A stretch of DNA of 64,000 nt from Psococerastis gibbosa (lineage: Eukaryota > Arthropoda > Insecta > Psocodea > Psocidae), in assembly GCA_963971405.1 (NCBI GenBank), contig OZ020489.1, positions 33,637,047 through 33,701,046 on the forward strand. The letters are read 5' to 3'. Position 1 is the stretch's first letter, and every line of letters starts with the position of its first letter. The notes beneath the pieces are model-generated. The model ran no database searches, had not been told where the DNA came from, and worked only from the letters and a program-made list of their open reading frames with translations. Positions 1 through 64,000 of this stretch are shown here, in pieces. The translations under genes were made by a program, and so were the position numbers.

Positions 1-2449
1 GAATTTGGTCTTATACGACAAATCCCCTGCTCCAAATTACCGGTTTTAAAACGGTTTACAAATGCCCTCGAATAAGTTATTCTTTGACATTGGTGCTGTG
101 CCTGGAACACTTCTGTTATGGCTGCTGATTTTTTTTAAAAGTGAGAACGCAGGACGGTGACCGCTATACATTTGATCTATGTATTCTATCTATGTTATAA
201 CCCCCATGTAATTATAATTAATAATATATTAGACAATTTGCTGAAAGGGCAGTCTTTAAGGTTGCATTTAACCATATTATTGTTGTAGAGGTGACAGATC
301 TAAACTCCAACCTATTTAAGTGTCTGTGATTATAAGCAAATTATAGGTGGAATTGAGAAAGTTATCATAGCGATTAAGACAAGTTAATCTTGAGATTTTT
401 TGTTGGTGACCAATGGCGGGATGATAGTATTGATGAAAACGGTACCTACCTCACAGAACAGATTTTTATCATAGCCTACTTATGATTTTTTATTTTTTTT
501 TTTTAATCAAAAATTTAACAGCAGAACTGGCGTTAAATTCAATTGCGCAGATAGTTACCCTAGTTTGAGGTATTTCCTTGTTCAATTTTATTGTACTTTC
601 CTATTTGCCTGCAATTTTATGATTATACAACGGTGCACACTATTTTATGCAAAATTTTCCACACTTTGATTGGACTGACGACATTTCTAAAAGATAAGTA
701 AAGAAAAAATGGAACTTCTCTACCACTTCCACTTTTATCACGGCAGTACAAGCTAATGCCACATATTGAAAAAAGTTGGGATCCTTCGACCTGCTTACAA
801 CGAGCGTAATAATTGTCTTATAATACTCATACTTTTCATGTTCAGCAAATTTGAACGAACTTATAGGCTACTATAGCAACGTTGTTGGTTGTTTAAAATC
901 AATCAATTTTTTTTAAACGCTGTTGCTAATTTTTAGGCCATTGCATAACCATATTTTTGCAGCGACTGTTTTAAAAATCACTGTTACTGTCACTGTTTAT
1001 TAATAGTCAATCCCCACTATAAGTCTTTGAACAAAAGCGAATTTTTATGAATTTCTAGTATTGAACATAGCGCCACAGTAGATTAGACGTCAAAGTAGGA
1101 GAAATGCTGCTCTACATTTTGATGCATACCATGAAGACGGTTTGACCAGTCATTGGATGTAAGGTATAACTCCAGTTATACGAATATTCAATTTTTTTCA
1201 GTTTTTTATAATCAGTTTACTCCACCTATATAAAAACTGTGGCGAAACGGTGTTAGTAACAGGTACATGGTATGTACATATATAAATGTAGAGAAGCATT
1301 TCTTCTATGTCAGATGTCATTTATGGCTCTAGTATCGATATTTCATGAGATATTCGACTTTTTACAACAACAACAAAAACAAGTATGAGTTCCTAATTCA
1401 TCCCATTTTTAGATCTAGTCTCTTTAGCGAGTTGTTGCAAAGTTCATTATATACCTATACAGTATGCCTAAAATATATGGCCGACTGAGATTACGCAAAT
1501 GAACTTTTCGATAATCAGACAGTTTATCAAGCAAAAATGTTCTTTTTTCCGTATGGTACCTCCTAAATGAATAAAGTTGTTGGGATTTAGGCAAGGCCAA
1601 TTGTAAATTAGTAAGCCTAATAGCCTCTGTGAAGGCCAAATGGTTTTGAAATGTGTATCTAGAGTGAATTATTATTAATCTGCACTTTGCCCCTTGACAA
1701 ATTTGCACTTTGCTCTCATAGAGTTCTGTAATTCTGTTGTACATGAAAATAATTTCTAATAAAATAATTTTTCTATTAAGTCTTAGTCTACATTGCTGAT
1801 TTGATGCCTTCCCATACCCGCAGGGATCAGCGGATCTAGACTGTGCCGTTTAGCATTAACATATTCCTGGGGTCAAAAATAGCCAATAGGTGCAAGAGAC
1901 AAAAGAAAAGACAAAACATTATAGACAATTTCGATTAAAGTTTGTAACTCAATTCAAAATGCATTGCATGAATTCTAGCATTGTCAAAACGAGAGATAAA
2001 CGGATGATCCTGCTGGTTTGATAAAGAGTAGCTACAGTAACAGCATGGTGCGCGCGGTCCTGCAAAACGCAAAAAAATGTCACTTGCACCCCTTGGCTTC
2101 TATAGGCGCTCCATTTTTAATCCCAGGTTAAGATTAAAAATATAGTAGGCCTATCTATCGAACAGCGAATCGTCTATTTTACGGGAAATGAGCGCCATTT
2201 ATGAGGGGGTCCAAGAAACAGTGTTCCTCAAGATTTTGAACGAATAGAATTGTTTTATATTTGGGAGTTTCAGTGCTGATTTTGATAGCTATCACCGCAT
2301 GGATTAACTTCCTCCCAGCAAACACCCCTACTATCAGTTTTTATTTAGGTTAGAAACGGGTCATGACTCATGACTATCTATAGGTAGAAAAACACCTTCA
2401 CCGTATAGATGTAGTAGCGGAACCTTTCTGCCCTCTGTACAGAAAACAC
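1..2449. other. AT-rich noncoding DNA, no recognised gene
   Basis: I see no recognisable gene here. The longest open frame is a 106-codon minus-strand frame at 1424-1744 with no motif I recognise and no coding-like composition; in DNA this AT-rich I treat it as chance. A short stretch near 2118-2147 (TTTTTAATCCCAGGTTAAG) is a remnant of repeat family F described below. Confidence 0.6.
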
Positions 2450-2841
2450 CTTAAGAGTGTACAGCCCGTATGAAATTAGCAGCCCGAAATTTAATACTTA
2501 TTATTTTTTATTTAATTAACTAAGCAAGTTATTAAAGATTTGGCTCATTTAGGTTGCAGAAGACTACTTCATGAATCATACAATAAGGTATTTTTAATTT
2601 TCGAAATTGTAGTTTTTTCATAAACACGATAATAATTTATAAACAATAACTTTTCGCGTAAAATCGTGTTAATGAAAAAACTACAATTTCGAAAATTAAA
2701 AATACCTTACTTATTATATGATGCATGAAGTAGTCTTCTACAACTTACATGAGCCAAATCTTTAATAACTTGCTTAGTTAATTAAATAAAAAAGTACTAA
2801 ATTTCGGGCTGCCAATTTCCTACGGGCTGTACACTCTTAAG
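2450..2841. mobile_element. Palindromic TTAA-flanked MITE, family A copy 1
   Basis: The left end CTTAAGAGTGTACAGCCCGT (2450-2469) is the exact reverse complement of the right end (2822-2841), and complementarity continues over most of both arms. Each end carries TTAA (2451-2454 and 2837-2840), which fits the TTAA target duplication of piggyBac-type elements; this superfamily call is inference because no transposase is present. The arms contain the family markers AAAGATTTGGCTCAT and TTAGTTAATTAAATAAA. Further copies are at about 13531, 19575, 20475, 22905, 40936, 44370 and 62335. Confidence 0.85.
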
Positions 2842-2950
2842 ACGTGCCCTGCTCTCGTTAATAGCCGAGGTTCACCAGATTATGTGTTGAATTGGGCTGC
2901 AAGAAAGATGATGGCGGAAGCCTAATGTTATGGCTTAATTTAAAAAATAT

Positions 2951-3039
2951 ATGAAATGAAATGAAATGAAAAAACGACTTTATTGCAAACAAAAGGCGAA
3001 CAATAAGACTATAAAGTCTTGTTTTCATGCTAACCTTAA
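2951..3039 (-). mobile_element. LINE/SINE 3' end with (ATTTC)n tail
   Basis: The minus strand reads an AATAAA-containing 3' end (TTGCAATAAAGTCG on that strand) followed by an ATTTC pentamer repeat, seen on the plus strand as GAAATGAAATGAAATGAAA. The same segment occurs at 35213-35300 and, cut down to 49 bp, inside a MITE at 41066-41114. It is the 3' tail of a non-LTR element that is almost completely 5'-truncated; the clade is unknown. Confidence 0.65.
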
Positions 3040-4548
3040 TATATTACATTTTTATTCACTATAAACTATGGCCGATAGGAGTTTATATTGATGGCCAAGT
3101 ACTAAGTTATGTATCGAAATGTCTAGCAACACTTTTTCTTTCAACTTTATTCTCAAAGACCTCTACTATCGTTATTCTCTGTGATTGAATTTTAAAACCG
3201 CTCAGGATTTTCCCTTCCGGTTACACCTTAAGTCATGCCTTCATTATTGAGGTGACTCTCCGTCCCGTTTTCAACCTGTCCGTCCCGTAGTCCCCAATGA
3301 GAGACTCAGAAAATGTCTCTTTATGACAAACTAATTTCGTGGCTAAATTGAATAAAATAAATAAAAAAATAATTTGAAAAAATCCTGTCAGACAGTAGTT
3401 ACAAAAGCTTACCCTTGTGAGAGTTTCCTTGGTGACTTACAACCCTGCCTACTATTTTGTGTCAGTGTTTTAAAATTTTCCCCCTATGTTTTTCAGTTTT
3501 TTCCCCTCTATGCCTTTCCTAGCTCAAAATTCAAAAGAGGTCGATACACTCATATTTCTCTGCCCCGAAAACTAGTTATCCCGTTTTGAAACAAATGATA
3601 AATGAAAATGATTGTTCACAATATGCATTGTATTACTCATTTGACGGTACTTGTTGGCTTGGTGGCCTTTGTCGTTCAGGTGATGATTAAATGTCCAAAA
3701 TGCACTCCCACAGCCGCTAAGCCTTGACCGTCGGATCCCACCTGGCCCAATTAAAGGCACCCCGCTCAGTCCGTATGCTATGCCTCCACAACAATGCGAT
3801 ACATTGACCTAGAAAGTTTTCATTTGAGTCATTGCCCTTAATTGGAACCCTAAGATGAACCCTGCCGAAGCTGGGATCCAACGTGTAGTTACGTCTCTTT
3901 GCGCCTAAGACGTCGTACCTGAATTCTTCTAGTCCCGCCCATAGTTAACATTCATGAAGTTTATCGTGATCAAGACTCGTCCTTGTAGCCAAATCGAGGC
4001 CATGAAACAGGGCTAGTGGGGGAAAATTGTAAGAAGAAGGGAAATGTCTCAATATTTGTGGTGTACTCTGGGTCTTCCTTTTTTTCAGGAATTTTGCATG
4101 AGGTTCACGGTCACGGCGAGATGACTGCAAAATTGACTACATTTACAGTACAAATTTGCAAAAATTAATTTGTTGTTGAGATTCAAATCTGACCATTATT
4201 TTTCTTAATTTTGCAATTAGGAGGTGCCCATTTATATTAATAGCACATTTTTTACCCTTTGCAGTCACATAGCCACATAGTTCGTGTTTGGCATTTTTAT
4301 AATTATCCATGAAGCATGACGTTCAGGACGGACATAGCGTAGCCTATTTATGTATATAGGTACAGTATTCTAAGGCTTGTGAACTACCCATTGCTAACGG
4401 ACTTACCCTGTTGTCAAGGTCATTTTTAGCAACAGTACCTTTCAAATTCGGGCTAGGTGACGTACCTGACCTAATTGGTTGAAAATTCTTAAAAGGGGTT
4501 CCTTATAACGTAGTAATTGATCATTGTTCTATGGAGAATGGGATCATA
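3040..4548. other. Noncoding, nothing recognised
   Basis: No coding region or full repeat is recognised. Around 3255-3290 there are two CCGTCCCGT-type motifs resembling the head of the element at about 18078, probably a degraded relic. Short open frames of about 60-70 codons here have no supporting features. Confidence 0.5.
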
Positions 4549-4711
4549 AGGCGGGGATTCCATATACGTCAATCGTCAATGAAAAATTGAAATGACGTTT
4601 TAGCAGACATTAAAGACATACTAAAAATTCTGCTACCACGTCAATTTACTTAATTTTGACGTCATTTTTAAATTTTTCATTGACGATTGACGTATATGGA
4701 ATACCCGCCTA
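4549..4711. mobile_element. Hairpin MITE, family G copy 1
   Basis: This is a nearly perfect palindrome. The left arm starts AGGCGGGGATTCCATATACG and the right arm ends with its complement. The loop holds the core shared by all G copies: TTTAGCAGACATTAAAGAC and CTGCTACCACGTCA. Arms contain CGTCAATCGTCAATGAAAAA. No coding capacity. Confidence 0.85.
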
Positions 4712-4769
4712 ACCAGGCGGCGCATTTTCAACCGTACCACCACAATGTCACTAATGTCTGTACTTGGTT

Positions 4770-4945
4770 AAGTCATGCTTTCGCCTGTTTCATTGCGTCA
4801 ATGATAAGCTTGTCTTAGCTTGCCCATTATCACTTGTACCCGGTGTAGGTTGACATCGAGGGTGTATACCAGTTTGCCAATGGCCAAAAATTCATAAGGA
4901 AACAATGCAAACAATATCCGAAATCCATGGGGTCATTGGCATTTA
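4770..4945 (+). repeat. Dispersed repeat family K, copy
   Basis: Contains the family K markers GTGTAGGTTGACATCGAG, CAGTTTGCCAATGGCCAAAA and GTCCGAAATCCATGGGGTC. Related copies are at about 5220-5340, 6170-6303, 33120-33370, 38530-38680 (minus) and 54333-54575. No inverted ends were identified, so the element class is unknown. Confidence 0.6.
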
Positions 4946-4957
4946 CAGTTACATGGC

Positions 4958-5217
4958 TCTGGACTTCTGGTGTGGCTCCACTCGGCTAAGGCTATAGGTG
5001 TCTACTCTTCCACAGAAAATAAGTAATAATCACTGATTCCTAAATTACTACTAGTACTGATACTTACTAGGCCCCAGTGATTTAACATGTTAAAATATTT
5101 ACTCTGCTTCATTTGATTTCAATATACACTATGCACGGTTCTCAGAAGGTTTGTGGGTCGCTAGAACCGTGAAAATTGGCTCCACATAGGCCTAGGAAAA
5201 AAAGGTTCCCAACCCCT
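4958..5217 (+). repeat. Dispersed direct repeat L, copy 1
   Basis: Shares about 260 bp with 6898-7165, including ACTTCTGGTGTGGCTCCACT, CTCTTCCACAGAAAATAA, TATACACTATGCACGG and CTCAGAAGGTTTGTG. Both copies end in an A-run followed by AAGGTTCC. This may be a MITE or SINE; the class is not determined. Confidence 0.7.
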
Positions 5218-5219
5218 TG

Positions 5220-5340
5220 GCCCTTGCTCGCACCTTGTCCATTATCGCTTGTAGCCGGTGTAGGTTGACATCGAGGACGTACAGGTATATACCAGTTTGC
5301 CAATGGCAAAATATTCATACGGAAACAATACAAAGAACCG
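5220..5340 (+). repeat. Family K partial copy
   Basis: Carries TAGCCGGTGTAGGTTGACATC, a CGAGGACGTACAGGTATATACC segment and GTTTGCCAATGGCAAAA, matching the 5' half of the copies at 4770 and 54333. It immediately follows repeat L copy 1. Confidence 0.55.
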
Positions 5341-5435
5341 GTCCGAGTTTACTCGAACATGTTTTCCAATTTATAAATTAGTAGATAGACATAATAAATA
5401 ATTTCCCTATGGTTAAATTTCAGATCCCTCGGGGT

Positions 5436-5454
5436 GGGGGGGGGGGGGGGGGGG
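5436..5454. repeat. Poly-G run
   Basis: An almost pure G run of about 18 bases in an AT-rich setting. Similar G or C runs recur through the window, usually inside hAT-like MITEs. Confidence 0.9.
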
Positions 5455-5759
5455 TTCCACCTCAATCTATTAAAAAAACCTTAAAACTCAATTGCATATT
5501 CTGGAACGAACAGACCAATACATTGTAACAGTAGTAACAATGACACAATGTCATGGCACATAATGTATTGGAGCGTGAATTTTCCATAATTTCTTCAAAA
5601 AATAATTTTTTGCACAGAATCAAATATTTTTTGGGGAATGCAGCCAGTCCGGTTTTATTACTCTATTGAACACCTAAAACCTACCTGAAAGTAGAAATCA
5701 TCGATAGAAAGGTTCCGCAGAAACATTATTTTTTAGTCATTTTTCATGAAAATTGAGTT

Positions 5760-6160
5760 ATTTTTATTTTTTTACACCCAGAAGCAAACTATTAAGGGGC
5801 AAGTGACCCCTCGCATTTTGTTAACATTAATAACAACTACAATATATGTGAATTTAAAAGAAATCGTAGGAGCCGTTTTTGAGAAATAATTTTTTTAGAC
5901 GTTTTTTGGAGTTTCATGAGAATAAAACCCCCAAATTGAGTTAGCCCAAAATAAAAAAATAATTCCGAGGTATGATTTTTGTGAACCTATATGAAAAATT
6001 TCATCAAAATCGGCTGGTAGTTTGGCCGGAAATCGATGAACAGACAGACAGACACACAGACGGACATACAGACAGACAGAGTGACAGACAGACATTTCGT
6101 AAAAATCACTTTTTTGGGTTCCTGGGACCTCAAAACGTGTAAATCCGTTGAAATTTTCGA
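5760..6160 (+). mobile_element. RTE-type LINE 3' end relic with CAGA microsatellite
   Basis: AAATTTCATCAAAATCGGC (about 5996-6014) followed by a CAGA-rich microsatellite (about 6040-6095) and then a T-rich stretch with GGGACCTCAAAACGT is the arrangement I know from 3' ends of RTE-like LINEs in arthropod genomes. No ORF of the element survives. A shorter, diverged counterpart lies at about 7200-7300 on the other side of the window's first gene-free block at 37200-37300. Confidence 0.55.
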
Positions 6161-6169
6161 CCATCACAA

Positions 6170-6303
6170 AGCTTTCCTTATTGCCTACTACGTATAAATT
6201 GGAAAGCAATAGTGTCCGAAATCTATGGGGTCGTTGGCCTTGGACAAGAGACCTATGGGCCACAATATATCGTATAAATAGGTCCATAAAAAGTTCTTCA
6301 GGA
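6170..6303 (+). repeat. Family K 3' half
   Basis: Contains GTGTCCGAAATCTATGGGGT, GGACAAGAGACCTATGGGCC and the 3' end CATAAAAAGTTCTTCAGGAC. This matches the 3' halves at 33240-33370 and 54485-54570. Confidence 0.6.
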
Positions 6304-6305
6304 CA

Positions 6306-6327
6306 TTAATATTATTATTATTATTAT
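6306..6327. repeat. (ATT)n microsatellite
   Basis: About seven ATT repeats directly after family K. Confidence 0.9.
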
Positions 6328-6897
6328 GGTTTTAAAAGAAACAAAAAAAAAATACCCCCACTACGTGTTTTTCGATGCTCACAGGAAATATCAATAAGAA
6401 TAGCCCTTAAATTATCAGAAATGCTCCTCTGCATACATGACACGTGGCCTTTATGAAATATTAATATACCTGTAGCGAGAGAACTGTCACAAAAAGCACA
6501 TCCCTTTTTGAAATACCTATTTTAATGCATTTAAATTTAGCCGATTTTTTTTATACACTGTGTGCCCCCGCGTGGAGAGTATTTGGACCAACAGCATGTG
6601 ATGTGATGAAATTTAAACCTAAACTGAAATTTAACCCTAAATAAAAAAAGTATTAAATTTCTGCCAATAATTTCCTACATGATACACTGAAAAGGCAACA
6701 GATTCCTGATTGCTGTCCATATTTATGCAAATGAATTGGCGGGCGCCTAATAACAATTTCCCGGGGCCTCCAAGTTATGAAAAAAAAAAAAAAAATAGGT
6801 AGTTTACTTAACATTCATTACCACTCTACTTACACCCGTAATAGGTACTGTAGGTAACCAAAACTAACTATGCGCTAGTTCGGCTCCGGAGCCAACC
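6328..6897. other. Noncoding, degraded repeats
   Basis: AT-rich with a weak family A fragment near 6600-6680 (AAATTTCTGCCAATAATTTCCTA). No gene seen. Confidence 0.5.
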
Positions 6898-7165
6898 AGG
6901 ACTTCTGGTGTGGCTCCACTCGGCTAAGGTTAGATGCCCAAGTCACTCTTCCACAGAAAATAAATAATAATTACTCATTCCTAAATAACTACTTATACTT
7001 ACTAAGCCCTAGTAACACAGTAGTACTATACACTTAGGTTTTGTGCTTTAAAATGTTTACCCGGCTTCGTTTGATTTGAATATACACTATGCACGGCTCT
7101 CAGAAGGTTTGTGAGTCGCTAGAACCTTTAAAATTGGCTCCATTAAAAAAAAAGGTTCCAACCTC
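6898..7165 (+). repeat. Dispersed direct repeat L, copy 2
   Basis: Second copy of the repeat at 4958-5217, about 1.9 kb away in the same orientation, with many substitutions and small indels. Confidence 0.7.
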
Positions 7166-7443
7166 TGCTCTAGTTCATCCCCTTGTCTATAAGTTAGTTT
7201 TTTTTTGGAGAGACGTTCTAGATCGGATAGGTGCTACTCATAATTTAATTTCTTTCCTCAACAACAGGTACCTCAGAGCCTGAGCAAACGCTAAGGGAAA
7301 TTCCCTAACCAGAGGGACGCAATGTGAAACATAGGTTACAAAATGGGTAAAGCCTACTATACTAAGCACGACCAGTTTCGACCTAAGAAAAGAACTACCT
7401 TATTCCCATATTATACTAGTATATATTGTAGTATTATACTACA

Positions 7444-8613
7444 CTATTGTTGTTCTTTTTTTCTGGCTCTTGATGGGCTTTCGCCTGCTCGACAACACTG
7501 CTCCATTCATCTCGGTTTTGTATACAAATACAATGCTCCACCGTCTACGGACTCCTAACTCGCGAAGGTCAGTTTCCAACTCATCCTTCCAGCAAGCAAA
7601 CAAAAGGTACCTCTTCTTCTTCTTCTTCTCCTTCTTCTGGCTCTACAGCCCTTGATTAGCTTTGGCCTGCATGACTACACTCCACCAGTCATCTTGGTTT
7701 TGTACAACGCTCCACCGTCTACGGACTCCCAACTCGCGAAGGTCAGTTTCCAACTCATCCTTCCAGCAAGCAAACAACAGGTACCTCTCCTTCTTCTTCT
7801 TCTGACTTTACAGCCCTTGATGAGCTTTGGCCTGCACGACAACACTCCTGCAGTCATCTTGGTTTTGTACAATGCTCCACCATCTACGGACTCCCAACTC
7901 GCGAAGGTCAGTTTCCAACTCATCCTTCCAGCAAGCAAACAAAAGGTACCTCTTCTTCTTCTTCTTCTCCTTCTTCTGGCTCTACAGCCCTTGATGAGCT
8001 TTGACCTGCATGACTACACTCCACCAGTCATCTTGGTTTTGTACAACGCTCCACCGTCTACGGACTCCCAACTCGCGAAGGTCAGTTTCCAACTCATCCT
8101 TCCAGCAAGCAAACAACAGGTACCTCTTCTTCTTCTTCTTCTTCTGACTTTACAGCCCTTGATGAGCTTTGGCCTGCATGACAACACTCCTGCAGTCATC
8201 TTGGTTTTGTACAATGCTCCACCATCTACGGACTCCCAACTCGCGAAGGTCAGTTTCCAACTCATCCTTCCAGCAAGCAAACAACAGGTACCTTTTCTTC
8301 TTCTTCTGGCTTTACAGCCCTTGATGAGCTTTGGCCTGCACGACAACACTCCTGCAGTCATCTTGGTTTTGTACACAATGCTCCACCGTCTACAGACTCC
8401 CAACTCGCGAAGGTCAGTTTCAAACTCATTCTTCCAACAAACAAACTACAAGTACCTCTTCTTCTTCTCCTTCTTCTGGCTCTACAGCCCTTGATGAGCT
8501 TTGGCCTGCATGAATACACTCCACCAGTCATCTTGGTTTTGTACAACGCTCCACCATCTACGGACTTCCGGTCAGTTTCCAACTCATCCCTCCAGCAAGC
8601 AAACAACAGGTAC
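7444..8613 (-). repeat. Tandem array of seven LINE 3' ends
   Basis: Seven head-to-tail units of about 160-175 bp start near 7444, 7610, 7784, 7949, 8122, 8291 and 8457. On the minus strand each unit encodes the last ~45 residues of a LINE reverse-transcriptase ORF (pattern DELETDLRELGV, RRWWSV, then QAKANQGL and a stop) followed by a (GAA)n tail. The long plus-strand open frame over the array is a by-product of the repeat. A solo copy with a target duplication is at 13921-14093. Units 2+3 and 4+5 form near-identical ~340-bp dimers. Confidence 0.85.
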
Positions 8614-9870
8614 CTACTGTATGACAAGTGTATTCGAGGTATGTCGGCAGGTCTATACCACTGCTGGGCTGATGACCAGGCAGACTGACCACTTTCTCCA
8701 GTGCTCTTAGCCTAAATTCAGACCATCAACATAATGACTCGGCGTCGTGCTCTTCAAAGCTGTCAATACACTTCTATACTTGAATGGGTTCCTCACTGTT
8801 ATTATGCAGCCATAAATGTAGTCATAAATCTTTAAAAAGTTATTGAAGCGGTCATGTACAGTATGCCCATATCAGTGGCGTAGCGTGCCTTGGCGGGGCC
8901 CCGTATAAAAATTTGTTTAGGGGCCCTTATGAAGGGTATAGATTTCCCACAAAGGAAAAAAATGTTTGCATAAAATTAAAAGAAATATTTATTCATCATA
9001 ATTATCTATCTGTCACTTTTTTAATTTTTTTACAAACAATTCAAATTAGGGTGTTGCCTACCTTTGAACGTACGCATTACGCGGGAAAAAGAGAAATTCC
9101 TTTTTTTGACTTTGGCATTAAATTCTGAAATAATAAAAAATTTGGGTAGTTTTTATTAATTTTTGCTTACGCACGTACGGCAGATACGGATACTTGTAAG
9201 AATTCGTCTTGTATATACTACTTGTAAGAGTCAGTCTAAATCAGTGCATAGGTTGAAAGTTTACCCCAGGCTACTAACCCTTCCGTTCCGGGGTTGCTAA
9301 ATACCTGCCTAGGTCTCACTGACTCCATCCTTTGCCAATGGCAAAAACATAGGCATTGACGCAATACCTGCGAGCTTACAGCTGTATTTAATTCAAACTG
9401 GGATTGAAAATTAAACAAAATAATTTATTAATCAATTTGTCTGGGTTCGCCCACATGGAAAATAAAGACAATTTTTGTTTTTCTATCTTTCTTTATTCTA
9501 AAATTGGTTTGTTTACGTTTTTAATCCCACAATACGTTATTCTTTAAACGGCATGGCAAGCCCGCTGCAGCCCTATTATTGTAGCGATTTGGGATTATTT
9601 TTAGAATTATTTATAGGGTTTATTTAATTGTGGAGCTTGGTTACAAACGTGGCAACTCCATTTTTTTACAAAATGGGGTTTTGATCCGACCTTGAAAAAA
9701 CTTTTAATGCCCACCTGCACGTTCTAAAGTAAAGTGACAAAAGCAGCCAGATTGCGCACAGAAGCGCTGAGAAGTCTAGGGTTACCTATAAACTTAATGC
9801 AATTTTCAACAGAAAATTCACTCTCCTGAAAAATTCTACAACTTGGAGTTGGCCATGTTCTGTAACTTAT
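8614..9870. other. Noncoding with repeat relics
   Basis: CAGTGGCGTAGC at about 8874 looks like an hAT-type terminus, followed by GC-rich GGCGGGGCCCC and an AT-rich body; the partner end was not found. A minus-strand family K fragment lies at about 9320-9365 (TTTGCCAATGGCAAAAACAT). No gene seen. Confidence 0.45.
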
Positions 9871-9890
9871 TTTTGGACAAATATAGCTTT

Positions 9891-10127
9891 TACTGCGAAC
9901 CTATAGGCTATCTTGGAATCCCTCCCTTAAATATCTAAGCCGTTAGTGTTCGAAATGTAAGCTACCTAACAGTTTTATGATTCATGATTATTACGAATTG
10001 TACGGTAACTAATCTTTGTACGAATATTGCTTACTTATTGAATACTGCGAGCCTATAGGCTATCTTGGAATCCCTCCCTTAAATATCTAGACCGTTAGTG
10101 TTCGAAATGTAAGCTACCTAACAGTTT
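9891..10127 (+). repeat. 152-bp tandem duplication
   Basis: The block 9891-9975 (from TACTGCGAACCTATAGGC to CTACCTAACAGTTTT) is repeated at 10043-10127 with a few substitutions. Sequence after each block is also related (ATTATTAC..GTACGGTAA), so the unit is about 152 bp. A further related piece is at about 13215-13260. Confidence 0.8.
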
Positions 10128-10184
10128 ACTCATTATTATTACACATCGTACGGTAAACATAATAGTCACCTTAGTAACTTTGTA

Positions 10185-10373
10185 AAACTTGCTGTCACTC
10201 ATTGTTAAAATTAATAACTTTGTATAGTTTTACGTAATAAAATAAAATAAAAACATACACAACCGGTTTCGGCTCACGCCATCGTCAAGTGTCATTGAAA
10301 ACAGATAAAACAAATAGGTATGCAAGCTAAAACAAAACAAAACTCATTGTCAGGATAACACACAGCATCGCAT
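10185..10373. repeat. Left arm of a ~3-kb inverted repeat
   Basis: From about CACTCATTGTTAAAA to CACAGCATCGCATA, this is the reverse complement of 13030-13212. It includes GGTTTCGGCTCACGCCATCG and TTACGTAATAAAAT. The two arms enclose an hAT-like MITE and a LINE, so the structure is a fold-back element, or a palindromic element later opened by insertions. Confidence 0.8.
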
Positions 10374-10388
10374 AAAGTTGGCGTTGGC

Positions 10389-10658
10389 CAAGCCAGGATA
10401 TCCAGGATTTTATTTCGGTAGGGGCTAACGACCAGGGGGTCGAGGGGGCATTGAATACCCACCGTAAAACGGTGGGTCCGCCCCCCCCCCCCGGAAATTT
10501 TAAGTATTTACATGCAAAAACACACAGTTTTAGTGTTGTTAGAGGGAGAAAAAAATACAGGTGAAACATCAAGCAGAACAATGCAAGGATTTTTTTATTT
10601 TTTTCACATTTCAGGGGGGGCTTCAGCCCCCAATGCCCCCACCCTGGCTACTTGCCTG
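10389..10658. mobile_element. hAT-like MITE with 8-bp target duplication
   Basis: The segment is flanked by the identical octamer GCGTTGGC at 10381-10388 and 10659-10666. Its ends share a CCAGG / CCTGG inverted pair (AAGCCAGGAT on the left, CCCTGGCT on the right) and its interior has C and G runs. An 8-bp duplication is the hallmark of hAT transposons. It sits inside the fold-back structure, close to its inner edge. Confidence 0.65.
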
Positions 10659-10713
10659 GCGTTGGCGCTTCCATTGGTTAATGTTTAATTGTTCAATTTA
10701 AATTGTTTACTTT

Positions 10714-11766
10714 ATGCGGAATAGGAATAGAAGAAAGAAGAAGAGAAGAAAGGGAAGAGCAAGAAATGACGTAAGTAGAAAGACGATGATCCGCTTCGCC
10801 TCACTTAACGTGGGCTCGATGACAGGCAGAAGCTTGGAAATTGTAAAGACTATGCAAGCCAGGAAAATCAATATATTATGTGTCCAAGAGACCAAATGGA
10901 CAGGTGAAAGAAGCCGAGAACTGGGAGATGGATACAAACTAATATACTATGGAAGGGAGAGTAAGAGGAATGGAGTAGGAGTCATTCTGGAACCCAGCCT
11001 GAAGGATTCTGTAGTCGAAGTAGAGAGACGAAGTGATCGAATTATTTTATGCAAACTCATTTTAACGGACAAGTTAGTGTTAAATGTTATCAGTGCCTAT
11101 GCCCCGCAAGTGGGGTGCACGGGTGAAGAAAAAGAAATTTTCTATCAGGAGTTAGATGACCTAATGCGGAAAATACCGGACAATGAATGTCTTATAATCG
11201 GAGCAGATATGAACCGGCATGTTGGGAAGGACAGCGATGGGTACGAGGGATGCCATGGCGGCCGCGCTTTCGGGGTAAGAAATGAAGCAGGAAAGACCCT
11301 ATTGGAGTGGGCGGTATCACAAGACTTGTGGCTGGCCAACACATGGTTCTTAAAACGAGATGAACATTTAATTACATACAAGAGTGGTAACGCGAAAACG
11401 CAGATCGACTTCATAATTATGAAAAAGACGCAAAGAAACTGCTGTTTGGACTGCAAAGTTATCCCGGGGGACCCAATCGCAGAACAACACAGGCTTCTTG
11501 TCGCAGATTTGCAGTTTAAAGGAAGAAGGAATAGACAAGTAGAACTGCAGCCGAAAATAAAGTGGTACTTGCTCCAGAGCGACCAAGACAAGAGAGAGGT
11601 GTTTAAGCAGCGAATTGAAGAGCATTTACAAGGCCTAGATGCACAATGGCAAAACCTTACAGCAAATGATGTTTGGGTCTCATTCCAAAGAAACGTAATA
11701 TGTGAGGCCGAAGAAGTACTTGGCAAGTCGAAGGGGGGCAAGAAGATAGAGCGGGATGCCTGGTGA
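10714..11766 (+). CDS. LINE endonuclease domain, open frame
   Basis: This 350-residue open frame is the intact 5' part of the LINE above. It starts with a lysine/arginine-rich segment (residues 1-23) and holds the complete endonuclease domain (about 25-265) with all expected catalytic residues, then a linker ending at the premature TGA. The start is the first ATG in frame; since 5' truncation is common, the true start is uncertain. It lies inside the fold-back structure 10185-13212 and belongs to a mobile element, not the host. Confidence 0.75.
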   Translation: MRNRNRRKKKRRKGRARNDVSRKTMIRFASLNVGSMTGRSLEIVKTMQARKINILCVQETKWTGERSRELGDGYKLIYYGRESKRNGVGVILEPSLKDSVVEVERRSDRIILCKLILTDKLVLNVISAYAPQVGCTGEEKEIFYQELDDLMRKIPDNECLIIGADMNRHVGKDSDGYEGCHGGRAFGVRNEAGKTLLEWAVSQDLWLANTWFLKRDEHLITYKSGNAKTQIDFIIMKKTQRNCCLDCKVIPGDPIAEQHRLLVADLQFKGRRNRQVELQPKIKWYLLQSDQDKREVFKQRIEEHLQGLDAQWQNLTANDVWVSFQRNVICEAEEVLGKSKGGKKIERDAW

Positions 11767-12915
11767 TGGAACGAAGAGGTACAGAAAGCCCTGAAGGAAA
11801 AGAAATGCGCTTTTAGAGCATGGCAAGGTGATAGAGTGCCTGAGAAGCATGAAGAATATAAAAATTGCAAGAGACTGGCGAAGAGAACGATAAGGGCAGC
11901 AAGGGACCAGGCTACACAGAGGTGGTACGAAGAATTGAGCACGAGAGAGGGGGAGCAGAAGATCTACAAAATAGCTAAAAATAAAGCAAAGCTGCAGCAG
12001 GACATGGGAGCTATAAAATGTATCAAGGATGAGGCAGGACGAGTACTAACAAAAAGCGATGATATTACGAAAAGATGGAGAGACTATTTTGACACGATTA
12101 TGAACACTGGGGGAACAAGAGAGGAGTGGCAGGAAGACGTGTGCGAGGGACCCGTGCAGGAGTTTGACGAAGAAGAAGTCAAGAAGGCACTCGACAAAAT
12201 GAAAAGAGGAAAAGCAGTGGGACCAGACAATGTACCAATTGATGTCTTCAAGGCACTGGGGAGCAGTCGCCAAGATGCTGAAGCTAACCTGAATACATGG
12301 GTAAAAACGCTGGAGAAGGAGGGACTGAAAGTGAACAAAGATAAGACGGAGTACATGGAGTGCGTTAGACAGGAGCCGGGATCCATCAGCATAGGCACTC
12401 ACACAATAAACAAGACTAACAAATTTAAGTACCTGGGCAGTACTATTGAACAGAATGGCGGATGTGAAGATGATGTCAAATGTCGAATTAAGGCCGGGTG
12501 GATGAAATACAGGGATATGGCACCTATATTGACGGACCGCAAGATGCCGATGAAACTCAAAGGCCGAGTGTATAAACAAATGGTACGTCCGAGCATGCTA
12601 TACGGGTCGGAATGCTGGCCACTCAAAAGGGTAGAGGAGAATATGCTACATGTAGCCGAAATGCGTATGTTAAGAAGAGCATGTGGCTTTTCTCTGATTG
12701 ACAGAGTGAGAAACACCGACATAAGATGCCAAATGAGAACACGAGACATCCACGAAAAGCTGCGAGAAAGACGACTAAGCTGGTGGGGGCACGTCGAGAG
12801 GAGGGGGGACAACGAGTTGATAAAAAGAGTGCGATCAACACCCGTACCAGGAACCGGAGCACGTGGACGACCAAAAATCTCACTGGCGAGTAAAAAACAC
12901 GGAAGGACCTACTAA
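10714..12915 (+). pseudogene. Broken RTE/BovB-type LINE: endonuclease plus truncated RT
   Basis: Non-LTR retrotransposon ORF for an apurinic-type endonuclease joined to reverse transcriptase, which together nick DNA and copy the element RNA. Endonuclease residues are visible in the first part: N32 (SLNVGS), E59 (QETKW), Y129 (SAYAPQ), D165 and N167 (GADMNR), D232 (QIDFII) and H259 (EQHRLL), the last being the RTE/BovB variant. A TGA at 11764-11766 interrupts the frame, which then continues in phase to 12915. In the RT part, GPDNVPIDVFKALG is followed directly (near 12260) by the region just before GLKVNKDKTEYME and FKYLGSTI, so the fingers, palm and the catalytic DD motif are missing, about 170 residues by family comparison. 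The C-terminus (RRLSWWGHVERRGD, GRPK) is kept. It cannot be autonomous. Similar proteins are often mislabelled craniofacial development protein 2-like. Confidence 0.9.
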
Positions 12916-13029
12916 TTGCCAATCTCTCGAGGGAACAGGCCCAAGACCGGGTGACCTGGAAGCGTTGCTGTCGTGCCGCCGACCCCCCGTGAAGGGAAAT
13001 GGCGCTGAAAAAGTAAAGTAAGTAAGTAT
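12916..13029 (+). mobile_element. LINE 3' untranslated region and (AAGT)n tail
   Basis: Short 3' UTR ending AAAAAGTAAAGTAAGTAAGT, an AAGT-type simple tail typical of RTE-like LINEs, which lack a poly(A). The right fold-back arm begins immediately after it. Confidence 0.75.
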
Positions 13030-13212
13030 GCGATGCTGTGTGTTATCCTGACAGTGAGTTTTGTTTTGTTTTAGCTTGCATACCGTTTTATCTATGTTTT
13101 CAATCGCACTTGACGATGGCGTGAGCCGAAACCGGTTGTGTATGTTTTAATTTAATTTTATTACGTAAAACTATGCAATGTTATTATTTTTAACAATGAG
13201 TGATCGTAGGGC
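13030..13212. repeat. Right arm of the ~3-kb inverted repeat
   Basis: Reverse complement of 10185-10373 with minor differences. It contains CGATGGCGTGAGCCGAAACC, a motif of the kind found in 3' tails of LINE/Penelope-like elements (a related piece is at about 15995-16015). Confidence 0.8.
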
Positions 13213-13289
13213 CTACGGTAGCTAATCTATGGACAAATATGGCTTTTACTGCGAACCTACTATGCCGCTTGTAAATAACTTAGCCATGG

Positions 13290-13530
13290 GCGATGGCCTA
13301 CTTTACTGGGTTAACCTGGGGCTGATAATGTAAACAAAACCATTTTCAGAGTACAACACTTTCCAATCTAACATTGTCTTGTGTAAATTTTTAATACCAT
13401 AATACCAGACTAAGTTATTACCAAACGGCAAGCATGTAGTAGGAAGTAAACGCACTGGCGCCTCTGTATATATTGTATACGCTGGATTGTACAACTATCT
13501 TAAAAGTCCCTGCGGGCCTACTATGTTAGT
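13290..13530. mobile_element. MITE family F copy, diverged
   Basis: GGGTTAACCTGGGGCTGATAA, GTAAACAAAACCATTTT and AATACCAGACTAAG follow the order of family F markers (compare 25194-25344), with many substitutions and a GTAGGAAG right end. Confidence 0.45.
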
Positions 13531-13740
13531 GTTAAGAAGGCATACTACGTAGAAAATTAGCACCCCAAAATTTGTTGTTTTATTGAATTTTTATTTTTTA
13601 TTTAATTAACAAAGCAATTTATAAAAGATTTGGCTCATGCAAGTTGTAGAAGACTACTTCATGCATAATATAAAAGTAAGTTTAAAAAAAAAATCACGAA
13701 ATGTAAAAATACCCTATTACATTTTTACTCCCAGGTTAAG
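13531..13740. mobile_element. Family A half copy
   Basis: Has TTAGCACCCCAAAATTTG, TTTAATTAACAAAGCAA and GATTTGGCTCATGCAAGTTG, then TGTAGAAGACTACTTCATGC. Only one arm is clear; it runs into family F sequence (TTACTCCCAGGTTAAGATT). Confidence 0.6.
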
Positions 13741-13761
13741 ATTAAAAATATTCACCACATA

Positions 13762-14465
13762 GCAGCCTGATCACAGCAATTTTAATACCGGGGTTAATGT
13801 AATACCATGTCACGTGATGGTAATTCAATTGCTTAAAATAAATGAACAGCAAATTTCAAAAAAATTTAATTTTTGATGTTGGTAAACGTCTCAATTTTGA
13901 GCGCTAAGCGCGGGAAATTCCGGAAAACCGGCCAAGAAACCGCTGGAAGGACGAGTTAGAGAATGACCTTCGCGAGTTGGGAGTCTCCAGATGGTGGAGC
14001 GTTGTGCAAAACCGAGAAGAATGGAGGAGTGTTGTCGAGCAGGCCAAAGCCCACCAAGGGCTGTAGAGCCGGAAGAAGAAGAAGAAGAAGAAGAAGCGCG
14101 GGAAATTCAAATTGTGTCTATTTGAACAATTCAATGTTCTTCGGCTATATTTTTGGTGAGTTTCTTAATTTTTTTCTGCGTTAGATTTAGAAAAATTCTT
14201 AATAAATTTAATTCTTTATTAATTCTATATTAATTAAAAATTAAAACTTGTTTATTTCTAGGGCGATACAATTAAGTATGTGTTTATATTTGCCATTTAT
14301 ATTTGCTACGGCAGCGTCGCGTCAGTTTAGTTTTTCAGTATTGCCAACATCACAATTATTTAAAACATTCAGAAATTTGCTGTTCATTTATTTTAATCAA
14401 TTGAATCCATCACGGGACATGGTATTATATTAACCCCGGTATTAAAATGGCCATGATCAGGCTGC
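13762..14465. mobile_element. TIR DNA element with ~54-bp ends, carrying a LINE fragment
   Basis: Left end 13762-13814 (GCAGCCTGATCACAGCAATT, then TTTAATACCGGGGTTAATGT) is complementary to the right end 14411-14465 with few mismatches. The flanks, ATTCACCACATA on the left and GTAGGCCCTGC on the right, join to make family F sequence, so it inserted into an older F copy. The interior has no transposase; 13921-14093 is an inserted LINE fragment. Confidence 0.8.
13921..14093 (+). mobile_element. 5'-truncated LINE 3' end with 15-bp target duplication
   Basis: Flanked by AAGCGCGGGAAATTC at 13906-13920 and 14094-14108. It is one unit of the array at 7444-8613: from 13929 the plus strand encodes RPRNRWKDELENDLRELGV, then SRWWSV and EQAKAHQGL with a TAG stop at 14064-14066, followed by (GAA)n. 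The duplication and the tail show it arrived by retrotransposition. Confidence 0.9.
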
Positions 14466-14689
14466 AGTAGGCCCTGCAAAATTAAAACTCGACAGGTGTA
14501 TACTTATTTCTAGGCGGGTAAGATGGCCATCAACAGCTCAGGCAATGAAGCAACAAAAAGTTGGGTCCACGTGTAAGAGGGTAGTCCTCACCATAACCTA
14601 AATACAATAAAAGTCAAGCTATGAATGGCAACCCGAGACTCAGTGAAGCAAGGTCATGTCCACAGAACTTAATGCGCCTGCAATTAATT

Positions 14690-14863
14690 AAATAAGTTAG
14701 GGCTATACAACCCTCTCTTACACTCAACTAGAAAAGCCCGGGACCACCTGCTTTATTACATGCCCTCCGAAGCATGGCCAGAAAATGTGGCAGGTGCGGG
14801 AATCGAACCAACAAGCTTTCGGCTGAAAATTTGAGTCTTTACCACTACTCTACATGTCATGAC
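14690..14863 (-). mobile_element. SINE1 copy (tRNA-Glu-derived)
   Basis: Minus-strand copy of the SINE seen most clearly at 20605. The B box is seen reversed as GGAATCGAACCAACAA and the 5' end as TCTACATGTCATGAC. The tRNA-unrelated part includes TGCCCTCCGAAGCATGGCC and CTCTCTTACACTCAACTAG. Confidence 0.8.
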
Positions 14864-15216
14864 AATTAGCAATTAGGTTGTCTACCTTGCCTGTACCTTT
14901 TACAAAAATTACCCTTCGAGTGATGAGAAGACACACAGATTTTTTAGTTGCGTTTTGTTATTATTAACTCATTGGGGGTCTGTCTTATTAATTGCAAGCC
15001 TTCAGTAGAGAAATGTTTGAGGTCGGGTGAGTACCAGATAGCCTGCAGCAGTGATAGCTTTTATGTGTGCCAGACAGGAAGGTATTTTTAGGATTGGATT
15101 CATGAGCATAAAAGGGGAATAGACGCAAGCATGAAATTAGGTAACTTACTTCCGCTGTGGCCCAACATTTGAACATGGCCATGCTTATGATTTAATTATT
15201 TTCAAAATCCTACACC

Positions 15217-15392
15217 CATGGATGGATACAGGGGGGGGGGGCAGGGGGTAGCAGCCCCCCAAAATTTGGTAACTCTGTTATTAGTTAATTTATTACGCTC
15301 TGATTTAATCGATACTACTCGTACATATGTTTGTCCTATTTTGACCCACAACTACCCCCCCCCCAATAGGCCGTTTCTGCCCACGCCTGGGT
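15217..15392. mobile_element. MITE family P copy
   Basis: Starts ATGGATGGATACAGGG followed by a G run, contains AGCAGCCCCCCAAAATTTGG and TTTTGACCCACAACTACC, and ends in a C run. Related copies are at 36003-36135 (reversed) and 57088-57262. G/C-run ends and a GGATCCGTCCCTG-type terminus suggest hAT-like MITEs. Confidence 0.65.
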
Positions 15393-15483
15393 GGTAAGGG
15401 GAAATTGCTGAACTCCCTAAAGGTGATAGATATTTTAAAAAATGAACTTAAGCCTAAGGAAAAATATTGTTAACGATGTAACT

Positions 15484-15870
15484 TTAAGGCGCCCATTCCA
15501 TTGACCGGCTGGGGCTATTTCCAAAAACAGTGACGTGGTAGCAGACATTCAAGACTTAGGTTGTTTTTCCACCGATCTCGCATTGCAGAATGCAAATGAC
15601 ATTGACGGAAAATATAATTTTTCTTTTTATAGAAATCTATTTAAATGTTTGTACTTAACATATCCCATGACGCCATTTTTTAATTTTAGTTTGTTTGTGA
15701 TTTTACTGTATGATCATTAATCAATTTTAACTATGGCATAGAGGAAAATAAACATTTCCGTCAATTCTGCAATGCGAGGTCGGTGGAAACGCCACCTAAG
15801 TCTTGAATGTCTGCTACCCCGTCACCGTTTTTGGAAATAGCCCTAGCCGGTCAATGGAATGGCACCTTAG
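15484..15870. mobile_element. Nested hairpin MITE, family G copy 6
   Basis: Outer arms AAGGCGCCCATTCCATTGAC and the complementary right end, with core GTGACGTGGTAGCAGACATT. Inside the loop a second palindrome begins TTTCCACCGATCTCGCATTG and closes with CAATGCGAGGTCGGTGGAAA. The same two-tier structure occurs at 38849 and 39308. Confidence 0.8.
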
Positions 15871-16636
15871 GAGAAGATCACTGTTGTGGAGCTTGTCGGC
15901 AATTTTCCAACGCCACCTTACGTAAATATCTCGAACTTTTGTTTTTTTATTGTTAATTTAGTGTTGTTTGGATGTCTGCAGCATAAAGATGGTCTATTGC
16001 CGAAACCGGTTGCTAAATATATATTTTTAGTAATAGCAAGGCTATACTTGACAAAGTAATTTTATTTTTAACTTTTCTGATATTTTCTGTTTTTTATGTT
16101 TACAACCTGTTCACTTTTCCTCTACAGCCACAGTGAATTGAATCGTTTGCCCGCTATCGGTCACACTTAGCTTATGATTGGTCGCAACCTAATCTATTTT
16201 ATTATCGTTTGTTATTTTGCGCATAAGTACCTAAGTTCGCCCATATGGAAAATAATGACAATTTTATTCCTGTCTTTCTTTCTAAGTAACTAGCTACCGC
16301 ACTAAGGGTTCATTCAAAGTACCGGTATGGTGAATTTAGGATAAAGCGAACTGAAGGGAGTGCGCGCTATTTCAGATTGCTTTTCAGGTGGAGGCAAGAA
16401 GGGAGCAATAAATAAATAAATCATTTCACTTCACTTTTTTCCTTGACCAATAACCCCGGACAAGGTGCATATATTGAGAAAAACAATTTGGTATTAATCA
16501 ACATTGTCGCTTATCGAGCGATCTTAGTGCAGTGGCACTGCAAGATATAAAATGTAATTAATAACAATAAACCATTATAGAGTACTCACTCTAGCCTTCT
16601 GCAATGAGTGAGATCCTTCTGAACTCTGAAGGATGG
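15871..16636. other. Noncoding with LINE/Penelope-like tail motif
   Basis: AAAGATGGTCTATTGCCGAAACC (about 15985-16007, quoted in part: ATTGCCGAAACCGGTTGC) resembles the motif in the fold-back arm at 13107-13130. Around 16225-16275 there are fragments of other repeats. No gene seen. Confidence 0.4.
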
Positions 16637-16705
16637 TATTGTTATATATATATATATAATAAAATTAGTAATAATAAAAATAGTAATAATAATAATAATA
16701 ATACA
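16637..16705. repeat. AT and AAT microsatellites
   Basis: A (TA)n run at about 16643-16659 followed by an AAT-rich run to about 16702. Confidence 0.85.
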
Positions 16706-16789
16706 AAGTATCAGTGAATATTTTCCAAACTCCTTGGAGGCCCCCCCCCCCAAATAGAAATGGCGCCACTGACTCCCCATGAGAACTAC

Positions 16790-16915
16790 CAATTACCTCG
16801 CTGTAGTAGAGGAAGATCGAGGACCAAGTAAACTGGAGGACGATATGCAGGGAGTTGCTGCCAACCAATCGCTAAGATTGTAACCTTAAGAAGAATTATA
16901 CGATTTTTCGTAGCT
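16790..16915 (+). mobile_element. LINE ORF 3' end relic
   Basis: The plus strand encodes KLEDDMQGVAANQSLRL and a stop, matching the C-terminal pattern (R)WEDDI..VAG..W of LINE reverse transcriptases. Relatives are at 22085-22265 and 52930-53240. An upstream in-frame stop shows decay. Confidence 0.55.
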
Positions 16916-18070
16916 TGAGCGGCAAGAACGAACACGGATGTCAGGGCCCATAACCAGGGGTCTGAAATTTTTTGACTTAACACTAGATAGAATATAACTT
17001 TCCAGACGTGCGACATTTCACTATATGCTGTAGGAACATATCCCTCCCCGAAATAAAGTCCTGGTTGTGGGCCTGGCTGATGTCCTTGTTGCTCAGCGGG
17101 TAATACTAGAGTGCTTAGTTATATAGGCCTACCCCTCCTAAGCAACCTTCACTCTCGCCACAAAATATTTTTTTTTTTGTAATTTCTGATAAGTCCTGCC
17201 ACATCTTCTTCACTGACTGATGGTCGAAGAAAAAATGGCAGTTTCCACTAAAAATGGAAAATAATATTTTGGGCGTGAGCCATATAGAACTAGTAGAACC
17301 AAAGCATAATCAGAGGCATTCATAAAAGAAGTAACGCCTTTTACTATTCAAATGTGAAGCAAATGGTACGATTAATCTTTAAAAAAGAAAAAAAAAGAGC
17401 AGAAGGGTTTGCTTTGAGAAGTAAACAATAGATCTTTTTATTCCATCTTTTACTCTTTTACTAATTGCAGCACTGATTGTGACAGTAGGCTATAATGTAC
17501 TTTTTTCGTGTCTTTTTCCCCATCTTCATTTTTGTTGGTATAGAAAATGTATATTTCTACTGTAGTAAACAATAGCAGAAGAGGCCACCTTTTGGCAACA
17601 ATCAACAATACCTGTCATTTGACTCATTTCCAGTCTAGAACACGCCGAGCGCTGGAGCCGTGCGACTTGACCTACAAAATACAGCAGTGGCAGCCAACGA
17701 ACGGAGAAAGTGCTGTGCAGTGGCGGCTTGGAGGGGGGCACGAAGAATGCAGAAACCAAGGTAGGTACCTTACTACGCCTCTTGTCTTATGAGCTGTTCT
17801 GCCAGCCCAGATAGTTATTATAACCTAGGCCTACCCATTAGCGACTGCACTGACGATGAGCCCGCGAAAAGAAAGTGGTTTTTGACGTCATTCTGCCATG
17901 TTTACATGGCTCATCAATACAAGCCTACTTCATTCATCCACGAAGCCCTGAAATTGCCGATCCTGATGCTGCTAATACTCCTTATATCCCGATGGGTTTA
18001 CAAATTTACCCAGTTGTTTAATACCGTACCTGTGCCAAATATTAACAGGGCTAAATTGCTAATGAGGCAA
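16916..18070. other. Noncoding, nothing recognised
   Basis: No gene. GTGCAGTGGCGGCTTGGAGG at 17715-17734 looks like an hAT-type terminus without a found partner. The open frame at 17789-18232 (147 codons) runs into repeat sequence at 18078 and is not supported as a gene. Confidence 0.45.
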
Positions 18071-18077
18071 CATAGCC

Positions 18078-18195
18078 AGGTGACCAGACGTCCCTTTTTG
18101 AACGGGACGGTCCCGTTTTTTAAGTGTGCGTCCCGTTGTCCCGAGCAATCCTATCGGGATACCGATTTGTCCCGTTTTAACAGAATTTGCCCCCA
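18078..18195 (+). mobile_element. Dispersed DNA-element head (GACCAGACGTCCC type)
   Basis: CCAGGTGACCAGACGTCCCT followed by alternating CCCGTTTT / GGGACGG motifs is a widespread animal transposon terminus of hAT-like type. The other end is not identified. Confidence 0.45.
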
Positions 18196-18984
18196 CCCAC
18201 TAGTAAGAATGCTCTTTTTAATAAAAAATTAAAAGGGAAAATTTTTTTTTGCATAAGTACCGTATATGAAAATTAGGCTACTTATTGAGACATTTTATTG
18301 CATTATTTATCATTGGTGTAGGAACTAAGAAGTAAGCAGTAGCCTAAGCAGCCTGGTTTCGGTCTTGTTCGTTTCTGTTCGGGACTATCCGAAACTGTTT
18401 TTGCTGACTTACAGCCGATGCATGAACACATTTAGAGCACTAACAAAATATAGAGCATTAGTGATTAAATTTTGTCGCAGCTTTGCTATGAGCCTATGAA
18501 TTATGACGCATGAACGCTTTTTTGTAGATGTAATTTAATATAAAATTTATGCAAATTTTGTGTTTCACAAAACATTGAAGTACATGAATATATGTGTTTT
18601 TCCTTTTTAAAAATGTTATTGTTTTATGTTATAAACAATTATTAAATGTAAAAAGTCTCTGCAAGGGAAAACAAATAAAAAAAATTGTTTGAAATTAAAT
18701 TTATTTATTGCGCAATTGGTCCGGGACCCTTGAGTGCCTTGAACCCCCGGCTGAACCTGAAGAGGCTAATAAAAGTCCCGTGTGGAAATTCATGACTTAA
18801 GGGGAATCATTCCAATTTTTTTTGGAAAACAACATGGCGTGAGAGTTATTAATTAAATATTCTTTCCACGGTGGCTATATTGGCAAAATCGCTCTTTGAG
18901 CACCCCTGAAATATATACTCGTACAACTTTGATAATACACTGCAGATTTCTTGCATGAACATCAATAGTTACTTTTGTTAATCT

Positions 18985-19240
18985 ATGAAAATAATCTAAA
19001 GTGAAGCGAAGTATTCTACATAGGACTTATTTTATAGATTTATGATTTTATGGATTAACGATAAATCACAAAACAAAATCTATTGTACATTATCACATTT
19101 TATGTACCTACACTACAGATTTGCTTATATGGATAAATCTATAAACTGAAATAATCTAAAGTCCAGAGGCGGGACTTACTTTATAGATTTTTATGGATAC
19201 TTAACAAAACAAAATTTATTGTACGTTATCACAGGTTAAA
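18985..19240 (+). repeat. Diverged ~155-bp tandem duplication
   Basis: AATAATCTAAAGT, GGACTTA, TTTATAGATTT and AACAAAAT(C/T)TATTGTAC(A/G)TTATCAC occur in the same order at 18985-19095 and 19145-19240. Confidence 0.6.
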
Positions 19241-19574
19241 TATACAGTTTATTTTAGGAGGTGTGTAAAGAGCATTTATTGCCAATGTTTAAGGGCTAAG
19301 CCGAAATTAATTAATTTGCTCTCACCCCAAGTAGTTTTTAATAAAAAATCGAAAGATCGGATTAGGGTCAGCAGCACAAGAAAGTACCTATAGGTGTGTA
19401 TTGTATTTTTTTTAAATACCAGGTTATCCAAATATACCTACTGTATAACAACTATATTATGTAGTATAGTAGGTTCAGTTTCCAAAAAATTTGTTCTTAT
19501 AGTATTAGCATACAGGCTACTTTTTTCAGTTCAGCTAGGTAGTGATGTAGCCTAAGAGGGCATGCTCAGTTAAA

Positions 19575-19945
19575 CGCCTTAAGAGTAGGAAAGTGGCAGC
19601 CCGAAATGTAATACTTTTTATTTTAAGTTTAATTAACTGAGCAAGTTATTAAAGATTTGGCTCACCAAAGTTGTAGAAGGCTACTTTATGCAATAAGGAA
19701 TTTTTAATTTTCAAAATTGTAGCTTTTTTATAAAATCGATTACCTATACGTGAAAAGTTATTGTTTATAAAGTATTTCCATGTTTCTGAAAAAACTACAA
19801 TTTCGAAAATTAAAAATATCTTATTATAATATGATGCATGTAGTCTTCTACAACTTTGATGAGCCAAATCTTTAATAACTTGCTTAGTTAATTAAATAAA
19901 AAGTACTAAATTTCGGGGTGCCATTTTCCTACGGGCTGTACACCG
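19575..19945. mobile_element. Family A copy 2
   Basis: Left arm CTTAAGAGTAGGAAAGTGGC, right arm ending TCCTACGGGCTGTACACC. Inner arm markers TTATTAAAGATTTGGCTCA and the complementary TGAGCCAAATCTTTAATAA are present, with a central AAAGTTATTGTTTATAAA. The right TTAA end is lost. Confidence 0.8.
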
Positions 19946-20109
19946 AACCTATGGAGCCTGCCTAAATCATTTTTATTGTTATCCCATGGGGTAAACGAGC
20001 TTTCTGATGTGTATCTCATATTATATAGTTTAGCACCGTATTCGATTTTGCAAAAGTCTATCAGCTATATACTTAATTACCTACTATGACCATTATTTTT
20101 AATATTAAC

Positions 20110-20370
20110 CTGCGTGCCTACTATGCCTTTTATTATAAACATAATCTTAGGATTTAGTATGTAAAGAAAACAATTTTGAATAGCACTTTCCATCCTAAAA
20201 TTACCATGTTTACATTTTGTAATCTCACTTTAAGAATAAAAATAATCGCCACTAGGATTAAAAATGTTAACAAAATAAATATAAAATTGAAAGTGCTATT
20301 GAAAATTGGTTTGTTTATATTTTTAACGCCAAGAATAACGTATTACTAAAAGGTATAGTTTAGTGGGCCC
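20110..20370. mobile_element. Family F inverted pair
   Basis: Begins TGCCTACTATGCC and ends TTTAGTGGGCCCGCAG, with two inverted copies of the body (AATAGCACTTTCCATCC and GAAAGTGCTATTGAAAATTG). Confidence 0.65.
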
Positions 20371-20604
20371 GCAGAAGAACACTGGCAAGATTTTATTACT
20401 TTCGTAGAAAATTATTAAACAACTAATAGGCCCGTTTTGGAGTGCCACATTTCCAACGGTCCATGACCTCTCAATAAGATATACTACGTAGAAAGTTTGG
20501 AACCGCAAAATTTTATATTTTTATTTATTCAATTTACTAAGCAAGTTATTGAAGATTTAGTCCTTGATCCTAAGTTGTAGAAAACTACTATATACATCCT
20601 CATT

Positions 20605-20820
20605 GTCAGGACATGTAGCGTAGTGGTACGGACTCTGACTTTCACCCGAAAGGTTGTTGGTTCGAGTCCCACACTGGCTACATTTTCTGGCCATGCTTCG
20701 GAGGGCATGTAAAGCAGGCGGTCCCGGGTCATCCTAGTTGAGTGTAAGAGAGGGCTTTATAGTCCTAACTCCGCTAGGTTGGCTTAGTAATAGAAACAAT
20801 AAAAAGTCCTTATTTATTTA
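20605..20820 (+). mobile_element. SINE1, best copy (tRNA-Glu-derived)
   Basis: The first ~72 bases fold-read as a tRNA: A box TAGCGTAGTGG (20615-20625), the anticodon-arm segment GACTTTCACCCGAAAGG, and a perfect B box GGTTCGAGTCC (20659-20669). CTTTCACCC with anticodon TTC is the tRNA-Glu signature. The tRNA-unrelated body (TTTTCTGGCCATGCTTCGGA, GTTGAGTGTAAGAGAG, GCTAGGTTGGCTTAG) and a TTTA-rich tail follow. Internal pol III promoter boxes would drive transcription. Other copies: 14690, 26971, 42788, 48146, 57592. Confidence 0.9.
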
Positions 20821-20969
20821 TTTTATTTATCCTTTAATAGAGTTTTTTTTTTCATTTTTGGTGTTTTCGTTTATCAATGAATTCTATTTTCGCAATTTAG
20901 TCCCGAATAATTTTCATGGTAGAACTACGATACTGAAAATTGGAAAATACCCTATTAAATGATGCACGG

Positions 20970-21162
20970 CACATTGCACATTGGCCACCCCAAATATCAC
21001 TCGCAGATCGTCTGAGCGACAATGAAAACAAAACGGCTGCAGTCTTAAAGTTTATTTCTGCCTCGGGTGTAATGACCCAAATATAACTAGGGAAAACCAC
21101 ACGCAGAGGGCGTAAAAGCGAGATACAACTTGCAAACGCCCTTAAAAAACTATTTAAAAAAA
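20970..21162 (+). mobile_element. 5'-truncated LINE 3' end with 13-bp target duplication
   Basis: Flanked by AAATGATGCACGG at 20957-20969 and 21163-21175. It encodes a C-terminal peptide up to the TAA at 21084-21086 (AHWPPQISLADRLSDNE, then KTAAVLKFISASGVMTQI), with a pattern like Jockey/R1-type LINE C-termini. The 3' part ends in an A-run. It inserted into a family A MITE. Confidence 0.85.
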
Positions 21163-21293
21163 AAATGATGCACGGAGTGGTCTTCCACAATTTAAATGGG
21201 ATGAATCTATAATAACTTCCTTCGCCATTTAAATAAAAAAAAAAATAAAAACAACGGATTTTGTAGTGCCAATTTTGTATATAGCATATCCTC

Positions 21294-22084
21294 TTAATAA
21301 AATGCTAGAGTTTGGGGAGCTTAGACAGGACCCTTGCAGGCTGCAGCCTATACTAAATGTGAGACACACTGTACTTACTGCATACCCATCACAGCACGAT
21401 AGGTATACAGCCACTCAGGGTACCTGGTACTTCACAGGCAACCGTAGATCCGGTTGGCAAACGCTAAACCTGGCGAGTGTACCAGTACCTGGCAGGTCCG
21501 GTAGTGGGGGGGCATGGTACTGGGTAACTGGGACGGACGATGCCCTCCTTACTATCCATCTACTTTCTTACCACTTTCTTCGGATTTCACGGTCACCTCC
21601 ACGGCTTCTGTGGTTGCTTGTCGTTTTCAGGGGCGTGCCTAGGTTCTTTCTGCATGCATCAGTGAGTGCCTCAGCCAGCCCAGCTGGGATTCTCTTGCTT
21701 GAGAGAAGGCATTGTCACCATCAGTAGAGCACTTGCTTTCTTTTTTAATTAAATTAATTTACACAGATATGGCGGAATTCATAGAACGAAACAAAACATT
21801 TATTAGGTACGTGATCATAGAGTTCTTTCTAGTTTAAAGCTTCATGGTTGATTGAGCTAGGTACATTGCTATTAGTCTATTACCTTCTTAGGCTGCTTTT
21901 CCAATGTGTGCGATTCTTCCTAATAAATACGAAATGTTTTTTTTTTATTATTATCATTTTTTTTATAAAAGATAAATCACATGCAAGCAATTTAATGAAT
22001 TATATTATTCTTCTGTCCATGAGTATTTTTTTTGTACTGTATCTGAATTGACCAAATTTATTATTTAAAATCATCTAAACATGG
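21294..22084. other. GC-richer segment with an unexplained open frame
   Basis: 21266-21727 on the plus strand is open for 153 codons and is richer in G and C than its surroundings (for example CCTGGCAGGTCCGGTAG, CACGGTCACCTCCACGG). I recognise no domain. GGGGCGTGCCTAGG at about 21631 looks transposon-like, so a mobile-element body is more likely than a host exon. 21935-22050 is T-rich with a weak SINE2-like ATGCAAGCAATTTAATGAA. Confidence 0.35.
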
Positions 22085-22270
22085 GGGGAACTAAGAAACT
22101 AATAGAAAAAGAGGGCAGCTGAAGAAGGAATTCATGGATCAACTGAAAGAGAACGCAGGAGCTTGAACGCATCAAGAGCTGAAGAGCAGGACCGAAAGAG
22201 CTGGAGGATGATATGCAGGGAGTTGCTGCCAACCAATCGTTGAGATAGTGACCTCAGAAGAAGTTTATTA
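22085..22270 (+). mobile_element. LINE ORF 3' end relic
   Basis: Encodes RAGPKELEDDMQGVAANQ and then SLR and a stop, the same C-terminus as at 16790. Upstream GAAGAAGGAATTCATGGATC matches 52985-53000, so more of the element is kept here. Confidence 0.55.
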
Positions 22271-22594
22271 TATTATTTCCGTATAACCCAGCAATTGCTA
22301 AAAAAATCTTTGTTGTTGTTTAAAAACAAGTGGACATGTTATTTATAGTAATCTTTTCGTTGTCTCATGTCCAGCATCTGAAATCATCTTACTGCAGCCT
22401 CACGTTCGGGGTATTCTTGAAGTTTCTTAAATATAGTAGTAGTGCAATACTGTATATGTATAGGTATATCATATAGCCTATTGTGTTTTTGTACGTAGTT
22501 TTTTACATTCAGTTTACTTCTATGTCTCACATATTGTCGTATTTTACTGTGATTGCATAAACAATCAACTAATGCTGATACCTACCGCAATCAT

Positions 22595-22720
22595 TTTAAG
22601 GCCGCGATTTCAAAATATTTTGTAAACAAATTATGACCTGATCTTTTTGACGAAATTAGTTAAATCCACGATTTGCAGCCTCAAAAATAAAAATTGAAAC
22701 ATTTCTCAAAGAAATAAAAG
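22595..22720. mobile_element. Family N MITE end
   Basis: TTTTAAGGCCGCGATTTCAAAATATTTTGTAAACAA (in part) matches the left end of family N at 30227 and 45895. The right end was not found with confidence. Confidence 0.5.
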
Positions 22721-22904
22721 TAGTCTCATCAGTAAATTTATATTTTCTCACATGAAATATTATTACTCAAGAAAAACAAGTTATAAAGTGATTTATACTT
22801 ATTTTATGCTATATTGTACTACTGCAGTAAAATAATTAAGCAGTGCTGTGAGCAAACTTGTATTTGTACGCATTTTTCATCTGGACATTTTTAATGCATC
22901 TTTA

Positions 22905-23475
22905 AGAGTGTACGTTCCATAGAAAATTGGCAACCCGAAACGTATTACTTTTTATTTTTTTATTAATTAACTAAGCAAGTCATAATGATTTGGCTCATTT
23001 AAGTTGGAGTAGACTACATCGTGCATCATATAACAGGGAATTCGATTTTTGATTCCGTATAACATTTCGATAAAAATTATTGACTGCTAAAATTTCACAT
23101 AAAACATATATACTATCAAAAAAACTACAAAAATAAAAATTAACAATACCCTATTTTATGATACATGAAGTTATCTTCCACAACGTAAATGAGCCAAATA
23201 TTACTTACTTACTAGCCAACGCCCGCTCTTGGCATTTCTGCCATTAAGCGCCGCGCTGACCAGTATAGATGTGCCGTGAGTGGTGCTCCTGTTAGTGGTA
23301 GTGTCCGCCTTCCCTCGGTCAGTATTGGGCAGCTATATAAGTGGGATGCATCCATGGTGTGGAAGTCACAAAGTGGACAGGCCGGTGACTGCCTGATGAG
23401 CCAAATATGTTTGCTTAGTTAATTAAATAAATAGTAAAAAGTATTTTGGGCTGCTAATTTCCTAGGGGTACACTG
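22905..23475. mobile_element. Family A copy 3, interrupted
   Basis: Left end TTTAAGAGTGTACGTTCCAT, right end GGGCTGCTAATTTCCTAGGG. The arms are normal family A; the right arm is broken at ATGAGCCAAATAT by a LINE fragment. Confidence 0.75.
23202..23395 (-). mobile_element. 5'-truncated LINE 3' end with 13-bp target duplication
   Basis: Flanked by ATGAGCCAAATAT at 23189-23201 and 23396-23408. The minus strand encodes SPACPLCDFHTMDASHLYSC, a C-X2-C..H..C knuckle typical of LINE ORF2 C-termini, through to a TAG at 23214-23212, then an AGTA-repeat tail. The encoded domain differs from the LINEs at 10714 and 13921, so this is a separate family. Confidence 0.88.
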
Positions 23476-24567
23476 GAGACTGTAACGAAGAATTAATAAG
23501 TTTAATCAAAAAGGGGGTTAATTGTGTACAAAATAATTTGAAATATCTAACTTTCAGGACCATGAAAAAGTACGTAATGAGCATAAGGTAACCTACCTTG
23601 CTAATAAGAATTTTTTTTTTTTTTGATAAAAACGTTTATTTTATACAACCCTTATTCGTACATTTATTATACAAAAAACAACGTTGCTTAATAAATTACG
23701 AGCAGTTAACTATTAGCAATAAATTAATAACTTAGAAGAACATAAATTATTTACAATGATTGAGAATTTAGGAAACATGTCTTAAAATGGAGTTATCAGC
23801 CCTTACTATACTATATTTATAACAACCAATGTGGCTTACTTTGAATAGGTCATTTAAAATGAGATGAGATACTGACCTAATACAATTATCCATCCTGGAA
23901 TGAAAAAGCTTACCTTAATTTGATGAAAGAATGCATTTTTTGAAAGTACAATATATATAGTTTAACATGCGATCTCATTCATTAGCTGCAAGAAATAAAC
24001 AGGCTAATGCTGTGATCATCACTTAATCTACTGTAGTAGAGAAAAACATATCGTGAGCCTTTGTGCATTATGCGTATAAAAATATCCTGATGTCGCACCC
24101 ACAGTTATGAACGGTTAAATTAAAACACAGCACCAAAATAGCCACGGAGGCAAGTGAGAAAACCTTACTTCAACTCAGTGCGGTTCGCATCATCGGTTGA
24201 AAAGTATCGGTAAGGAAGACTGAGCGGCACCGCCATCTACCAATGCATGGCGATGCCGTCCTGTATTCATAATCGATACTTTTTAAGCGATGACGACAGT
24301 AAACCCAGGTCAAAAATGCATTCTTTCCAAAATCCCATAATTGATACGGGTATGCATAGCCTAACCTACCATGACTGTGACATAAAAGTGTAAAATGAAA
24401 AACTACGCAGTAAAAAATCGTTTAGATACAAAATCAAACATCGATATTAAATTCTGACGATTGACATTTTGACACGTCACTGCCCCTATAGTCAGACTAC
24501 AAGTATAATGAACATTGTGTCGATTATCGTTTAAAAATTAATCAGTTACAGTCACACAGTTTCCGAT
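23476..24567. other. Noncoding, nothing recognised
   Basis: AT-rich; a T run at 23611-23624 may be a retroposon tail. No gene or clear repeat ends. Confidence 0.5.
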
Positions 24568-24715
24568 TAGGCGGGTATTCCATATACGTACAACGTCAAT
24601 GAAAATTATGAAATTGAAGGTGGTAGCAGAATTTTTAGTATGTCTTTAATGTCTGCTACCACCTTCAATTTCATAATTTTCATTGACGTTGTACGTATGT
24701 GGAATGGGCACCTTA
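24568..24715. mobile_element. Hairpin MITE, family G copy 2
   Basis: Perfect or near-perfect arms: AGGCGGGTATTCCATATACG then TACAACGTCAATGAAAATT, with core GGTGGTAGCAGA..TCTGCTACCACC around a 22-base loop. The right end reads GGAATGGGCACCTTA. Confidence 0.9.
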
Positions 24716-24870
24716 GGTAATAGCCTTTTTTCGTATAGGAAAATACATGCGGCCATCCAATAAAAAATATTGAAATAAATAAGGTTGTAACGTCATACCT
24801 CAATGGATATATGCATAGCCGCCATGTTTGGATTTCAATACGAAAAGGGTTGACAGTCTGACCAAACAGA

Positions 24871-25035
24871 AGGGGGTATTCCATATACGTACAACGTCAA
24901 CGAAAAATTGAAAAATGACGTTTTAGCAGACATTAAAGACATACTAAAAATTCTGCTACCACGTCAATTTACGTCATTTTGACGTCATTTTTCAATTTTT
25001 CGTTGACGTTGTACGTATGTGGAATGGGCACCTTA
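24871..25035. mobile_element. Hairpin MITE, family G copy 3
   Basis: Arms with ACGTACAACGTCAACGAAAA on the left and its complement on the right; core TTTAGCAGACATTAAAGAC. Ends GGGGGTATTCCATATACG and GGAATGGGCACCTTA. Confidence 0.9.
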
Positions 25036-25038
25036 TGC

Positions 25039-25160
25039 AAGTTAAAGAAATTTTCACTCTAAATTGGGACTTGGTTTTGATGTAAAATAGTAAATATTTA
25101 CTATTATTATGCGTTCAAAAAAACGTCCCAATTTAAATTGAAACTTTCTTTGACTTTCGT
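25039..25160. mobile_element. Short palindromic MITE, family H copy 1
   Basis: Left arm AGTTAAAGAAATTTTCACTC then AAATTGGGAC, right arm GTCCCAATTTAAATTG and TTTCTTTGACT, centre AGTAAATATTTACTATT. A second copy is at 46562-46695. Confidence 0.7.
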
Positions 25161-25193
25161 CGACTGTAAGCTTGACTTGTTTTCTATGGGAAC

Positions 25194-25344
25194 CAGTGGG
25201 CTTACTATGGCGATAATTTTTATTCTTAACCTGGGATTAAAAACGTAAACAATTTTATAGTGGAAAGTGCTGTTCAAAATTGTTTTGTGTACATTTTTAA
25301 CCCTTCGAATAAGATAATACTAAATGACATAGTAGGCCCGCTGG
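25194..25344. mobile_element. MITE family F, best copy
   Basis: Left end CCAGTGGGCTTACTATGGCG, right end CATAGTAGGCCCGCTGG: inverted termini. Body markers ATTCTTAACCTGGGATTAAA, GTGGAAAGTGCTGTTCAAAA and TGTACATTTTTAACCC. Length about 151 bp. Copies at 29757, 34710 and about 40745-41420 are used as insertion sites by other elements. Confidence 0.8.
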
Positions 25345-25400
25345 TATGTTACCTTGACTATGAAAGCCAGATCACCTTTTGGGTATTTGGGATTAACGTT

Positions 25401-25566
25401 AGGGGGGTATTCCATATACGTCAATCGTCAATGAAAAATTGAAAAATGACGTTTTAGCAGACATTAAAGACATACTAAAAATTCTGCTACCACGTCAATT
25501 TACGTCATTTTGACGTCATTTTTCAATTTTTCGTTGACGTTGTACGTATGTGGAATGGGCACCTTA
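25401..25566. mobile_element. Hairpin MITE, family G copy 4 (mixed arms)
   Basis: Left arm ATATACGTCAATCGTCAATG is of the copy-1 type; right arm TTCGTTGACGTTGTACGTAT is of the copy-3 type. The core and the whole right half are identical to copy 3 at 24871, 530 bp upstream. Confidence 0.9.
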
Positions 25567-26970
25567 ATGGAATTAATTACATCATAATACAGTACAATGT
25601 GGAAGTCAAATTCTAATATTAACTTGAATGGTTGGCTATACCTAGGTAATCTAAGCTCTATCCATCATCCAGATTTAAATTGGAAGGGTTCATTTTATTA
25701 AATTACTTCTTTTTTAATTAAATTCTATGCTAAATTTCAAAATACAGAGCTACCTAGACCTAACACATACATAGTTTCATGACTGAATGATAAAAAAATT
25801 GGAACATCTCCATCGTAGCCTAGCTTTACATTGTTTACTAGCCGCAACTTTAATCAACTCATATTTTTTGAAACGGCAGAAAAGAGAATAAACCGGTTTT
25901 TTGGGCAAGAAAACCTCCCCCTCTGAGAAAAGGCACATATGACCCCTATGAGTCATTCAAAAATCCTACCACACATAGTTTCATGACTGAAAGACAAAAA
26001 AAAATAGTAATATCTCCATAGTAGCCTAGAACTTTATTGAAAGTTTAATTTATCAATCGTATTTTTCAAAAAATAAACCGGTTTTTAGGCAAGAGAAACT
26101 CCCCCCCCCCTCCTCCTTCTGAGAAGACACACATACCTATGACCCATGAGTCATCCAGTGTTTGAAAAGTACATATAAAATATTAGTAAGGTAATATTGT
26201 ATTTTTCCAACATGTCTATTTAAATAAAAACGTAAAAACTTGGGAATAAACTGTGCCATAGAGTACAGTACAGTACATGGCTTTGTAAAGCCTGGACGGA
26301 TGCTTCAGTCTGTGCCAGGTATAGAGCCCAGCACCAACAAACAGTCAATTCCTTATAAAGGTGAATACGCACCTTAAAAAGTACTATGTAAAATACGTTA
26401 AAAACATGTTAAGAAAATGTTTTAAAGACAAAAGTAACAAAACGAGACAGTGAGAAAATTGTCCACAATTATTTTAATTTTTAAGGAAACATTCTAACAT
26501 TAATTATAAATTAATTATAAATAAAAATAAATACATAAATTAGAATTATAGACACCATTAACAATTTCTTGTTATTTGGCACGTTTGTAATTTCAGTTCT
26601 AATATAAAAAAATAAATATTCATTGGATGAAAAATTTACAGTTATTTCACATGTAAATAATTTTTATCAGCCAAAGCTGACAACATAAAAATAAATACAG
26701 TTCGTAAAATTCATTTGTGAAAAATTGGAAGCTCTTAAATTACGCGCTAACTCTAAGCCTACGGTACTACATAAAATAATTTTGTAAAAAAAATTTTTTT
26801 AAGCATTTAGTCTTAACAATGTGGCTACATTAAAGTGGGAAGTGGGTATAGTGCGCTAGTACCTTGCATTGTAGTAATGGGATGAACGTATTATGATCAT
26901 GTCCGAGGTAAGTATTAAACAGGGAACCTGGAACAACTTATAAATAATTAAATTATGACTTTTTGTTCGA
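25567..26970. other. Noncoding, nothing recognised
   Basis: AT-rich. A weak direct duplication at about 25770-25930 and 25975-26110 (CACATAGTTTCATGACTGAA, ATAAACCGGTTTT, GGCAAGA, CTCC-runs, CTGAGAA) indicates an ancient tandem repeat. C runs at 26101-26110. No gene. Confidence 0.5.
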
Positions 26971-27105
26971 TTACTAAGCCAACCAATAGTCAACTAGTAA
27001 AGGCCCTCCGAAGCATAGCCAGAAAATGTAGCATGTCTGGGACTCAAACCAACAACCATGCGGGTGAATGTCAAGAGTCCGTACCACTACTCTACATGTC
27101 CTGAC
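26971..27105 (-). mobile_element. SINE1 copy, diverged
   Basis: Reversed B box GGGACTCAAACCAACAA, reversed A box CCGTACCACTACTCTACATG and 5' end TGTCCTGAC at 27105. Confidence 0.75.
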
Positions 27106-29756
27106 TGAGATAGTATCCACCATTTTCACTGTAAAGCGTAAATAGTTTCCGGTGCTCTATTCGGGTATTTCTTTCACATCTTACATTCTTCTCTACTGCA
27201 ATGGTAGGTACTAACGCAAATTAGACAGCTTTCCCAATTAAAAGCCCGGCAGGTACGTTTTAGAGGAATTAATGCTAGTTCTTTCTGACATTTAAAACTT
27301 TTCTGATCTCTTAAATAAATAGTTTTGTATGTACAGCAGTAGTCTTAAGTCAGAGGGAACTAGCTTCGAGAAACCTTTTTTTAAATTAAGGTCTATTTTT
27401 CAGGACACCTGCTGCTGGTGGTTGGAAACATTACACACACAATATATCACTGGTAAAGTTTCTTGCAGCAGTCAAAACTACCTTTTTATTATCCTCCAAT
27501 ATCAGTCACTCTCTATGCAATATTTTGTACGATAACTTAAGGCAGAGATTTGTGTTAAACCGGGTTTATAAACATTCGTAAACAATAAAAAGAACCTATT
27601 ATGTATGTAAATTGTAGGTAGAGGTACTCAGTTACCTGTGATTAAGTGGGGGAATTAGTAAAAAATAAAAATAAACAATGAATTGTATTTTATTTATTTT
27701 TTAGATTTTCATTTCCTCTGTCCACCAGTAATACATATTTTGATTTCAAGAAGTTTCTGTTGATTTTCTTTACTATTGCCTGAACGAGCATACCACGTGA
27801 ACAAGGCAGTTTACCTTTTTTGTAAATTAGTACTCCGATCCCATCTCAAATAATATTGTCCATTCTTTAATCATATGATTGCTTACACCTATTAGTAAAC
27901 TAATCGAACCCATACCCTTTAATGTTATTGAGTTTTCAAATTCTACCCCAATCTTCCCAAATTTTCTTTCCCATACTAGCCTACCCATAGACCTACACTA
28001 TATCTCTTTCTTCCCAGATATAAAATTTCCTTTCCTATATTGGCCTACTCATAGAGCTGTTTTCAAAATACTGTATCCCTTTTCTTTCATTTTGATATTG
28101 CCCTGTTCTGGTCCACGCCCTCCCGCAGCTAACTACCTCTTACATTTTAAGTTAACCACACCAAAAATACCGAAAATGAACAGTTTTAAAAAAATTCACC
28201 TTCCCCTAGCTGCGGGCTTTACAAATAAATTCCAATAAACAGTCAATTGGGCTCACATGTTATAGTTGAGCTCAATCAGAGTGTTGCCAACTGCCTGACA
28301 GCATACTTGAAGAAGTATCGAACCTTAATCGTACGTGCCCAAAAATGTAAGGACGAAAATAAACACATAGTAACAATAATAAAATAACAATAAAATAATA
28401 GTAAATTGCAGTACTCCATACGACAGAAAAAGAAGTAATTAAGAATATTGCCATCCTCCTGACAGAAAATGTCGTGAATAGTTTGATTTTTAGATTTTTT
28501 TTAGAGTGAGTGACTCTCCTCGCGGCAAGCCTGCGAAACTTCAAAAAACTGAAATACAGTATTTCGCACTTAATCTGCCATAGAAATATTATTTTCGGAT
28601 CACAATTTCATGACAGTAAATCCGCATCTATAAAGGCGGTTCGGATGCATATTAAAATGCGAAATTTTGTGTGAAAGCTGTCTATATATTGTCTTGGATA
28701 CTTACTGTAGTTGGGTTTTAGTGTCTTCCGGGACTTTTTTTCTTAATATTTTGGACTTGGTGTGAGGTGGCATTTATTCATGTAATTCAAAATAAAAAAT
28801 AATTGAAATTATACCGGCATAAAATCACCGAGAACTCTTTTATTTTATATTTATTTAAATAATTCATGACAGACATCCAGACAAGAAGTCACTTTTATAA
28901 ATAAATAAAATATGATTTCACTGAAAAATTAAAATATTTGTCAAAATTAAAACTACCTACCTGTAGGCATAAACTAGTCATCTTCAAATTTGATGAACTA
29001 TGCAATAGCAGTTTTTTGCTAACTTTCTTAATAAATTATACAACATAAAATTTTACAGATTTCGGAGTCACCTGATAAAGAGTGCTCGCGGTTGCCTTAT
29101 GATTTTGCATTGAGAGTGATGCTATGGAGTTGCAGTAATAAATATTATTAATTTGTAAAATATTAAAAGAACAATATTTTATCAAATTAAAATCAATTTA
29201 TTACAGTAAGGTAACCTTGAAAATATTAACCAGATATTAACGTGAAGACTCTTAGAGAGACGTATTTACTGTTGATATATCATAGAAGAACGAGCATGCT
29301 GCTGATTTTAAAGTTTTATCTAATGAGAGATTTTCCTAGACAGCAGTTCTATCACTTTTTTTTTTTTTACTATGGTAACTCCTAAATCATTTTATAATGA
29401 GTACTATTGCCTAAACTCATAATAAACTGAGCATAAGAGTAAACTGCTGAAGTAAGCTGCGAGGACGATAGAAGCGTCGTCTAGGAAAATCCTTGTTGAA
29501 ATAGAATCAAAAGACAAAAGTTACAGCTTCATTCGGCCATGATTCAACTGCCTCTAAGAATCCGCAAACGTAAAGGGGACTCGTTCCGAATTTTCAACAA
29601 CATGGAGAACAAATAAAGTAATTTCTCATTCCTGGGCTCCTAAATTAGGCAAAATTTTATTAACTACCTTCGAGTTCCAAAATAGAAATGAGATAATGCA
29701 CGTATATCATGTGTAAATAATAGATTTTGTCAAGTGTCCTCTGCCTTACTACCAAT
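27106..29756. other. Noncoding, nothing recognised
   Basis: AT-rich with no convincing coding exon or full-length repeat. The 119-codon plus frame at 27879-28238 and the 90-codon minus frame at 28272-28544 lack recognisable domains. It could include regulatory or 3'-flanking DNA of the zinc-finger gene, but no polyadenylation signal or other element can be pinned down. Confidence 0.45.
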
Positions 29757-29905
29757 CGGCCTACTATGGCGATTATTTTTAGTCTTATCCTGGGATTAAA
29801 ATTGTAAACAAGGTAACTTACAGCGGAAAGTGCTATTCAAAATTATTTTGTTTACATTTGTAACCCCATGGATAAGTTAATACTAAACGACATAGTACAC
29901 CCGGA
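29757..29905. mobile_element. MITE family F copy
   Basis: Left CGGCCTACTATGGCGATTAT, right AACGACATAGTACACCCG; body GAAAGTGCTATTCAAAATTA and CCTGGGATTAAAATTG match the 25194 copy. Confidence 0.75.
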
Positions 29906-30226
29906 GAATGGTCTTTGGGAGTGCATCGAAAATGGTATCAGAGTAGCCGACAAACACGAAAAAGTAAAGTATTATTGTTAGTGTTTGAGAGTTCAAGCTG
30001 GCATAGACCTTTGAACAGTTTCATTTTTTGGATAACGGCAGTGTAAAGAAAAGTAAAGTAAGTGTCTAGTGAACTAGTTCAAAGAAGTAAATGTGTTATC
30101 AAAGTTTAAATGTGCTTATCAAGAGGTCTTCAAGGAGCGATTTCTCCAATATATCAAATGGGGAACGAGAAATTAGTTAATTACCCCTCACGGCATGTTG
30201 ATCTTCGAAAATTTAGAAAGAATCAC

Positions 30227-30497
30227 CTTAAGGGACCGATTTCAAAATATTTTGTTGGCAAGGAGTGACCTTGTATTTTTTTATGAAAATCATTAATTTC
30301 ACGTTCCACAGCAATGCAATTTATCGTAGTTTGTAGAAGAGATAATATTTCAGATGAGGAAATGTAAATTAGCTTTGAAAACTCTTGCATTTTTTTTGAT
30401 TTAACTTTTGACCACTTTCATAACTTTGCTATAAAACGAGAAATTAAGAAATTGACGCCCGTTTCATGTATACAAAACATTTTGAAATCTCACCCAT
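30227..30497. mobile_element. MITE family N copy 1, next to the zinc-finger gene stop
   Basis: Left end TTAAGGGACCGATTTCAAAA then TATTTTGT; right end ACAAAACATTTTGAAATCTC. Related ends at 22595, 45895-46250 and, degenerate, 47173-47520. It begins about 30 bases downstream of the stop codon of the minus-strand gene, so the gene's 3' UTR must either be very short or contain this MITE. Confidence 0.7.
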
Positions 30498-30526
30498 AAA
30501 ATCTACTGACATTTTCTCAGCGGTAG

Positions 30527-31888
30527 TTAGTCCCTACCTACACGTTTATGCATCTGCTGATGCTTGATAAGGTGAGCTTTCTGCCGGAAAGGTTTGCTGC
30601 AAACGTCACATCGAAAAGGTTTCTCACCTGTGTGGGTTCGCAGGTGGACCTTGATATTGCTCTTGTTGAGGAACCCACGGCTGCAGATACTGCACCTGTG
30701 AATCGGCTTCTCCTTCCCCAGCATCCCAACCCCATCAAACACCATTTGACTATTCTTCTTATTGCTACGGCTCTTTGATTTCTTAGGAGGAAGGTTTACT
30801 GTGGTCGTGTGAGGGAAATTAGTACTAACTATACAATCTAAAGAACTACTATTCACAAGCATGTCCGGCGATGGGACCTTCAGCCCGCGATAAGGTGGAT
30901 AGTTGTTGCGGTTTCGGTTTTGAACGTAACGGCCGTTGAGAAGAAGATTTTCCGTCGTGCTGACATGCCCAGGAGGACTTCCACCGTTGAGATAGCTGGT
31001 GGAACTCGTGGCATGCTCTTGGATCATTTTGCAGTTTTGTTCACTTGTTAGTCTGTTAGCCAGGATCGACGACATATTCGCTTGGAAGTTTGTTGTCGGT
31101 TCTTGCTTCACATTCTCCGTATGTATCCCATACTGGCTCCCATGTTGTAGCAGCTCTTGTAAAGCTACAGAACCTCCTTCACCGCCACCCGCTTGAAAAT
31201 TTGAATAGTTTCCATCGCTTTTATGTTCACTTGTTAACAAAGCATCAAGCCAATTGTCTCTGTCGGTTGTATCGTCCAGACCATCAACTACACTGGGCAC
31301 TGTAGTGTCGGCCATGGTAGGACCAAGAATGTCGTCTAGATCCTCAGGCAGGTAGGCCCCGTATTCAGCTTCGATTTTGATCTCGGGCACAGTTGAAGAA
31401 ACAACGCCTTGCTCAGGAGCTGAAGTGCTCACTTCGTAGTACAATGTTGCACCATTGTTTTTATACATTACAGAAGACAATGAGTTATTTCCACTACTGT
31501 TGTTGTTGTTATTATTGGCACCACCTAAAACGTTATTGTTTGCTTCAAGGGAGGGCGTAGGGCTGGGAGGCTGCTGGTTAGCTATTGCGTGGAAATGGTG
31601 ACCCGAAATACCATTAATGCTAAGGTTACCCGTGTAGCCCGTGAAAGGTGGAAGAGGTTGAATAGGCTTAAGCTCAGCAAGGCTTCCGTCATGCGAATTG
31701 CCGAGAAGCATTGAGTCCAATGTCTCTAGCGTCTCCATGCTCACTTTCGTCATCTCCTCTTCGCCTTCCAGGAGGAGCTTTGCGCTGCCGTCGAGGAAGT
31801 CGCAAGCTCCTCCTGAACCCCAGTTACTGTTATTGAACAGGCTGTCAACGGGCAGCCCCAGTATCTCGGCCTCACCACCGAACCGCAT
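30527..31888 (-). CDS. C2H2 zinc-finger transcription factor, terminal exon
   Basis: Probable nuclear DNA-binding regulator. The 453-residue frame ends in two adjacent C2H2 fingers: finger 1 at residues 399-419 (CSIC..HLRTH), the canonical linker TGEKPFR, and finger 2 at 427-447 (CDVC..HQQMH), followed by only six residues and TAA. The rest is low-complexity and acidic, as in activation regions: a leucine/acid N-terminus, a segment LPPFTGYTGNLSINGISGHH at about 78-97, an N-rich tract near 121-138, acidic patches near 175-215, and a basic K/S-rich segment just before the fingers (PPKKSKSRSNKK). The ATG at 31888 has A at -3, but the frame stays open upstream to 32078, and that stretch looks coding too, so the true protein is probably longer. 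With two fingers only, DNA contact may be short, or further fingers lie elsewhere. I recognise an arthropod-style factor but not the orthologue. It is the only convincing host gene in the window. Confidence 0.9.
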   Translation of the reverse strand: MRFGGEAEILGLPVDSLFNNSNWGSGGACDFLDGSAKLLLEGEEEMTKVSMETLETLDSMLLGNSHDGSLAELKPIQPLPPFTGYTGNLSINGISGHHFHAIANQQPPSPTPSLEANNNVLGGANNNNNNSSGNNSLSSVMYKNNGATLYYEVSTSAPEQGVVSSTVPEIKIEAEYGAYLPEDLDDILGPTMADTTVPSVVDGLDDTTDRDNWLDALLTSEHKSDGNYSNFQAGGGEGGSVALQELLQHGSQYGIHTENVKQEPTTNFQANMSSILANRLTSEQNCKMIQEHATSSTSYLNGGSPPGHVSTTENLLLNGRYVQNRNRNNYPPYRGLKVPSPDMLVNSSSLDCIVSTNFPHTTTVNLPPKKSKSRSNKKNSQMVFDGVGMLGKEKPIHRCSICSRGFLNKSNIKVHLRTHTGEKPFRCDVCSKPFRQKAHLIKHQQMHKRVGRD

Positions 31889-32187
31889 TGTGAACGTTGA
31901 AGGTAAATGCTTAGTCTGTGTCTGGCTAACCTCCCTGTGGGGGCCCGATTTCAGAACCGAGAAGCTTGGTAGTTTCTTCGTCTTCTCCTGTTCCGTCTTG
32001 AATGGACTTGCGAAAGCGAGTCCAGGGACGTCAGTGTCAAAATACTTGCGACGTTCCTCCGGAGTCAGTGAGAAACTTCATTTTGATGGTCTGCGCAGAT
32101 GCCAAGGTTTCATTGACAGCAGCATTTTTAGTGTTGATCGACGGAGGATTGGCACCAGTCCCCCGGCGTTGCCTTGGTTCATTACTG
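31889..32187 (-). other. 5' part of the zinc-finger exon with acceptor and frame discontinuity
   Basis: In frame with the zinc-finger ORF, 32077-31889 is open and coding-like (TPEERRKYFDTDVPGLAF, then ASPFKTEQEK). A TGA at 32080-32078 closes it upstream. In another frame, 32217-32040 is open from after a stop and reads NEPRQRRGTGANPPSINTK and NETLASAQTIKMK before ending at a TGA at 32039-32037. A strong acceptor, TTGTTATTGTTCCAG then CAG, puts the exon start at 32187 or 32184. Joining the two frames needs a +1 shift; see findings. Confidence 0.6.
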
Positions 32188-32198
32188 CTGGAACAATA
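32188..32198 (-). promoter_or_regulatory. Predicted 3' splice site (NAGNAG type)
   Basis: On the minus strand a T-rich tract is followed by CAGCAG, giving two possible acceptor positions three bases apart. An upstream exon would lie at higher coordinates, but none was identified. Confidence 0.55.
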
Positions 32199-32584
32199 AC
32201 AATGATTATTCGTATCCACTCATATTATCGGAACTTTAAGCAAAAATTCATGTGAGTGATAGAAATGAAGAGCATATTATTATTGTTATAGTCCCGCCAT
32301 TCCTTGTTAGTAATAAAGCGTTAAAGTTTTACAGCGGAATTGCCGATGGACAATACTTTTTACATTGCGACTCTAATGATATACCTGTATTAAATACATT
32401 CGCACAATAATACAATATAATAATATAGTCAAAGACTAAAAGAAGCGGGTCTGATTAGTCAAAGGAAGGCATGTCCATTGGCCGAAGAGCACGTGGCAGG
32501 TGGCACCAGTAATTAAAAAAATATCCTTGGTGGGTGAAGATGTCCATTCCTACCATTTAAAACTCTAGCCAAAACAGCCTCTGC

Positions 32585-32840
32585 TACGGCGGCAATTCCA
32601 ATTCATTTGTGATTTGAGATTTTTTGTTTGTTTTGTTTTAAGGAGACTATTATGTAGATACTTAACTTATCTATTATAAATTAAGAAGTTATAATATGGT
32701 AGAGACTTATTAACCATGTCTGCTACCATGTTATAACTTATTTTATAAGAGGTAAGTTAAGTATCTACATAATAGTCTCCTTAAAACAAAACATTTCAAA
32801 TCACAAATGAAGTTAATTCGCCGGTGGAATTGCCGCCTAC
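32585..32840. mobile_element. Hairpin MITE, family G copy 10, in the putative intron
   Basis: Left arm GGCGGCAATTCCAATTCATT, right arm GGTGGAATTGCCGCC; long complementary arms with AGGAGACTATTATGTAGATA. The core CATGTCTGCTACCATG is present. The left arm lacks about 15 bases kept in the right arm next to ATTCCA. Confidence 0.85.
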
Positions 32841-34130
32841 TGACTGCTGAATTGCAACTATCATTGACGGCTTAGTAGTCAGTAGAGTTCGCTGTTTACC
32901 GACAAACCGAATGACAGTAGTTAATATTCATAGGGCAGTGAGTGACCCAAAAAGTTTCCATTGCAATTGAAAGTGAATGGCCCCAAGTCGGTCAGACTGC
33001 CCTGCCATAATCGTGCAAATTTAACTGTACCGTTCGGTTACCACTCAAGCGGGGAATAGACGTGGGTTCCGATGAGCCACATATTTATGAGCAAATCGAA
33101 CACTCCTAGAGGATCTGTCCTATCAGTCAAGCTTCCACCAGTTACACTGCGCCAATGGTAAGCTTGTCACAGCTTGTCCATCACCACTCGTAGCAGGTGT
33201 AGGTTTACAGTTTGCCAGAAGCCCATAATTCTTACGGAAAGAATATATAAAAATAACGTCTGAAATTCATTGGGACGTTGACATTGGACGAGGGACCAAT
33301 GGGCTATAAGTAAACTATAAGTAGGCCTGGGACCTGGGTACATAAAAACGTCCTTTAGGACGTTATTATTGTTCCCTAATATGAAAACATTGTCAAATAA
33401 TAGTAAGGAAGTTAGATTTGCTTGTTCGTTTATTTCATAGAAATAGATTAACTGGAGCGGCGGGAGCCATAATATGCCTTATGAGGCACCCGTTACCCAT
33501 AAGCCAACTATCAGAGATAAGTACCAATGAAAAAAATATCGAAGTCTTACACATTGCAGCATAGCAGAACGGATACCTGGACCCGGTCAAAAACTCTGTA
33601 CTTGTCTTGTGCAGGCTACATTAGCAGACGGTCTCCAGCCACGGGATGGTTTATTTCTATTAACTTGTTATTATATTTTTCAAAATCCCTTTCGGTCGCC
33701 CCTGAACACTCCACTACGGTACATCCTTTTTTTCTACAAAGCCCAATTTCTCGTCAAATATCGCTCATTGAGCAGTAATTGTGGTGGCATAATGTGGCCA
33801 TAAAGTAACAACAAAAAACATAGTCCGGGTGTCTGATTTCCTCATTACCGCTGTCGGTCTACAGTTAAAAGTTAAAATATCAAGATCATTATATGAATGT
33901 TACAGGAATAATTAAATTTTTACTTGGAATGAATTGGCTTAGTTTTACTTTTACAAATTTTTCAGCGGCGTCTATTGCGGTCCCAAGGGAGTCAATGCCC
34001 CCATCAGATTAAAGAAGAAGAATAAATATATTTTAAAAAAAAGAATGTTAAATAAGTACAATTTTGTTGCAATTGGAAGAGGGGCCCAGCGGATATCCCG
34101 TGCTGGGCCCCCCTTTTACAAAAATACAAA
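32841..34130. other. Noncoding; family K copy at 33120-33370
   Basis: Family K markers at 33120-33370: GGTAAGCTTGTCACAGCTTG, GTGTAGGTTTACAGTTTGCC, GGGACGTTGACATTGGACGA and CATAAAAACGTCC. The rest shows no gene. This could be intron of the zinc-finger gene. Confidence 0.5.
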
Positions 34131-34199
34131 ATAAATAACGTGATATAATCTAAAAATAAAAGGTTAACATTGGAGCAGGGGACATTCGACATACAGTAC

Positions 34200-34500
34200 A
34201 GTTTATTATTATTATTATTTTTTATTATTATTGTTTATTTAATTAAGATTCTAAGTATTGATAATATTGTATATAAATGTGTTGCAATTCTTTATGTGTC
34301 TTTTAAAACATGACATGTTGACGGAGTCTTTAATGTATTCTGGTAGAGAATTGTATACTTGTATTGATCTACGTATATATATATGTGAGTGCTTAAAAAG
34401 TTCTGTATTTGGTCTTATTGTTTTGAGGTTACGACCATTCCCTAGCCTGGTATTAATTTCATGTTGTACAAAATCACCTTGTCCGACAAAAAAAAGAGTA
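34200..34500 (-). pseudogene. LINE reverse transcriptase C-terminal fragment
   Basis: The minus strand from about 34470 to 34251 encodes EINTRLGNGRNLKTIRPNTE, LFKHSHIYIRRSIQVYNSLP and EYIKDSVNMSCFKRHIKNC, matching the well-known C-terminal block of CR1/Jockey-like LINEs (N.R......P......SF.Y.....WNSLP..I......FK..L). The 5' part and the catalytic domain are absent. It ends in AATA-type repeats at 34200-34250. Confidence 0.75.
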
Positions 34501-34709
34501 ACGAAAAAATCGTTACAGCCATGTTTGTACCTATTGTCACCTTGCCACCCCTCCCCCCTGAAAGATATTGAAATGACACAACTGGACTCGTTGGACAATC
34601 AAAATTATCCTTGAGTACACCCCAAGTACAATAGGACAGAGGATAGAGGCAGAGGCGCCTGCATGCCTGTTTCGGTCTACTAGCCAAACGGTCAAACACA
34701 TACCGTATA

Positions 34710-35141
34710 CCAACGGGCCCACTATGGCAATTATTTTCATTCTCAATATGGGATTTAAAATATAAACAAGATAATTTTAGAATGGAAAGTCCTATACAAA
34801 ATTATTTTATTTACATTTTTAACCTCAAAAAATTATAAAATTTGAGTTGCCTATTAGCAAAAGCAATCCTGTCCACCCAGGTCGATTTTTCAGAAACCGC
34901 AAAAAACTACTGTGCCGCAACGCCATGAGGTATAACATTACAGTTTTTAAAGTTTATTTTAACAGTATTAGAATTGCTTTTGCGTCTCAATATCTGATTC
35001 ATCGGATAGAGTATTGAAAAATAAAAAAAATGGCGCGAATATCTCAAAACTGAAGAAAATGGAGAGGATTGCTTTTGCTAATAGGCAACTCATTTATCTA
35101 TTTTTTATTCAGTTCAAAAATAATCACCATAGTAGCCCGTC
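34710..35141. mobile_element. MITE family F copy split by another MITE
   Basis: Left end CCAACGGGCCCACTATGGC, right end CACCATAGTAGCCCGTCTG. Interrupted at 34844-35091. Confidence 0.75.
34844..35091. mobile_element. 248-bp MITE with perfect 27-bp TIRs
   Basis: Left TIR 34844-34870 (GAGTTGCCTATTAGCAAAAG then CAATCCT) is the exact reverse complement of 35065-35091. Flanking ATTT on both sides may be a 4-bp target duplication. No coding capacity and no second copy seen in the window. Confidence 0.88.
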
Positions 35142-35212
35142 TGCTATAATTATTAAACCGTCAGTATACTTGAAATTAAAAACATGGTCAAATGCTGTCC
35201 GTTTTCGGTTTT

Positions 35213-35300
35213 TGAAATGAAATGAAAGCGACTTTATTGCAAATGAACAAAAGGCGAACAATATAAGACTATAAAGTCTTGTTTTTCATGCTAACCTTAA
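35213..35300 (-). mobile_element. LINE/SINE 3' end with (ATTTC)n tail
   Basis: Same segment as 2951-3039, including GACTATAAAGTCTTG and CATGCTAACCTTAA. Confidence 0.65.
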
Positions 35301-36002
35301 AAACTGAAACATATTATTATTAATAAATCGCTAAAATTTTCATCGGAATGGTAGTTTTCTTTTAGTTAGTACCGGTGAAGAACTGCTGATACCGGAAAAT
35401 TGTGATGGTTTTCCATGTACCTAGTCTCAATTTTCAATAAATCTATCATGCATCTGTGTGTTGGAAAAGTCATCCTTAAATCAAGATGGTTCGCTTAAAT
35501 GTTATAGTTTGTTTCTTTTGAAAAGGCGCAATTCTGACAAAACAGATGGATTGTTTTTTAACTGGTTAGTTTAATTCATTTTATCAAACAAGAAGGATGG
35601 GGTTGTCAGGCCATAAACAAATAAATAAAGGTTCACCTATTACTAGTAAATGGTGAACTGACGTTTTTGGTTGCATTGTTTGATAATGACGAATGAGGAC
35701 GTAAAAATACCCAAAAGGTCCTCATTCAACTAGTACTTCCAACTTTAAATAAAAGCAGTTGCGTTTCATTTGATGTATACTGTACTCTGTAAGTACTTTT
35801 TTTAAAGAAGAAAAATTAAACTAAAATGGGCGGAATAAAATAAACTTGTCAAAATAGAAACATTATAAGAAACACGTTCAATAACAACAATTAATAAGAA
35901 AAAAAAGTCCCGAAGAACATAAACCATGACTCAATATTATTTTGTAAATAAGTTATGGGCATTTAGTGGCGCCGACTTGCGCGATTGATTGTGCACGGGG
36001 GC
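35301..36002. other. Noncoding, nothing recognised
   Basis: AT-rich, no gene or clear repeat boundary. Confidence 0.5.
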
Positions 36003-36135
36003 AGGGACGGATCCAACCCATTTTGGGGGGAGGCAGTTGTGGGTCAAAATATAACAAACATATGCAGTATTGATTAAATTAAAGCGTATATAATAAATTA
36101 ACTGACAATAGATTTACTAAATTTTGGGGGATGGG
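36003..36135. mobile_element. MITE family P copy (partial)
   Basis: CAGGGACGGATCCAACCC then GTTGTGGGTCAAAAT, reversed relative to 57088. The far end fades at AAATTTTGGGGGATGGG. Confidence 0.6.
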
Positions 36136-36140
36136 CATCT

Positions 36141-36330
36141 TTTTTTTTTTTTATTAAAAGGTTAATCGCATACAAACAATTCAATGAATGTATCCGATTG
36201 ACCTATTCTGTCGCCTCACTAAGTTACCTAATAGGTACTTGTGTCGAGTTACGACACGTCTCCGATCGCATGACGTGTAGAGACTCGCACAAGTACAAGC
36301 ACGCTACCACCTGGTCATCGAAGTCGATAA
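36141..36330 (-). mobile_element. SINE2 copy
   Basis: T-run (tail) then ATCGCATACAAACAATTCAA, CGCCTCACTAAGTTACC, TGTGTCGAGTTACGACACGT and GCACGCTACCACC; this is the reverse complement of the plus copy at 55130. SINE2's head (GGTGGCAGTGTGGTAGCGTG) resembles a tRNA A box. Confidence 0.75.
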
Positions 36331-38382
36331 ATCTACCCCCCTGCTCCCCTGCATCCGTCCATACTCCATGCACAGGGACTCAAGAACCAAAACATGGGCT
36401 TAGCACCCCTTAATAATGTGGAATAAATTCATCATGTTCCGACTGCGACAGCATACTATTAGGTTCTTCAATATTTTCCCCAATAACATAGGCTATAGAT
36501 TTTAAAAATGTCTAAGCTTCGCTCAAGTTTCATATGTTTGGCATATGTGTAACACATGCATAGCAGCAACAACGCATGTTCGTATGCAAAAGCCAAGCCA
36601 CAGAACTGTTATTTAGTAGTAGTTTGCAGTAAAAAAAATTTGGTCAATCGTTGTTAGTGACTATCACGTACTGTACAGTATCAAAATGTGGAGAAACATT
36701 TCTTTTCTAATGAATTATCTGATTGATATGCGTCTAATATTTCTTATAAAATTTGATTTTCTTTCCCTTCGGTTGTCTCGTTAAGCGTTCTACTTTCAGA
36801 AATTTTTTCGTTTATTTTGACGACATTACATTATACTTTCTTGTTGATTACCTACTTGATTGTAGAATTAAGAGAAGCACATATTTTATTTTACTCAATT
36901 TAATTACCTTCATTGATAGGTTAATATAGGGGCGCTGAGGTCTACGGGGCATGTACATTTTTGCCCCACCCGAAAAAATTAGTTTTTATATGAATAGCTG
37001 AATACTCATTTCATACCAGTATTTATCATATTTTGCAAATGAGCAGAATTGTTTTGAATATTAAATAAAACCAAGAAATTAAGTAGGTACTGAGTAATTC
37101 ATTCAAACATTTTGGCACTAATTTTGCCTTTTTTTAACTTCGCAAAATCGCGTTAGCCTTAAATAGAAAAAAACTTTTCTTTATTTTATATAAATGATTT
37201 TCGTGAACGTATGTGCCGAATTTCTTCAAACTCCGTCTGTTAGCTTGCCCACAAATCGACAAAGAGACCGACAGACATTACGTAAAAACTACTTTATAGG
37301 AACAGATTATCGGAACTACTAATACATCACAAAAGAAAACATAAAATAGTCATATTCATCCTACAATACATAGTCAACTGTTATAGTCTACAATTTAATA
37401 CTTGAACACAAGTACACTGTCTACTTAACTGGAATTAATTCCAGGTCAATCTCCTCTTCAGGACTAGAAGGTTTTGTAAAAATTAAATAATCGAAAATTC
37501 CCAAAGAACTATTCCAATCTTTTGTGGTTACACAGATAAATCCAAAACTTTTAGATACCCAATGTGTGTACATTTTTTGGGTATACATCTACCCTACTCA
37601 CTCTTTTATAGATTGACACCCCTAAATTATGCCAGTTACTTCTTTTTTTAAATCTGGCATGTTCCGGTACCTCATAAAACCGTCACATGATTTACAAGAC
37701 TCCAGTCCTTTCTACCTGATTTCAAGGACAACCTTCTATTGTAGACGAACCTTTTTGAAGCCATTAGTTGGTCATCACTATTGTTGAATTGAAACGTAAC
37801 TTCTCTTTTGAAATCGGTGTTCCCTTTTTCATAGACAACCATGTTCTTTTTTTTATCTCCGTTTCCTGTCGACGGTCCTTTTTAAAAACTATTCGCATAC
37901 AAAAGAATTGACAATTGTCCTACGCTATTCCCCGATGGCACGAAATTTATTTACTTAGGTTAATTTATTACCGTGCCAAATTGCAGGTATACAGGGGGAG
38001 ACTCAATGACGGAAATCAATAGGGCCCTAGTATACCTGTACACTGCAGCAGACTGCTCACTGTTCAGTTGACAATATAATATTGACCTGAAGAGCTCATT
38101 GACCATGGCCTAGTTCTACATATATTGCCATAGACCCCATGGATTTATATTTATATTGTGGGACCCATATCGTGAAATGAACACCCATGGGTTATTTAGC
38201 ATGGTAAATATTAAATAAAATTTAATTCTGAAATCTAAACATCGTTTAGATACCTTTATAGACATTTAAAATCATGAAATTATTTCCCATAAAATGTAAA
38301 TAACTAATAATAAATAATAAAAAAATTAGTCACTCACACTCGAAATATCCGCTAATAAACAAATTAAAAAATAAATTACAAT
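36331..38382. other. Noncoding; weak RTE-type tail at 37200-37300
   Basis: 37203-37285 resembles the RTE 3' motif at 5990-6100: a CGTGAACGTATGTGCCGAAT segment, TTCTTCAAACTCCG and GACCGACAGACATTACGTAA. 38100-38170 holds a weak family K relic. No gene. Confidence 0.4.
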
Positions 38383-38539
38383 GAAAATGGCCGCGGCCGC
38401 TAGTCTACGTTAATTAACTACTTCCCGGGGTTCGCTAAATTTCAATACCTTGCAAAATAATTTAACGTTGTTCTCATTTACGATCGAGATTCTAGATGTA
38501 ACAGATTTACCCGGTTAAGCATGCTAAATACCGGATTGT

Positions 38540-38680
38540 GAGTACCTGTTTCCGTATGAATTTTTGGCCATTGGCAAACTAGATTGCGTCCTCGGTGTCA
38601 ACCCACACCGGCTACAAATAATAATGGACAAGCTGAAACAAGCTCACCATTGACTCAATGTAACAGGCGTATGCATGACT
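38540..38680 (-). repeat. Family K copy, inverted
   Basis: GTTTCCGTATGAATTTTTGG, CCATTGGCAAACTAGATTG and GTCAACCCACACCGGCTAC are reverse complements of family K markers. Confidence 0.6.
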
Positions 38681-38848
38681 TCAACAATTGCGGATACCAG
38701 TCTGAAGCTCTCGACAATAATAAACATAACATAATTTTTTCGTTCTATGTCATAGCTGAGCTTTCCAGCTAAAAAAAACATATGGCGGAGTTCAAGAATT
38801 CCGTAGCCTAACATAGAAGGATAATTAAATCATGGAATTAGTGTTGCT

Positions 38849-39224
38849 TAGGCGCCGATTCCACCAACCGGCAAGGGCTAAATACAAAAACGGTGACGTG
38901 GTAGCAGATATTCAAGACTTAGGCGAGGTTTCCGTCGACCTCGCATTGCAGAATGCAAATGACATTGACGGAAATTAGAATTTTTCTATTAAAATGTTTG
39001 TACTTAACATATCCCATGACGCCATTTTTTAATTTTAGTTTGTGATTTTACTGTATGATCATTGATCAATTTTAACTATGGCATAGAGGAAAACAACATT
39101 TCCGTCAATGTCATTTGCATTCTGCAATGCGAGGTCGGTGGTAACCCCGCCTAAGCCTTGAATGTCTGCTACCACGTCACCGTTTTTGTGTTTAGCCCTA
39201 GCCGGTCGGTGGAATCCCCGACTT
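38849..39224. mobile_element. Nested hairpin MITE, family G copy 7
   Basis: Outer end AGGCGCCGATTCCACCAACC, core GTGACGTGGTAGCAGATATT, inner palindrome opening at about 38921 (AGGCGAGGTTTCCGTCGACC) and closing with GGTGGTAACCCCGCCT. The right outer end is GGTGGAATCCCCGACTTA. Confidence 0.85.
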
Positions 39225-39307
39225 ACTACATGGGTACATCCTCTGCTTTAAAGCCAGAGCCAAAACCAGAGCATACGGTCGTCACAAAAAATTGTACAGG
39301 GAGCACC

Positions 39308-39687
39308 TAAGGCGCCCATTCCACCGACCGGCTAGGGCTATTTACAAAAACAGTGACGTGGTAGCAGATTTTCAAGACTTAGGCGGGGTTCCCACCGACC
39401 TCGCATTGCAGAATTGACGGAAATGTTTATTTTCCTCTATGCCATAGTTAAAATTGATCAATGATCATGCAGTAAAATCACAAACAAACTAAAATTAAAA
39501 AATGGCGTCATGGGATATGTTAAGTACAAACATTTTAATAGATTTCTATAAAAAGAAAAATTCAAATTTCCGTCAATGTCATTTGCATTCTGCAATGCGA
39601 GGTCGGTGGAAACTAAGTCTTGAATGTCTGCTACCACGTCACCGTTTTTGTAAATAGCCCTAGCCGGTCTGTGGAATGGGCGCCTAA
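39308..39687. mobile_element. Nested hairpin MITE, family G copy 8
   Basis: Ends CCTAAGGCGCCCATTCCACC and GGAATGGGCGCCTAAGG form a perfect inverted pair. Same two-tier design as copy 7, only 84 bp away. The inner left arm lacks the GCAAATGACATTGACG portion that the right arm keeps (about 39411-39420). Confidence 0.85.
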
Positions 39688-40740
39688 GGAACATACATGT
39701 GCATTGATGATGTCTTATACTTGGAAGTTGAATGCATAGGCTCCAATTTTAGGCAAAATTCTCCCGCTCCCTTCGACAAAAATGTCTAAATCCGCGCCTG
39801 CTACCACCAGTCGGAAGAGGTTCAGCAATTTGGCAGTCTTGCATAGAGAAGGAGATGACTGGGTCGATGAGCGTGTCAAAATGGTTAAAAAAGGTAGATT
39901 TTTTATTATTTTTCTGTTGAGTCACAAAATGGCTACGCCAGTCACCAAAGCTCAATGATTTCACAAGGATCTTTATAATGCCGGTGTTATCGAGTTATCT
40001 AGAAGTGTTATCCAAGTTAATACAATCGTGAGTGGACCTCGGGGTAAGTTATTATGCTAAATCGAAAATATTTAACAGAGTAAATGACGTGGTAGTAGTC
40101 AGGATGTTCGTGTTTTAAAGATAGTAGCAGCAAATTCTATTTTAGTGCCACGTTTGTTTATTTTTGTTATTTTATTAAGTAGCCTGTTTACGGTAATTGC
40201 TTCTGGCATACGAAATAATCGTAATATATAATACTACCGCTACCTAAATAACTCAGAAGTGCGTTTCAATAACACGCTGGTTAGCTTAGTTAGTAATAAC
40301 TCTATACACTGACACAGTGAAGACCCTTTATAAATCACTGGTCATTGCTTGCGTCAAAGCTGCCGACAACAATGCTTTCGCATGCGTACAAAACGCATAA
40401 AAATCGCCCTCAATGAGTACAATGACATTTACATGTGATATTTCGCTACTCTTGAAACAGGCTAGCATTTAAATAGGTACAGTTATCGTCTCTATCAATA
40501 AAGAAGGCGCATAAGGTGCGGGCGACCTACGTGCCGGTAGTAACGGGTCCGCGCTACGCCTAATCCCGTTTGCTCCACCTGCTCATATGCAAACATAATC
40601 ATACCCAACTGTAATTAACACGCCTTACACATATTATTTTTAATATTTGACGTTTTCCAATTAAAATGCCCAATGTTTGAGGCCGTACGAAGAAACGACC
40701 ACGTGCGAACCGTTACGAGACAATCCGAAGAGAACTACTG
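39688..40740. other. Noncoding, nothing recognised
   Basis: No gene. The segment 40480-40580 is somewhat richer in G+C (GGTGCGGGCGACCTACGTGC) without recognisable content. Confidence 0.45.
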
Positions 40741-40935
40741 ACAACCGCAGAGTATAGGTAAACTTATTATTGGGGTTTAAAATGTAAACAATGGTTGTTA
40801 TTGCATAGATCAGAAGACATGGCGTCGCTTGTCGCCTGCCACAACTCTAATTCGAAATAGATGAAAATTTGCGATATCTCTCCTATATGGAGTCTAATTG
40901 GTGCGTTTTCCATTGATTTTGTTTAAATTTTTAAT

Positions 40936-41384
40936 CTTAAGAGTGTACAGCCCGTGGGAAATTGGCAACCCGAAATTTATTCCTTTTTATTTTTTATTTA
41001 ATTAACTAAGCATGTTATTAAAGATTTGGCTCATCAAAGTTGTAGAAGACTACTTCATGCATCATTGTTCGCCTTTTGTTCGCAATAAAGTCGTTTTTTC
41101 ATTTCATTTCATTTCATCATATTATAAGATAGTTTTAATTTTCGAAATTGTAGTTTTTTCATAAACATGCAGATATTTTATAAACAATAACTTTTCACGT
41201 AAAAGCGATTTTATAAAAAAACTACCATTTCTAAAACTAAAAATGCCTTATTATATGATGCATGAAGTAGTCTTCTACAACTTTAATGAGCCAAATCTTT
41301 AATAACATGCTTAGTTAATTAAATAAAAAATAAAAAGTAATTAATTTCGGGTTGCCAATTTCCTACGGGCTGTACACTCTTAAG
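40936..41384. mobile_element. Family A copy 4 with intact TTAA ends, inside family F
   Basis: Ends CTTAAGAGTGTACAGCCCGT and ACGGGCTGTACACTCTTAAG. The flanks TTTTTAAT on the left and CTGGGATTAAAAATCGCC on the right reconstruct the family F sequence TTAATCTTAACCTGGGATT, with a single TTAA at the join apart from one base. This supports TTAA as the target site. Confidence 0.88.
41066..41114 (+). mobile_element. 49-bp extreme 5'-truncated retroposon in family A copy 4
   Basis: TGTTCGCCTTTTGTTCGCAA then TAAAGTCG and the (ATTTC)n tail, flanked by CATCAT at 41060-41065 and 41115-41120. It is the 3' tip of the element at 2951 and 35213. Confidence 0.75.
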
Positions 41385-41509
41385 CTGGGATTAAAAATCG
41401 CCATTGTAGGCCCACAGGCGTAACTAACTAAATATCGCTACTTAAAATATCACATCATTCAGAAGAAATGGCCCTCATAGAGATTATGTAACAGAGGGCT
41501 AGTTGGACT

Positions 41510-41765
41510 TACAGCAGGCATGCTGTGTTATTAGTCATTAAAGGTAGGTGAACACTTAGTGCGGAGCCCATTGTCAGGGGAAGAGGGCGGCGTTTCGAGA
41601 GTGGATCCATCATCAGGGTAAGTCCTCGGAAGGACTGATGGTATAGTCCTGATCAGAGCTGATGGTTACTGGACGATTGACTCATTGCTCTTGTATTATT
41701 GAGGATTCGAACTACCGCTCTCCCGATTGAAAAACAAGCGCTCTAACCATTCGACCACGGCCCTC
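41510..41765 (-). mobile_element. SINE3: second tRNA-derived SINE
   Basis: The minus strand from 41763 reads GGGCCGTGGTCGAATGGTTA then GAGCGC (A-box region) and, about 35 bases on, the B box AGTTCGAATCC. The body ends with TGATGATGGATCCACTCTCG then AAACGCC, a motif common in LINE tails. The tRNA of origin is not clear. Confidence 0.65.
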
Positions 41766-42787
41766 ACCAGTAATCTTTACCAATAGACTCCTCGGTGAAG
41801 GTAAAGTTGTTGGGAGAAAGAACTTTAAAAACTGTGCCCCAACGGCTGCATGTTAGTGGTGTATCAAAATGTGGATGAGTATTTCTTCTAATGCGGTATT
41901 CTCAAATGCCGGGTTATGAACCATGGGGGGAGGGGCATAGACCTGATTCACGGGGCTACTGGAAACTGGCAAATCTGTGCTAAGAAAACGAAACATTGGC
42001 CTTTAACGCATATTACAAAATAACTTTATTTTCTTAAGGTTAGTTACGAACAGTGGAGCCTATTTAAAATTTTGGAGGGAAAATTATTATTTTTGTCAAA
42101 TGTCCGGTTTGGGTTGTTATCGGCAGGGGTGAAAGCAGAGACGTAAAGTTCTAGAATGATGATATTTCCTGCTGCCTGTGAAATTTGGTCTGGTAAAAAA
42201 AAAAACGGAAATTGGGGGTGGCAGATTTCTACTTAAAGAGTTGAAAAAATTGGAGTGAAAATCCCAAAGGAGAGGCACTGTTATGATTGGGCTATTTTGC
42301 TTACAAGAACATCGTGCATCATCATATCATATTGTGTTAAGTTCAAAATTTGTTTTTTTCAAAAATCCATTTCACGTTTCGATTAATAGAATTATCACTC
42401 AACTCACTTCACCCTGAAACAAAACGCCCCCTCCCCCCCTCTCACAGAAATCACCCCAAATGTCAATTTTTTGTAAATAATGGAGCTGTCGCAAAATCAA
42501 TTTACACTACATACTGTAACTAGGCCAACGGGCTTAAAAATGTAACAATTTTTCTACGTTATGTGCGGTATTCAATTCAGCTTCGTACAGATGAATACCA
42601 CCAATTTTATTTGATGGTGAAACTACAATTATTTTTGAGTTGTTTTTATTTTTTCTGTATGACTGTATATTGCAATTTATGCAGAGATTTCAAAATAATT
42701 TGTAAACAAATGATGACCAAACAAGTATTTTTGATTCAAAAATTTATTTTTGACCTGTTTTTATTTCTTCTGTATACAAATAAATAA

Positions 42788-42970
42788 GTCAGGACATGTA
42801 GAGTAGTGGTACGGACTCTTTCACCCGAAAGGTTGTTGGTTCGGGTCTTACACTTCCTACATTTTCTGGCCATGCTTCGGAGGGCATGTAAAGCAGGCGG
42901 TCCTGGGCTTTCCTAGTTGAGTGTAAGAGAGAGCTTTATAGCCCTAAAAAAGTCCTTATATATTTATTTA
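42788..42970 (+). mobile_element. SINE1 copy
   Basis: Starts GTCAGGACATGTAGAGTAGT; a short internal deletion removes CTGA before TTTCACCCGAAAGG; B box GGTTCGGGTCT has two substitutions. Tail TATATATTTATTTA. Confidence 0.88.
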
Positions 42971-43197
42971 AATAATTGAGCCTTGATGTGTGAAAATTGA
43001 AATTTACAGCAACTATGACTTATGCGTTTTTTATCTGGCCATTTTCATATCTGTGAAGCTGCAGAACGATTAATTAATACGATAATTACTTAATTTATAT
43101 TAAATATAATTATAATAATATTATAAATAATTAATTAATTTCTTCGAGAAGACCCAGTCGTCATATTTTGTTTGCGTAGTATTTGTAAAGCTCTCCT

Positions 43198-43635
43198 TTA
43201 GGCGGCTATCCCATCTGTCAATAATCAGTCATTTGTGCGTCAATAATTGATGAGATTTTTTTTTACTTTATGATTATATTTTAACTACCTCATGTTAAAA
43301 TTGATCATTTATTATAGAGTAAAATCACGCTTTACAAACAATAACAACCTAAAAATGGGGTCGTCTGGAGATGATAAATAATTTAAATTATAATTTCTTG
43401 AGACCGAACGACCGAATTATTTCAAAATTTTAATCATAAAATTTCTTGTAGATTATACAATTAAGAGAAAGACGGCGGGCAAACTTACAAAATTGGGAAA
43501 AAAATGAAAACCAAAATCGTCAATTATTGAAAACAAGTGGAATGGGGTGTAAAAATAAATAATACAACATTGATGATTTTCCGTCAATGACAAAATCAAA
43601 ATTGAAGAAAATTGACAGATGGAATAGCCGCCTTA
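43198..43635. mobile_element. Hairpin MITE, family G copy 9
   Basis: Ends TTAGGCGGCTATCCCATCTG and CAGATGGAATAGCCGCCTTA. The centre (GTTAAAATTGATCATTTATT, AGTAAAATCACGCTTTACAA) resembles the innermost part of copies 6-8, so those are related beyond the end signature. Confidence 0.8.
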
Positions 43636-44369
43636 GTGAAATTTGTTCTATTACCTAACCTACAGTAGGTATTCCCAACATAGGATGGGAATATAAATCG
43701 ACATTTTGATTGTAGTATTTTCAAAGTGACTTGCAACTTATGGATACGGTGTAAATACATATTATCAGGTAACTTTCGTAGGTTCTCAGGGGTTGACAAC
43801 ATGTAAAACTGTTGTAATTGCTAATATAACAACAGGTAATAGACGCGGCTTGTTTAGGTCCCAAATTTAGGCTGTCAGCATAACAATGAATGTAATTTAA
43901 AAATAAAATATTGTCATAATGCGGTGTACTCTAAGTTGATAGGTAGTCTATGCTTACCAATATAGAGTAGTTTGTTTTGTAATATTGCTGCTATTATTGT
44001 TGTAGAATTTGATGTAGAATGTGGGAAAAATTAAAATACATTGTACGGTTTTACTTTCTAACCACCGGGCCTCCGATGACGATCAGAATTTTTGAAGAGT
44101 AAAAAAAGCCTTTGAGTAAATTAAATATTAAATTTATTTAATTTTATTTTATTAAATATATATTATAAGTAAATTTTCGATTTTACAGTCAAAAACTTGC
44201 TTGCTGCAAAAATGGGGGCACGGGAGTCTCTCCCGCGGGAAATGTTTTTAAAAAATAAGCGCAAAATATTTGCAAACCAGTTGTTTTACAACTTTTCTGT
44301 ATATTACAGTTCAAATAGGTCTAATTATGTTTTAATTTTGCAGAGCGTGGGTGTCTGTGGCACTGTGCC

Positions 44370-44765
44370 AAAGTAGAAAATTGGCACACCAAAATTAGTT
44401 GTTTTTATTGACTTTTTATATTTATTTAATTAACAACGCAAGTTATTAAAGATCAGACTAGTTTAATTTGTAAAAGACTACATCATGCATCATATGCCTA
44501 AGGTATCTTTCAATTTTTATACCGTAGCTTTTTTAATGAGAGTTAAAATTTCATGCAATATATAGATACGATAAAAAACAACAAAACCAAAAATTAATAC
44601 TATCCTATAGTATGATGCACGAAGTAGTCTTCTACAACTTAAATGCGCCCAGAGCCGTGCCCCCCCCCCCCCCGAAATAAATTTATGAGCCAAATCTGTA
44701 ATAACTTGCTGAGTTAATGAAATGTAAAATATTTAATTTTGTGGTGCCAATTTTCTTTGTAGCCT
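44370..44765. mobile_element. Family A copy 5
   Basis: Left AGTAGAAAATTGGCACACCA, right TGGTGCCAATTTTCTTTGTA; arms with TTTAATTAACAACGCAAG and TAACTTGCTGAGTTAATG. A C-run-containing insertion of about 40 bp (GCCCAGAGCCGTGCCCCC..) interrupts the right arm near 44646-44684. Confidence 0.75.
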
Positions 44766-45660
44766 ATTTTCTTAAGTTGATACTATACGAAGGAAACACT
44801 ATATCCATTATAGCCTATTAGTAGTAATTTTGGCAAAGTCCCAGGCTACGGTGAGGGCCCACAGAACACTAATAGTCTAGATATGATCATTTTTGGTTTG
44901 AGCAGTTTCCCACCAGCCGTTTTTCAATATACAATAGGTTATTCGAGCCCACCTTGGTGATTATGGATTTTGAATGACATTTTGCTTCATGGTATGGTAA
45001 GTTACTGTTAAAACAGAAAATCTATAGGAACATTGTCAAAATACCACATTTAGTCTCTCTACAGAGTTGCATCAGTAAAAACTCCTTACAACGGAACTAG
45101 ATAATGCTACGATGTTGATCATGAAGTAAACGACATAGCTGTTGAATTTTGTACAACCAATTCAGTGGCGGTTTTAGAATTTTCAAAAGGGGGGGGGGGG
45201 CATTGACCAGAGATGAGACCCCACTAGTTTAATACTGGGCGTTTTGAAACCGCCAGTTACCCATTAAATGCGCATATCCAGGGACATAGTATAGTATACT
45301 TTACTATTGTTTTAAAATATGTGTATAATACTATGCAATTTATGTATGCTCTTGCATTAAAATTAATCAGAGCCCCGAGCTTATAGTTCACAGTAGTAAC
45401 TTAGTTTGTTATAGTGGGTATAGATATAAACAAAAGGAAGCCGTCCCGCATCCATAGGTTATAGGTACATAGGCACTTATCTTTGTAACCTAATTTCCAA
45501 TGCTGGTATAAGATCGGTGCCATGCGGAAGTCCCACCCTTCGTATTTTATAACAGTTATCTTAAAACGCCTCATGATTCATCAGCGGTTCCTCATTGCAA
45601 AAAGAAATAATCGACAATCAAGCGAAAATTATGCTGTTACTCGCTTTATTGGGGAGTCAG
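44766..45660. other. Noncoding; possible hAT-like terminus at 45165
   Basis: CAGTGGCGGTTTTAGAATTT with a following G run (45165-45202) resembles hAT-like MITE heads. No partner end assured. No gene. Confidence 0.4.
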
Positions 45661-45664
45661 TCTC

Positions 45665-45835
45665 TTTTTTTAAGGTTAGTCGTATGCAAACAATTTAATA
45701 TATGTATCCGATTGACCTCTTCAATCGCCTCGCTAAGTATCTTTATATTTGTGATAAGTTACGACACATCTCCGACCTCATGGTGTGTGGAGACTAGCAC
45801 AAGTACAAACACGCTATATTACCTCGTCAGCAAAA
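45665..45835 (-). mobile_element. SINE2 copy, diverged
   Basis: T run, GTCGTATGCAAACAATTTAA, CGATTGACCTCTTCAATCGC, GTTACGACACATCTCCGACC and GCACAAGTACAAACACGCTA. Confidence 0.7.
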
Positions 45836-45894
45836 TTCTGAGATACTACGTCCAGTTAAAAACAATTGGTACTTTGTACTTTGGATAACAAAAA

Positions 45895-46250
45895 ATTTAA
45901 AGACAGATTTCAAAATGTTCTGTAAAAAATAAAGAATGACCAAGTCGAATAAATTGACGAAATTAATTAATGCCCCCTTCTACAGCCACAAAAATATGAA
46001 AACGACTCATCACATTTACATTTTCCTACCTAAAATATTAGTTCCACCAAAGTGCATTAAACCGATTTTATAAAGCATTAAAGAAATACGTCGCGGAAAT
46101 AGCCTGCTTTTTGAGACAGCTTTGCATTTTGTGTGTGATCATTTTCATAATTTCCTATCTATGCGGGTTTATTTAATTTCGTCAAAAATCCACGAAAGTA
46201 CACGTCAATTTCTTCTTTACAGAATATGTTGAAATCTCTCCCTTTGTACA
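45895..46250. mobile_element. MITE family N copy 2
   Basis: Left TTTAAAGACAGATTTCAAAA then TGTTCTGTAAA; right TTTACAGAATATGTTGAAAT then CTCTCCCTT. The interior arms also pair (AAATTGACGAAATTAATTAA against TAATTTCGTCAAAAATCC). Confidence 0.7.
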
Positions 46251-46561
46251 ATACAAGCCCATTCTAATAATATGCATTACCGAAACGTCCAATATCAGAC
46301 ATTACATACTCGTTTATGGTGCTTTAAATGATGTTACAGTATTTAGTATATTACCCCTTTTTACCCAAATTGGGAATCGCACAAGAAAGTTACCTGAAAT
46401 TGCAAATTTCATGCACATGCAACCACTTTTGATGCTCAAAAATTACTTTAATGCATGCGCACTCCCAATTCTCAAAAAACACATGCAACAAGGCACAAAC
46501 TATGCATGCAAACATCTACAACATTTAATATAGGCTAAGTACGCATGTACAGGCGACGCAA

Positions 46562-46695
46562 GTAAGTTAAAGAAAGTTTTCGTCTGAACCGGGACTTAGG
46601 TTTTCAATGTCGTATAAATATTTACTATTGTTATGTATTTAAAAACCACGTCCCAATTTAGAATTTAAAATTTATAACTTGAGTCGACTATGCTT
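46562..46695. mobile_element. Family H copy 2
   Basis: AAGTTAAAGAAAGTTTTCGTC, ACCGGGACTTAGGTTTTCAA, AAATATTTACTATTGTTATG and ACGTCCCAATTTAGAATTTA follow the order of copy 1 at 25039. Confidence 0.7.
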
Positions 46696-47172
46696 TCAGG
46701 CATGGGCAAAGGTTGTCGCAATGTTCTGTACTATTATACATGTGTAGGTAGAAGGGTTACGTCTGTTTGAAAAAATAAGTTTTTTCCATATGTATTGATT
46801 ACGGATATTCGGATTCGCGAAACCACTCGACAGCCGTTGTGGACCCCCCCCCCCCCCCCGCATAATGGGAACCCTTTATCTCGGGATGTCATGTACATAT
46901 AATATGTAGGGTTATCTGCTGATGTTTATCCGCTTTAGTGTTTACCGGGAGTTGGTGGGAACGGCTCTAATGGTCAGAGGGGCTCAAGATCAGTTTATTT
47001 GCGTAAATTGTCAATGAAAGTGACACTTCCTATTGTGTGATCATTGTAAAATTAAGGGTTCTCAACAACTCCAGGGGGTCTTATTGAGGGGGTCGGACGG
47101 CACGTCACTACATAATAGGTTTTGTAAATGGAGACGAGCCATTTTTGTGCGGTATTTAGTCTCGCTGCGTTA

Positions 47173-47520
47173 AGGGACAGATACCAAAAATGTTTGTAAA
47201 CGTGGTATTTTTGACGAATTTATTATGATCTCGATTAATTAATTTCTCGTTGTACTGCCGTAGTGATACGGAAGTGGTCAGATGAAAAGTTAAAAAAAAA
47301 TATAGAGAAATTTAAATTTTCTCACCTGGAATATTATAACTGCAGAAACCCCCTGATGAGGTGCGTTAAACAAAATTTATAATAAAATAGTAGTATTGTA
47401 AATCAGAAGAGAAAATACAACTTTTTTATTGATTTTTCATCCGACCACCTTCAAATCTTTGCGGCTGCGGAAGGTGAAATTAATTAATTTTGTCAATGTC
47501 GAATAAGAAAATGTCGCCGC
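47173..47520. mobile_element. MITE family N copy 3, degenerate
   Basis: GTTAAGGGACAGATACCAAA then AATGTTTGTAAACG on the left; arms ACTTTTTTATTGATTTTTCA and TTAATTAATTTTGTCAATG on the right pair with GATGAAAAGTTAAAAAAAA and TTGACGAATTT. Confidence 0.5.
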
Positions 47521-48145
47521 CACCATTTAAATTTCACAGTCCCTAGTCATGTCCCATACCTGGTACAGCAAACATACTCCAAAACAGTAAACAATGCAAA
47601 TCTCTATAATACTAATAGCAGGTGTATATGGGGAGGAGGCAAGGTTGAAATAAAAGACAGACAGAGAAGAGTTTTGAGAAATATCGCCGTTGTAAAAAGA
47701 CAGGGTTGCAAGAATATTTTTGACCTTTCATCAGTTTTTTATAAGCTTGTCATGTTATTTGGTGCAAATTTTATATTGATATTCAATCGAAGTGAGTAGT
47801 TGGAAACATAATACTTTTATTTAAATTACTTTTATTTAGACATGGAATTGAATTAATTTAATTAAATTAGGTGAACCTGCCTATAAAGAAACATTTTGCC
47901 CCAGAAGTGAAGCATCAAAATGTTTCATTTTAATCGTATTATTAGACATCAAGCGTCAATCAGATTGTGAAGATATGAACCAAAGAAAATTGCCACTTCT
48001 AAAAAAATCGCGAAATATCTAATTTAAAAAAATTAATTAAAACACTTAAAATGAAAAATTCACCACTCCACCAGTCCAATAGAACTAAAAATTGCATTTT
48101 TTTACTGAACTATTTTTTGTTGATTTACATGCAGAAGTATTATTT
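47521..48145. other. Noncoding, nothing recognised
   Basis: AT-rich, no gene or repeat ends seen. Confidence 0.5.
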
Positions 48146-48365
48146 GTCAGGACATGCAGAATAGTGGTACGGACTCCGACTTTTACCCGAAAGGTTGTTG
48201 GTTCGAGTCCCTCACTTGCTACATGTTCTGGCCATGCTTCAGAGGGGTGAAGCAGGTGGCCCCGGGCCTTCCTAGTTGAGTGTAAGAGAGAGCTTTATAG
48301 TCCTAACTCAGCTAGGTTGGCTTAGTAATAGAACAGAAAGTCAGTATTTATTTATTTATTTTAAA
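48146..48365 (+). mobile_element. SINE1 copy
   Basis: GTCAGGACATGCAGAATAGT at the start, B box GGTTCGAGTCC intact, GCTAGGTTGGCTTAGTAATA in the body and a TTTATTTATT tail. Confidence 0.88.
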
Positions 48366-49276
48366 GCCTACTAGGCCAACACAACTTCATATAATTTCAC
48401 TAGCCCCTCCCTTTAATTTTTAGCTAAGTTTTGGCGATTAAGCAAGTACTTGCGGCAATTTCTCTATCTATTGCTTGGCCTGATCTCAATGTGATTTTGC
48501 AGGTTTATTTAGATTTTAGACTATACTTCGGTTGAATATCAATTTTGCAAAGTCAAATTATGAAACTTTGTAACAGTAATTACCTGGAATCCATGTGGGG
48601 TCGCTGGCTTGGACAACATGGACCAGTTTAGAAGAATTCAGTTTTCTCATTGTCTTTGAAAGCTCAAATTTTACCACTTACGTTGTGTTTCACCATGGGG
48701 GGGACCAACTTATTACGTAAAAAGTAAAAAATAAAAATAAAAACTGCGTAAAAGAGAAACTACGGATAGAACTCCATAATGTTTGCAACACACAAAAATA
48801 GAACAATAGTTTTTCACTAGGAAAGGAATTAGGAATGGGAAAAGTTTTGGTAAAGGGTAGAAAATTGGGTAACTTCAATGCCTACCCCAAAGGCCCAAAC
48901 GTCTACCAAAATCTCGACTCACGGTAACTGTTCAATGCAGAATCCTTTTCTACGATGAAGTGACTTATCCTTACACTTCACTTTTCACTTTGTTGACACT
49001 TTTTCACTCTCACTTTTTATTGTTTCCTTATCGTTGCTTATTAAAGCCACCTGCAACAAAAAAAATAGTAGAATCATAAGAAAGCCGTTGCGTTTATACG
49101 CATCGTATACGACTAACTGAACATGAGTCCTGTTCCCTGTTGCTACGGGCAAGTTTGAACATGAGATCTAACTGTATAGGAGAGATGATGAAACCAATTT
49201 CCTCCGGCCGAGGATACTTTTTTGAGTTTCTGGTGTCACCTAGCTGCTGCAGCCAATCAGTGCTTAGGTCTATTCA

Positions 49277-49640
49277 TGACCGTGCCCAGGGGGTGGTCCA
49301 TGGAGTCCGGACCCCCCCCCCCAGGGACGGGTTCAAAAAAAGTTTTCGGGGGGGGGGGGCGGTGACCTGAAAAATATCGCGTTTCCCTTACTTGAGTAAC
49401 AATTTCTCTTCATTTCCTTCAAAAGTCCATTCTATCTAGTATAAAGCTATTTTTCTCGGGGTGGGGCGACCGCCCCCACCGCCCCCCCAAGGATCCGTCC
49501 CTGCCCCCCCCCCGCCCCGAAATAAATAAATGTTTGTATGTAAACCTGTATGGTTTGAAGAATTTATCCGTTAATTCATAATAAATTACGTTAAAAATGT
49601 GACCCCCCCCCCCCCGAAATCAAAACCTGGGCACGGCCTT
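49277..49640. mobile_element. Nested G/C-run MITEs
   Basis: Outer ends GACCGTGCCCAGG (49279-49291) and CCTGGGCACGGCC (49627-49639) are inverted. Inner ends CAGGGACGGGTTC (49322) and GGATCCGTCCCTG (49491-49503) are family P-type. Long C and G runs lie at each boundary. Confidence 0.7.
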
Positions 49641-50782
49641 GGGTCAATTGACAGCAGTAACGCAACAACGGATAGTTTCCAGGAGGTGGCCAGAAACCAT
49701 AAGCTATACCTACTGTATAATTTTTAAATATGTTAATAATTAGTAGCAGCCATTCTCTAACTTAGATACGAGCATTTCAATTGCAATAGATGTATATTAG
49801 ACATTACAAAGAACAGGGCAGTTGAACAACAAATCTGATAATGTTCCCATGTATGGGCTCCAGAACCTGGACCTGTCGTGCCACTGCTACGTTTCAGGGA
49901 GATTCATCTACCTATTACGATGGCGACCAATGTTCGACTTTCCGCATATTTCTTCACAACTTTTCATTTCATGACCCCCTGAGCCTAAAACCACCCTCCG
50001 TTCAAAATGTTATATGTTATATATATTTGAATGTGTACAGTATGTATGTATTTAGATTTTAGGAAACACTCTAATTTCCGTAGAAATAATGCAATTTTGA
50101 TGAAACTTGGCACAAAAATTGATCATACAAATGTCATGATCAAGTTCGTTAACCAGCTGGATCCCTTATTTAGTTATAAGATGGCGGCCGATTGAAATCT
50201 CATATAATTCATATCTCAGTTAATATCTGCCTGAAAGCCCGTACTATTATCTACGATAATGGTGATTTTTACGGCAAATCAACCATTTTAAGATGGCGAC
50301 CAAAGTGAAAATAATTTGATAAGTAAAGTTCATAATAAGCATTCTGGTTCGAAATTTTTTGTGTGTTTTGTGTGTTATGTTGTGGTTGGGAAAATAATGA
50401 AGTATTTTTTATTTTACATACATATAGCGTAGGTAGCGTAAAGGAAAAGCAAGGTCTGCGGAATCTCCCTACACCTGATCGGCCAGAGCCGAAAGGGATT
50501 TTTTTTGTCGTCGTTGTTCGCCTCTTCCTAGAAAAAATGGGCGTCTACAGGGCTGTTTAACAGCAAATCTGATAATGTTCTCCTGCATGCAACTTCCTCG
50601 ATGAACTCTCGAGAGACTGGCAATTAACATTTCGGAATCGATCCGTCACCCACTAATAAGCGTCGGGCCAGCGGTGAATTCGGCGATGACCGAGAACAAC
50701 GGTATTGGGATGAGACCGTTGCTGCAACAACCAGCGAGTATTCCGTTGATTACGGATATATTCGGATAGGTCGTCCTCGCCT
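49641..50782. other. Noncoding with an ATGGCGGCC-type repeat
   Basis: 50088-50300 contains GCAATTTTGATGAAACTTGG, AAGATGGCGGCCGATTGAAA and TAAGATGGCGACCAAAGTG, a pattern of dispersed arthropod repeats. No gene. The 73-codon frame at 49841 has no support. Confidence 0.4.
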
Positions 50783-51703
50783 AGGAGTCTGCCACTCCCA
50801 ACATCTATCCCACGGTACCATTGTCTGTCTTATTCTGTTAATGTACCGATTTAATCCAGTAGACTGGCACGTATCTAGGCCTAAGACTAAGACTCAACAT
50901 CATTTTAAAATCTGAAGTTTGACTCTATAATTTAGAAGTGTTTTGAGAAAGGTGGTCAAATTTGTTAAATTTACTATTGTCGGTCTTATTTTGTTAAAAT
51001 GTACCAATTAACTCCAGTAGACTGGCACGAATCTATCTAAGCCGAAGACTCTGCTTTGATACTTGTATATTCCCAGATAATTGTAAAGTTGCTTTTATAC
51101 TTCCAATTTTCAAGGTTGAACATGCAAACATTTTGAGGCCTATCATGAAATGTTTTCCTACGTAAACAAAAATTTAAATTCTGACGATTTGACTCTCAAT
51201 AGTTTAGGTTTGTTTGAGGAAGGAAACCTTTGAGTCTGCCACTCCCTACAACTACAATTATCCCACGGTACCATTTTCTGTCTTATTTTGTTAATGTACC
51301 GATTTACTCCAGTATGCTGGCACGTAGGTATCTAGGGGTCTCTAGGGGATCTAGACTCAACAAATTTTAAAATTTGACGCTTGGCTCTTTATAATTTAGG
51401 AGCGGTTTGAGCTAGAAAGGAAACCTTTGAGTTGGCCACTTCCTATAACTATCCCACGGTAACCAGTGTTTGTCTTATTCTGTTAATGTACCAATTTCCT
51501 CCGGTAGGCTGGCCTAAGTCTTAGACAAAGACTCAGCAAAATTTAAAAATCTGACGCTTGACTCTTTATAATGTAGGAGCGGTTTGAGGAAGGAAATCTT
51601 GGAGTCTGCTACTCCCTACAGCCATATCACATGGTACCATTGTCTGTCTTATTCTGTTAATGTACCGATTTACTCCAGTAGGCTGGCACGTGTCTAGGGG
51701 TAG
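50783..51703 (+). repeat. ~190-bp tandem repeat, about five units
   Basis: Units start near 50783, 50971 (diverged, with extra sequence), 51231, 51428 and 51600. Each has GAGTCTGCCACTCCC, ATCCCACGGTACCATT, GTCTTATTCTGTTAATGTAC, CTCCAGTAGGCTGGCACG and TTTGACTCTTTATAAT. The last unit is cut short after GGCACGTGTCTAGGGG. No coding content. Confidence 0.85.
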
Positions 51704-52929
51704 GCCTTATAGTAGGGGAGTAGGGAGATGCTAAATGGGGATTTACTCGAGCGTCATAGAGACCTACTGGGTTGCAAAGCTTAGATGATAAAAAGAAAAA
51801 ATGTTATATGATGTATCCCTGTTCAGTGGTGGAGTAAGCGGCTATAGATTTGTGAATGTAAAAAAAAAAAAACTGTTGCGTGGACATACTCGAGCGCGTC
51901 AGATATTGATATATATGGTTCATCTATATGTCCTATACATGTTGTATAATAATCTGACGATTATCAGGAGGGATCTGCCTAATCTGGCAAACAATTAAAA
52001 GAAAAAAATTGTCTTCGATTTTTTAAAATCATGTAACATAATTATTTGAAAAGCTCAGAAATTATTAACTACAATTTTATATTATATTCATATTAAAAAT
52101 ATTAAATAGTAAATATTTATAAACTTTAATTCTCATAACTTTTATTAAAAATAAATTAAAAATAACAAAATTAGCCAAAACGTTGGAAATACGCTGTAAA
52201 TAATAATGTAATAACTGTAATAACTCAAAGTGGGGACGCAGTGAGAAATATAGGCATCAAGCAGCTACACATCTTTAAAGTCCTCCCGTTTCTTTACGTC
52301 ACAGTCACACTCAATTCTCAAATGGTCAGATTAGTGAAATATACACTCCTTATCATGTAATGAACTTACCATACGATCATCTGACGCGATCGAGTAAATC
52401 CCGAAATCCCCGCTTGGGCTACTATAAATAGGTACCTTTTCTACTGCTGATGCTCACGTGAGTAGTTATTTGAAAATACAGGTTTTGGTTAAACGCCAGA
52501 TTTGTAATAGTATATACTACATAATTTCAGTAACTAATGAACGACATGAATTTCATATTATCTTAATAACAAATACGGTATCTAACGGCACAGGCACTGA
52601 TAGTTAAGTTATTAACTTAAAAACGTTTCATATTTTGCTCGTCTCACCCCCCCCCCTTTCCCGAAACAAAATCCTAGATACGCTTCTGTCGCATTTCAGC
52701 TTTCATACCCTTCAACATTATTATTAGAATCTGAATAGAATATATATATTGTGTATCTGTTTCTGTTAGTTCAAGTCGATGCACTTCATTGTATTTTGGA
52801 CATAATACGAATATACTGTGTATAATCTTGTAACCTGAAGAAGAGGGAACTGCTATCGCATTGAAAAAGAAGAAGAGCGAAATGGGTAAGGCATTGTTAA
52901 GAAAATCTGGTACACACAATCATTGAGAT
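51704..52929. other. AT-rich noncoding, nothing recognised
   Basis: 52010-52180 is extremely AT-rich. C runs near 52650 suggest a MITE remnant. No gene. Confidence 0.5.
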
Positions 52930-53245
52930 TTGAGGGAACAGTGAAAGGATCTAATAGAAGAGGGTGGCCCAAGGGCCAAGAAGGAATTCATGCCTCATGG
53001 CTCAACTGAAGCCTGAAGGTAGCGCTGAATCGCTGGGGACTGCAGGACCTCGAAACCTCGAAGTCGAACGTGCCAATAGGAAATAGGAATAGGCAGCCAA
53101 TAACCAATGAGGAAGGCGCAGGCGGTAGGACCTACAGAGATGGAGAATGACATGATTGACATGCAGGGGGTTGTTTGTTGCCAGCCAGTTGAGACATGAC
53201 ATTGTGAGCTCAGAAGCAGAAAAACCTTGCAGTTCTAAAGCTAAA
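52930..53245 (+). mobile_element. LINE ORF 3' region relic
   Basis: GGCCAAGAAGGAATTCATGC, TGGAGAATGACATGATTGAC, ATGCAGGGGGTTGTTTGTTG and CATTGTGAGCTCAGAAGCAG parallel 22085-22265 and 16790-16905. It retains more of the upstream coding region but with frame breaks. Confidence 0.5.
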
Positions 53246-53633
53246 TATGGGACAATACGAATACAATACACATTTGTAAATCTATCAATGTGTTTTGCAA
53301 TGTAACCAATGTTTGTGGACTCTGAAACGAATGTAGGTACCTATTTTTAAATGAATTGTCCGACAGCCAAAATTAATTGCGAAGATTTGAAACGCCTTCA
53401 ATTGCTATTCCTTTGTCCATCCCATACGGGTCGTTTTCTTGCCATTCTGTCATTTTTAAACAATGCTCGGGGGTGCTGGGATTCACATAAGGCACCCTAC
53501 ATGCCCATTTTTCAATATAGCCATTATTTGTCAAAACATTGAGACAACTTGAGGGTGGCCCTGCCCTAGCCCTAGAGGTATGCAGGCTTGAGAAGAAAAA
53601 AAATGCTTGAAACGTAGGTACACTTAAGGCGGT

Positions 53634-53771
53634 TATTCCACCGACGTCAATAGTGATAGTAATAGTGTGATTGACGTGGTAGCAGGCATTAAAGACAGTC
53701 TAAAAATGTCCGCCACCACGTCAATATCAGCATTACTATCACTATTGACGTCGGTGGAATAACCGCCTTAC
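53634..53771. mobile_element. Hairpin MITE, family G copy 5
   Basis: Almost perfect palindrome: TTAAGGCGGTTATTCCACCG with its complement at the end; arms GACGTCAATAGTGATAGTAA, which are unlike other copies; core GACGTGGTAGCAGGCATTAA. Ends fit a TA target duplication. Confidence 0.92.
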
Positions 53772-54332
53772 ACTAGTCATCTTTGGTTCCATCCCAATAA
53801 TGCCAAACTTCCGAGTTTTTATCATGTGAATTTTTGATGTTTTGATATTTACAACTTTTTTTTCATTACATTAATCACCTTGTATAAATATATGCACACA
53901 TTCGAGTATATGGGGAGCCAATACTACGTTGCAAATTTTTTTAGGGAGCTACAAAATATTTTTTCTTGAGAAGTCCTGAATTAAGGTGACAAATCGCCTT
54001 GGTATTACAATTTTACAGCCGCTGCACGAACTAATTTAAGTTTTCAACAAATAGCGTCCAAGATTTAAAAGTATTTTATTTTTATTTAATAATAAAAAAT
54101 TCACATATTTATTATGTTTTGTATAAAGATACTACAATCTCCCTTTCTAAATTAGTATTAATAAATGAAAAAGCCATAATAGTAAAATTAAACAACCCTT
54201 TATTTAAAAATCTGTGTGATACAAGAGGCTCTGAGGTTAGCTTATTTGAAGAGTTGACAGTCTTTTTTCGAAACGGCCCTGAAAATGATTTATGTATACT
54301 TTTTGGGGGTGTCTCATGATGACTCTTATCTG

Positions 54333-54575
54333 TACGTGGTTAAGTCATGCTTTCGCCTGTTTCATTGCGTAAGTGGTAAGCTTGTCTCAGATTGTCCATT
54401 ATCGTCTGTAGCTGGGGTAGGCTGACATCGAGGACGTATTTCAGTTTACCAATGGCCAAAAATGCATACAGAAACAATACGAATAATGTCCGAAATCCAT
54501 GGGATCGTTGGCATTGGACAAGGGACCTATGGGTAAGTAGGCCTGAGTTCATAAAAAGGCTTCACATGATCACAT
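54333..54575 (+). repeat. Family K, longest copy
   Basis: Runs from GTTAAGTCATGCTTTCGCCT through GACATCGAGGACGTATTTCA, ATGTCCGAAATCCATGGGAT and GGACAAGGGACCTATGGG to CATAAAAAGGCTTC. Confidence 0.7.
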
Positions 54576-55129
54576 GTTAGGGTTATTGTCTTCGAAAGTA
54601 CTTGGAGAGCTGCAACAGGCTCTTGCTTTGATAAGTTAAAAAAACTCCGTGCCATGACAACCCGTTGAAGTTCTAATCCTCTCTTAACCAGTAAACTATT
54701 TGGTATGTGGTCAACTATATGCCCGGCAGCCGAGTTTTTTCCCTACCGATAAAGATAAGTAATACTAAAGGGTTGCGTCTACCTAGGCCCGCCGACAGCC
54801 ACGTATGCAGAGGGGGGTTTTGGGGGGTTTGAGGTTCAACACTCCCCCGAAAATGTTTCGATTTACACTAGATACAAATGAGTGTGCTTCAGGCCTCGCT
54901 CTATGATGGGCCTCACTCTCGACCTCAATTTCGCTCGTAGTTATTCACAAATATCCTCCTGGGGGAAACCCCCTGTTTCACTACTTTCAAAATAGGTAAA
55001 TCCACCCCTGTAGTTTTAGAAAAATTCCCCCGAACCCCATGTTAATAATCATTTCAACATATATTAGTCTAAAATCGAAGCTTTACAGCTGATAAAATGC
55101 ATAAGGGGTTTATTCAAATGAAGGGGTCA

Positions 55130-55335
55130 CCACGACTTCGGTGGCAGTGTGGTAGCGTGCTTGTACTTGTGCGAGGGTCTACACACCTTGCGGTCGGAGA
55201 CGTGTCGTAACTCGACACAAGTACCTATATTATAGGTGACTTAGTGAGGCGACTAAAGAGGTTAACCGGATACATTCATTAAATTGTTTGTATGCGTTTA
55301 ACCTCTTTTAAAAAAGAATAAAAAAAAAAATATTG
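55130..55335 (+). mobile_element. SINE2, best copy
   Basis: TTCGGTGGCAGTGTGGTAGC then GTGCTTGTACTTGTGCGAGG; TGCGGTCGGAGACGTGTCGT at the B-box position; then GTGACTTAGTGAGGCGACTA, TACATTCATTAAATTGTTTG and an A-rich tail. The head has an A-box-like TGGCAGTGTGG and a poor B box, so tRNA origin is likely but not certain. Confidence 0.75.
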
Positions 55336-57087
55336 GGCCTATTTTTTAAAAATTTCCTTCTAGGCCTAGAACTAACTTGAAGCACACATAAAATCTAACC
55401 ACCACCCCCCCCCCCTTTCTCCAAAATCTAATCCTGCAAACGTGACTGCGGCCGCCAGAAAATTTCATTTTTATGTCGTCGTGAACCTCCGTTTCTAAGC
55501 CCACGTCTCTATGAACTGGACTATTCGGAACCACAGTTGCTGCTGTAATATAGGCCAAAATCGCATAACATTCTTCCTGTCATTCATGAATAACCATGCT
55601 GTTATGACTCATCGACCGTTTACGACCTCCCCACTTTCTTTGCGAACACAGAAAAGTTGGTTTTTTTTGTGAATGAAAATTTATTTTTAATTTTTTGACT
55701 CAACATAATCTAAAAAATTCATTTTTTTTTTCGACCTGAGGACCAACACCATATATACATATCTAACTGCTTCCCTCCCCTACAATTTTGTTCATCCAGA
55801 TGTGTCCGGCCTATTTATTACTAATTGGTAGGGTAGGTTACGGCCAAACCTTCTCTTGAAGAAAAAGAATATTTTGAGGAAGCAAACCCTCAGATAAAAT
55901 AGCCCCCTTCTGGCTCTATAACATGAACTTAACTCTGTCCTTGGGCTGTCCTTTTTATTTGCAACAAGTGCAGTATACGATATGCCTAGTAAACAAACCT
56001 AAAGATAAAACTGCTTCTGTTATTCTACCTACCACCCCGGTTGTAGGGTGGGCATATAGATTTAAAACATAGTTCCTACCTATAAAAGGTATCAAGTATC
56101 CATTGTATCCAAAATATCCAGAAGCGCACGTATTTCCGAATAATTTTCCAGTCCAGTAAGAACTTGTACACCAGAACAGTCCAGATTTGCAATCAAGCGC
56201 ACTTGGAAAATTCTATAAACTTCACACAAAAATTAAGGCAACCCCCAAAATTAGGTTATAGGAACCACAAAAGTCAAAATGCACTTGCACCCCGTAAGAA
56301 TCAGCTAAACACTGATTTCAAGAGCGGCCGTGAGCGTGGAGTACCTCCCCTCCTCCAAGGATGTACCCCTCTTGCAAGGTCCTACATCAAGGGCAATAGA
56401 CTTTGGTGTAACACTTTTCTAGGAATCATAAAGAGACGACTGTGGCAGTGAGAATACATTGTGCGGCTCGTTCAATTTACAAACATCCATATGTAAGAAC
56501 CAATTCGTATAAAGTACCCATAGTACACGGTAAGAGCATTGAATTGGGTACCTCTTTACGAAAACGCGTAAGAAACGCTAAGAAGATGAATCTTGATGTG
56601 CAAAAGCAGTGTCTTTGGGTGAAGACTTAGGCTGAATAGAACTGGAGGAATGTCCATGACTGCGCAGTGTAAGGTGACGGTGAATGCGATTGCAACAGCT
56701 CGGAAGGGCGACTCTTCACGTAGCCGAGTTCTTGAACTTGGGAGCGGAGAAATGGGAGAAATGAGAAATGGGAGAGGACATTGCGCATGCGTGTGTTTTG
56801 ATTATGAGGCCGATTGATAAGCAGTGGGCTGAGATTTTAGACTGGGTTGAGTCATAACTGGTACCTGGAGCAGATTTCGCAATGTTTTGCCGGAAATGGG
56901 TCACCTATTTGACCTTCATAGAACTGCCCAGTTAAAAAACCATGCTGCAAATTGCAAGACAGCTGCGGTAGCCAGGATTTTCTTCTTCCCTCCCCCAGTA
57001 TGGGTGCAATTTATTTTCTAAGTACATCATTTTGCGAGACAGCTCGGCGATTTCTGCAAAACGTTTTTACAGTATAGTAGGCCTAGG
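55336..57087. other. Noncoding, no supported gene
   Basis: C run at 55405-55416. Two consecutive plus open frames, 56164-56451 (95 codons) and 56442-56630 (62 codons), lie in a somewhat GC-richer stretch with no domain I recognise; an old transposon ORF is possible. AGCCAGGATTTTC at about 56973 resembles the hAT-like end at 10393. Confidence 0.4.
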
Positions 57088-57262
57088 ACATGGACGGATA
57101 CAGGGAGGGGCAGGGGGAAGCTGCCCCCCCCCCCCCGCCCAAAAATTGGTAAATCTATTGTAAGTTAATTTACTCCGCTCTGATTTAATCGATGCTACAT
57201 AAGTTTTCCTATTTTGACCCACAACTACCCCCCCCCCAAATTGGGCTGGATCCGTCCCTGGC
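57088..57262. mobile_element. MITE family P, best copy
   Basis: Left ACATGGACGGATACAGGG, right GGCTGGATCCGTCCCTGG, with C runs, TTGGTAAATCTATTG, ACTCCGCTCTGATTTAATCG and TTTTGACCCACAACTACC between them. About 175 bp. Confidence 0.75.
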
Positions 57263-57303
57263 CTAGGATACATATCTACTAGTACTTTTCTTCTTTAAAA
57301 TAA

Positions 57304-57490
57304 AGGTTAAATCGCATACAAACAATTTAATGAATGTATCCGATTAACCTCTTCAATCGCCTCACTAAGTCACCTAATACTATTAGGCTAATAGGTACTG
57401 GTGTCGAGTTGCGACACGTCTCCGACCGCAAGGTGTGTAGATACTCGCACAAGTACTAGCACGCTACCACCTTGCCACCGAAGTCGCAAA
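57304..57490 (-). mobile_element. SINE2 copy
   Basis: GGTTAAATCGCATACAAACA, ATCCGATTAACCTCTTCAAT, GTGTCGAGTTGCGACACGTC and GCACGCTACCACCTTGCCAC: inverse of 55130-55300. Confidence 0.8.
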
Positions 57491-57591
57491 GGGAGGTTGG
57501 ATTGGGATTTATGTCTTGTCACGGGTGCATGACTATTTCTAAGAAAATTTGTGAAATTTTTACTGAAAAGCAACTTAACCAACATTAATTA

Positions 57592-57710
57592 GTCAGGACA
57601 TGCAGAGTAGTGGTACAGACTCCGACTTTCACCCGAAAAGTTGTTGGTTCGAGTCCCACACTTGCCACATTTTCTGGCCATGCTTCGGAGGGCATGTAAA
57701 TGTAAGTTTT
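57592..57710 (+). mobile_element. SINE1 copy, 3'-truncated
   Basis: GTCAGGACATGCAGAGTAGT, GACTTTCACCCGAAAAG, B box GGTTCGAGTCC and TTCTGGCCATGCTTCGGAGG; it stops at GGGCATGTAAATG. Confidence 0.85.
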
Positions 57711-58939
57711 GGATGTACTCAGATATTAAGACATATAGTAGAATTTTCATCATTTTAACCATATAACTTTCTCAAATTTATAATTTGAATTGTAAACATT
57801 TTCAGGATAGTGCATAATAGAGTATTTTACATGCCAGTATATTGAATACTAAAAATTAGGCCTTATTTCCCTAATTTGGCCTGTTTATCACAAATTTTAC
57901 CCCCTTTTGTCACTTCTACCCATATAAGTATTTCAGCGCCTAAACGTCTAAAATTGGTAATGATTATGGAAAATGATCTGGGCTAGATACCCAGAGTATA
58001 TGAGTAGGACATACTATAGTAAGCTAGGTTTAAGCTATTAGTAAGAATAAAATATGAATCAATATTTTTCAAACAAACCATTTTTTTAACGCAAAAAATA
58101 AGAATTAATAAATTACCTTACTACAGCCAAAAAATGTAAATATTTTTGTTCTCAAATTTTCATACCAACTACTTAAAAATTTTACGTAAACGTTACGTAA
58201 AAAAAATAAAAACGAAATAAGCCCACGATGTCGAGGAAGAAAGACATAACCCATGAATACCCTAGCATCAATCTGCGCGGCATGGATGGAAATGGAATAT
58301 GGTCAATATGAATCTCGATCTACTGATCAGTGATCTACTGATCTAACTGATCTAGTACCCTTACAACTTTCAAGGGGTGAGGTTTAGTCTTTTTCCCGCT
58401 GGGTCTCGTTCGTAATTTTTACGCGGAATTTTCAGAGTATTTTCTTTGAAACAATACACCATTGAAATCATATCGGTGATGACCGGATTTAGGATTTGAG
58501 AGTGGGGGAGGGGCAGTTTAGAAACGAAGCATGTTTCGTATTATTTTATATATTTAATATAAAAAAGGGTTTTAAAAACAGAAATTGTACGCTATAAACC
58601 AATCGATAGATTGAAACTCTAGAAGAAGATTGTTCTACTTTAGCGTCATTTATTTATTCTTCGTATTCACCCCCCCTCCCCCCGCCTCCCAATCAGGTAT
58701 TGTCTTCGCCATCATAAGTAAAGTCATGTAAAGATCCTAATTTTAGACAATGCAGGTTCGCACGCTACTTACTCTTCTGCAGGTTCACACGCTCCTATTA
58801 TTCGGACCACTAGCAATGGCATTAATAGCAATAGTATACTGGACTTATACTAACATCAAACATTTATTTTTAAGTGTGTCCTGGTGCCCAGAACACAGAA
58901 TCTGGGCATTATGCAGTAGCCTACGTCCGAGTGAAACTG
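57711..58939. other. AT-rich noncoding, nothing recognised
   Basis: A short GATCTACTGATC/AACTGATCTA cluster at 58313-58356 is a small imperfect tandem repeat. No gene. Confidence 0.5.
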
Positions 58940-59244
58940 CAGTGGCGTAGCCAGAATTTTTTTTTTTTTTTTGTCCAGTTTTCATAAAGTTTGCTTGCTT
59001 AGGCGCTTATTCCACCTACGTCAATACCACATTTACTATAGACTATTGGCGTAACTGGAATAAGCGCCTTACGATAGGTTTTCGAATGGGGTGGTGATTT
59101 TGCAGACTTTATTAACAAAACTGGAAAAGGGGGAACGGGGTCTCCCCGGCGATTTGTTTGAAGATAAATACCCACTATTTTGCTAAATTTTGGGAGGGGG
59201 GGTCCGGACCCCGCTGACCCCCCCCCCCCTTGGCTACGCCACTG
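58940..59244. mobile_element. hAT-like MITE with a hairpin MITE inside
   Basis: Ends CAGTGGCGTAGCCAG (58940-58954) and TTGGCTACGCCACTG (59230-59244) are inverted. A T run follows the left end and a C run precedes the right. No clean 8-bp duplication seen. Family G copy 11 is inside. Confidence 0.8.
59000..59071. mobile_element. Hairpin MITE, family G copy 11 (72 bp, smallest)
   Basis: TAGGCGCTTATTCCACCTAC then GTCAATA, with right arm TATTGGCGTAACTGGAATAA then GCGCCTTA. It lacks the GTAGCAGACATT core, so it is an internal-deletion form. Confidence 0.8.
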
Positions 59245-60120
59245 AGTCAACGATAAAACAGAATAGACCAGTGGTGGATTCTGAAATTTCTCAAAGGGGT
59301 GGGGGGGGGGCCTTGCTTTTTGGCTTGCACCCGTCTGTTATATAGACTTGCAAATAGGGATTAACACAATTATCTGCGCATTTTAATTTAAAATCACTTT
59401 TTTATAAAATTTCACTTACAAAATTCACTTATATAATTAAATTTAAATTATTCTTATTTTATAACATATTAGTAGCTTAAATGAGAATCCACGTAAAGAT
59501 CTACCATAATGTGGCCACCCCCGCACCCCAAGTGATGATCACCAATTTTCGACAGAATAGGCATTAGAAGAGGATGATTTTTATTATTTGTTGCCATTGG
59601 TCCTAACGTGTGGGGGTTCCTAAGCCAGGGCTTACTCGGTCTTCTTTAATGTAAATCCGGCCCTGATTATTATTTTTAACTACTTTTAACTACTATAACT
59701 TTAAACTACCCTGTCCAACGTACCTCCGTCCTACGAGCCACAAGCCTCTTCTCCTCCCCCCCCCCCCACTACTTACACTACAGCTAGAGTGGATAATCCC
59801 CTCCCACAAAATAATATCCCACAAAATAATAGGTAGACATCCCCAATTTCCTAGCTCAAATTCCCAACAGGGGCCCGCGCTAAAACCAAAAAAATAAAAA
59901 TAAAATAAAAATTAATGGAGTTTACATCCTTTTTTGGCCTGATAGTCTAGCAGAGTCGTGTGGCAGCAGAGGAACGGCTAGGAAGGCTATTGGATGAAGT
60001 AGGTCAGGGAGCCAAGCGTTCCAGGCGGATGCTTGTGGACTAACAGTACCCGATGTGGCGCGCAAACGTTCCACGTTCCAGCTCCACCACCTGTGGCTAA
60101 AGGGTAAAGGTCCAGCCTGT
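59245..60120. other. Noncoding with G/C runs
   Basis: CAGTGGTGGATTCTGAAATT followed by a G run (59270-59310) is another hAT-like head. C run at 59757-59767. No gene. Confidence 0.4.
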
Positions 60121-60139
60121 ATGAAGTTGCTTAGAAAGG

Positions 60140-60700
60140 TACTGATTTCGGTGGCGAGGTGGTATCGTGAATGCACTTGTGTGTGTTGTTTCTAACGTAT
60201 GCTTTCAGCATTTCTGCTTTAAGCAACCCTGTCAGCCTGGCGGGGGGAGTGAGTCTGTTTGTTGACTTAAGGCACCCTAACGGCAGACTCTTTCACCTCG
60301 GGGGAAGGGGGAGTTGACTGACAGGGTGGACCTCCTGATTATAGTGGGTTTCGAACCACTTGGGGAACATGGTAAAGTCACACGATTAAATCGGAGGTGA
60401 CTAGGACTCGACGTCGACACGCACACAGACTGACTGGTATAGTCTCAGCACGTTATCACGTCCCACCATTTTCCCCTGCCAACGCCAACGCTGCGCTCAC
60501 TACCAAGTTTGCCGCAGTTTGAAACATGCTCTGCTCTAATGGATTCAAAATGGTAAAGTGTGAGTCTCTACTCACCATGCGATCCGAGACATTTCCTAAC
60601 TGAACACAAGTATACTGTAACTTAGTGAGGCAACGGGAGAAGCTATTCGGATACATTAATTCATTCGTTAGCATGCAATTAATCTTTTTATTTAAAAAAA
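60140..60700 (+). mobile_element. SINE2 copy split by a ~350-bp insertion
   Basis: SINE2 head at 60143-60185 (TTTCGGTGGCGAGGTGGTAT then CGTGAATGCACTTGTG) resumes at about 60556 (GTGTGAGTCTCTACTCACCA, ACTTAGTGAGGCAACGGGAG) to an A-run at 60698-60710. The inserted segment has a B-box-like GGTTCGAAACCC on the minus strand (reverse of 60348-60361) and may be another SINE. Confidence 0.6.
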
Positions 60701-61005
60701 AAAAAAAGTTTAGGGAGGCAACCAGAAGGTAAAGGCTTAAAGTTGTAGTGCTGATGTTAAGGCTAAGCCCCCTAAAATTAGTCGAGAAGGGGGTGCGAAT
60801 CCCCAAAACCTCCTCCTTGGCGCCTCGGAAAGCAATGGAAAGCATGTCTCACTTTGCTCTCAGCTTGGCATGGCTGTAGACAAGGGAGGGGGGGCTTGTT
60901 GGGCATAGACCCCCCCCCTCCCCGAAATAGCTTGATAGTTAAATAAATCTAGTACGGTAAAACGAATGTCTTCATCTGTAAATTATAAGCTTTTGTGCTG
61001 TTAAA

Positions 61006-61774
61006 CATTGCCGGATTAACCCATGGGCACTTGGGGCACAGACCCCCGGCCCCCCCAGAAATGCCTAAAATTCCGGCCCCCCCCCAGAATGAGATATTTT
61101 TAGATTAAAATATAAAGAAATAGAAATTAAAAGTTTTGAAATTGTTTTTTTTTTCCTGTAATGCTAGTAAGTAGATTTATGAATTTTAGAGGAGGTTACA
61201 ACTTGCACCAGAGGCTGACGAAGCGACCTGCTATCGCCCCCCTCCCCCCTTTGGAAGGCATTATATTCTTTGCCTCAAAAATCTAAGTGTTACAACACTC
61301 AAAATGCGCAAAACCTCACTAATTCAGCCCTATTTTTCAAAACCTTTCTCCCGGGGGATACCCCCGGGCCCCCCTTGTCTACAATTATATTGATTCATTC
61401 TAATATATAAGCCTTACTGCTCACAAAATGCGTAAAACCTCACCATTTCAGCCCTATTTTTCAAACATTTTCTCCCCGGGCCCCCCTCGACCATAATTAT
61501 ATTGATTCTTTGTAATATGTAGCTTTCTTGTTCTCAAAATGTGGGAAACCCCAATATTTCAGTCCTCTGTCTCCTGAGCAACTTTTATGAAAATGGATGC
61601 AGAGGCACCAAATTATACCGCACCTTCGAAAACTACGCCACTGACAAGTGCCTCCCCCTTTTACGAGGTCCGGGACCGCCTCTGTCTAGGACCACCTCGT
61701 CCGCCTCTGGTTTCCACAAACGGCCCCCCCCCCTATCTTGTGCCCCCGGCCCCCCAGGGGTTAATCCGGCACTG
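61006..61774. mobile_element. hAT-type element with 8-bp target duplication
   Basis: Flanked by CTGTTAAA at 60998-61005 and 61775-61782. Left end CATTGCCGGATTAACCC, right end GGGGTTAATCCGGCACTG: inverted, one early mismatch. An 8-bp duplication with CA..TG ends fits the hAT superfamily. The 769-bp interior has many C/G runs and no transposase ORF, so it is non-autonomous. Confidence 0.88.
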
Positions 61775-63337
61775 CTGTTAAAATCGTAAATCCCCACTAT
61801 TTCGGGGGCCTAATTTTTTTTCAAACTCCCCCGGGACCCCCCTGCTTGCAGCAATATGAATAAAAATTCCTTTATATAAGCTTCGTAAAATCTATACTTT
61901 ACTACGGTTAAAATGCGTAAAGCCCCTCTATTTTTTCCCTGTTATTCTATTTTCAAATTTTTCCCAGGGGGAGACCTCCAGCCCCTTTAGGTTAAATGCA
62001 ATATCATTTGTATGCAATCTAAATTCTAAACCGTCGTAATTCTAGCATTATGATTTAGTCCGCATATCCGCAAAATATTATTTGCCCGTGTCCGCATCAA
62101 AGTTAAACCCGTCACTAAATTGTCATTTGATGTGCCTATGTTATCTAACATACTCATACGAGTAACACCATAACCTCTAAAGAATACACTAGAACACAAG
62201 ATACAATTGAGTTCTCAAGAAAAAAATGTACACTAGATAGGACCAAAGTCACTACAGCTACCCCTGAAAAATATCTTGGCTACAGCCTTGGTGCAAAGAG
62301 CAAAAAAAAGGCTCATCTAAATTTTTATATATAGTATTCAAATATCTTATGATACAATATGATACATGAAGTTGTCATCTACAGCTTGAGTAAACTAAAT
62401 CTTCAATAAATTGAGGAATAAATTGCATAAAAAATAAAAATTGCCAAATTTTAGCGTTCCCATTTTCGACAGTCCATCCATACCCATTAAAAGTCTAAAG
62501 AGACTTTTCTATCATTAAGACCAGTCACTTACGCATGATCTTAGTTTATACAGCCTAAAACCGAAATTAATGCACATAAGGGGGCCTACCCATATTAAAA
62601 ACAAATATATATTTCATAGCCACGATTGCTTGCTTAATAGCTTGTAACCCTTTCTTTCACAGTGTTTATCGAATATTTGTCTGAAAGATTTTTATCTTAT
62701 ACAATATAAGGCAAAATGCATAATGAGTAAATACTCACCTTTAGAAATGGGACGGAATTTTCTCTTTAAACAAAATTTTGCACCAGAAGAGTAACTAATT
62801 CAGCACAAGACATAGTAAGTACTGCAGTCTTTGTACTTGATTGAACAGGTTTTATACACTTTTAAAGACACACCATGTACATTACAGGCCAAGAACGGAT
62901 GATTATACTGAAGCACCTATGCTCTGTCATTTCCGAAATCGACTTCGTAATGAATAAAATATCATTTTATTTTCAGATTCTAATTGAAGTTATGTGAACA
63001 AGTATCTTCACTTCCTACATCTTGTCACTTGTCGGTTCTCTACTTTAACATATATTTTAAATATCGAATATGCAACCAAACACGGTGTACAATTTTGGGT
63101 TTGGCCTACTTTTATTTTAAGCTATGGAATTTGCAGTGGCGGTTCGTGCAGTTATGAATTAAAAAAATTTGGTGAGGCAAGAAAAATTTGAGGAGAGTTG
63201 ACACCTACGAATTGATCCAAATTGCCATGATGATCACCAATCTTTGATAGAAGAGGCATTTTAAAAAAGAAGGTCCATAGGAAAGGCAAACCTGAGAAAC
63301 CTGAGGGCTCAGTTTTTATAAAATACAAGCGGAGCTT
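61775..63337. other. Noncoding; family A relic at about 62335-62480
   Basis: 62345-62475 has TATGATACATGAAGTTGTCA, TAAACTAAATCTTCAATAAA and ATTGCCAAATTTTAGCGTTC, a diverged family A arm. GCAGTGGCGGTTCGTGCAG at about 63133 is an hAT-like head. No gene. Confidence 0.45.
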
Positions 63338-63452
63338 GGGACCGCTTCGCGGCCCCGCCCCCCTTGCGCCTGCCGCGGGCGGCAGCTCGCCCCTGCGGGG
63401 CCTCGCATTAACGTGGTTCCATTTGGCATTACGCAGCTCGCCCCTTCGGGGC
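63338..63452. repeat. Cluster of four GC-rich hairpins
   Basis: Hairpins: GGGACCGCTTCGCGGCCCC (63338-63356), CTGCCGCGGGCGGCAG (63370-63385), GCCCCTGCGGGGC (63389-63401) and GCCCCTTCGGGGC (63440-63452, a UUCG tetraloop type). CAGCTCGCCCC occurs twice. The base composition is sharply unlike the AT-rich surroundings. Confidence 0.8.
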
Positions 63453-64000
63453 TCGCATGACTTATGTGAATGACCCCAAACCCAAACGAAGCAGTTAACA
63501 ACTTTGAAAATTGGTTAATTTATACTGCTTCTAATGAGACATTAACAAATCATTTTGGTGGAAGAGGTCAGGCTGTGGAATCCTGTTACTCTATGCTTGT
63601 AATTTCAAAGGTACACTTTAGACCTGTTTTCCGCCAAAACGCTGATGGCTATGGCTTACCAAATCACTTGAGCCCGAACGAAGAGGCGGATAGTTAAACT
63701 GAATATATCTCTGGAAAGAGTAGGACAGGTGGAAGAGAACTAAAGTAGTTTAAAGTTTTCAAAATGATATCAAGACCTCCGAAAACGCGGCCGAAAAAGC
63801 CTATTTTCGCTGAAAATCGAAAAATTTGGGCGCACCCCGTCACGTTTCCACCCCCCAAAGCCGAACCTCTTGCTTGATCACGACAAATTTGGCATGACCT
63901 AAAAGAAGAAGAGCGGACAAAGACACTGATATAATTTAAATTAACATAGGCCTTCTACATCTGCCCAAAAAATTGCTTAACACCCGCCCATGCAATTATA
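63453..64000. other. End of window, unassigned
   Basis: 63470-63697 is open for 75 codons on the plus strand with a coding-like look (GRGQAVESCYSMLVISKVHF) but no domain I recognise; it could be a transposon ORF fragment. The rest contains CCGAAAACGCGGCCGAAAAA and short C runs without clear ends. Confidence 0.35.

Follow-up and report, generated by a model that had tools for sequence, protein, structure and literature searches.

In yeast, template switching between the arms of an inverted repeat leads to arm homogenisation together with inversion of the spacer, as outlined in PMC8604942. The stems of RNA genes are described as being maintained by template switching (PMC8794818), quasipalindrome correction is reported for E. 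coli in PMC7202029, and a section of PMC7584159 deals with inversion breakpoints. Among the matches listed, no title or abstract opening presents template switching as a means of homogenising MITE arms, and one MITE review contains 0 instances of the terms template switch, palindrom and gene conversion. With regard to target sites, a section of PMC12595863 states TWA for Tourist elements and a section of PMC4561436 states TTA/TAA for mPing.

The DNA analysed here (the window, a stretch of 64,000 nucleotides) contains 11 copies, C1 to C11, that an initial annotation had listed as one family of hairpin MITEs. All 11 are present, each with two inverted ends that are either exact or damaged, although the start positions listed were shifted by 0 to 6 nt; the spans below are given without the target site. 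The common end signature, GGYGNNNATTCCA, has 17 exact sites compared with 0.18 expected in shuffles, and all 17 are ends of the 11 copies, the remaining 5 of the 22 ends being altered forms. A core had been described in nearly all copies, and 9 of the 11 indeed contain a core within 3 mismatches of GTGGTAGCAGACATT, the exceptions being C9 and C11. The copies are 67–432 nt long, and an exact 3-bp direct repeat is found at 7 of them, or at 8 of 11 if the right tip of C7 is read as GTCGG. The duplication is TTA or TAA in 7 of those 8, the exception being the TAC of C6, and no exact duplication flanks C2, C4 or C10. No open reading frame of at least 110 amino acids lies inside any of the copies, Pfam revealed no transposase among 6 open reading frames of the window, and over the window there were 0 Rfam matches at the gathering threshold and 0 tRNAs. 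The inverted ends of PIF/Harbinger-type Tourist MITEs typically start with GG. The GGCG-starting ends and the mostly TWA 3-bp duplications suggest that the copies are non-autonomous Tourist-like (PIF/Harbinger-type) MITEs; because no transposase was seen, the superfamily is assigned from ends and duplication only. Mobility would be due to a Harbinger-type transposase, presumably encoded elsewhere. The core pattern gave 0 matches in both viral_contigs and genome_contigs, and the tip pattern gave 0 in viral_contigs and 6 in genome_contigs, all under bacterial titles, 4 of the 6 being Collinsella, which we took for chance, with approximately 2 expected for 19 fixed bases over 257 Gb.

The copies had been called fully self-complementary, with an almost perfect match between the two arms of each, and both descriptions needed qualification. 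The folding energy of 10 of the 11 elements is below the lowest of 30 random window stretches of the same length (for C3, −61.0 compared with a control mean of −11.1 and a lowest value of −28.0), the exception being C9 at −54.5 against a control mean of −52.6. Most copies fold back, but C9 (43201..43632, + strand, target site duplication TTA/TTA) is a short-ended member without a long hairpin, in which approximately 22 nt pair at the ends, and C11 (59002..59068, +, TTA/TTA) is a 67-nt element or remnant with 23 predicted pairs. Full self-complementarity does not hold for C2, C7 and C8, which have long loops of about 125–145 nt by subtraction. The match is near-perfect in C10 (53628..53767, +, flanks TAA/TTA), where the first 36 nt of the arms are identical, but was overstated for C5, whose own arms differ at 9 of 51 sites, and for group B (C2, C7 and C8), with 4.7 to 9.7% mismatch. 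The long-armed hairpin C6 (32588..32837, +, TAC/TAC) has itself as its sole match within the window at E 1e-3, and the interior of C9 and the element nested in the group B copies are related. At the tips (3 variable bases plus the 12 bases following ATTCCA) the expectation of better matching within than between copies was borne out: 127 of 165 columns match over the 11 copies, compared with a permuted mean of 72.7, and 0 of 100,000 permutations reached this total. The 3 variable bases alone gave a weaker signal (20 of 33, equalled by 3,037 of 100,000 permutations). When each lineage was represented by a single copy (6 in all), the true pairing was the only one of 720 to reach the observed total.

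We compared pairs of copies by a site-pattern test, in which independent mutation should yield coincidences of three kinds, copy-wise, arm-wise and crossed, in equal numbers, and a shared history would raise the arm-wise count. A column-pair shift and permutation test was extreme in group A (C1, C3, C4 and C5; 0 of 50 shifts, 0 of 20,000 permutations), in group B (0 of 123 shifts, 4 of 20,000 permutations) and also in a second, TTAA-flanked palindromic family (0 of 206 shifts, with misaligned ends in its member P3); because sites that differ in rate inflate this test, it was set aside and the site-pattern test was relied on. The sample is 11 copies from a single window, and the independent events are tracts rather than sites.

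In group A, an asymmetric loop is common to C1 (4550..4709, +, TAA/TAA), C4 (24871..25032, +, flanks AGA/TTA) and C5 (25402..25563, +, TTA/TTA) and, inverted, to C3 (24570..24712, +, TTA/TTA). Both arms of C1 are of type 1 and both its tips are left-type; both arms of C4 are of type 2 and its left tip is altered. The ratio of copy-wise, arm-wise and crossed sites for this pair is 4:0:0. C5 is a hetero-palindrome with a left arm of type 1 (2 of 49 differences from the left arm of C1) and a right arm of type 2 (0 of 51 from the right arm of C4), and the C1–C5 comparison contains no copy-wise two-arm changes. Between column 15 and the loop the two arms of C3 are identical, and its inner-arm substitutions and length differences are the same on both sides, with an uncertain alignment of the inner arm. 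Its loop (24631..24651, −) lies inverted with respect to the asymmetry of the tips that C3, C4 and C5 have in common, a single case. Arm-wise sites appear in C3–C4 (1:4:0), C3–C5 (0:4:0) and C4–C5 (0:5:0) because the tips of these copies were not homogenised; when scored by loop orientation, the tip sites of C3–C4 and C3–C5 become 4 crossed each, which reflects the loop inversion itself.

Group B comprises the composite hairpin C2 (15488..15866, +, flanks TAA/TTA), C7 (38851..39222, +, TTA/TTA in the GTCGG reading) and C8, in the opposite orientation (39311..39684, −, TAA/TAA). Each contains a nested inner element, at 15559..15796 (+) in C2, where it begins after TTA in both arms, at 38922..39151 (+) in C7, and at 39382..39613 (−) in C8, where one inner tip is without 6 nt. 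The asymmetric loop common to the three copies shows 2–4 differences in 118–137 compared sites. Inside the arms the C2–C7 ratio is 7:0:0, and with the edge included there are 7 copy-wise sites, 2 arm-wise sites (columns 126–127, beyond the arm) and 0 crossed. The private two-arm bases, TT at columns 14–15, C at column 34 and T at column 74 in C2, and G at column 7 and AA at columns 31–32 in C7, occur in both arms of their copy. The other pairs are weaker (C2–C8 2:1:1, C7–C8 3:1:1). Strong divergence between copies beside matched arms within them had been claimed; divergence within copies (25 of 343, 7.3%) is here only moderately below that of the same arm between copies (73 of 697, 10.5%), with arm a of C2 and C8 at 7 of 118, below C2's own arm pair at 8 of 112, and concordance is lacking at 21 of 28 variable columns. 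Group B arms diverge more than loops, with p below 0.01 in 2 of 3 pairs. A CpG effect was rejected as the source of this faster divergence: with CpG sites removed, arms and loop differ at 26 of 198 versus 4 of 120 sites for C2–C7, 18 of 197 versus 3 of 120 for C7–C8 and 12 of 198 versus 5 of 139 for C2–C8. Parallel CpG decay could account for only 2 of the 7 copy-wise columns (15 and 74), the other 5 not being CpG transitions.

At one third for each pattern, the probability is 0.00046 for 7 of 7 (C2–C7) and 0.012 for 4 of 4 (C1–C4), or approximately 0.008 for 7 of 9 when the two edge sites of C2–C7 are restored, these being the clearest pairs, picked after the alignment had been inspected. Simulations of independent arms, identical at the start, with four settings of rate variation (20,000 runs each) and a per-branch change of 0.06 and 0.08 chosen by us from the observed distances, gave 0 runs with at least 7 copy-wise sites and at least 4 in at most 0.075% of runs. 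The TTAA-flanked family is equivocal, with 4:0:0 for P1–P2 and 1:1:0 and 1:0:3 for the other pairs. The suggestion of the initial annotation, in essence that one arm serves to rewrite its partner, finds support in groups A and B, from the C1–C4 and C2–C7 ratios and further from the inverted loop of C3 and the identical inner-arm changes on its two sides.

The copies of A have their asymmetric loop in common, as do those of B, so that in each group the palindrome is older than the copies; distinct families with merely common tips are likewise ruled out inside each group. The loops also bear on an account by age, in which a single inverted duplication produced each arm type and one master then spread it, matching arms being simply a sign of youth. 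The tip asymmetry common to C3, C4 and C5 indicates that recent shared descent plays a part, but copies with the same loop differ by matched two-arm changes, and the account fails for A and B because the arm differences arose after the common loop. It could hold for C6, C9, C10 and C11, which have no second copy with a common loop to judge by, and as a general explanation we consider it improbable. Regeneration of the arms at transposition, whereby excision or gap-repair intermediates would fold into hairpins and be copied, with a new pair possible at each jump, predicts the same signature, and private matched changes are present in C2 and in C7. A hairpin-based amplification model was reportedly proposed for the fish Angel elements. 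The 4:0:0 of P1–P2 is a weak hint against it, in favour of a process beyond one transposase, and we regard regeneration as unlikely.

In another reading, neighbouring copies would have exchanged sequence with one another through ectopic recombination or conversion, instead of the arms of a single copy doing so. Such exchange is suggested by the location of C3, C4 and C5 within 1 kb and could explain C5 alone, which joins a C1-like arm to one identical to that of C4. Matched arms, however, would need two conversions of the same tract, one per arm, and the loop inversion of C3 is not explained by exchange itself, which makes this reading improbable as well. Selection on structure, through transposase sites or silencing RNA, would account for tips common to all copies, as expected of transposase binding, but the matched changes sit inside the arms, C5 and group B tolerate mismatches, and the two-arm substitutions and length differences of C3 are hard to reach by stepwise compensation; we judge it very unlikely. 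Still less probable is false equalisation of the arms by assembly or polishing: palindromes are in principle prone to such errors, but many mismatches are retained in the arms of C5 and group B, and elements of 140–160 nt fit inside ordinary short reads.

We therefore favour, with some reserve, the reading that template switching, a mutational process already known, rewrites one arm of these MITE hairpins from the other, with matching that is partial in C5 and in much of group B. The copying would take place by template switching in replication, and neither by recombination nor during transposition. A stalled replication fork would fold the nascent strand back or jump to the opposite arm, which would be copied as template before synthesis switches back. 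Every event would overwrite a stretch of one arm with the sequence of its partner and erase mismatches, and a single event could place a multi-base change in both arms simultaneously; the position of the switches would decide whether the loop becomes inverted. Occasional arm-templated copying of this kind may keep the arms similar. More tentatively, long-hairpin MITEs might be self-rewriting in general, arm copying both repairing and diversifying the stem, so that arms outpace loops several-fold yet stay complementary, lineages gain new matched stems and possibly a new silencing-RNA specificity, loops flip, and other MITEs inserted at the centre of the hairpin are tolerated. If the process is general, arm-arm identity would be unusable for dating palindromic MITEs, definitions based on internal sequence would split MITE families artificially, and double changes that look compensatory in hairpins derived from MITEs, those turned into small-RNA genes among them, would alone be no proof of selection; the many copies of a genome would then be natural replicate experiments on arm-to-arm copying.

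The copies resemble Tourist-like MITEs in being short and non-coding, with ends starting with GG and mostly TTA/TAA 3-bp duplications, but the arms of several extend nearly to the centre, and the arm sequence from tip to core is group specific. With the foldback-type Tm1 elements of root-knot nematodes (PMC3169594) they share inverted repeats capable of folding, whereas Tm1, as described there in outline, has composite variable-length repeats and 9-bp duplications compared with 3 bp here. As in the systems outlined in PMC7202029 and PMC8794818, one event would make an imperfect inverted repeat more perfect; the present case differs in that it neither shows nor requires an RNA product. Arm homogenisation, multi-base changes and spacer inversion are all features in common with the yeast template switching summarised in PMC8604942, where short arms inside genes were traced on a strain phylogeny, whereas here longer arms lie in a mobile element and the events are inferred from copies at different sites.

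The eleven copies listed in the initial annotation (C1 to C11, numbered by position from 4550–4709 to 59002–59068) are all real, with two inverted ends in each. The end sequence GGYGNNNATTCCA has 17 exact occurrences in the window, where 0.18 would be expected from shuffles. Each of the 17 is an end of one of C1–C11; the other 5 of the 22 ends are altered. Just outside the tips (the terminal inverted ends), eight of the eleven copies carry a direct repeat of 3 bp, a count that includes C7, scored as non-matching by the script and counted only with its right tip read as GTCGG. The duplication is TTA in C3, C5, C7, C9 and C11, TAA in C1 and C8, and TAC in C6; C4 is flanked by AGA/TTA. A recent review (PMC12595863) lists TWA as the target of Tourist MITEs, which PIF/Harbinger transposases mobilise. 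Pfam searches of six ORFs in the window revealed no transposase, so the superfamily assignment rests on the ends and duplications. Judged by sequence, C1–C11 look like ordinary MITEs, the interest being in the way their arms change.

Whole-element comparison placed C1, C3, C4 and C5 (143–162 nt) in group A and C2, C7 and C8 (372–379 nt, C8 inverted) in group B. C10 (140 nt) is related to group A and C11 (67 nt) to C10; C6 (250 nt) matched only itself, and C9 (432 nt) has short paired ends. In C1, C4 and C5 a TAGCAG core starts 74 nt from the tip of the right arm; in every other arm (hairpin half) of groups A and B and of C10 the distance is 50–54 nt, the core being a variant form in C10. The stretch from tip to core differs from group to group. 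In all six group B arms another tip-like sequence comes after a TTA near position 70; it is intact in five, one C8 arm lacking 6 nt, and inner MITEs of 230–238 nt are nested at 15559–15796 in C2, 38922–39151 in C7 and 39382–39613 in C8. Removing them would leave an outer element of 138–139 nt, comparable in size to C10 and C3. Against C9 on the opposite strand, the interior of the inner element reached a local alignment score of 59, above the best of 200 shuffles (31). The alternative strand scored 29, within the shuffle range, and a second comparison related this interior to that of C9 with an E of about 3e-6. Given the inner tips, the outer size and the C9-related interior, a C9-like MITE seems to have inserted at the centre of a C10-like hairpin, the composite later being mobile as one unit.

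The initial annotation had also proposed that arms match nearly perfectly within every copy and better than between copies. At the tips this was borne out: own ends matched at 127 of 165 positions over the 11 copies, a total that none of 100,000 permutations attained (their mean was 72.7), and with one copy per lineage (six copies) the observed total was reached by the true pairing alone among 720. The three variable tip bases by themselves were weaker (20/33; 3,037 of 100,000 permutations as high). Whole arms gave a mixed result. Own-arm mismatches in group B (C2 8/112, C7 12/124, C8 5/107) came to 7.3% together, against 73/697 differences (10.5%) for the same arm across copies, and C2 and C8 differ less in arm a (7/118) than do C2's own two arms. 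In group A, own arms mismatched at 2/49 positions in C1, 5/51 in C3 and 6/51 in C4, confined to the outer 14 columns in C3 and C4; near-perfection failed for C5 (9/51), an exception missing from the initial annotation: its left arm is C1-like, and its right arm shows no difference from that of C4.

The decisive point on arm copying is the shared loop, the stretch between the arms. C2, C7 and C8 have a common asymmetric loop (2–4 differences over 118–137 compared sites), and another is common to C1, C4 and C5 and, inverted, to C3; the palindromes of A and B therefore predate their copies. Without arm-to-arm copying, variable sites should group by arm (arm-wise), with chance coincidences equal across arm-wise sites, changes matched in both arms of one copy (copy-wise) and the remaining, crossed pattern. 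Every pair within B and within A was examined. Copy-wise:arm-wise:crossed counts were 7:2:0 for C2–C7, 2:1:1 for C2–C8 and 3:1:1 for C7–C8, all group B arm-wise sites lying in columns 126–127, immediately past the arm. Over the first 36 columns of group A, oriented by tips, we obtained 3:0:0 for C1–C3, 4:0:0 for C1–C4, 0:0:0 for C1–C5 and 0:5:0 for C4–C5; C3–C4 and C3–C5 gave 1:4:0 and 0:4:0, or 1:0:4 and 0:0:4 by loop orientation. The group A arm-wise sites occupy columns 3–14, which are the tips.

At one third each, the chance of the C2–C7 count inside the arms, 7:0:0, is 0.00046 (about 0.008 for 7/9, including the two edge sites) and that of the C1–C4 count 0.012, for two pairs selected after the alignment was seen and with adjacent sites that may be single events. 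When independent evolution was simulated at four levels of rate variation (20,000 runs per level), no run reached 7, and a count of 4 was attained in no more than 0.075% of runs. Two of the seven group B copy-wise columns are compatible with CpG decay. The inner arms of C3 carry identical differences on both sides (concordant columns 37–51), their alignment to other copies being uncertain. Group B arms also diverged more than loops, at 34/236 versus 4/118 in C2–C7 (p 0.001), 21/231 versus 2/118 in C7–C8 (p 0.006) and 18/230 versus 4/137 in C2–C8 (p 0.07), in the same direction with CpG sites left out; clustered matched changes would yield faster arms than loops, as might other causes.

C3, C4 and C5 have a common tip asymmetry (left ...GGT-ATTCCA-TAT, right GGTGCCC-ATTCCA-CAT), despite which the C3 loop is reversed relative to C4 and C5. 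Two arm variants occur in group A: C1 has type 1 sites and C4 type 2 sites on both sides, and C5 has type 1 left and type 2 right. Because its first part (ACGTCAAT) is similar to C10 and to C11's left end, type 1 is probably the older, which would make C5 look like an intermediate and C4 and C3 look like derived products of the right inner arm overwriting the left, tips untouched. The mixed C5 could also have arisen if a C1-like copy exchanged sequence with a C4-like one. The triplets flanking C2 (15488–15866) and C10 (53628–53767), TAA left and TTA right, are palindromic and not direct, and the group B inner junctions have the same arrangement. Arm homogenisation might have extended into the target site, and single mutations also explain these triplets.

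A second palindromic family includes P1 (2450–2841) and P2 (40936–41384), with TTAA on both sides and ends TTAAGAGTGTACAGCCCG, which we take to be a piggyBac-like pattern. P3 (about 19585–19943) and a further member (22902–23202) have ends that are not well defined, and fragments lie near 13548–13680, 20487–20598, 21165–21240, 23396–23474, 44373–44756 and 62357–62451. With a 58-nt insert removed from P2 and the first 30 alignment columns dropped, the site patterns (4:0:0 for P1–P2, 1:1:0 for P1–P3, 1:0:3 for P2–P3) hint, not strongly, that arm copying is not restricted to one family. Within P2, a repeat of about 60 nt (41064–41123) is matched again at 2946–3004 and 35213–35262.

The window (GC 37.7%) is animal-like, going by its ORFs. 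Of the ORFs scanned, the one that stands out most clearly as a candidate host gene is a 453-aa ORF (30527–31888) with two C2H2 zinc-finger matches (Pfam) close to its C end; ORFs at 10714–12915 gave weak LINE-kind endonuclease and reverse-transcriptase matches, under Pfam cut-offs. At 7566–8259 one 13-mer is matched five times at a spacing of 165–174 bp; this series is a tandem repeat, and a 280-aa ORF with repetitive translation (7652–8494) contains the matches.

Regeneration of the arms during transposition ranks second and appears rather improbable to us; amplification through hairpins has reportedly been proposed for the fish Angel elements. The explanation we favour, as the likeliest and with somewhat better than even confidence, is replication-coupled copying from arm to arm, since homogenisation with inversion is a pattern known from template switching; the odds of the rival explanations overlap. 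In the portions of the reports drawn on here, template switching is credited with quasipalindrome correction in E. coli (PMC7202029) and with stem maintenance in RNA genes (PMC8794818), and in yeast its occurrence between inverted-repeat arms leads to arm homogenisation and spacer inversion (PMC8604942). As far as that account of the yeast arms goes, the MITEs here resemble them in showing apparent arm homogenisation in groups A and B and, in C3, an inverted loop.
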